Below, piece after piece: positions 1 to 29,168 of a stretch of 29,168 nucleotides of DNA (its first letter is position 1; each line of letters starts with the position of its first letter). A model generated the notes under the pieces. That model did not search any database, had not been told where the DNA came from, and worked only from the letters and a program-made list of their open reading frames with translations. The DNA lies in the NCBI GenBank assembly GCA_947177435.1, contig CAMWUM010000001.1, positions 1 through 29,168 of the forward strand, in the 5' to 3' direction. The DNA comes from an uncultured Muribaculaceae bacterium (GTDB lineage: Bacteria > Bacteroidota > Bacteroidia > Bacteroidales > Muribaculaceae). A program made the position numbers and the translations under genes.

Positions 1-487
1 AGGCGAGGTCGAAGGATTCGCCGGTGTGGAGGTCGTAGGCGGTTTCGGAGTCGGTGATGCCGTCGCCATCGTAGTCGATTGACTGCACGAGGTAGTCGGC
101 CTGGCCGTCGCCATCGACGTCGCAGTATTCTTCCTTGACAGTCATGTCGGCGTTGCCGTCGTTGTCGAAGTCATAGACGGTGAATGCCATGTCGATTTGG
201 CCATCGCCGTTGGAGTCGAACGATACGCTGGATATGTCTACCAGGCCGTCACCGTCGAGGTCGGTCTCGGAATATACGGTGTCGAACTGGCCGTCGCCAT
301 TCTCGTCGGTGATTTCGGTGTAGGTCTCGCCGTCGTAGGTTGCGATCATGTCGGCGGTGCCGTTCTCGTCGGTGTCAACCAGATATACCTGGGTGTCTTC
401 GTAGCCGTCACCGTCGGTGTCTACGGTGTATGCGAGGGTGTCAATTACGCCATTGCCGTTGAGGTCAAGATACTGTTCGTTTGCCAT
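1..487 (-). CDS. Acidic DxDxDG-repeat protein, C-terminus off the window
   Basis: I translated this edge gene by hand; 162 codons are visible and the reading frame runs off the left end. It starts MANEQYLDLNGNG and contains nine loops of the form D-x-D/N-x-D/N-G-x-x-D (for example DTDGDGYED, DLDGDGLVD, DVDGDGQAD), spaced about 14-19 residues apart. This resembles EF-hand-like or thrombospondin type-3 calcium-binding loops. Aromatic and beta-prone residues alternate between loops, which suggests a repetitive beta-rich rod or solenoid. There is no signal peptide at this start, and an in-frame stop lies at 509-511, so no longer start exists. Calcium binding is inferred from the motif only; the function is unknown. 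It has its own promoter (589-619) and is probably separate from the upstream glycosyltransferase gene. Confidence 0.8.
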   Translation of the reverse strand, partial: MANEQYLDLNGNGVIDTLAYTVDTDGDGYEDTQVYLVDTDENGTADMIATYDGETYTEITDENGDGQFDTVYSETDLDGDGLVDISSVSFDSNGDGQIDMAFTVYDFDNDGNADMTVKEEYCDVDGDGQADYLVQSIDYDGDGITDSETAYDLHTGESFDLA

Positions 488-560
488 GATTATGGATGTG
501 TTAAGGGTTTATTAATTGATATTTTGACTATAAAGAGCCGTAACTGGATTTATTCTATCA

Positions 561-588
561 CCACAGGCGAAAAATTTTTTCCCTGGGG
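561..588 (-). other. Leader hairpin around an A/T palindrome
   Basis: CCACAGG (561-567) can pair with CCTGGGG (582-588) with one mismatch, enclosing an A5T6 core. It lies between the glycosyltransferase stop (626) and the start of the acidic repeat gene (487). It sits just downstream of the promoter at 589-619, so it would be the 5' end of the repeat gene's roughly 95-nt leader. It could be an mRNA-stabilising 5' hairpin or part of a terminator for the upstream gene. No clear U-tract follows on the minus strand. Confidence 0.3.
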
Positions 589-619
589 CAAAAATAATCA
601 TAATATTTGGAATGCCAAA
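589..619 (-). promoter_or_regulatory. Bacteroidetes-type promoter for the DxDxDG-repeat gene
   Basis: On the minus strand the sequence is TTTG (619-616), a 19-base spacer, then TATTTTTG (596-589). This matches the Bacteroides consensus TTTG-N19-TAnnTTTG. It lies just past the stop of the upstream glycosyltransferase and about 100 bases before the repeat gene's ATG. Confidence 0.55.
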
Positions 620-625
620 GCGATT

Positions 626-1543
626 TCAGAAGAAATTGCGGAAAATGCGGGCGGCGCCGCGGCCGCCCATGGCGGTGTAGCGGCGGGCGAATGCGTAGCC
701 GATGCGGCGGAATCGGCTTGGCTCCTCCTTTTCGCGGGTAGCCAGGGCGTTGGCCATCTCGGCCTGCCCCTCGCGGGCATAGCATCCGGCCAGGATGGCA
801 CGCTTCAGGCGCGCCATCCATCGGCTCTCGGGCGGCAGGTCGGCCTCGATGAGGTCGATGGCGTGCTCGCGTTCGGTTCCGCTGGCCGAAAAACTGGTGC
901 CGGTGATTGACTGCTCGGTGAAGTGCACGGTGACGGTCGGAGGGTTGGTGAGTTTGTACGCCATCAAATCCTTTTTGCAGGTCAAGAGTCTGGTGCCCAG
1001 TTCGATGTCATTCCAGACCATGGCCGATTCGTCCCATCCGCCAGCCTGGCGGAAGAGGGCGGTGCGAGCCATGTAGCGCTGGGTAGCCATGCAGCCGTCG
1101 AGGATGCAATGAAAGAGCATGTCGAAACGCTCGAACGGCTTGCGCATCGGACGTTTGCCGGGCAGGAGAAGCGTCACGTCCCAGCCGATCAGGTCGGCCT
1201 TAGGCGTCTCCTCAGCGCATTTCATGGCCAGGGCCAGATGCGTGGGCGCCATCTCGTCGTCAGAGTCGAAGAACATCGTCCACTCCTCTTGCACGGCCCG
1301 GAGGCCGGCATTGCGGGCAGCCGCGGCGCCGGGCTTGGCCTCGGTGAGCACTTCGACGGTCCAGCCCTCGGCGATGCGGGCGGCGGCCCAGTCGCGCATG
1401 ACGGCCGGCGTGCGGTCGGTCGAGCCGTTGTCGACGAGCACCACGCGGTCGGGGCGGCGCGTCTGCGCCAGCACCGACGCGAGCGTGCGGGGCAGCAGCG
1501 TGGCGCGGTTGTGGGCGGGTATGACGATGGCAACGGCGGGCAT
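626..1543 (-). CDS. Family 2 glycosyltransferase (GT-A fold)
   Basis: This 305-residue protein is a cytoplasmic sugar transferase of the GT2 superfamily. The N-terminus has the nucleotide-binding strand AIVIPAHNRATLL (5-17). VDNGSTDRT follows at 37-45, and a metal-binding acidic motif DSDDE lies at 93-97. The pattern AKPGAAAARNAGL (69-81) is typical of GT2 enzymes. The C-terminal half (about 200-305) lacks membrane segments and is rich in Arg and Ala. The donor and acceptor cannot be read from sequence. It starts three bases after the antiporter stop, so it is the last gene of the asd-antiporter-GT unit. There is no sign that it belongs to the pigment cluster 4 kb away. Confidence 0.85.
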   Translation of the reverse strand: MPAVAIVIPAHNRATLLPRTLASVLAQTRRPDRVVLVDNGSTDRTPAVMRDWAAARIAEGWTVEVLTEAKPGAAAARNAGLRAVQEEWTMFFDSDDEMAPTHLALAMKCAEETPKADLIGWDVTLLLPGKRPMRKPFERFDMLFHCILDGCMATQRYMARTALFRQAGGWDESAMVWNDIELGTRLLTCKKDLMAYKLTNPPTVTVHFTEQSITGTSFSASGTEREHAIDLIEADLPPESRWMARLKRAILAGCYAREGQAEMANALATREKEEPSRFRRIGYAFARRYTAMGGRGAARIFRNFF

Positions 1544-1546
1544 GGA

Positions 1547-3703
1547 TCAGCGGCGGGGCTTGCGGCTGCGGCGCAGCGGGTTGATGGCGCGGATGGCCGC
1601 ACGCACCTTGAGCCACAGCGGCGAGGGCGTGTTTTCGATGTCGGCGGCCATCGGATCGGCAAACGACAGGGTGGATGGAGACTCCTCGCCAAACTGCTCG
1701 GGGTAGATGACCAGCAAGTTGTGGTTGGAGAAGTATTTTTGCAGGAAGCCCGGCATCTCGGTCATGGAGTCGTCGTACGACACCGAGTTGGGGCGGGCGC
1801 TTACCACGGCGAACAGGTCGTCGGGCTGCACGTGGGTGCTCAGCAGGATGAAGTCGTCCCACTGCTCGACGGTGCGGAACTCGCAGCGGATGCCGAAGTT
1901 GTCTTGGTACAGCACGCCGCGGATGAGCGGCTGGGCCTCGGCCGAGCAGCAGAACACCACGCGGCAGCCCAACTGGCGCGTCAGACGGGCGATGGCGCGC
2001 ACCCAGCGGCTGAAGCCGGTCTCGTACTGCGCCTTGGACGGGCACCACACCATGATTCGCGACAGGGCGTTGCAGGGGATATAGAGGCGTGAAATCACCA
2101 CCATCTTGCCGGTCGACTTGAGCAGCTGGCCGATGTTGCTGCCGAAGAAGGAGTCTATCACCGTGGTGCGCACGTGCATGCCCATGATCACCTCCGAGAT
2201 GTCGCGCTCGTTGATGGTGTTGAGCAGTCCGGTGACGATGTTGATGTCGAATCGGTCGAGCGTCTCGACCTTGACGTTGGCGGCGGCGGCTGCCTTGGCG
2301 GCGGTCACAAGCGTTTCGCGGCTCAGGGCCTTGGCCTTGGGGCTGTTTTCGCTGCGCACGTGCAGGGCATAGAACTGGTGGGTGCCTCTCTCGCTGCGCA
2401 TCAGCACGGCAAGCTCCATAAGCTGGGGGGCTACCATCGGGTTGGCCACCGACACGAGCGTATTGTTGTTGCGTTGGCGCATCAGCATGTTGTCGCCGGC
2501 GCCGTCGTCGCTCTCCATCATCTCGATTTTGAGGCGCGAGGCGGCGCGGGATGTGAATATCGGAGCCAGGGCGCAGGTGATGAGGATTACGAGGATGGTG
2601 GCGTTGAGCACTGTTTCGTCAAACATCTGGTATTTATAGCCCAACTGCACTACGGCGAGAGCCACGGCCGTATGGGCCATCGTCAGGCCGAATATCACGC
2701 TGCGGCTCGGCGTCGACAGGCGCGCCACTTTCTGGGCTATGTAGGCGGGTATCCACTTGCTGGCTAAGGCAACCGTCAGCATAATGGCGGCCACGGCCAG
2801 GGCGTTGGCGTTGAACACCACTTTGAGGTTGATCATCATGCCCACCCCGATCAGGAAGTAGGGGATAAAGAGGGCGTTGCCCACGAACTCAATGCTCGAC
2901 ATCAGCGACGAGCCCATCGGCACGAACCGGTTGAGCACAAGCCCGGCGAAGAAGGCGCCGAGCACGGGCTCGATGTTGATCAGCTGCGCGCCTATCGCCG
3001 CCAGGAACACGAGCGACATGATGAATACGTACTGCGTCACCCTGTCGTTTACTTTCTTAAAGAAATAGCGAGTCAAGGCCGGATAGGTCATCAGGATAAT
3101 CACGCAGTATACCGTCAGCAAGCCCAGCAGTTTGACGATGGCCAGCACCTGGAATTGGCCCTCGTCCTTGACGTTGACCACGCCCGCCAGCACCAGCAGC
3201 GAGCCGACCACTGCGATGATCGTGCCCACAATCGAGATGAGCACCGCCGGCGACCGCGACACGCCCAGGCGCGAGGCCACGGGGTAGGCGATCAGCGTGT
3301 GCGAGGCGTACATCGTGCCCAGCAAAAATGCTGTAAGTTGGTCGAGGTGGAGAATCCAGATGCTTGTCACCACGCCTAATAGCATCGGCACCAGCAGTGT
3401 CAGCAAGCCGAATACCAGGCCTCGCTTGAGGTTGAGCCGGAGGTGGTACATATCGATCTCCAGGCCCGCCAGGAACATCAAGTACAGCAGGCCCACCTTG
3501 CCGAATATCTCGAATGACGAGTCCATGTCCAGCACGTGGAATCCGTACGGGCCAATGGCCACGCCGGCCACCACCATGCCTACAACATGGGGTATCTTCA
3601 GGCGGTTGAGCAGCAGCGGAGCGGACAGGATAATCACCATCACGATGAAGAAGATCGCGACGGGATCGCTCACCAACGGCGCTGTCCGCTCAAGGAGTAT
3701 CAT
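1547..3703 (-). CDS. CPA2-family cation:proton antiporter with C-terminal cytoplasmic domain
   Basis: This inner-membrane monovalent cation/H+ exchanger has 718 residues. The first roughly 385 residues are a Na_H_Exchanger domain with a dozen or so hydrophobic segments. Typical features are PHVVGMVVAGVAIGPYG (38-54), LYLMFLAGLEIDM (73-85) and the conserved stretch IGAQLINIEPVLGAFFAGLV in the middle. Residues from about 410 onward are soluble; two USP-like alpha/beta modules are likely, which would regulate transport. This architecture resembles KefB/NapA-type antiporters of Bacteroidetes. It is 21 bases downstream of asd and 3 bases upstream of the glycosyltransferase. The transported ion (Na+ or K+) is not determinable here. 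Confidence 0.88.
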   Translation of the reverse strand: MILLERTAPLVSDPVAIFFIVMVIILSAPLLLNRLKIPHVVGMVVAGVAIGPYGFHVLDMDSSFEIFGKVGLLYLMFLAGLEIDMYHLRLNLKRGLVFGLLTLLVPMLLGVVTSIWILHLDQLTAFLLGTMYASHTLIAYPVASRLGVSRSPAVLISIVGTIIAVVGSLLVLAGVVNVKDEGQFQVLAIVKLLGLLTVYCVIILMTYPALTRYFFKKVNDRVTQYVFIMSLVFLAAIGAQLINIEPVLGAFFAGLVLNRFVPMGSSLMSSIEFVGNALFIPYFLIGVGMMINLKVVFNANALAVAAIMLTVALASKWIPAYIAQKVARLSTPSRSVIFGLTMAHTAVALAVVQLGYKYQMFDETVLNATILVILITCALAPIFTSRAASRLKIEMMESDDGAGDNMLMRQRNNNTLVSVANPMVAPQLMELAVLMRSERGTHQFYALHVRSENSPKAKALSRETLVTAAKAAAAANVKVETLDRFDINIVTGLLNTINERDISEVIMGMHVRTTVIDSFFGSNIGQLLKSTGKMVVISRLYIPCNALSRIMVWCPSKAQYETGFSRWVRAIARLTRQLGCRVVFCCSAEAQPLIRGVLYQDNFGIRCEFRTVEQWDDFILLSTHVQPDDLFAVVSARPNSVSYDDSMTEMPGFLQKYFSNHNLLVIYPEQFGEESPSTLSFADPMAADIENTPSPLWLKVRAAIRAINPLRRSRKPRR

Positions 3704-3724
3704 TTGGGTTTTGATTAATCGAGA

Positions 3725-4735
3725 TTATTTCTGATTGATCTTGATTAAGTGCATTGCGATTTGCACGGCGTTGAGCGCCGCGCCCTTTTTGATTTGGTCA
3801 GACACGGTCCAGAACGCCAGGCCGCGCGGGTTAGCCAAATCTTTGCGGATGCGGCCCACATACACTGGGTCGCAATTGGCCACGTGCAGCGGCATCGGGT
3901 AGCCGCAGGCCTCGGCGCTGTCCACCAGCACCACGCCCGGCGCTTCGGCGAAGGCCTGGCGGGCCTCCTCGACGCTCACGGGGCGCTCAGTCTCCACCCA
4001 GATGGCCTCGCTGTGAGCCCTGAGGATTGGCACGCGCACGCAGGTGGCGCTCACTTCGAGTCCGGGCGCGTGCATTATCTTCTTGGTCTCCAGGTGCATC
4101 TTCATCTCCTCCTTGGTGTATCCGTTGTCCTGGAACACGTCGATGTGGGGGATGGCGTTGTAGGCCAGCTGGGCCACGAACTTGTTGACAGTTGGCTCCT
4201 CGCCGCGGGCTATCTGGCAATGCTGCTCCTGCAGCTCGGCCATGGCTTGGGCACCTGCTCCGCTAGCCGCCTGGTAGGTGGCAACGTGCACGCGGCTAAT
4301 GGGCGAAAGGCGGTGTATGGCGTTGAGGGCCACCACCATCTGTATGGTGGTGCAGTTAGGGTTGGCGATGATGCGGCGCGGCGCATTCAGAGCGTCGTCG
4401 CCATTCACCTCGGGCACCACCAGGGGCACGTCGGCGTCCATGCGGAAGGCGCTCGAGTTGTCTATCATCAGAGCTCCGTGTCGAGTGATCGTAGAGGCGA
4501 ACTCGTGCGACACGCCCGCACCGGCCGATACAAAAGCGAAGTCGATGCCCTCGAAGGCATCGTCATCCTTAAGCTCAGCCACGGTCAGCACGCGGTCGCG
4601 CCAGCGTACGGATGAACCCGCGCTGCGCTTCGACCCGAACAGACGCAACTCGTCCACCGGGAAATTCTGCTCGTCCAAAACCCTAAGAAACTCTTGGCCA
4701 ACGGCGCCGCTGACCCCAACAATTGCAACATTCAT
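3725..4735 (-). CDS. asd: Aspartate-semialdehyde dehydrogenase
   Basis: This enzyme reduces aspartyl-4-phosphate with NADPH to aspartate semialdehyde, feeding lysine/diaminopimelate, threonine and methionine synthesis in the cytoplasm. The 336 residues match the family length. The N-terminal Rossmann motif is [15 protein letters not shown] (6-20). The active-site Cys is Cys128 in [11 protein letters not shown], and the substrate-binding and acid/base region is [12 protein letters not shown] (234-245) with His241. The C-terminus has the usual helix [13 protein letters not shown]. It is first in a likely three-gene unit with the antiporter and glycosyltransferase, and a TAACTTTG -7 element lies about 27 bases before its ATG. 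The identification is secure. Confidence 0.97.
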
Positions 4736-4761
4736 TTTCTTTTCCGATTTTTTTCAACCCG

Positions 4762-4769
4762 CAAAGTTA
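4762..4769 (-). promoter_or_regulatory. -7 promoter element upstream of asd
   Basis: On the minus strand this reads TAACTTTG, a perfect TAnnTTTG element. It would start transcription about 20 bases before the asd ATG. No TTTG is found at the expected -33 position (the sequence there is GGGG), so the promoter is only half supported. It sits in the 80-base gap between asd and the Fic gene. Confidence 0.5.
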
Positions 4770-4815
4770 CAAAAAATCCTCCAATCCGCCCCCATCTCCC
4801 CCTCAAAAACTTTAA

Positions 4816-5799
4816 TCACAAAAATATGTATTTAACTGTCCAATGGCCCGATTTGTTGCTGCCGAGGCGTTCTATCCATCCGCAGGCTTTCAGGTTTGCT
4901 ATTATCTTTTTGACACCACTGTCGGTGAGGCCGGTTTTGACGGCAAGCTCCGCGCGTGTAAGGCGTGGATTTTCTGAAAGCAGTCTGAGAATCGACAATT
5001 CGGATTTATTGGGCACTTTATTGGGTGCTTTATTGGGTACTTCTTCTTTGATGCTCCTCTGAAGTGCTTTCATTATCTCTTTGAGCATGAAGTCAATAAA
5101 TGGACCCGATTGCCCTTCGCTGTTGGATAACGCAATAGCGCTATAATACTCTTGTTGATTGGCGTGTACCATATTCTCAACCGGCAGATGTTCAAACAGC
5201 GGATTCATGCGTCCGAGAATAAGTGATTGCCATAGTCGCCCGGTGCGTCCGTTGCCGTCTGAGAACGGATGGATGAACTCGAATTCGTAGTGGAATACGC
5301 AGGAGCGTATCAACAGATGGTCTTTTGACTTTTTAAGCCAAGCGAAAAGGTCGCCCATCAATTCGGGTACACGCAGTGGTGGAGGAGCCATATGTACCAG
5401 TCCATTCTCTCCAAATACGCCCACGCCCCCGCTGTGGTATCGCCCCGCATCGTTAGCCAAGGCCTCCATCATAATGCAGTGAGCCTTAAGCAAGTCCTTT
5501 TCAGAAAATGGATTAAGTTGAGAATAAATGTCATAAACGCGTATGGCATTTTTTACCTCCTGTATCTGTCGGATTGGGGCCACCACCTGTTTGCCATTGA
5601 TTATATCCCTTACCTCGTTCTCGCTTAGTGTATTGCCCTCAATGGCAAGCGACGAGTGAATCGTCTTGATGCGGTTAGCCTTTCGCAACATCAGATCGTG
5701 TTCACCCTCAAGAGCGATGTTATGTCGCTCCAGCAGTGCGGATATTTCCGCTATCAGGTTGATAGCCTCTGCTGATACGATGAATGGAGGTGTTGCCAT
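4816..5799 (-). CDS. Fic-family protein with N-terminal inhibitory motif and C-terminal winged helix
   Basis: This is a Fic-domain enzyme, probably transferring AMP from ATP to a target protein. The catalytic loop HPFSDGNGRTGR is at 177-188, with the catalytic His177 and complete phosphate-binding residues. An autoinhibitory helix SLAIEGN (50-56) precedes it, matching class II Fic proteins. A short Pro-Asn-Lys repeat (about 253-265) links the core to a C-terminal winged helix-turn-helix (about 266-327). The winged helix suggests DNA binding or autoregulation. The gene is visibly AT-richer than its neighbours (a sampled 60-base line at 5521 is 42% GC, against 55% in a line of the neighbouring ligase). 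No antitoxin gene is beside it. It starts only 11 bases after the CoA ligase stop, so it may be read through from the pigment operon. Confidence 0.92.
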   Translation of the reverse strand: MATPPFIVSAEAINLIAEISALLERHNIALEGEHDLMLRKANRIKTIHSSLAIEGNTLSENEVRDIINGKQVVAPIRQIQEVKNAIRVYDIYSQLNPFSEKDLLKAHCIMMEALANDAGRYHSGGVGVFGENGLVHMAPPPLRVPELMGDLFAWLKKSKDHLLIRSCVFHYEFEFIHPFSDGNGRTGRLWQSLILGRMNPLFEHLPVENMVHANQQEYYSAIALSNSEGQSGPFIDFMLKEIMKALQRSIKEEVPNKAPNKVPNKSELSILRLLSENPRLTRAELAVKTGLTDSGVKKIIANLKACGWIERLGSNKSGHWTVKYIFL

Positions 5800-5810
5800 C
5801 AGTTTGTGGA

Positions 5811-7130
5811 TTATTGATGGTGGCGAAGGTCGAGGAATTTGATGGGCTTGCGGCTTTTGGGGGGCATCACTTGGGAGGCGAGGAGGGCGGGGTCGACGAT
5901 TTCGATGCGCGGGGCCACGCGGATGCGGGAGCGGAATCGGTCTTTGAGGTCTTTGACCAGGGTGTCGGCCTGGTCGTGGGCGGCGGCGGGCTTGAGGCTG
6001 ATGCGCACGAGCACGTCGTCGGTGCCCGCTTCGCTCTCGGTGACTACCACCTGGTAGGCATCGACGTAGGCTGTGTTGTCGAGCACGTCGTTGATGGCCG
6101 GCGGGTAGAGGGTGGTGCCTTTGAGCTTGATCATATTATTTTTGCGGCCTACGAGCGGGGTGAGGCGGTAGGAGTTGCGGCCGCAGGGGCATTGCTCGGT
6201 GCGCTTGGCGGCGATGTCGCCGGTGCGGAATCGGAGCAGGGGCATGCCCTCGACGCCGAGGGTGGTGACCACCACCTCGCCGTACTCGCCGTCGGGCACG
6301 GGGAGGTTGTCGTCGCCAATGATTTCGACGATGATGAGTTCGGGGTGCACGTGTCCGCCGAGCCCGTGGCAGCACTCGCTGAAGGTGGCGCTCATCTCGG
6401 TAGACGAGTATGTGGCGAAGAGCTCGACGTCCCATTTCTCCTTGATGCGCTTGCCCAGGAGGTTGAGTGAGAAATCCTGCTCGCGCAGGCTCTCGCCGAT
6501 GCCGATGATGCGGCGAATACTGCTGGCGCGGTAGTCAATGCCGTTGTCCTCGGCGTACTGTATGAGGCGCAGGATGAACGACGGCACGCACATGATGGTG
6601 TCGGGCTTGATGCGGCGTATGGTGTCCCACTGGAGTTCGGGGATGCCGTTGCCGACGCGTATGACGCTGGCTCCGAGTTCGCGGATGCCGAGGAAATAGG
6701 CCAGTCCGGCCATAAACCGCTTGTCGAGGGTGGTCATCAGCTGCACGATGGAGCCGGGACGCAGGCCGGCGCACTCGAAAGATTTCTTCTCGTTATAGGC
6801 CAGGCGCTGCAGGTCGCTCTCGGTGCAGCAGAAGGTGACGGGGTCGCCGAGGGTGCCGGAGGTGGTGATGTAGTCGACGACTTTCTCGCGGGGCACGCAC
6901 AGGAAATCGGCGTTGCGCAGTTGCAGGTCGCGCTTCTCGGTGAACGGCAGGCGCTGCAGGTCGTCGATGGTCTTTATCGATGCGGGGTCGATGCCGTGCT
7001 CGGCAAACATCGACTGGTAATACGGCGAGTGTTCGGCCAGATAGGCGATGGCCTGGCGCAATTTCTCTTCTTGCAGCAGGCGTATGGCCTCTGGACTTTG
7101 AAACTCTATATCAATGTCGGTGTGATTCAT
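5811..7130 (-). CDS. PaaK-like adenylate-forming CoA ligase
   Basis: This 439-residue ANL-superfamily ligase has the size of phenylacetate-CoA ligases. The ATP-binding loop is YITTSGTLGDPV (87-98). The adenine/acid-binding region contains TYSSTEMSATFSECCHG, and the hinge region has LLRFRTGDIA followed by the CPCGR Cys pair typical of PaaK. A C-terminal swing domain starts near GRKNNMIKLKGTTLYP. It is the last gene of the pigment operon, overlapping the hydrolase gene by 4 bases (ATGA). Because the operon begins with a tyrosine ammonia-lyase, the likely substrate is 4-coumarate, activated to a CoA ester or directly to an ACP thioester. That substrate is inference; other aryl acids are possible. 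Confidence 0.88.
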   Translation of the reverse strand: MNHTDIDIEFQSPEAIRLLQEEKLRQAIAYLAEHSPYYQSMFAEHGIDPASIKTIDDLQRLPFTEKRDLQLRNADFLCVPREKVVDYITTSGTLGDPVTFCCTESDLQRLAYNEKKSFECAGLRPGSIVQLMTTLDKRFMAGLAYFLGIRELGASVIRVGNGIPELQWDTIRRIKPDTIMCVPSFILRLIQYAEDNGIDYRASSIRRIIGIGESLREQDFSLNLLGKRIKEKWDVELFATYSSTEMSATFSECCHGLGGHVHPELIIVEIIGDDNLPVPDGEYGEVVVTTLGVEGMPLLRFRTGDIAAKRTEQCPCGRNSYRLTPLVGRKNNMIKLKGTTLYPPAINDVLDNTAYVDAYQVVVTESEAGTDDVLVRISLKPAAAHDQADTLVKDLKDRFRSRIRVAPRIEIVDPALLASQVMPPKSRKPIKFLDLRHHQ

Positions 7131-7885
7131 TGATTGTCAAGTATTTTATTGTCTTTGAGCCAGGATATGAATGCGTCTTTCCACTGGCGGCACTCCTCGG
7201 TGCCGTGGCTGTCGCTGGCGCCGAATCCGTGGCCGCCTGTGCGGTACTGGATGTAGGTGTGCGGGGCGCCGGCCGACGTGAGGGCGGCGTGGAGCAGCTC
7301 AGAGTTCTGGTATTTAACGATGGGGTCGTCGACGCAGTTGGCCAGGAAGATGGGCGGCAGGTCGGCGCGGACGTGGCGTTCGAGCGACAGCGAGTCGCCT
7401 AGGGCTGCCTCTGCGGAGAACCGCTCGCCCATGATGGCGCGGCGCGAGCGGTGGTGCACGTACCGTTCGTCGGTGAGGGTGACCACGGGATAGAGCGACA
7501 CACAGAACGATGGGCCAAGCGGCTGGTCGGCCTTGATGCCGAGCGAGGCGAGATAGTCGACGTCGTGGCGCTCGGCGGCGTGCACGGCCAGGTGGCCGCC
7601 GGCCGAGAAGCCCATGATGCCCAGGCGGTCGGGATCGATGCCGTAGCGGTCGGCGTTGGCACGCAGCAGCTGGATGCTGCGCTGGGCGTCCTGTATGGGG
7701 CCGGGGAAGGTCATCTGCCCGGTGAGCAGGCGGTAATAGCTGGCGAATGCCCAGAATCCGGCCGTGCGGTAGCGCAGCACGAACGCGGCGATGCCAAGGC
7801 TCTGCAGCCACCGGCCCACCTTGACGCTCTCGCAGTAGGGGTCGAGCCAGAAGTAGCTGCCGCCGGGGCACACAATCACGCCCAC
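7127..7885 (-). CDS. Alpha/beta hydrolase (BD-FAE/esterase-like); start uncertain
   Basis: This is a serine hydrolase of the alpha/beta fold. The oxyanion region is VIVCPGGSYFWLD near the start, the nucleophile elbow is GFSAGGHL, the acid is in CVDDPIVKY and the His in TGGHGFG. Length from GTG 7885 is 252 residues, but this start falls inside the first beta strand. The same frame continues upstream to a stop at 8015-8017 and encodes family-like sequence (PINIWAGTS, then ARVTLTPYLPAPEHNTGVG). That extension contains no ATG, GTG or TTG; only ATT (8011), ATC (8002) and similar codons exist. The true N-terminus may use a rare codon, or a base is missing. Its role in the pigment cluster could be release or editing of acyl intermediates; the substrate is unknown. 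Confidence 0.82.
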   Translation of the reverse strand: MGVIVCPGGSYFWLDPYCESVKVGRWLQSLGIAAFVLRYRTAGFWAFASYYRLLTGQMTFPGPIQDAQRSIQLLRANADRYGIDPDRLGIMGFSAGGHLAVHAAERHDVDYLASLGIKADQPLGPSFCVSLYPVVTLTDERYVHHRSRRAIMGERFSAEAALGDSLSLERHVRADLPPIFLANCVDDPIVKYQNSELLHAALTSAGAPHTYIQYRTGGHGFGASDSHGTEECRQWKDAFISWLKDNKILDNQ

Positions 7886-8022
7886 GCCCGTGTTGTGCTC
7901 GGGGGCGGGGAGGTAGGGTGTGAGGGTGACACGGGCCTTGACGGACGTGCCGGCCCATATGTTGATTGGCGCGAAGCGACGCGCCTTAGTGTCGGTAGCG
8001 ATGGCGGTAATGGGTTAGGTGG

Positions 8023-8388
8023 TTACTGAGCGCTGATGATGCGCTTGGCTTGCTCGGGCGAGAGTTGGGTGTACTTGTGGGCAGGGTCGGCGTTGAAGTC
8101 GACAGCGAAGCACATCTCACCGTAAAACGACAGTTTGGAGTTGGTGTCGGGGTTGCATTCGACAAACGTTATCTTGTCGATGTCGAGGCCCTTGGCCTGG
8201 CATATCTGCTCGGCGAGCGATCGGCCGGCGTAAGTGACCGACGTGCCGGGGTTGTCCTGGTAAAGCTCCACGGCGAGCACGTAGGTGACGCCGTCGATAG
8301 TCCTGATTTTCAGGCCGCACGACGAGGGCATGTCCCACTGCCCCTTGAACTCGAAGATTTCGTCGTAATATTCCTTGGGTACTTTCAT
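8023..8388 (-). CDS. Small protein of unknown function inside the pigment operon
   Basis: I do not recognise this 121-residue protein. It starts MKVPKEYYDEIFEFKGQWD and has mixed alpha/beta character, three Cys residues (in SSCGLKI, EQICQAKG and FVECNPD) plus one near FYGEMCFAV, and no signal peptide or membrane segment. The alternation of short strands (LKIRTIDGVTYVLAVEL, KLSFYGEMCFAVDF) around a helix suggests a compact single domain. It lies 10 bases after the radical SAM stop and just before the hydrolase, with operon-like spacing. It could be a small accessory or partner protein for one of these enzymes; no function is claimed. Confidence 0.75.
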   Translation of the reverse strand: MKVPKEYYDEIFEFKGQWDMPSSCGLKIRTIDGVTYVLAVELYQDNPGTSVTYAGRSLAEQICQAKGLDIDKITFVECNPDTNSKLSFYGEMCFAVDFNADPAHKYTQLSPEQAKRIISAQ

Positions 8389-8398
8389 TTCTCGGAGA

Positions 8399-9685
8399 TT
8401 AATGTTTGATGTTGCGCTCCACTTTCTTGCCGAAGCTGTAGTTGGCCAATCGGCGGTCGCGGGGGCGGTAGGTGCCCTCGTTCATCTCGCGCAGAGCCAC
8501 CTGGCAGAAGAGTTTGAACATCTTTTGCTCCTGGCTCTCAGAGGCGTAGAAACTCTTCCAGGCATAGTCGTAGAGCTCTTGCAGGCGCTCGGGGCTCATG
8601 TGCTTGGGCTGGAACACGACCTGGCCGGCGTTGTAGTGATTCCAGTCGAAGTCGAAGATGCGGCCCTGGCGCAGCAGGTCGTCGTAGCCCTTGGTGTGGG
8701 GGAAGGGGGTCATGACGGTGAACTCGGCCAGGTCGAGGTCGATTTCGCCCAGGAAGTCAATCAGGCGCTTGATATCGTCCTCGGTCTGGTTGTCGACGCC
8801 GAGCAGGATTGTGCCCTCTACGCCGATGCCATAGTCATGGTAACGCTTTACGCGCTCCTTGATATAGTCGCTGGTGTCGTAGACGGCCTGGTATACGTAC
8901 CACGCGCCGGCCTTGGCGGCAAGGTCGAGCACCTCGGGATCGTCCTCGATGGTGTGGCTTATCCACTTTTTCTTGAGCGGGGCTATGGCACGGAACAGTT
9001 CTTTCTCCCACTCCTTATTCTGTGCCAGTGAGTTGTCGACGATGAAGAGGCGGTTGTTGTCAATCGCGGCCATGTCCTCGACTACCTTGTCGACGGGGCG
9101 CGGACGGAACACGCGGCCGCCCAGGTAGCTCACGGCGCAGGGATAGCAGCTGAATCGGCAGCCGCGCGATGCGTGGAAGAGGTCGACCATGGGCACGCCT
9201 TTATGGTTGTAGAGCTCGCGCTTGTAGAGGTCGCGGCGGCAGGGGCCGACCGACTCGATGGGCGGGAACTGGAGCATGAAGTTGTACACCTTCTTGAGCT
9301 TGCCCTCTTTCCAGTCAGCGAGTACCTGTTCCATGCGGCCCTCGGCCTCGCCCAGAAACACGCTGTCGAAGTGGTTGACGTTGTCCTCGGCGTGGAGCAT
9401 GGCGGATATGCCGCCGGTGATCACCTTTTTGCCTCGCTTCTGAAACTCCTCGGCGATGGCCCAGCCGCGCTTAACTTGCGTGCTGAGCATCATCGACACG
9501 GCCACCAGGTCGCATGGCTCGTCAAAGTTGATGTCCTCGACGTTCTCGTCGGTGAAAGATATGTCGACCCACTCGGGCAGGCAGGCGGCGAAGGCTACCG
9601 GGCCGTGAGGGGGGAGATTGAATGTGGTTTGTCCTCTGAGTTTTTCCCAGCGGGGATAAATCAGCTTAAGTTTTATTGTCTCCAT
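8399..9685 (-). CDS. B12-binding-type radical SAM protein
   Basis: This 428-residue protein has the layout of class B (cobalamin-binding-domain) radical SAM enzymes. Residues 1-140 form a Rossmann-like domain (DENVEDINFDEPCDLVAVSM, then KKVITGGISAM) without the DxHxxG His that ligates cobalt. The radical SAM core follows with the 4Fe-4S motif C176-RFS-C180-YP-C183, then GVEGTILLGVDNQTEDD, typical of the distal SAM-binding strand. The C-terminal about 100 residues resemble those of HpnJ-type proteins. Such enzymes carry out C-methylation, ring contraction or other radical modifications. Position between the CrtI-like pair and the 121-residue orphan suggests a tailoring step on the polyene, aryl head or lipid. 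The reaction is unknown. Confidence 0.88.
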   Translation of the reverse strand: METIKLKLIYPRWEKLRGQTTFNLPPHGPVAFAACLPEWVDISFTDENVEDINFDEPCDLVAVSMMLSTQVKRGWAIAEEFQKRGKKVITGGISAMLHAEDNVNHFDSVFLGEAEGRMEQVLADWKEGKLKKVYNFMLQFPPIESVGPCRRDLYKRELYNHKGVPMVDLFHASRGCRFSCYPCAVSYLGGRVFRPRPVDKVVEDMAAIDNNRLFIVDNSLAQNKEWEKELFRAIAPLKKKWISHTIEDDPEVLDLAAKAGAWYVYQAVYDTSDYIKERVKRYHDYGIGVEGTILLGVDNQTEDDIKRLIDFLGEIDLDLAEFTVMTPFPHTKGYDDLLRQGRIFDFDWNHYNAGQVVFQPKHMSPERLQELYDYAWKSFYASESQEQKMFKLFCQVALREMNEGTYRPRDRRLANYSFGKKVERNIKH

Positions 9686-9707
9686 ATTGCAAGTATGAGG
9701 CCGAGGG

Positions 9708-11237
9708 TCAGGCCTTGGCGGCGGTCGCCTCGTAATGTTGGTTTATCTTGTTGATTACGTAGTTTCGTCCCAGTAGTATCTCGGCGGTGACGATGGCCGT
9801 CAGGGGCACGCCGCAGATGCCATGCAGGTTGAGGCACTGGCCCGTGTAGTAGAGGTTTTGTACCTTGGTGACCGGGGCGATGTGCGAGAGCATGATGTCG
9901 CGGCAGTCCTTGCGGTAGCCGTAGATGGCGCCTTCGCGTGCGCCGTAGTAGTCACGCACGGTGAGGGGCGAGCTGCCCTCGACTTCGGCGATGGCGTCGC
10001 GCAGGTTGGGCAGCGACACGCATGCCAGGTCGATCAGGCGCTGGGTGTGCTCGTCCTTCCATTTCAGGTAGTCGCCGCCGCGATGGCCGTGCTTGGTATT
10101 CTCCCAGGGGGCTATCTGGTCCCACGTCATAGGGGCGGTGATCACCATGCGGTCGGCCCACTCGCCTTGGCCGGGCTGGGCGGGAGTCATGTACATCAAT
10201 CCCTGGGGCCAGTCCTGCGGGCCGCCGAGGTCGAACACCGACTCGTCGTGGCGCTTGACGTATGTGGTGTGGTTGATGTACGGTATCATGTTGGGCTTCA
10301 GTTTGATGAAGATGGTGAAGGCTGAGCAGGTGTTGGGGATGGCGTCGATGCGCTTGCGGTAAGCCTTGGTGAAAGCGTGCTCGGGCATGAGGTCGAGCAT
10401 CGAGCCCACGTGGATGGCCGAGATGTAGGCGTCGGCCGTGTGGCGCTCGCCGTCGGCGGTGACCACGGCGGTGATGCGCTTGCCCTCGACCTCCACCTCC
10501 TTGACCTCGGCGCCGGCCAGCACCTTGCCGCCGTTCTCCTCGATAACCTGTGCCAAGGCGTCGGCCAGTTGCTGGCTCGGGCCCACGAACCGGCGCGCGC
10601 CGTCGATGTAGAGGGTGTTGATGATGGAGTGCACGTAGGCCGGGGTCTCGCCCACGCGTCCGTCAAACAGGGGCGAGCGCAGCGAGAGCAAGTCGCGCAG
10701 GTGCTTGTCCTTGATGTACATGGCGATGAACTCGTCGGCGGGGATGGTGAAGTCGTCGCCGATCATCTGCCAGCTGTCGTAGTCGTAGGGGCGCAGGTAG
10801 AAGAGTCCCACCTGGTCGGTGATGGCGTACACGTGGTCGACGTAGCGCTCCAGACCCTCGCGCTCGTCGGGAAACTCGCGGGCCAGCGACTCGATAAATG
10901 CCTCGCGTCCCTGAGCCACGCGGTAGGTCTTGCCCGTGGCGGCGCAGGTGATCTCGTCGGCGCAGTCGTCGTCGACCTTGCGCATCTCGATGCGGTCGAG
11001 CACGCCGAGGTATGAGCAAATCTTGTCGAGGTTGCCGCCAGGCTCGAAGCCAACGAGCATGTGCATGCCGGTGTCGAAGCTCATGCCCCAGCGGCGAAAC
11101 GACTGCAATCCGCCGCCTATGGTGCGGTTCTTTTCGAGCACCTCCACGTCCCATCCCTCCTTGGCGAGGATGGCGCCGGTGAACAGGCCTCCAAGGCCGC
11201 CACCGATGATAATTGCCTTATTTTTTGTTGTCTCCAT
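9708..11237 (-). CDS. CrtI-like FAD-dependent oxidoreductase (second of a pair)
   Basis: This 509-residue flavoprotein belongs to the phytoene desaturase / carotenoid isomerase / retinol saturase superfamily. The dinucleotide-binding motif GGGLGG lies at 12-17 with the ribose-binding Glu near 35 (VEVLEKN). FDTGMHMLVGFEPGG at about 54-68 is typical of these enzymes. The C-terminal FAD motif is YYTGQCLNLHGICGVPL. It overlaps the upstream paralogue by 20 bases, implying coupled translation. It could desaturate, saturate or isomerise double bonds of the aryl polyene. True carotenoid synthesis is unlikely, since no phytoene synthase or prenyltransferase is present in the window. Confidence 0.9.
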   Translation of the reverse strand: METTKNKAIIIGGGLGGLFTGAILAKEGWDVEVLEKNRTIGGGLQSFRRWGMSFDTGMHMLVGFEPGGNLDKICSYLGVLDRIEMRKVDDDCADEITCAATGKTYRVAQGREAFIESLAREFPDEREGLERYVDHVYAITDQVGLFYLRPYDYDSWQMIGDDFTIPADEFIAMYIKDKHLRDLLSLRSPLFDGRVGETPAYVHSIINTLYIDGARRFVGPSQQLADALAQVIEENGGKVLAGAEVKEVEVEGKRITAVVTADGERHTADAYISAIHVGSMLDLMPEHAFTKAYRKRIDAIPNTCSAFTIFIKLKPNMIPYINHTTYVKRHDESVFDLGGPQDWPQGLMYMTPAQPGQGEWADRMVITAPMTWDQIAPWENTKHGHRGGDYLKWKDEHTQRLIDLACVSLPNLRDAIAEVEGSSPLTVRDYYGAREGAIYGYRKDCRDIMLSHIAPVTKVQNLYYTGQCLNLHGICGVPLTAIVTAEILLGRNYVINKINQHYEATAAKA

Positions 11238-12720
11238 TTGCTTCTTCGATTTGCCGGATAACCTCTCCGGAAGAAAGTATGAACGAGCATGCCACCACCG
11301 AGCCCACCATTACGCCCAGCAGGCCGTGCGAGTTGATGCTCTGGCCGGCCAGCAGCAGGTTGGGAATGCGCGTGCGGTGCGAGACGCGAGTCTCGTTGAG
11401 GTTTGTCACGTCCTTGGCCACGCCGTAGAGCGAGCCGTCGATGATGCCGGTGTAGTCGCGGTAGGTGAGGGGAGTGGACGTGTACACGCTGTCGATGGCC
11501 TGGCGCAGGCCGGGGAAATCTTTCTCCACCTCGTCGAGCAGGCGCTCGGTCTTCCGGCGCTTGAACTCCTCGTAGTCCTTGCCGCGACGGCCCACCTTGG
11601 TGTCGAGCCAGGGCTGGAGCTCGTCCATGCCCATGTATGTCAGCGCCATGGCCGACGATGCCCACTTGGCGCCGTCCTCGTGGCACATGTGCATGTACAG
11701 GTACGACTTGGGCCATTCCTCGGGCGTGCAGAACTGGCAGTCCCACACCTGTTCGGTGCGGTAGCCGAAGAAATTGTAATTCATGTACGGCATCGCCTCG
11801 GGCTTGAACTTGATGTACACCGCGAAGCTGCCCACCGAGTTGGGCAGGCGCTCGATGCGGTGGCGGAATGCCGGGCGTATAAGGTGCGACTTTATCAGCG
11901 CCATCGTGGCCGTGGGGTGGATGGTCGAGATGACGTGGTCGGCGGGGAAAAACTCGCCCGAAGCCGAGCGCACGCCCGTGGCGCGGGTGTCGTCGCATAC
12001 GATCTCGGCTGCCGGGGTGCGCGTCAGCACCTTGCCGCCGAGCGAGCTGAGCCGCTCGAGCATCTTCTCGGTCAGCGCGTCGCTGCCGCCGACGATGCGG
12101 TAGGCGCCCTGGCTGTAGAAATCCATGATGAATGCGTGGGTCGAGAATGGCGTCTTGCCCTTGGCACCGGCGTAGAGCGGGAGCTCACCTACCAGTACGT
12201 TCTGCAGCTTGGGGTCGGTTATTATCGAGCTTATGATGTCGTCGACGCTGCGCAGCAGGAATTCAGAGATTTCGCCGTTGCTGCTGTCGATGGGCTTGAG
12301 CGAGTGGAGGTTGGATGCCTCGGAGAACGAGCGCACCGTATCGTAGTACCGCTCGAGGTTTTCCCTTTGGTCGGGGAAGTCGGCGGCAAGCGTCTCGACA
12401 AACTTCTCGCGGCCGTTGGCTATCTTGTACCTTTTGCCGGCTATTGACACCACGTCGAATCCGTCGGGGTCGAGCTGCGACAGGGGCAGGTCGTCAACTC
12501 CCATGTATTTGAGCAGGCGGTAGGCCGGTTCTCCCGGGCGCATCGAGCCGATGAAGTGCATGCCGGTCTCGAACTTGGCGCCTCGGCGCGAGAAGCATTG
12601 CAGGCATCCGCCGGGCTGCACGCCCTGCTCGAGGATGGTCACCTCGTGGCCGTTGCGGGCCAGTATCAGTCCGCACGACAGGCCTCCGAGGCCGCTGCCT
12701 ATGATTACGACTTTGCTCAT
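11218..12720 (-). CDS. CrtI-like FAD-dependent oxidoreductase (first of a pair)
   Basis: This 500-residue protein is a paralogue of the adjacent oxidoreductase. The FAD-binding motif is GSGLGG (8-13), with Glu31 in TILEQG and RGAKFETGMHFIGSM near 45-59. The C-terminal signature is LLAGQSINSHGLLGV, as in CrtI/CrtO/retinol-saturase relatives. The start ATG overlaps the PlsC stop by 4 bases (ATGA) and the end overlaps the next oxidoreductase by 20 bases. The two proteins share layout but differ clearly in sequence, so they probably do distinct steps or form a heterodimer rather than being a recent duplication. The substrate is inferred to be the cluster's polyene or acyl chain. Confidence 0.9.
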   Translation of the reverse strand: MSKVVIIGSGLGGLSCGLILARNGHEVTILEQGVQPGGCLQCFSRRGAKFETGMHFIGSMRPGEPAYRLLKYMGVDDLPLSQLDPDGFDVVSIAGKRYKIANGREKFVETLAADFPDQRENLERYYDTVRSFSEASNLHSLKPIDSSNGEISEFLLRSVDDIISSIITDPKLQNVLVGELPLYAGAKGKTPFSTHAFIMDFYSQGAYRIVGGSDALTEKMLERLSSLGGKVLTRTPAAEIVCDDTRATGVRSASGEFFPADHVISTIHPTATMALIKSHLIRPAFRHRIERLPNSVGSFAVYIKFKPEAMPYMNYNFFGYRTEQVWDCQFCTPEEWPKSYLYMHMCHEDGAKWASSAMALTYMGMDELQPWLDTKVGRRGKDYEEFKRRKTERLLDEVEKDFPGLRQAIDSVYTSTPLTYRDYTGIIDGSLYGVAKDVTNLNETRVSHRTRIPNLLLAGQSINSHGLLGVMVGSVVACSFILSSGEVIRQIEEANGDNKK

Positions 12721-13478
12721 GGATGGGAGGGGGTGTTAGAGAGTGCTTGTTGTATGATGTCTTTGGCCTGGCGGCACGTCTGGGCGTATGCGGCCTGCGG
12801 GTCGTAGGGTATGCGGGGCAGGATTTCGATGTCGATGGTGCCTGGGCGCAGGCAGAACGACCCTCGGGGCATCACGTCGCGCGCGCCCTTGATGGCCACA
12901 GGCACGATGTCGAGTCCGAGCTGCTGGGCGGCCTCGAAGGCGCCGCGGTGGAAGCGGCCCAGACGGCCTGTGCGAGATCGCGTGCCCTCGGGGAATATGA
13001 TGGTGGAGTAGCCCTTTTGGGCCATTTGGCCGATTTTGCGCATGTTCTCGATGCGGTCAGTGCTGCTCGAGATGTAGTCGGCATAGTGTATCATCAGGCC
13101 GTACAGCGGATTGCGAGTCACCCACTTCTTGGCCATGATTATCACGTGGGGGGTGAGCATGATCATGCACGGCAGGTCGAGGTACGACTGATGGTTCGGC
13201 ACGATCATGGCCGGGCGGGTGAAGTCCTCGCCCGTGGGGTTGGTTACGGTCACCTTCACGCCGGGCAGGTGGGTCATAATCGCGCGCAGGGTGCGCTGCA
13301 TGATGCGGTGCAGTCCGAGTTTGCGGCTGTCGGTGGCCTTGTGGGTGGAGAAGTAGATCAGGCAGGCCAGCTGGCCGAAGAACATGAGTACGAATATCAC
13401 CACGAAGCAGATGATGAACGCCCCCGTGAGCATCGTGATTTCTATGGCCGACCAGGCCCGTTTCAGCAGTCCCTTCAT
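12717..13478 (-). CDS. PlsC-like 1-acylglycerol-3-phosphate acyltransferase family protein
   Basis: This 253-residue protein is a membrane-associated acyltransferase of the LPLAT/AGPAT family. A long N-terminal hydrophobic stretch (about 14-44) anchors it in the inner membrane. The catalytic motif is NHQSYLD (95-101) and the phosphate/glycerol-binding motif is FPEGTRS (162-168). It overlaps both neighbours by 4 bases. Aryl-polyene and flexirubin clusters usually carry such a gene, which is thought to transfer the finished acyl chain to a lipid or sugar acceptor. A housekeeping phosphatidic-acid role is possible but less likely given the context. Confidence 0.9.
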   Translation of the reverse strand: MKGLLKRAWSAIEITMLTGAFIICFVVIFVLMFFGQLACLIYFSTHKATDSRKLGLHRIMQRTLRAIMTHLPGVKVTVTNPTGEDFTRPAMIVPNHQSYLDLPCMIMLTPHVIIMAKKWVTRNPLYGLMIHYADYISSSTDRIENMRKIGQMAQKGYSTIIFPEGTRSRTGRLGRFHRGAFEAAQQLGLDIVPVAIKGARDVMPRGSFCLRPGTIDIEILPRIPYDPQAAYAQTCRQAKDIIQQALSNTPSHP

Positions 13479-14239
13479 TGGCGCTCCCTCCTCCTGCGGG
13501 CCAGTGAGCAGATGAGTTTGCAGGGGTAGCCGTATACAAGGGCGGCGAGCGTGAGCCCGGTGTTGAGCAGGCTGATGCGGGTGAAGTCGAGGCCCGGACG
13601 GAAGTGCGACACGCGCTCCTCGGGCTTGGGGTAGTGCACGCGCACGTCGATCGGGCGCACCGGCACGGCATGCCAGGCGGCATAGACCATCAGTTCGAGT
13701 TCCGACTCGTAGCGCGAGGTGATCAGCCCCAGGCCGTGGAGCTCGTCCAGGGGGTAGAGGCGGTATCCTGTCTGTGTGTCGGGCAGGCGTATGCCGGTCT
13801 GCAAGGCGAACCAGAAGTTGGAGAACTTGTTGGCAAACTTGCTCTTGGCAGCCATATTCTTGTGGCCGAAGCCTCGGCTGCCAACGATGATGGTGCCGGG
13901 CATCTTCTGGGCGGCTTCTATAAACAGAGGCAGATCCTCGGGGTAATGCTGGCCGTCAGCGTCGATGGTGATGACGCAGTCAAAGCCTAGCTCGCGGGCT
14001 TTGGCGAAGCCTGAGAGCAGGGCGCGGCCCTTGCCCCGGTTGCGTTCGTGAGTGACAACAGTGATGTCGCCGGCCTGACGCAGCAGGGCGGCGGTGGAGT
14101 CGGTCGAACCGTCGTCGACCACGATGATATCTTTGATATGAGGGCGAGTGCGCTCGATGACGTCCACGACCGTACCGGCGTTGTCGTACGTGGGTATGAC
14201 GACGCAGATGCGGGCTGGATGTACGGGGCGCTTACTCAT
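13475..14239 (-). CDS. Family 2 glycosyltransferase (DPM1-like)
   Basis: This 254-residue protein resembles dolichol-phosphate mannosyltransferases. ICVVIPTYDN is at 11-20, VDDGSTDST at 41-49 and the metal-binding DADGQ at 93-97. A later conserved region holds LPDTQTGYRLYP. The C-terminus has one amphipathic or weakly hydrophobic segment (LLNTGLTLAALVYGY) followed by a basic tail RRRRERQ, suggesting peripheral membrane attachment rather than a full membrane domain. It overlaps the FabZ-like gene by 8 bases and PlsC by 4. In aryl-polyene loci such a GT is thought to build or decorate the lipid anchor. Donor sugar unknown. Confidence 0.88.
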   Translation of the reverse strand: MSKRPVHPARICVVIPTYDNAGTVVDVIERTRPHIKDIIVVDDGSTDSTAALLRQAGDITVVTHERNRGKGRALLSGFAKARELGFDCVITIDADGQHYPEDLPLFIEAAQKMPGTIIVGSRGFGHKNMAAKSKFANKFSNFWFALQTGIRLPDTQTGYRLYPLDELHGLGLITSRYESELELMVYAAWHAVPVRPIDVRVHYPKPEERVSHFRPGLDFTRISLLNTGLTLAALVYGYPCKLICSLARRRRERQ

Positions 14240-14594
14240 ATATTACGGATACTTTTGACATTGGGGTGCCGTCGGCCGTGATTGCGGCCTTGGCCTTGAC
14301 CTGGTCGCCGGCCTCGGCGAGCTGGAGGTCGACTGTGGCGTGGGGATGCTCCACGGGCGAGAGCACCGACAGGTACTTGACGTTGACAAACTCCTTGACT
14401 TGCAGTGGGCGGCCAAGCGCGCGCTCGGCCAGTTCGCTTATGATCTGCAGTATCACCACTCCCGGCGTGATGGGGTTGCCGGGGAAATGTCCGGCGTAGA
14501 TGGGGTGGCCGGCATCGAGGACTATGCCATAGGTGGCTTTGCCGGCGGCGGCGTCCTCGCTTTCTATGCGGTAAAGGCTGTCGAGTAGTTGCAT
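14232..14594 (-). CDS. FabZ-like 3-hydroxyacyl-ACP dehydratase (ApeI-like)
   Basis: This 120-residue single hot-dog-fold protein carries the FabZ/FabA catalytic region GHFPGNPITPGVV (35-47). The catalytic His is His36 and the matching acidic residue probably Glu54 in ISELAER. It removes water from the 3-hydroxyacyl-ACP to give the trans double bond during each polyene elongation cycle. A second hot-dog dehydratase (19262-19723) lies in the same operon, matching the ApeI/ApeP pair described for aryl-polyene systems, which work together. The gene is 9 bases downstream of the ketosynthase fusion. Confidence 0.88.
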   Translation of the reverse strand: MQLLDSLYRIESEDAAAGKATYGIVLDAGHPIYAGHFPGNPITPGVVILQIISELAERALGRPLQVKEFVNVKYLSVLSPVEHPHATVDLQLAEAGDQVKAKAAITADGTPMSKVSVIYE

Positions 14595-14603
14595 TGGTGG
14601 GGG

Positions 14604-16847
14604 TTATTTGCTCAGTTTGACAAACGTAAAGTTGAGCCCGTCGGAGTGGTTGATGAGCAGAGCCGACTTGATGCCGGTTATCTCCTTGCCGGTAAGGCTC
14701 ATGTGGGCTGGGACGATGCCTCGGTCGAGGCAGTGGGCCAGGGCGTAGAGTCCGAGACCCGAAGCCGAATAGCACTCGCCGAACACCGATTTGTACTGCG
14801 CGGCGGGGATGCTGACGTCGCCCAGCAGGCAGAGGATGTCGGCGTAGGGGCGGTCGTTGGCTTCGTTGCCGTTCAGGCCGAGCATCACCACGTCGGGCAC
14901 GCTCTGGCTGACGATGGCAAATAGATCCTCCTTTGTTGGGCGGTGGGCCATCCTCACGCTGTCGAGGCGGCATAGGCTGCCTTTCTCTTCGCGGCCAAGC
15001 ATGATCGACACCGAAGCCTCGCAACAGGGCGTCTGACCCTCGGCGCCAACGTAGCCAGTCTTCTCAAGCAGAGTGTAGTACGTGGGCGTCACTTCGTCAT
15101 GGGCGCCCACCAGGGCGCTGTCGATGGCTCCGAGGCGCATCTGCTCGTAAGCGTCGAGCAGGGCGCTCTCCATCGAGGCCGATTTCTGTGAGTAGGTGGC
15201 GTTGTAACCGTGGTTGCCGGTGTGTATGGCAATCATCGAGCCGATAGTGTTGTGGGTCGACTGCATAAACTGCGTGGGCTGCAGCAGTTCCTCGCCGTGG
15301 TCGGTGAGGGCAGTGAGGAATGCCTCGGTGTTTTCGACGCATCCCAGGCCGGTGCCAGTGACGATGGCCTCGGGCATGGCGATGCCCGAGTGCTCAATGG
15401 CGCGGAGCGACGTCACCACGGCGCGCTTGATCAGTCGTCCCATCTTGCGGGCCACCAGGGGCGGGAAGAAGTCGCGGAAGTTGGGGTCGGTGCTGCGCTG
15501 GTAGGGCACGGCGGGCGTGGCGGGCTCTGTCATCCACTCCTCCGACAGCGGCGCCTGGCATGAGATCTGCTCGGCGGCCTCAATGAAGATATCTGATGGC
15601 TCTGATGCCTCTGATACCTCTGATACCTCTGATGCCGTCTTGCTGAAAATCAGCGATGAATCGTTGCCGCCGAAGCCAAACGAGTTGCACATCACGTGGT
15701 TGAGCGGCTGGCGGAGTACCTCAGTCGGGGCAAAGCTCAGCTGGCCGTCGGCTATAGGGTTGCTCAGACCCAGGCTCGCTGGCACGAAGCCGTGCTGCAT
15801 GGCCAGGATGCAGATCACTGACTCGATTGAGCCCGATGCGCTGGTGGTGTGGCCGGTGTAGGACTTGGTCGATGAAATCCAGGGGTGGGATTGTTGGGAG
15901 GATTGGGAGAAGATGCGTGACAGGGCGACGGCTTCGGTCTCGTCGTTGTTGATCGTGCCGGTGCCGTGGGCGTTGACGTAGGCGATGTCGGCGGGGTTGA
16001 GCCCGGACATCTCCAGGGCCTTGCGCATGGCCAGGTAGGCGCCTTCGCCCTCGGGCGAGGTGGCTGTCTGGTGGAATGCGTCGCAGGCGTTGCCCCATCC
16101 GCTGAGGGCGCACAGGGGCGTGGCGCCGCGCCGGGCCGCGCTTTCGGCGGTCTCGATTACGATGAACGCCGCGCCTTCGCCCAGGTTGATGCCTGCGCGG
16201 TCGCGGTCAAACGGGCGGCACTGCTCGGTGTCGAGGATTTTGAGGGTGTTGAACCCGTTGAGATGGTACTTGGTGATGCACTCGCTGCCTCCGGCCACGA
16301 CCATATCGCACTCTCCTGCCTCAATCATATTGGCGCCAAGGATAATGGCGTTGGCCGCTGACGAGCAGGCCGTGCTGAGAGTAGTGACGAAGGCAAAGCG
16401 TCCGGCCTGCTCGGCTATCATGTCGGAGCAGGCGCCGCAGTCGTGAGTGGCGATGTACTCCCGGTGGTCGAGCGTGGTGCGGAAGTCGGTGTAGTACAGT
16501 TCGCTCTTGTCCATGCCGCCGACGGTGGTGCCGTTGATGAAGCCGCACTTCGGCAACTCCTCTGGCTTCAAGCCGGCCATGCCGACAGCCTGACGCAGGG
16601 CCAGGGCACCGATCAGGAACGTACGCGTGTACGCCCCCTCGGCCGGCAGGCCCAGGAGGTTGACCATCTGCTCGTTGGTGAGCTTGACCTCGCCGCAGGG
16701 GAACTCGTGGTGGGCGGTGAGCAGGTGCTCAATCGGGCCCACGCCCGAGCGGCGGTCCATCAGCGCGGAGAGCATCTGCTCGGGCGAGTTGCCGATGGCC
16801 GACAAGGCTCCAATGCCTGTGACGACTATTTGCCGCTGGCGGCTCAC
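14604..16847 (-). CDS. Ketosynthase fused to a chain-length-factor-like domain
   Basis: This 747-residue protein joins two thiolase-fold units. Residues 1-405 are a complete FabF-type ketosynthase with catalytic Cys161 (STACSSAAN), His294 (NAHGTGTIN) and His333 (YTGHTTSAS). A linker rich in Ser/Glu/Val (403-420) is encoded by 9-base tandem repeats. Residues about 430-747 form a second, beta-ketoacyl-synthase-like domain resembling Ketoacyl-synt_2 proteins; at the nucleophile position it has Ser556 instead of Cys (SQKSASMES), as expected for a non-catalytic chain-length factor. In characterised aryl-polyene systems the KS (ApeO) and CLF (ApeC) are separate proteins forming a heterodimer; here they appear covalently joined. 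It overlaps the upstream ACP gene by 4 bases (ATGA). Confidence 0.9.
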   Translation of the reverse strand: MSRQRQIVVTGIGALSAIGNSPEQMLSALMDRRSGVGPIEHLLTAHHEFPCGEVKLTNEQMVNLLGLPAEGAYTRTFLIGALALRQAVGMAGLKPEELPKCGFINGTTVGGMDKSELYYTDFRTTLDHREYIATHDCGACSDMIAEQAGRFAFVTTLSTACSSAANAIILGANMIEAGECDMVVAGGSECITKYHLNGFNTLKILDTEQCRPFDRDRAGINLGEGAAFIVIETAESAARRGATPLCALSGWGNACDAFHQTATSPEGEGAYLAMRKALEMSGLNPADIAYVNAHGTGTINNDETEAVALSRIFSQSSQQSHPWISSTKSYTGHTTSASGSIESVICILAMQHGFVPASLGLSNPIADGQLSFAPTEVLRQPLNHVMCNSFGFGGNDSSLIFSKTASEVSEVSEASEPSDIFIEAAEQISCQAPLSEEWMTEPATPAVPYQRSTDPNFRDFFPPLVARKMGRLIKRAVVTSLRAIEHSGIAMPEAIVTGTGLGCVENTEAFLTALTDHGEELLQPTQFMQSTHNTIGSMIAIHTGNHGYNATYSQKSASMESALLDAYEQMRLGAIDSALVGAHDEVTPTYYTLLEKTGYVGAEGQTPCCEASVSIMLGREEKGSLCRLDSVRMAHRPTKEDLFAIVSQSVPDVVMLGLNGNEANDRPYADILCLLGDVSIPAAQYKSVFGECYSASGLGLYALAHCLDRGIVPAHMSLTGKEITGIKSALLINHSDGLNFTFVKLSK
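15592..15636. repeat. Five 9-base tandem units inside the KS-CLF linker
   Basis: Plus-strand units are TCTGATGGC, TCTGATGCC, TCTGATACC, TCTGATACC and TCTGATGCC, contiguous and in frame. On the coding strand they give a Ser-Glu-Val/Ala/Pro type repeat between the two domains of the fused ketosynthase. Unit length is a multiple of three, so gain or loss of a unit would keep the frame. Confidence 0.85.
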
Positions 16848-17101
16848 TTTTTGCGGTTGTTGGCCACGTAGTCGGCCATTACGTTGATTGACTGGAAGAT
16901 TTCCTTGCCCTTGGCGGGATCTTCGAGCTTGATGCCGTAGTTCTTCTCGAGCATCACGATGAGTTCGAGCGCGTCGATAGAGTCGAGGCCGAGGCCTTCG
17001 CCAAAGAGGGGTGCGGTTTCGTCGATGTCTTCGGGGGTGATGTCCTCGAGGTTGAGCACCTTTATGATTTCTTCCTTAAGTTCTTTAACGAGATTGTCCA
17101 T
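16844..17101 (-). CDS. Acyl carrier protein
   Basis: This 85-residue acidic helical protein carries the growing acyl chain on 4'-phosphopantetheine attached to Ser41 in the motif GLGLDSIDALEL. Length, charge and the four-helix pattern match the ACP family. It is the second of two ACPs in the operon (the other is at 20619-20861). It lies directly between the 567-residue ketosynthase and the KS-CLF fusion, which fits a dedicated role in polyene elongation. Housekeeping fatty-acid synthesis normally has its own ACP elsewhere. Confidence 0.95.
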   Translation of the reverse strand: MDNLVKELKEEIIKVLNLEDITPEDIDETAPLFGEGLGLDSIDALELIVMLEKNYGIKLEDPAKGKEIFQSINVMADYVANNRKK

Positions 17102-17107
17102 AGTGTA

Positions 17108-18811
17108 TTATGCTGGATTTGTTGATTTTTCGTATAGGGTGAGTTCGGCGAGGAAGTCGTCGGCCGAGGGGCATTCGAGCCATCCTGCGATAGCCGAGCG
17201 CGTGGCCGGGTCCTGCATCGAGGCCTCTACGAGGCTTTTGATCTGGGCTTCGTCGACCGAGGGGAGGACGTAGAACGTCGTCTCGCCGTAATATTTGTTG
17301 CGTATGGCTATTTCGCCGGTCACGATGTTGGGCAGCGTGTAGACGAACAGAGCCGGCGACGGGAAATAGTTGTCGTCAGAGATGGTGGCCTGGTAGCACA
17401 GGTCGTTGCAGAGCGACGCGGTGCGGTTGGCCAGTATGATGGCGCGCGAATCGTCGGCTTCGGCCTCGGGGCATTTTTGCAGCAGCAGTTCGCTGGCCAC
17501 GAAGCCCAGGCGGCTCAGCGGGTCCATCTTGAAGTATTTGGGATAGTCCTTGACGTAAGCGCGGTAAAGTTCGGTGATGAGGTCGGCCCCGGTGGCAGTG
17601 GTTAGCAGCGGCTCGCCGTCGACCCAGGCGCCGTCGGGGGTGATTTTTACGGTGTGGGATGTGGCTCGGGCGCAAGCACCTGACACAAAGGACTCAGTCG
17701 GAGCGCCGTGGCGCATGAGGATGGCGGCGTTGCAGCCGCCGAAGCCGGAGAGCATCTTGATGAATGCGCTGCCGGAGGCGGGACGGTTGGCTGCGTCGAT
17801 GTTGACGGTGCGGGTGGTGCCGGTCGAGCCGAAGCCTCTGGTGCCGAGGATGGTGCCGTCGGCGAGCGAATGCATCGACATGATGGTCTCGAGGATGCCT
17901 GCGGCGCCCATCGTGTGGCCGAAGTAGCCTTTGAGGGCGTTGACCGGGCGCGAGGCGAGGCCGGCGCGGTCGAGGGCGATTGACTCCATCTCGTCGTTGT
18001 AGGGCGTGGCAGTGCCGTGGACGTTGACCAGTGCTATCTCCTCGGGGTCAACGCCTTGGGTGATGGTTTGGAGGGCGCGGTAACATCCCTCGCCAGTGCG
18101 CGATGGACCGGAGATGTGGTTGGCGTCGTTGCGCACGGCTCCTGCGGCGAGGTTCCAGCCGTCGGCCAGGGGCCGGGCCGAGTATATGATGGTGGCCGCG
18201 GCCTCGCCGAGGTTGAGGCCTATGCGGTCGGCGTCGAAGGGTCGGCACTCGTCTGGGCTAAGAGCCTTGAACGACAGGAAGCCCGACACGATGAATCGCG
18301 ACTGGGCGTCGGCTCCGGCCACGATTGCGTGGTCGTACTGCCCGGACTGCAGCAGGCGCATGGCTACGATTTGAGCATTGACGCCCGATATGCAGGCGTT
18401 TGACACCACCACGGGCGTATTAGGGTTGCCGAAATGTCGGGCAATCTTTTCTGCCGAGGCCGCCAGGCTGGAGTCGAAGCCTGGGCGGTCGATCAGGTCG
18501 ACGTTGCCCTTTGTGGAGGAGATGACGAACAGAGTGCGCGGGCTGGAGGCATCGACTTGGCATCGGCTTAGCGCGTCGGTGATGGATATGACGAGCATTT
18601 TTTCAAATTTCGTCATGTCGCAGTCTGCGGTGATGGCGTCGAAGTCGGCGTCGACTTGGCCGTCGGGGAAGAGCGAAGCCGTGATTGGCTGGCCCAAGCC
18701 AAACGCATCGGCAGTGCGCAGGCCCGTGGCACCGCTTTTGACGGCGCTGTAGTTCTGCTCCGACGTGCTGCCCAGAGGCGAGTAGATGTTGTCAGCCAAT
18801 ACTCCTATCAT
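17108..18811 (-). CDS. Ketosynthase with truncated ketosynthase-like C-terminal half-domain
   Basis: This 567-residue protein begins with a ketosynthase whose nucleophile is Cys140 (VVSNACISG) and whose histidines are His265 (NVHGTATP) and His299 (YFGHTMGAAG), so the active site is complete. After about residue 385 comes an extra segment of about 180 residues. Its stretch SPALFVYTLPNIVTGEIAIR followed by NKYYGETTFYV aligns with the part of the KS-like domain of the fusion protein that precedes the active-site position; the second half of the thiolase fold is absent. This tail may be a docking or dimerisation half-domain. The gene sits 6 bases upstream of an ACP gene and 4 bases downstream of the thioesterase stop codon's partner gene. 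Confidence 0.88.
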   Translation of the reverse strand: MIGVLADNIYSPLGSTSEQNYSAVKSGATGLRTADAFGLGQPITASLFPDGQVDADFDAITADCDMTKFEKMLVISITDALSRCQVDASSPRTLFVISSTKGNVDLIDRPGFDSSLAASAEKIARHFGNPNTPVVVSNACISGVNAQIVAMRLLQSGQYDHAIVAGADAQSRFIVSGFLSFKALSPDECRPFDADRIGLNLGEAAATIIYSARPLADGWNLAAGAVRNDANHISGPSRTGEGCYRALQTITQGVDPEEIALVNVHGTATPYNDEMESIALDRAGLASRPVNALKGYFGHTMGAAGILETIMSMHSLADGTILGTRGFGSTGTTRTVNIDAANRPASGSAFIKMLSGFGGCNAAILMRHGAPTESFVSGACARATSHTVKITPDGAWVDGEPLLTTATGADLITELYRAYVKDYPKYFKMDPLSRLGFVASELLLQKCPEAEADDSRAIILANRTASLCNDLCYQATISDDNYFPSPALFVYTLPNIVTGEIAIRNKYYGETTFYVLPSVDEAQIKSLVEASMQDPATRSAIAGWLECPSADDFLAELTLYEKSTNPA

Positions 18812-18815
18812 ATCA

Positions 18816-19259
18816 TTAAATCAGGCCGTTGGCCTCTTTCCATTTTTGGTAGAATTCGGGGTTGAGCCACACCAGATGGTAGTCGCGGTCCATAAACACC
18901 TGCACGGTGCGGCCCGTGGCCAGCAGTTCCTCGGTGTCGCGGTTGCGTATCTCGTAGGTGAACACAATCTTAGCGGCCTCGGTGGCGTGGTAGGTGATGT
19001 CGACGCGGCACTGCATGCCGTACACCGCCGGGCTCTTGAACTCGTAGGTCATCTCCACGAGCGGGGCGTAGTATCCGTTGTCGAAGATGGTGAGGTAGCC
19101 GAGGTTGTACTTGCGGCCGAACGCCTCGCGGGCGTCTTCGAAATAGAGCGGGTAAGAGCCGTGCCATACAATGTTCATCGAGTCCACCTCGGAAAACCTC
19201 GGGGTGAACTCGCAGCTGGCTTTCAGCGTCTTGCCTTCGTCTTTAGTCTTTTTTCTCAT
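18816..19259 (-). CDS. Hot-dog thioesterase (FcbC/YbgC-like)
   Basis: This 147-residue single hot-dog domain matches 4-hydroxybenzoyl-CoA thioesterase relatives. The signature RFSEVDSMNIVWHGSY (21-36) holds the catalytic Asp26 and His33, followed by PLYFEDAREAFG. It would hydrolyse an acyl thioester, either releasing the finished polyene from the ACP or clearing aberrant intermediates. Aryl-polyene loci commonly encode one such enzyme. It is packed between the ApeP-like dehydratase (2-base gap) and the 567-residue ketosynthase. Confidence 0.88.
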   Translation of the reverse strand: MRKKTKDEGKTLKASCEFTPRFSEVDSMNIVWHGSYPLYFEDAREAFGRKYNLGYLTIFDNGYYAPLVEMTYEFKSPAVYGMQCRVDITYHATEAAKIVFTYEIRNRDTEELLATGRTVQVFMDRDYHLVWLNPEFYQKWKEANGLI

Positions 19260-19261
19260 AG

Positions 19262-19723
19262 TCAGTTCTGGGCCACGATGCCGCTAAGGGCTATTTTCAT
19301 TTCGCATTCGCACACGGTCTCGCCGTCAACCTTGATGGTGGCGGCCACGAGCATCATGCCGAACACGTCCTCGAGCACGTCGATCTGCGTGCTCAACCGC
19401 TCGCCCACGCGGGGCAGGCGCAGCACGCGGGCGTGGCGCATGGCGCCGATGAAGCCCAGGCGTATGGGCTGGCCCGAGATTAGGTTGCAGTATCCAATAT
19501 GGGCGGCGCACGTCTGGGCGATGTTCTCCATCATGCCAAAGGCGGTGAACCGGCCCTCGGGGTCGCAAAATATGTTGTCGGCCCTGACGGCCAATTCGCT
19601 GCGCGAACTTGCGGGCTCGCAACTGGCCAGGCGGTCAATCATTACGATCGGGGGCCGCTGGGGCAGCAGCGTGAGCACGTCGAGGGCGGCGCAGTCGGGT
19701 ATAGGATTATTCCCAGAAGTCAT
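19262..19723 (-). CDS. ApeP-like hot-dog dehydratase
   Basis: This 153-residue hot-dog protein begins with a FabZ-like PQRPPIVMIDRL (21-32), where the His of the usual P-H-R is Gln. The central helix FGMMENIAQTCAAHIGY (62-78) carries Glu66, the probable conserved acidic residue. It resembles the ApeP family of aryl-polyene dehydratases, which acts together with a FabZ-like ApeI partner; that partner is probably the protein at 14232-14594. It overlaps the acyltransferase gene by 17 bases. It could alternatively be a non-catalytic partner. Confidence 0.82.
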   Translation of the reverse strand: MTSGNNPIPDCAALDVLTLLPQRPPIVMIDRLASCEPASSRSELAVRADNIFCDPEGRFTAFGMMENIAQTCAAHIGYCNLISGQPIRLGFIGAMRHARVLRLPRVGERLSTQIDVLEDVFGMMLVAATIKVDGETVCECEMKIALSGIVAQN

Positions 19724-20603
19724 AGTAGTTAAACCATTGGGTTGGATACTTTCTTAGTTCGGCTTCGAGGGCCGAGGCGAAATTCTGCGCGATGGTCTGC
19801 TCGAGTTCGGCGCGGCTGAGTCCGTCAGGCAGGCCGTCGGTGAGCGAGCGCACCACCATGTGGTAGTCGCGGTAGCGGCCTTTCATCACAAACGCGGTGA
19901 TCACCGGGGCGCCGCGCTGGGCGGCCGTGGCGAACGGGCCGCGCGGGAACTTGGCGGGGCGGCCGAAGAAGTCGCACACGATGTACTTGGTCGAGCCGAA
20001 GAGGCGGTCGCCGGGGATGCTCACCACCTCGCCGCGGCGCAGGGCATTGTTGATTTCGAACAGGTGCGACATGTCGTCGTTGACGAATATCATGTTGGTG
20101 CCCGTCACGGCGAACTGCTCGCGGCGGTTGTCCATGATTGACTTCACCTCCTTGCCGTATGACACGGTGTTGATGCGCTTCTTGGTCGACGTCAGCGAGT
20201 AGCCGGCCATCTCGTAGCAGCCGGTGTGCGAGCTGATGACCATGAAGCAGCCGGGCTTTTCGGCCAAGTTGTCAAATATCTCACGGCCTTCGACCGTGAT
20301 GTTGAACTTCTTGCCGGCGTACTTGGCAAAGCGGTCGGTGATGATCTGGCCGAATCTGAAATGGTTTTTCAGTACGCCCAGCATCGACTTGAAGCGGCCC
20401 CAGCCCATCGCTTGGCGGAAAAACTGGTAGGTGACCCGCCGGCTCTTGGGGCTGAACGTGAGATAGCCAAGCACATAGAACACCAGCACGCTGTAATGCA
20501 GCCAAAGCGGCGTCCAGCGCATCACAGGGATGATGGCCCGGTGCAGAAACTGCGGGCCATCGGTTGTACCCTGCCATTGCTTGTGTTCCAAGGTCTCGGC
20601 CAT
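19707..20603 (-). CDS. LpxL/HtrB-like lysophospholipid acyltransferase
   Basis: This 298-residue membrane-associated acyltransferase belongs to the LPLAT superfamily. A hydrophobic segment is present at about 33-50 (LWLHYSVLVFYVLGYLTF). The catalytic HxxxxE motif is His126-Glu131 in SSHTGCYEMAG. Members of this group sit in nearly all described aryl-polyene loci, where they are proposed to move the acyl chain from ACP to a membrane anchor. This operon also has an unrelated PlsC enzyme, so two separate acyl transfers are possible. It starts 15 bases after the ACP stop. Confidence 0.87.
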   Translation of the reverse strand: MAETLEHKQWQGTTDGPQFLHRAIIPVMRWTPLWLHYSVLVFYVLGYLTFSPKSRRVTYQFFRQAMGWGRFKSMLGVLKNHFRFGQIITDRFAKYAGKKFNITVEGREIFDNLAEKPGCFMVISSHTGCYEMAGYSLTSTKKRINTVSYGKEVKSIMDNRREQFAVTGTNMIFVNDDMSHLFEINNALRRGEVVSIPGDRLFGSTKYIVCDFFGRPAKFPRGPFATAAQRGAPVITAFVMKGRYRDYHMVVRSLTDGLPDGLSRAELEQTIAQNFASALEAELRKYPTQWFNYYDFWE

Positions 20604-20618
20604 GCGGTTGCGGGCGGA

Positions 20619-20861
20619 TTAGCCGACCTTGGACTGAATGTAGTCGCAGAATTGCGAGAGGGTGGTGACGCCGGCCATCTCCTCGGGCTTGATCTTGAAG
20701 CCGAAGTTCTTTTCGACGATCACAACGATGTCGACGAAGTCGAGGCTGTCGATGCCGATGTCGTCGCGCAGGGTGGCCTCAGGCTTGATCTTGTCTTCTT
20801 CGATTTCAAGGTCTTCGATGAGGAAGAGCTTAACTTTTTCTTCTATTTCTTCGCGTGTCAT
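20619..20861 (-). CDS. Acyl carrier protein
   Basis: This 80-residue acidic helical protein is an ACP with the phosphopantetheine attachment Ser in DDIGIDSLDFVDI. It is the first of two ACPs in the cluster and differs clearly in sequence from the other (16844-17101). That suggests different partners, for instance starter-unit loading versus elongation. It begins after a 75-base repeat-filled gap following the methyltransferase gene and precedes the LpxL-like acyltransferase. Confidence 0.95.
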   Translation of the reverse strand: MTREEIEEKVKLFLIEDLEIEEDKIKPEATLRDDIGIDSLDFVDIVVIVEKNFGFKIKPEEMAGVTTLSQFCDYIQSKVG

Positions 20862-20871
20862 AGAGGGGGTA

Positions 20872-20950
20872 TTATTAGAGTTATTAGAGTAATCAGAGTA
20901 ATCGGATAGGAATTTTCAATTCTCCATTCTCCATTTTCAATTTTCCATTT
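20872..20950. repeat. Intergenic short tandem repeats between methyltransferase and ACP genes
   Basis: Two adjacent arrays fill most of the 75-base gap. On the plus strand, 20872-20907 has 9-base units TTATTAGAG, TTATTAGAG, TAATCAGAG and TAATCGGAT. From about 20911 follows a run of interleaved TTTTCAATT / TCTCCATTC / TTTTCCATT words that extends into the last codons of the methyltransferase gene and supplies its stop codon. I recall similar intergenic A/T-rich word repeats in other Bacteroidales. No promoter or hairpin is obvious here. Confidence 0.75.
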
Positions 20951-22043
20951 CCGGGAGTCGGCACACCATAATGCTGTGGCCTTGGCCCAGACCGTCGTGG
21001 ATGGTCTCGACCTCCATGCCGGCCTTGCGCACCAGGCGCTCCATCACCTCGCTGTGGTACATGCGGCTGTTGCCGTTGGCTAGGGCGGTGAAATACAGGC
21101 TCGTCATAGTCAGGCACAGGGTGGCCGGCTCGAAGCGCTGGCGGTCCCAAAGTGTCTCCATGATGTAGAGTCGGCTGTCGGGGCCCATCACTCGGGCGGC
21201 ACGGCGCAGGATCGACACGATCTCAGGCTCGGAGAAGCAGTCGAGGAACTGGCTCATCCAGATGGCGTCCCAGCTGCCTGCGGGGAAGGCTGCGTCGGGG
21301 TCGAGCAGGTTGATGCCATGGCCGTGGATGCGGTCGGCGCCCGGCATGCCGTCGGTGGCCTTGCGCATCATCTCGATCTGCTGCGGCAGGTCGAGGATGG
21401 TGACCTGCACGTCAGGGTCGTAGGCCACGCAGCGGCTGGCCCAGCGTCCGGTGTTGCCGCCCACGTCGAGCAGAGTGCGCGGATGGCGGCCGAAGACTAT
21501 CTCGAGCGCCTGGTCGAACGAGCCGTCGCTGTAGAAATGGTCGAAGCCGAACCAACTGCGCTGCACGTCGGCAGGCAGCTGCGACAGGCCCTCGTAAATC
21601 GTGGGCCACGAGCCGAAGTGCTCCAGGCCTGCGGGGCGGCCCTCAAGCAGGGCATCTTGCAGGCGGTGCCAGCCTATGTAGTTGACATCGTGGTTGAAGT
21701 CCATGTTGGCGCGGGTGGCCTTGTCGGTGATGAGAAACCATCCGGCCTTGGCCAGCGAGAAGCGGTCGGTATCGGGGTCGACGAGCACGGTGCCGATCGA
21801 GAGCGAGGCCTCGAGCAGCACGGTGGCGGCGTAAGGCGAGATGCCGGCGCGCTCGGCCACTTCGTCAATGGTCATGCCCTGGTCGCTGTCGCGCAGCATG
21901 TCGAGGATGCCGAGCTTGAGCATCGAGCGCGAGGCCTGGAACACGACCGGACCCCAGGCGATGAACTCAGCCAGGCGCTGGGCGTCACGAGCCGAAAGCT
22001 GTTCCTTGGTATATTTCTCTTTTAGTGCCTTGGATAGGTGCAT
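20937..22043 (-). CDS. SAM-dependent methyltransferase (plant-OMT-like fold), probably aryl C-methylation
   Basis: This 368-residue protein has an N-terminal winged-helix dimerisation domain (about 20-110) and a C-terminal Rossmann methyltransferase domain. SAM motif I is LLDVGGNTGRWA (191-202), with a motif-II-like ILDLP at 216-220. In O-methyltransferases of this fold the catalytic base His lies in a Leu-His-Asp-Trp stretch; the aligned stretch here is FLDCF (266-270) with Asp268, so the His is missing. Aryl-polyene head groups are C-methylated next to the phenol, so methylation of the ring carbon is a plausible role. It lies 4 bases downstream of the ketosynthase gene. The stop codon falls inside the downstream A/T-word repeat. 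Confidence 0.85.
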   Translation of the reverse strand: MHLSKALKEKYTKEQLSARDAQRLAEFIAWGPVVFQASRSMLKLGILDMLRDSDQGMTIDEVAERAGISPYAATVLLEASLSIGTVLVDPDTDRFSLAKAGWFLITDKATRANMDFNHDVNYIGWHRLQDALLEGRPAGLEHFGSWPTIYEGLSQLPADVQRSWFGFDHFYSDGSFDQALEIVFGRHPRTLLDVGGNTGRWASRCVAYDPDVQVTILDLPQQIEMMRKATDGMPGADRIHGHGINLLDPDAAFPAGSWDAIWMSQFLDCFSEPEIVSILRRAARVMGPDSRLYIMETLWDRQRFEPATLCLTMTSLYFTALANGNSRMYHSEVMERLVRKAGMEVETIHDGLGQGHSIMVCRLPEMEN

Positions 22044-22047
22044 GGGC

Positions 22048-23268
22048 TTATATCTTTTTGATTACCAGTGCGCTGTTGGTGCCGCCGAAGCCAAACGAGT
22101 TGCTGAGCACTACGTTGACGGGCATGTCTACGGCCACGGGCGTGATGTTGAGGCCGGCGCTGTACTGGTCAGGGTTTTCAAAGTTGGCGTTGCCGGCCAC
22201 GAAGTCGTTGCCCATCATGATGAGCGAGTACACGATTTCACTGGCGCCGGCCATCCAGCACTCGTGGCCGGTGAGCGACTTGGTGCTGCTGATCAGCGCC
22301 TTCTTGCCGCCGAATAGGCGCTGCAGGGCCTTGGCTTCGTACATGTCGCCCTGGGGCGTGGAGGTGGCGTGGGCGTTGATGTAGTCTACTTGGTCGGCTG
22401 CGATGCCGGCGTCGTCGAGGGCGCGCTGCATGGCGATGATTGAGCCGTCGTCGCTGGCCTGCGAGATGCCGCCGCCGTTTGACGAGAAGCCGTAGCCGAC
22501 CACTTCGGCCAGGATGTTGGCGCCACGAGCCACGGCGTGCTCGTATTCCTCAAGCACCACGGCAGCAGCGCCGCCGCTGGGGATGAGGCCGTCGCGGTCG
22601 CGGTCGAAGGGACGCGAGGCGCGGGTGGGCTCGTCCATGCGCTTTGAGAACGCGTTGAGGGCGTCGAACGAAGCCATCGAGTAATGGTTGGTCTCCTGAG
22701 CGCCGCCGGCCAGAATCATATCCTGCAAGCCGCTCTTGATCAGCAGGTAGGCCAGGCCGATCGAGTGTGAGCCGCTGGCGCAGGCGGCACTGACGGTGAA
22801 GCTTACGCCGCGCAGGCCGAATATGGTATTGAGATTCATCGTCACCGTCGAATTCATCGACTGGAATATCAGGCCCGAGCCGATGAGAGCCGAGTCGTGC
22901 TTCTCGGCCATAATGTTGGCCGACTTGATGACGGGCTCAGCCGAGGAGTCGTTGCCAAAGATGAGGCCAACCTCGTTGTGCGCCAGATAGTCGGCGTCGA
23001 CGCCGGCCATGTCGAAGGCCTGCTTGCCTGCCACGAAGGCGTACTCGGCCTCCTCGGGGAGACCGGCGCGCACGCGGCGGTCGAGCACGCCCTTCAGCAC
23101 GGGGCGGGCCACCTTGCCGGTCAGGGCCGACTGGTAGCCGTACTCGAGGCGCTCGGGGTCGAAAACGATGCCCGACTTGCCGTGGTACAGCGAGTCCTTG
23201 ACTTCATCTATGCTTGTTCCCAGGCACGACCAGATGCCCATGCCGGTGATGACTACTCTTTTGCTCAT
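22048..23268 (-). CDS. FabF-type 3-oxoacyl-ACP synthase
   Basis: This 406-residue ketosynthase has the FabF length and layout. The nucleophile is Cys163 (VSAACASGSHS), with His300 (INAHATSTPQGD) and His335 (SLTGHECWM). It catalyses decarboxylative condensation of malonyl-ACP with the growing chain in the cytoplasm. It is the third ketosynthase of the operon and the only one without an extra domain. It may start chain growth from the activated coumaroyl unit, or work alongside the KS-CLF fusion. A 46-base gap containing an 8-base repeat array separates it from FabG upstream. Confidence 0.93.
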   Translation of the reverse strand: MSKRVVITGMGIWSCLGTSIDEVKDSLYHGKSGIVFDPERLEYGYQSALTGKVARPVLKGVLDRRVRAGLPEEAEYAFVAGKQAFDMAGVDADYLAHNEVGLIFGNDSSAEPVIKSANIMAEKHDSALIGSGLIFQSMNSTVTMNLNTIFGLRGVSFTVSAACASGSHSIGLAYLLIKSGLQDMILAGGAQETNHYSMASFDALNAFSKRMDEPTRASRPFDRDRDGLIPSGGAAAVVLEEYEHAVARGANILAEVVGYGFSSNGGGISQASDDGSIIAMQRALDDAGIAADQVDYINAHATSTPQGDMYEAKALQRLFGGKKALISSTKSLTGHECWMAGASEIVYSLIMMGNDFVAGNANFENPDQYSAGLNITPVAVDMPVNVVLSNSFGFGGTNSALVIKKI

Positions 23269-23278
23269 TTATTTTTTA

Positions 23279-23302
23279 TTGTCAAGTTGTCAAATTGTCA
23301 AA
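23279..23302. repeat. Three tandem 8-base units between fabG-like and KS genes
   Basis: The plus strand reads TTGTCAAG, TTGTCAAA, TTGTCAAA in direct tandem inside the 46-base gap between the FabG-like and ketosynthase genes. Each unit contains a TTGTCAA core. The array may be replication slippage or a protein-binding site. No hairpin is evident. Confidence 0.7.
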
Positions 23303-23314
23303 TTTTTGCCGGGG

Positions 23315-24040
23315 CTAATAAAGGCCTCCGTTGATCGAGATGGCCTGGCCGGTGATGTAGGCGGCCTCGTCGCTGGCCAGGAAGCCGGCCAGGGCGGCCA
23401 CCTCCTCGGCTTTGCCGAATCGGCCCATGGGCACCATCTTCTTGAGCTCGTCCTTGGGCAGGTCGCGCGTCATGTCGCTGTCGATGAAGCCCGGAGCGAT
23501 GGCGTTGACCGTCACCTTGCGCACGGCCACCTCCTGCGCCAGCGCCTTGGTGGCGCCGATGAGCGCGGCCTTGGCAGCCGAGTAGTTGGCCTGGCCGGGC
23601 AGGCCTTTGAGGCCGGAGAGCGAGGCCATATTGATGACGCGTCCCCAGCGCTTGGTGAGCATGTCTTTGAGCAGGCGGCGGGTGAGGTAGAAAAATCCGT
23701 TGAGCGTGGTGTCGAGCACGGTGTGCCACTCGTCGTTCTGCATGAAGATCATCATGTTGTCGCGGCGGATGCCAGCGTTGTTGACCAGCACGGCCACATA
23801 GTCGTCGGGGTGGGCCTGCTGCCAGGCCTCAACTGCGCTCTCCACCTGCTGGGGATCGCTGACGTCAAACTTCAGCAGCTCGGCCTTGGCGCCCAGGGCC
23901 TCGCATTCGGCTTTGACGGCCTCGGCGGCCTGGTCGTTGGCCACGTAGTTGATGACGACGGGATACCCCATCTGGGCTAATTTCAGGCACACTGCGCGTC
24001 CGATGCCGCGGCTGCCTCCGGTGACTAATGCGTACTTCAT
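23315..24040 (-). CDS. FabG-like 3-oxoacyl-ACP reductase
   Basis: This 241-residue classical short-chain dehydrogenase reduces the 3-oxoacyl-ACP with NADPH in each elongation round. The cofactor motif is TGGSRGIGR (7-15), NNAG lies at 87-90, and the catalytic set is Ser140 (INMASLSG), Tyr153 and Lys157 (YSAAK). The C-terminus ends ITGQAISINGGLY, typical of FabG. It follows the ammonia-lyase by 3 bases, placing it second in the pigment operon (the ApeQ role). Cluster context makes it more likely a dedicated polyene reductase than the housekeeping FabG. Confidence 0.93.
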   Translation of the reverse strand: MKYALVTGGSRGIGRAVCLKLAQMGYPVVINYVANDQAAEAVKAECEALGAKAELLKFDVSDPQQVESAVEAWQQAHPDDYVAVLVNNAGIRRDNMMIFMQNDEWHTVLDTTLNGFFYLTRRLLKDMLTKRWGRVINMASLSGLKGLPGQANYSAAKAALIGATKALAQEVAVRKVTVNAIAPGFIDSDMTRDLPKDELKKMVPMGRFGKAEEVAALAGFLASDEAAYITGQAISINGGLY

Positions 24041-24043
24041 GAT

Positions 24044-25564
24044 TTATTTGAGGTTGATCGGATGGTTTCTTAGGTGGCTCTCCATCTTGGAGATTTCTTC
24101 GTAGAAAGGCGTGTCCTCCACAAACTTGGGGCATATCTGTCGGGCGGCGTCGTAGGCGGCGCGGGTGGCCGGGGCCAGGCGGTCGGCTATGCCCAGGCAG
24201 TCGGTGGCTTGGGCCATGGCGATGAAGTGGATGGCCATCACCTGGTAGGCGTTGTCGATCACCTGGCGGCAGAGCAGGGCCGAGTTGGTGCCCATGCTCA
24301 CGATGTCCTGGTTGTCGTTGTTGTTGGGGATGCTGTGCACGTAGTTGGGCATCGACAGGGTCTGGCACTCGGCCGTGGTGGACGTGGCGGTGAACTGGCA
24401 GGCCTGTATGCCGTAGTTGAGGCCAAGCACGCCGAGGTTGAGGAACGGCGGCAGGATGCCGTTGATGCGGTCGTGGCACAGGTAGTTGAGTTGGCGCTCG
24501 GCGGTCATGGCCAGGCGTGTGACGGCAATCTTCATCTTGTCTTGCTCGAGCGAGATGTAGTCGCCGTGGAAATTGCCGCCGTGGTAGACGTTGCGGGTGT
24601 CAGGGTCGATTATAGGGTTGTCGCAGGCCGAGTTGAGTTCGCGGTTGAGCGTGTCGGCAGCGTTTTGGAGCGTGTCGTAGACCGGGCCGAGTATCTGCGG
24701 GGTGCAGCGCAGCGAGTAGTAGGCCTGCACCTTGTGCTCGAAGTAGTCGGCCTGGTTGTTGGCCGGGTCGTAGAGCTCATGCTCGCGTTTCTGCAGGCAC
24801 TGGCTGCCGCGGGCGAGCTCTCGCATCTGGCGGGCGGTGACCTGCTGGCCGGGCTGGCGGCGGCATACGTTCTCGGGCTCCGACATCCAGTCGTCAAACG
24901 ACGAGGCTATCTCGTTCATCCACACAGCTGCCAGCACGCTCCAGTCGAGCAGTCGGCGGGCGAAGACGTAGTTGAGCACGCCGATGCCGGTCATGATTGA
25001 CGTGCCGTTGGTGACCGACAGGCCCTCACGCACGTAAATCTGCATAGGCTCAAGCCCCTCTGCAGCCATCATCTGGGCGGTGGGCGTCCACTGGCCGTGG
25101 TAGCGCACCTTACCCTCGCCGATCAGGCACAGGGCTATGTGGGCCAGCTGCACCAGGTCGCCGCTTGCTCCCACGCTGCCGTGGCGGGGGATGTAGGGGA
25201 TGATGTTTCGGTTGATAAACTCCGTGAGCAGGCGCACCACCGAGGGGTGCACGCCCGAGCGGCACTGCAGGAAGGTGCCTACGCGGGCCACCATGGCCGA
25301 ACGCACGCTGTCGTCGTCGAGGGGCTCGCCGGCTCCGGTGGCATGGCTCCGTATGATGTTGTACTGCAGTTGTTTCAGGTTAGCATCCGATACACGCCAC
25401 TGTGCCATAGGGCCGAAGCCGGTGTTGATGCCGTATATGACGCGGTCTTTGGCGAATGATTCGAGAAATTCGTAGCAGTCGAGCATCTTAGCGTACGCCT
25501 CGGCTGAGATTTCCAGTTTTCCGCCGTGGAAAATAATGTTTTCTATGTCGGTTACGCTTACCAT
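24044..25564 (-). CDS. Tyrosine ammonia-lyase of the flexirubin type (HAL/PAL/TAL family)
   Basis: This MIO-dependent ammonia-lyase has 506 residues from the ATG at 25564. An in-frame TTG at 25591 exists but lies inside the promoter -7 element, so ATG is preferred. The MIO-forming Ala-Ser-Gly is in GSVGASGDLVQLAH (about 129-142 of this start). VIYGINTGFGPMAQW near the N-terminus and the helix YVHSIPNNNDNQDIVSMG are strongly reminiscent of the flexirubin-linked tyrosine ammonia-lyase of Flavobacterium johnsoniae. The substrate-selectivity pair reads Ser-His in IRSHATG, as in that enzyme and also in histidine lyases. In this context 4-coumarate from tyrosine, as starter for the polyene, is the best reading; histidine lyase is the alternative. 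Confidence 0.92.
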   Translation of the reverse strand: MVSVTDIENIIFHGGKLEISAEAYAKMLDCYEFLESFAKDRVIYGINTGFGPMAQWRVSDANLKQLQYNIIRSHATGAGEPLDDDSVRSAMVARVGTFLQCRSGVHPSVVRLLTEFINRNIIPYIPRHGSVGASGDLVQLAHIALCLIGEGKVRYHGQWTPTAQMMAAEGLEPMQIYVREGLSVTNGTSIMTGIGVLNYVFARRLLDWSVLAAVWMNEIASSFDDWMSEPENVCRRQPGQQVTARQMRELARGSQCLQKREHELYDPANNQADYFEHKVQAYYSLRCTPQILGPVYDTLQNAADTLNRELNSACDNPIIDPDTRNVYHGGNFHGDYISLEQDKMKIAVTRLAMTAERQLNYLCHDRINGILPPFLNLGVLGLNYGIQACQFTATSTTAECQTLSMPNYVHSIPNNNDNQDIVSMGTNSALLCRQVIDNAYQVMAIHFIAMAQATDCLGIADRLAPATRAAYDAARQICPKFVEDTPFYEEISKMESHLRNHPINLK

Positions 25565-25699
25565 TTTTTGCAATATTATAAGCCAGTGCAAAGATATAAA
25601 AAATAATTCGAATTTCCACTATATTTATCTTCGCAAGGCTTATTTTTTGCAGTGATATGTTGTGGTTTGGTCACTTTTTATGGTCGCGGTGCAAAAAAT
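25563..25699. repeat. Three copies of a 10-base motif in the TAL-ffs control region
   Basis: TGCAAAAAAT occurs on the minus strand at 25572-25563 (overlapping the TAL start codon) and 25651-25642, and on the plus strand at 25690-25699. The last two form an inverted pair with a 38-base spacer. They lie in the 182 bases between the divergent TAL and SRP RNA genes. Confidence 0.65.
25589..25596 (-). promoter_or_regulatory. -7 promoter element of the pigment operon
   Basis: The minus strand reads TATCTTTG, a perfect TAnnTTTG element. It would place the transcript start about 18 bases before the TAL ATG at 25564 and rules out the upstream TTG as start. At the -33 position the sequence is GTGG rather than TTTG, so the promoter may be weak or activator-dependent. 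It is the only good candidate promoter found for the 20-gene run. Confidence 0.55.
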
Positions 25700-25710
25700 C
25701 GGCACAAAAG

Positions 25711-25742
25711 TTTTGTCAATTCAGAAAAAGGCCGTACCTTTG
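25711..25742 (+). promoter_or_regulatory. Promoter of the SRP RNA gene
   Basis: TTTG (25712-25715), a 19-base spacer and TACCTTTG (25735-25742) match the Bacteroidetes housekeeping promoter consensus exactly. The RNA start expected a few bases downstream agrees with the first paired base of the SRP RNA at 25747. Confidence 0.8.
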
Positions 25743-25746
25743 CGCT

Positions 25747-25842
25747 GGGTAAGTCCTACACGACCAGCTCCCTCGGAATCCCCCAGGTCTTGACCGAAGC
25801 AAGGGTACGAGGTCGTAGCGGTGCGATGTAGTAAGCTTACCC
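25747..25842 (+). ncRNA. ffs: Signal recognition particle RNA, small bacterial type (4.5S)
   Basis: This 96-nt RNA binds Ffh to target nascent membrane proteins. The ends GGGTAAG (25747-25753) and CTTACCC (25836-25842) form the terminal helix. The apical domain holds the universally conserved Ffh-binding internal loop: CCAGGTC on one side and ACCGAAGCAAGG on the other. The closing hairpin GGT-CTTG-ACC (25786-25795) suggests a CUUG tetraloop rather than the common GGAA. GTGCGATGTAG near the 3' side resembles the conserved 3' half of 4.5S RNA. The gene has a perfect upstream promoter and a T-run after the terminal helix. It is divergent from the pigment operon and converges on the lysozyme gene. 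Confidence 0.92.
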
Positions 25843-25848
25843 TTTTTT
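25843..25848 (+). terminator. T-run after the SRP RNA
   Basis: Six T residues directly follow the terminal helix of the SRP RNA, so the helix plus T-run can act as an intrinsic terminator. Only 11 bases separate it from the end of the convergent lysozyme gene. Confidence 0.6.
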
Positions 25849-25859
25849 GTGCCCGTGCA

Positions 25860-26546
25860 TCAGCGGGCGAGCCAGCGGGCGAAGTCGGCGCGCGAGCCGG
25901 CGAATGTGTTGACGTCGACCGGGGTTGAGGCGCCGTCGACGGTGCCTTGGTGGCTGTGCTGCCATATGGCCCACGGTGCCTGCGGAGGGGCGGGGCTGAG
26001 CGAGCAGAGCCAGAGGTCGGCGTCGGGGAAATGGGAATCGATATATCGGGCGTAACCGTCTTTGTTGGTGTAGATTACCACACGCATGCCGTTGCTGGCC
26101 AGGGCGTCTACCATCACGCGCAGCTGCTCGCGCACCTCGGCGTCGGGCACGTCGGCATCGTTGAGCCAGTCCTCGACGTCGATGGCCAGAGGCAGGTCGA
26201 GGTCGTGCTCGCGCACGGCGTTGAGGAAGTGGTAGGCCTGCAGGTGGCCGGGCGATCCGAAGCGGAAATAGTGGTAGGCGCCGACCTTGATGCCGGCGGC
26301 CTTGGCGCTCTCGAGGTGGTGGGCAAACATGGCGTCGCTGTACTCGATGCCCTCGGTGGCCTTGATGTAGACAAAGTCAATGGAGTCGGCCCGGGCGCGG
26401 GTGAAATCGACGGGGCCGTTGTGGTTCGACACGTCGATGCCCTTGACGGGGAAGAGATTGCGGTCCACGTCGAAATGGCGCTGCGAACCCGAGCATCCCG
26501 CCAGGGCCAGCAGCGTTGCCGCTATCAGAGCCAATCGCCAAGCCAT
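25860..26546 (-). CDS. GH25 lysozyme lipoprotein
   Basis: This 228-residue protein is a predicted N-acylmuramidase that cleaves peptidoglycan. The N-terminus is a lipoprotein signal: Arg at 4, a hydrophobic core, and lipobox LAGC with Cys18. The GH25 domain covers about 33-228, with Asp38 in GIDVSNHNG, the strand DFVYIKATEG (57-66) and the catalytic acidic pair Asp123/Glu125 in AIDVEDW. YHYFRFGSPGHLQAYHFLN is typical of the family. It starts 2 bases after the DUF4919 gene and is the last gene of the right-hand operon. The likely location is the outer face of a membrane; a role in cell-wall remodelling or defence is open. Confidence 0.92.
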   Translation of the reverse strand: MAWRLALIAATLLALAGCSGSQRHFDVDRNLFPVKGIDVSNHNGPVDFTRARADSIDFVYIKATEGIEYSDAMFAHHLESAKAAGIKVGAYHYFRFGSPGHLQAYHFLNAVREHDLDLPLAIDVEDWLNDADVPDAEVREQLRVMVDALASNGMRVVIYTNKDGYARYIDSHFPDADLWLCSLSPAPPQAPWAIWQHSHQGTVDGASTPVDVNTFAGSRADFARWLAR

Positions 26547-26548
26547 GC

Positions 26549-27271
26549 CTATCTCTCCGTGGGGTGCTTGATGTAGTATTGTTCAAGGATGGGCTGGATG
26601 TTGAAGTAGTAATACTCAGGGTCGCGGGGAGCGTGGCGCTTGACAAACACCTTCTCGTAATACGGCTCTTCAAACTCCCTCGACTGCACGGCCAGGCCCG
26701 AGAGGTTGAGGAAGTCAAACTCGTGGCGAGGGTACACGACTATCCAGGCGTTGTCCTTGTCGACGCCCGTGCCCGATGCCGCTATGGCCCACAGCAGGTG
26801 GTTGAGCTTGTACTTCCAGATGCGTGCCAGGATGTCCTTGCGGTTGTGTTCGTATGCGTAGACCAGGTACTTGAGCTGGAGCAGGTCGAGTGGGTTATCG
26901 GCCAGGGCCGCTTTGGCGTATGCGATCATCTCCTCGTTTTCGGCTCGCGTGTGCGTGTCTTTGTAATACAGCGGCTCGAGGCGCTGCAATTCCTCGGGCT
27001 TGTATTGCGGGCGGTATGGGTCGTAATCCTCCTGAAATAGAGCACCATAGTAGAAATACTGAAACTCCTCGACAGTCATGGCCGTGTCGTTGGCGAAAAA
27101 TTTGGTCAGCAGCTTGGGGTAATAGTATTTCGATGTTTCGTCAGTGGTCTTGGCCTTGATTTTTTCGAGGTCGGGGCGTTGCAGCTTGGCGGGGTCGAAG
27201 CCTCCGCCGTCGGCAAGGCTGATGCCGGCGGCGCACAGGACTATGGCAAATATCAGGAGTATCTTTTTCAT
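26549..27271 (-). CDS. DUF4919-type exported protein
   Basis: This 240-residue protein has an N-terminal signal peptide (MKKILLIFAIVLCAAGISLA, cleavage near 20-21). The mature part is rich in Tyr, Lys and Glu, with YYYPKLLTKF, EFQYFYYGALF and YDPYRPQYKPEEL. From memory these match DUF4919 proteins, which are common in Bacteroidetes and of unknown function. It is probably periplasmic. Spacing to endonuclease I (10 bases) and to the lysozyme (2 bases) places it in one operon of exported proteins. Confidence 0.8.
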   Translation of the reverse strand: MKKILLIFAIVLCAAGISLADGGGFDPAKLQRPDLEKIKAKTTDETSKYYYPKLLTKFFANDTAMTVEEFQYFYYGALFQEDYDPYRPQYKPEELQRLEPLYYKDTHTRAENEEMIAYAKAALADNPLDLLQLKYLVYAYEHNRKDILARIWKYKLNHLLWAIAASGTGVDKDNAWIVVYPRHEFDFLNLSGLAVQSREFEEPYYEKVFVKRHAPRDPEYYYFNIQPILEQYYIKHPTER

Positions 27272-27281
27272 GCACGGGAGG

Positions 27282-28952
27282 TTAGTAGATTATTATTCTG
27301 GCGGGGCGGCGGCACTGGTCGGTGACCACGAAGTAGACGCCCGGACCCAGGGGCACGACCGTTTCGGAGCCTATCTGCGGCAGCGATGCCACGAGGCGGC
27401 CCGAGGGGTCGAGCACGCGGCAGCCGGTCTGCGGGGCCGAGCACTCGATGAGCAGTCCACCCTCGGCGGCGCTGACGGCTATGGGCTCGTCTGCCTCGAC
27501 GCCGGTGATGCCAGAGTGGCTGACGAACACCACGTTGCTCTCGGGGCTGGTGTAGCCCAGGCGGTACGAGCGCACGCTGTAGCTCTCGCTGTCGCTCTGC
27601 CCGAAGCCGTCTATGGCGACTTCGGTGCCCTCGGCCTCAATCTGCTCGACCAGTTGCTGGCCGCCGACATAGCGCGTGCGGGTGACGATGAAGTAGTCCA
27701 CCACCTCGCCGTCGGGCACGGTCCACGAGGCCAGGTACGAGTCGTCGGTTATGTTGCTGGCGGGCAGGGCTGTGCAGGCGTTGAGGGTCGGCACGGGCTG
27801 GCACGAAGCCACCATATTGACGCCTCGCGAGCCGGTGAGTCCGCCATCGCTGATGAGCAGGCGGCTCTGGTGATTGCCTATGGCCGTGGGGGTGTAAGTG
27901 ACTGTGAGCCAGTAGCCCTCTTCGCTATTGACGCTGGCGGCGGGGATGGCCGACACCGAGGCGCGGAACATATCCTTGTCGCCGGAGTAAATCCTGATGG
28001 TCAGGCTGTTGGTGAGGCTTTCGCCTTTGAAGAACAGTTGGGCTGTGGTGCTCGAGCCGATGGCCACTTCGCCGAAGTCGAGGGCCATGTCCTGCACCGG
28101 GGTGATGAGCGTGGGGTCGCCCACGGGCTCGATGCCGCCGGCATTTTTGAGCGAGAAGGCTTCGCCCTTATGTGTGCCCCAGATGTACTCGGCCAGCGAG
28201 GGGAAGTCGATGAACGGGTTGCGGTTGTTCTGGTAGCGGTACACCTGCTCGTTGCGGTCTATTTCCTTCTGGCTCACGGGGTCCTCGCGACTCCAGCGCA
28301 GCAGCAGTTTGATGGCCCAGTCCGATAGGGTGGGGTACTCGTTTTGCTGCAGCATCCACATGTATTTTGGCTCCCAGGTGTAGTCCTGGTAGCAGGTGAC
28401 CATGTAAAAATATGTGCGTGCGAAGTCGCCCTTGTACTCGTCGTCGGGCTCGAACACGAACTTGGCGCCGCCGCCCTGGCCGGCCACGGCGTAGCCCACG
28501 CGGGTGATGCCGTTGTCAAAGTCCACGGTGTATCGCGTGTCCACCTCGCCCAGCGGATAGTTGCTCTTGGCCATGTTGGCCCTTGCCTCCGAGGGGTAGA
28601 GGTGGTTGAGGTCGGTGTAAGCGTTGACGTTAGTGCTTCCGCCCCACCAGCTTTTTGGGAACGAGTGCTCGCGGTTGAGGCCCGAGAAGCTTGGGGCATA
28701 GAGCGGGATGTCGCTGTACATGTCCCACCAGCGGCTGCTGTTGGGATACACGTCGGTGTGCTGGAAGTATGATGGCAGGGCGCTGTACGATGATATGCGC
28801 GTGAGGTTGTGGATCACGAGATAGACAGCCTTTTTGAGTTCGGCGTCCTTTTTGCCGTCGATCGGCGTATAATATCCGGCAGGTATTTCGGCCAGGGCCG
28901 CAGCCGAGGCGAGCAGCGTCAAGAGCGCGGTCAGTAGGTGTCTTTTCTTCAT
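27282..28952 (-). CDS. Secreted endonuclease I family protein with Ig-like, FN3-like and sorting-type tail
   Basis: This 556-residue protein starts with a signal peptide (1-21, ending ASAAALA). Residues about 28-280 are the endonuclease I fold, with the beta-beta-alpha-metal active-site region REHSFPKSWWGG (94-105) and TDLNHLYPSEA (113-123), so non-specific nuclease activity is expected. After it come an Ig-like beta domain (about 288-395), an FN3-like segment (about 400-470) and a C-terminal tail with LDPSGRLVASL and LGPGVYFVV, resembling type IX secretion sorting domains. That suggests export to the cell surface or medium for DNA scavenging or biofilm turnover. It lies 3 bases downstream of the GNAT gene. 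Confidence 0.88.
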   Translation of the reverse strand: MKKRHLLTALLTLLASAAALAEIPAGYYTPIDGKKDAELKKAVYLVIHNLTRISSYSALPSYFQHTDVYPNSSRWWDMYSDIPLYAPSFSGLNREHSFPKSWWGGSTNVNAYTDLNHLYPSEARANMAKSNYPLGEVDTRYTVDFDNGITRVGYAVAGQGGGAKFVFEPDDEYKGDFARTYFYMVTCYQDYTWEPKYMWMLQQNEYPTLSDWAIKLLLRWSREDPVSQKEIDRNEQVYRYQNNRNPFIDFPSLAEYIWGTHKGEAFSLKNAGGIEPVGDPTLITPVQDMALDFGEVAIGSSTTAQLFFKGESLTNSLTIRIYSGDKDMFRASVSAIPAASVNSEEGYWLTVTYTPTAIGNHQSRLLISDGGLTGSRGVNMVASCQPVPTLNACTALPASNITDDSYLASWTVPDGEVVDYFIVTRTRYVGGQQLVEQIEAEGTEVAIDGFGQSDSESYSVRSYRLGYTSPESNVVFVSHSGITGVEADEPIAVSAAEGGLLIECSAPQTGCRVLDPSGRLVASLPQIGSETVVPLGPGVYFVVTDQCRRPARIIIY

Positions 28953-28955
28953 AAT

Positions 28956-29168
28956 TTACAGGTTTTTTTGCCAGATGCGGCGGCGTTTGTGCAGTCGGCG
29001 GTCAAAGAGCTCCCACTGCTTCTGCACGCTCTCGTTGCCCTCGAGCTCGACGTTGCTCTCGGCGTATTTGAATCCGTGGGCTTGGAACGACGGGATGAGA
29101 TCGTTGAACAGCAGGGCGTTGACGCCCTTGTTCTGGTACTCGGGCTTTACGGCCACCAGCAGCAGGTC
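28956..29168 (-). CDS. GNAT-like acetyltransferase, C-terminal fragment at window edge
   Basis: Only the last about 70 codons are inside the window. The visible part has AVKPEYQNKGVNALLFNDL, matching the acetyl-CoA-binding region of GNAT folds, followed by NVELEGNESVQKQWE and a basic tail RRLHKRRRIWQKNL. This ending resembles Bacteroidetes proteins related to YghO. The frame continues beyond position 29168 (Asp-Leu-Leu-Leu precede the first Val), so no start can be assigned. It is the first visible gene of the right-hand operon. Confidence 0.7.
   Translation of the reverse strand, partial: DLLLVAVKPEYQNKGVNALLFNDLIPSFQAHGFKYAESNVELEGNESVQKQWELFDRRLHKRRRIWQKNL

Follow-up and report, generated by a model that had tools for sequence, protein, structure and literature searches.

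Gene content and core machinery of the operon

The window, a stretch of 29,168 nucleotides that is exactly one contig of a 78.6% complete MAG (G000, probably of the Muribaculaceae), holds 20 co-directional genes that form a single operon on the minus strand, from 25591 to 5811. Upstream of the operon the contig extends for 3.6 kb and downstream for 5.8 kb, and the neighbouring genes there look unrelated to the pathway: GH25, DUF4919 and endonuclease I at one end, and Fic, Asd, a Na/H antiporter and a GT2 at the other. Every gene listed in the initial annotation of this DNA was recovered on this one strand. Its description of gaps as mostly under 20 bases also agrees with our map: this applies to 15 of the 19 intergenic distances, seven of which are overlaps, the others measuring 46, 75, 22 and 137 bases.

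The operon starts with a FlxA-type tyrosine ammonia-lyase (TAL, 24044..25591; NCBIfam NF053541, 815.8 bits, cut-off 700), which has the MIO motif ASG at residue 142. Its open frame begins at TTG 25591, and the previously proposed ATG at 25564, inside this frame, is likely the start. Next come a FlxB-type ketoreductase (SDR, FabG-like; 23315..24040; NF053542, 408.7 bits, cut-off 340), the FabB-like ketosynthase KS1 (22048..23268; Cys163, His300, His335) and a FlxJ-family SAM methyltransferase (20937..22043; NF053543, 590.2 bits, cut-off 560), a predicted ring methylase that matches PDB 3dp7 at 531.7 bits, with SibL next at 58.6. They are followed by ACP1 (20619..20861; PF00550, Ser39), an LpxL-type acyltransferase (19707..20603; PF03279, HX4E motif at 126), the hot-dog dehydratase half DH1 (19262..19723; FabZ models, below cut-off), a 4HBT-type thioesterase (18816..19259; PF13279), KS2 (17108..18811), an ApeO-like ketosynthase (best PDB match ApeO, 6qsp_A) fused to a half-size chain-length-factor (CLF)-like domain, and ACP2 (16844..17101; PF00550, Ser41). 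The second half of the operon opens with KS3 (14604..16847; Cys161, His294, His333), a ketosynthase fused to a second KS-like domain that lacks the KS Cys motif, and continues with the dehydratase half DH2 (14232..14594; PF07977), a GT2 glycosyltransferase (13475..14239; PF00535) and a PlsC-type acyltransferase (12717..13478; PF01553), which many relatives carry C-terminally in an MMPL-PlsC fusion. Sequence searches identified the next two genes as CrtI-like FAD oxidoreductases (CrtI1, 11218..12720; CrtI2, 9708..11237). The last four genes encode a radical SAM enzyme (8399..9685; PF04055, above cut-off), a small conserved protein (8023..8388), an alpha/beta hydrolase of the BD-FAE/esterase type (7127..7969; PF20434) and a FlxY-type 4-coumarate-CoA ligase (5811..7130; NF053551, 678.0 bits, cut-off 520). 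The start of the hydrolase is uncertain: homology to a relative's protein (from locus L124) runs from 7969, with no ATG, GTG or TTG upstream of the homology start, and the GTG at 7885 is probably internal. As the homology begins upstream of this GTG, the 137-base gap shrinks.

FlxA, FlxB, FlxJ and FlxY thus all exceed the curated NCBIfam cut-offs for flexirubin biosynthesis. The core also has hallmarks of aryl-polyene systems, namely a fused ketosynthase/CLF-like protein and two complementary hot-dog dehydratase halves. Active-site motifs are intact in KS1, KS2 and KS3, as are those of the ACPs, the TAL and the acyltransferases. The three KS proteins reported before are present, but they contain five KS-type domains. 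In KS2, the CLF-like domain covers about residues 373-567. The predicted model of the C-terminal part (pLDDT 81.9) first matched 6kxe_B (the ishigamide CLF, E 1.8e-5) and ApeC (6qsp_B, E 4.3e-5), with query-based TM of 0.56 and 0.54, though at rmsd of 8.0 and 7.6, and with ordinary KS next at E 1e-4. As modelled, KS2 appears to unite the aryl-polyene pair of ApeO-like KS and half-size CLF. Neither fusion is unique to this operon: among 24 relatives' loci (a count that includes the near duplicates G025 and G383), the two parts of KS2 are fused in 9 and separate genes in 15, and those of KS3 are fused in 10 and separate in 14.

DH1 has the catalytic Glu and no His, whereas DH2 has the HFP His and no Glu. 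This complementary pattern was kept in all 19 DH1 and all 15 DH2 proteins aligned, as read against the FabZ motif, where MAFFT did not line up both sets. From these residues, DH1 and DH2 would jointly carry the catalytic His and Glu as a putative heterodimer, as in the aryl-polyene dehydratase pair.

Several known groups of clusters resemble the operon. The flexirubin clusters (Chitinophaga pinensis flxA-flxY; Flavobacterium johnsoniae) share FlxA, FlxB, FlxJ and FlxY at the curated equivalog level and, in the content given by excerpts of PMC3992019, several KS, two DH, GT2 and acyltransferases. Relative to that partial account, the present operon lacks the LolA, polysaccharide deacetylase and exporter of the flxP-flxU list, and adds the radical SAM enzyme, the small protein and the hydrolase; no DarB candidate was found for it. 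The proteobacterial ape clusters (E. coli CFT073, Xenorhabdus, Acinetobacter) have a KS with a half-size CLF (ApeO-ApeC), a FabB-like KS (ApeR) and, as listed in parts of PMC8253772 and PMC8358021, two ACPs, two DHs, a KR, TE, MT and a GT/AT attachment set. However, they are primed by 4-hydroxybenzoate rather than by coumarate (TAL and CoA ligase), their KS and CLF parts are not fused as here, and the present operon has no ApeL/ApeM-like transport genes. Other flexirubin-like clusters of Bacteroidales (G286, G101 and G185) have almost the whole gene set in much the same order, and this extends to the radical SAM gene, the hydrolase and the small protein (tblastn matches in 3/3); a TE was not matched in the G286 and G101 clusters. 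Unlike the present operon, they keep EamA-LolA and MMPL-PlsC within the cluster, and their CoA ligase is followed by an extra PlsC-type gene (AT369), as in 66 of 80 named loci. The comparison table draws on 31 mapped loci of relatives, less G281 and G195, which are distant; contig ends cut the stretches of G347, G305, G403, G316, G350, G369, G399 and G378, those of G350, G369 and G399 being partly completed afterwards.

Predicted product and the dialkylresorcinol half

The product is very probably a yellow polyene lipid that derives from tyrosine and is akin to the flexirubin pigments. Its genes predict, more specifically, what is likely a coumarate-primed, ring-methylated aryl polyene attached to lipid. 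The earlier proposal, an aryl polyene primed by coumarate and borne on a lipid that may be glycosylated, instead of a true flexirubin, is supported by the FlxA and FlxY scores, the presence of GT2 and acyltransferases, and the housekeeping-like neighbour of the one FabH found in the MAG. Taken as a whole, we find it fairly probable that the operon turns tyrosine into an aryl polyene on a lipid, with no dialkylresorcinol and with the exporter most likely at a second locus.

In the proposed pathway, the TAL would convert tyrosine to 4-coumarate and the FlxY-type ligase would form 4-coumaroyl-CoA, roles assigned because both are orthologous to C. pinensis enzymes that have been assayed. Extension of 4-coumaroyl-CoA with malonyl units would fall to a type II PKS composed of the two ACPs, the FabB-like KS and the two KS fusion proteins, each with a CLF-like part; FlxB would reduce each keto group, and DH1 and DH2 would act as a single dehydratase with a shared active site, as their residue pattern suggests. 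FlxJ may methylate the ring. The thioesterase is expected to free the acid, which the LpxL-type acyltransferase, GT2 and PlsC would attach to a glycosylated or glycerol-type lipid. For both CrtI enzymes, the radical SAM enzyme and the small protein beside it, linkage suggests that they could tailor the polyene or the anchor.

A true flexirubin pathway, with darA and darB elsewhere in the genome, is the first alternative. The initial annotation regarded the lack of dar genes in the cluster as unusual; it is normal, because C. pinensis has them (Cpin_6850/6851) at a locus apart from flxA-flxY (Cpin_1853-1877), as described in an excerpt of PMC3992019. Such an arrangement would also suit the equivalog-level scores of the four Flx proteins and the incompleteness of the MAG, and DarB-marked resorcinol clusters are reported from mouse-gut genomes, mainly of Bacteroidaceae (PMC9007364, in part). 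We nevertheless consider this alternative unlikely, as G000, G393, G406, G385, G286 and G411 each gave a single FabH-type match, and three of them (G393, G406 and G286) are 99% complete. The match in G000 adjoins a DUF177-like gene, as does the only copy in G393, where an Era-like gene follows; G393 and G406 belong to the same genus as G000. Judged by this neighbour, the FabH copy of the MAG looks like the housekeeping one. Counting the other way, more than one FabH-like protein occurs in G235, G185 and G283. From the FabH/DarB-type search of one incomplete genome and its relatives, the dialkylresorcinol half is probably missing; as no dialkylresorcinol would be made, the product is best called flexirubin-like, not flexirubin.

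The coumarate-primed aryl polyene predicted here also has a wider context. The row of a Bacteroidales relative (G283) contains LolA, DH2, GT2, MMPL-PlsC, CrtI, two further genes and a CoA ligase, which is compatible with the flxP-flxY content told in part of PMC3992019, although the letter-by-letter gene matching is our own reading. Aryl polyene clusters are reportedly common in rumen genomes (2,800 of 14,814 clusters, from 8,160 genomes; PMC8241843, in part), and our literature search found no chemistry on those of the Bacteroidales type. The operon offers a testable prediction: a coumarate-derived polyene without a dialkylresorcinol.

Export genes

No EamA, LolA or MMPL gene is present in the operon. 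The reported absence of MMPL, LolA and FabH-like genes from the run is borne out. The true anomaly of this operon is its lack of LolA, MMPL and EamA. The lack of MMPL and LolA is a true difference from most relatives, as had been suggested, but related genomes have both at a second locus. In the related genus g196, every one of the five genomes with a main operon of the same kind has LolA and MMPL elsewhere, at a second and unlinked locus with the order KS1-LolA-x-hydrolase-MMPL (G329, G350 and G369; its start is cut in G399, and KS1 is lacking in G385). Among 54 named loci with KS3c, 4 also lack MMPL. An MMPL/LolA module outside the operon would be needed for export to the outer membrane; most likely its genes stand at a second locus that the MAG has not captured.

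Genome searches of the MAG found neither LolA nor, beyond PlsC parts, MMPL, while both were matched in all ten other genomes searched alongside. MMPL was likewise not found beyond PlsC parts in G410, the genome of L124, where gene order is the same over the part covered. The MAG has eight MMPL-family matches. The two that were read (contigs C194 and C31) lie beside adaptor proteins and are, from their sequence, presumably of the CusA/RND type; these two were rejected as the missing exporter.

These searches, with the lack of export genes in the operon, would agree with a variant in which the inner membrane retains the polyene lipid, or in which a general RND/MMPL protein transports it. We regard such a variant as improbable: both negative genomes are incomplete (G410 has no FabH match at all), the g196 genomes keep their exporter at a second locus, and in E. 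coli, for most of the core and transport genes, a deletion left no pigmentation, with the apeM extract still weakly yellow and the apeL and apeN results possibly polar (PMC8253772, in part). It is very improbable that the operon decayed or fell silent after exporter loss, as the absent exporter and EamA genes and the missing hydrolase start might suggest, since the other 19 frames are open at their expected lengths and the motifs checked are intact. Where biosynthesis and export are split over two loci, cluster-based mining can draw wrong conclusions about exporters.

The radical SAM enzyme and its neighbours

CrtI-like enzymes, a B12-type radical SAM enzyme, a small protein and a hydrolase recur in dozens of Bacteroidales genomes. 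This wide occurrence in named loci rules out their reading as an oddity of this operon, as they had been described. The CrtI pair is present in 38 of 72 named loci. One isolate, Caecibacteroides pullorum AN421 (locus L126), has the radical SAM gene and the small protein together with a CrtI pair, LolA and MMPL; over the stretch covered, which begins at KS3, no CoA ligase was matched. Nor is the small protein an orphan: it adjoins the radical SAM gene in 79 of 80 named loci, the single miss being a contig end. Sequence and structure searches gave it no family match and no confident fold match.

The radical SAM enzyme carries the CxxxCxxC motif as CRFSCYPC, with Cys176, 180 and 183 invariant in an alignment of seven sequences. 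It scores below the cut-offs of PF02310 (B12-binding; 22.7 bits, cut-off 32.1) and TIGR04013 (60.9, cut-off 251), and PF02310 is precomputed on many among 120 listed homologues; an N-terminal B12-binding domain is probable. The enzyme was found in 1 of 49 same-genus genomes. It is 85-88% identical to those of five relatives, whereas the core proteins are 34-75% identical to those of one of the five (G286).

Eight clusters from the same family are alike in other respects but have neither the radical SAM enzyme nor the small protein, so the core pathway does not need these two. The operon points to this pair as its unexplained step. Tentatively, the pair and the CrtI-like enzymes might form an anaerobic module that tailors the aryl polyene, or else the lipid anchor, by a carbon-carbon modification, either C-methylation or ring closure; if so, this would be a polyene lipid class of gut Bacteroidales not yet described. 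In the anammox ladderane FASII clusters, radical SAM and phytoene-desaturase-like genes likewise accompany those of FASII (PMC2649909, in part). However, the radical SAM enzyme scores far below the cut-off of the ladderane family TIGR04072 (37.7 against 360), and the present operon, unlike those clusters, has aryl-priming enzymes.

Core enzymes and proposed pathway

The 20 genes run from 25591 to 5811 on the minus strand, with intergenic gaps below 20 bases in 15 of 19 cases. The operon is real, and it is mostly an ordinary Bacteroidales-type aryl polyene operon, in a variant without a linked exporter. FlxA, FlxB, FlxJ and FlxY all scored above the NCBIfam curated equivalog cut-offs for flexirubin biosynthesis, and PMC3992019 describes assays of the C. 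pinensis enzymes, FlxA being a tyrosine ammonia-lyase and FlxY a 4-coumarate-CoA ligase. Used as a cluster marker, the FlxJ-type methyltransferase was present in 19/119 family genomes, including that of the window. A close relative of this enzyme (531.7 bits) is PDB 3dp7, solved as a 'SAM-dependent methyltransferase', which could be an aryl polyene enzyme that has gone unrecognised.

Of the three ketosynthases, KS1 is FabB-like, and KS3 is an intact ketosynthase fused to a second ketosynthase-like domain that lacks the Cys motif. The best match of KS2 among solved structures was ApeO (6qsp_A, 114.6 bits; next 98.9). A sequence search with its 195-residue C-terminal part gave no match. The model of this part (pLDDT 81.9) had as its top structure matches the ishigamide chain-length factor (E 1.8e-5; TM 0.56 on the query, rmsd 8.0) and ApeC (E 4.3e-5; TM 0.54, rmsd 7.6). 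As ordinary ketosynthase folds rank close behind (from E 1.3e-4), a chain-length-factor-like domain is a fair reading of the model, not proof.

In dehydratase DH1, the Glu of an EN[IVM]AQ stretch was found in 19/19 proteins and HFP was absent, while DH2 had HFP in 15/15 proteins, with Gln, Gly, Ala or Lys at the place of the FabZ Glu. In the MAFFT alignment the DH1 Glu did not fall opposite that place in DH2, and these residues, which we read against the FabZ motif, are presumably the catalytic ones. The pattern fits one active site common to the two proteins. ApeI and ApeP form a heterodimer. They are the two dehydratases that the E. coli cluster also carries, according to the passages seen of PMC8253772.

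The operon encodes the enzymes that lead to coumaroyl-CoA, together with a type II PKS including ketoreductase and dehydratases, a methyltransferase, a thioesterase, a GT2 and two acyltransferases; the order of steps is inferred. The ring would be methylated, the product would be attached to a lipid, a role put forward for ApeD and ApeJ in PMC8253772, and export would proceed via a second locus. A coumarate-primed aryl polyene on a glycosylated lipid, as proposed in the initial annotation, is a good guess for the product. Among the excerpts consulted, PMC9248904 places flexirubin-type clusters in five of six Bacteroidetes classes and at least five families, PMC9007364 aryl polyene clusters in the Muribaculaceae genus CAG-486, and PMC8241843 aryl polyene clusters in rumen genomes; these excerpts contain no description of the radical SAM module.

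Distribution of the radical SAM module

Scanning genome contigs with a radical SAM alignment yielded 515 confirmed loci, the best 80 of which were named and are close relatives (83-89% identical). In these best 80 of 515, the small protein lay at most 600 bases downstream of the radical SAM gene in 79 loci, the exception (L164) being a contig that stops with this gene, and the hydrolase and CoA ligase were matched in 74 and 71, respectively. Among the 72 of them with at least 3.2 kb of upstream sequence, CrtI segments numbered two in 38, one in 31 (a class that depends on the merging rule used) and none in 3. The small protein had 1,976 homologues at E <= 0.001 out of 2,264 candidates. These locus and homologue counts indicate that this gene set is the norm in many Bacteroidales, judged by record titles mostly rumen and gut MAGs, so the extra genes, initially taken as unusual, are mostly not odd. 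One record, L125 (JAMPBP010000001.1), is titled 'Clostridiales bacterium' and holds a typical Bacteroidales cluster; the title seems wrong.

Elsewhere the set is rare, the radical SAM enzyme being found in 1/395 genomes of the phylum sample at E <= 1e-60 and in 1/49 of the window's genus, in both cases only the window's own. Eight clusters of the family that are similar in other respects lack the module, which is therefore probably a tailoring addition and not core. In the relatives compared, no other protein of the operon is as conserved as the radical SAM enzyme (85-88% identity with five relatives and 70% with G283). In G283, the radical SAM and small-protein genes are in a divergent operon adjoining a canonical-like flexirubin cluster, which supports a functional link. 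This divergent operon (L044:9052-10718) also carries an ACP and a BtrH-like paralogue, and the adjacent cluster holds another radical SAM gene. Anammox ladderane clusters combine similar kinds of genes, as described in the part of PMC2649909 consulted. However, the window's enzyme did not match the ladderane radical SAM family (37.7 bits against a cut-off of 360), so the likeness is an analogy only.

Exporter and dialkylresorcinol genes

MMPL and LolA are absent from the window's cluster, as first noted, and from the cluster stretches of G329, G385, G350 and G369. The same holds for L122 to L125, four of the 54 named loci with the KS3-derived segment (KS3c) among the best 80 of 515; three of these four correspond to G369, G329 and G385. 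EamA-like, LolA and MMPL genes are present in the cluster stretch of eight relatives from the family that lack the radical SAM gene (G235, G351, G324, G406, G393, G386, and the near duplicates G025 and G383) and in the clusters of G286, G101 and G185, which have it. In G003, EamA-LolA-MMPL is on a contig other than that of its cluster.

LolA and MMPL occurred together at another place in all five genomes tested of the related genus g196. The order there is KS1-LolA-small protein-hydrolase-MMPL in G329, G350 and G369, and the same but cut in G399; in G385, KS1 and the small protein are absent. At L205, L203 and L202 (G329, G350 and G369), KS1 accompanies LolA, hydrolase and MMPL, and the main operon shows no KS1. 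In the window's MAG, an MMPL-PlsC profile matched PlsC parts only and LolA gave no match, whereas the ten other genomes in each search all matched. The simplest account of the absent exporter is that a second locus was lost in assembly. Pfam MMPL had eight matches in this MAG, of which those on two contigs were rejected as the missing exporter, being of RND/CusA type.

An exporter-free form of the pathway is a less likely alternative. L124:1-19261 has the window's gene order from DH1 to CoA ligase, with GT2 and PlsC fused and without EamA, LolA or MMPL, and its genome, G410, which follows the window's order over the part available, has no MMPL either. However, G410 is probably incomplete, because the FabH C-terminal family had no match in it. 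This family had one match each in the window's MAG, G393, G406, G385, G286 and G411, two in G185, three in G235 and four in G283. The copy in the window's MAG, like that of G393, comes after a DUF177-like gene; the next gene is Era-like in G393 and another ATPase-like gene in the window's MAG (names are our own reading). Separate dar genes would be normal, according to PMC3992019, and their lack in the cluster is by itself uninformative. The favoured reading is that the product probably has no dialkylresorcinol half. PMC9007364 counts against this reading, as it reports resorcinol clusters marked by DarB from mouse-gut genomes, chiefly of Bacteroidaceae.

Flanks and other observations

The MAG comprises 2.0 Mb in 311 contigs (78.6% complete, 0.08% contaminated), one of which, 29,168 bases long, is the window in its entirety. 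In GC this contig ranks among the richer parts of the MAG (cluster 61.6%, flanks 58.9%, nine other stretches 51.6-59.8%), and the neighbours on either side of the cluster appear unrelated to the pathway. A Fic protein gene with a winged-helix C-terminus (4816-5799, minus strand) begins 11 bases beyond the CoA ligase gene and may therefore be co-transcribed with the operon; the cluster stretches of the relatives gave no match to this protein above 120 bits. Hydrolase homology reaches upstream past the first ATG/GTG/TTG, to 7969 (stretch 7885-8020), so this gene may start at a rare codon, or its sequence may contain an error of assembly. The MAG also encodes a second aromatic amino-acid lyase (L002, C175:2104-3555), which is 31% identical to the TAL and is perhaps a histidine ammonia-lyase.
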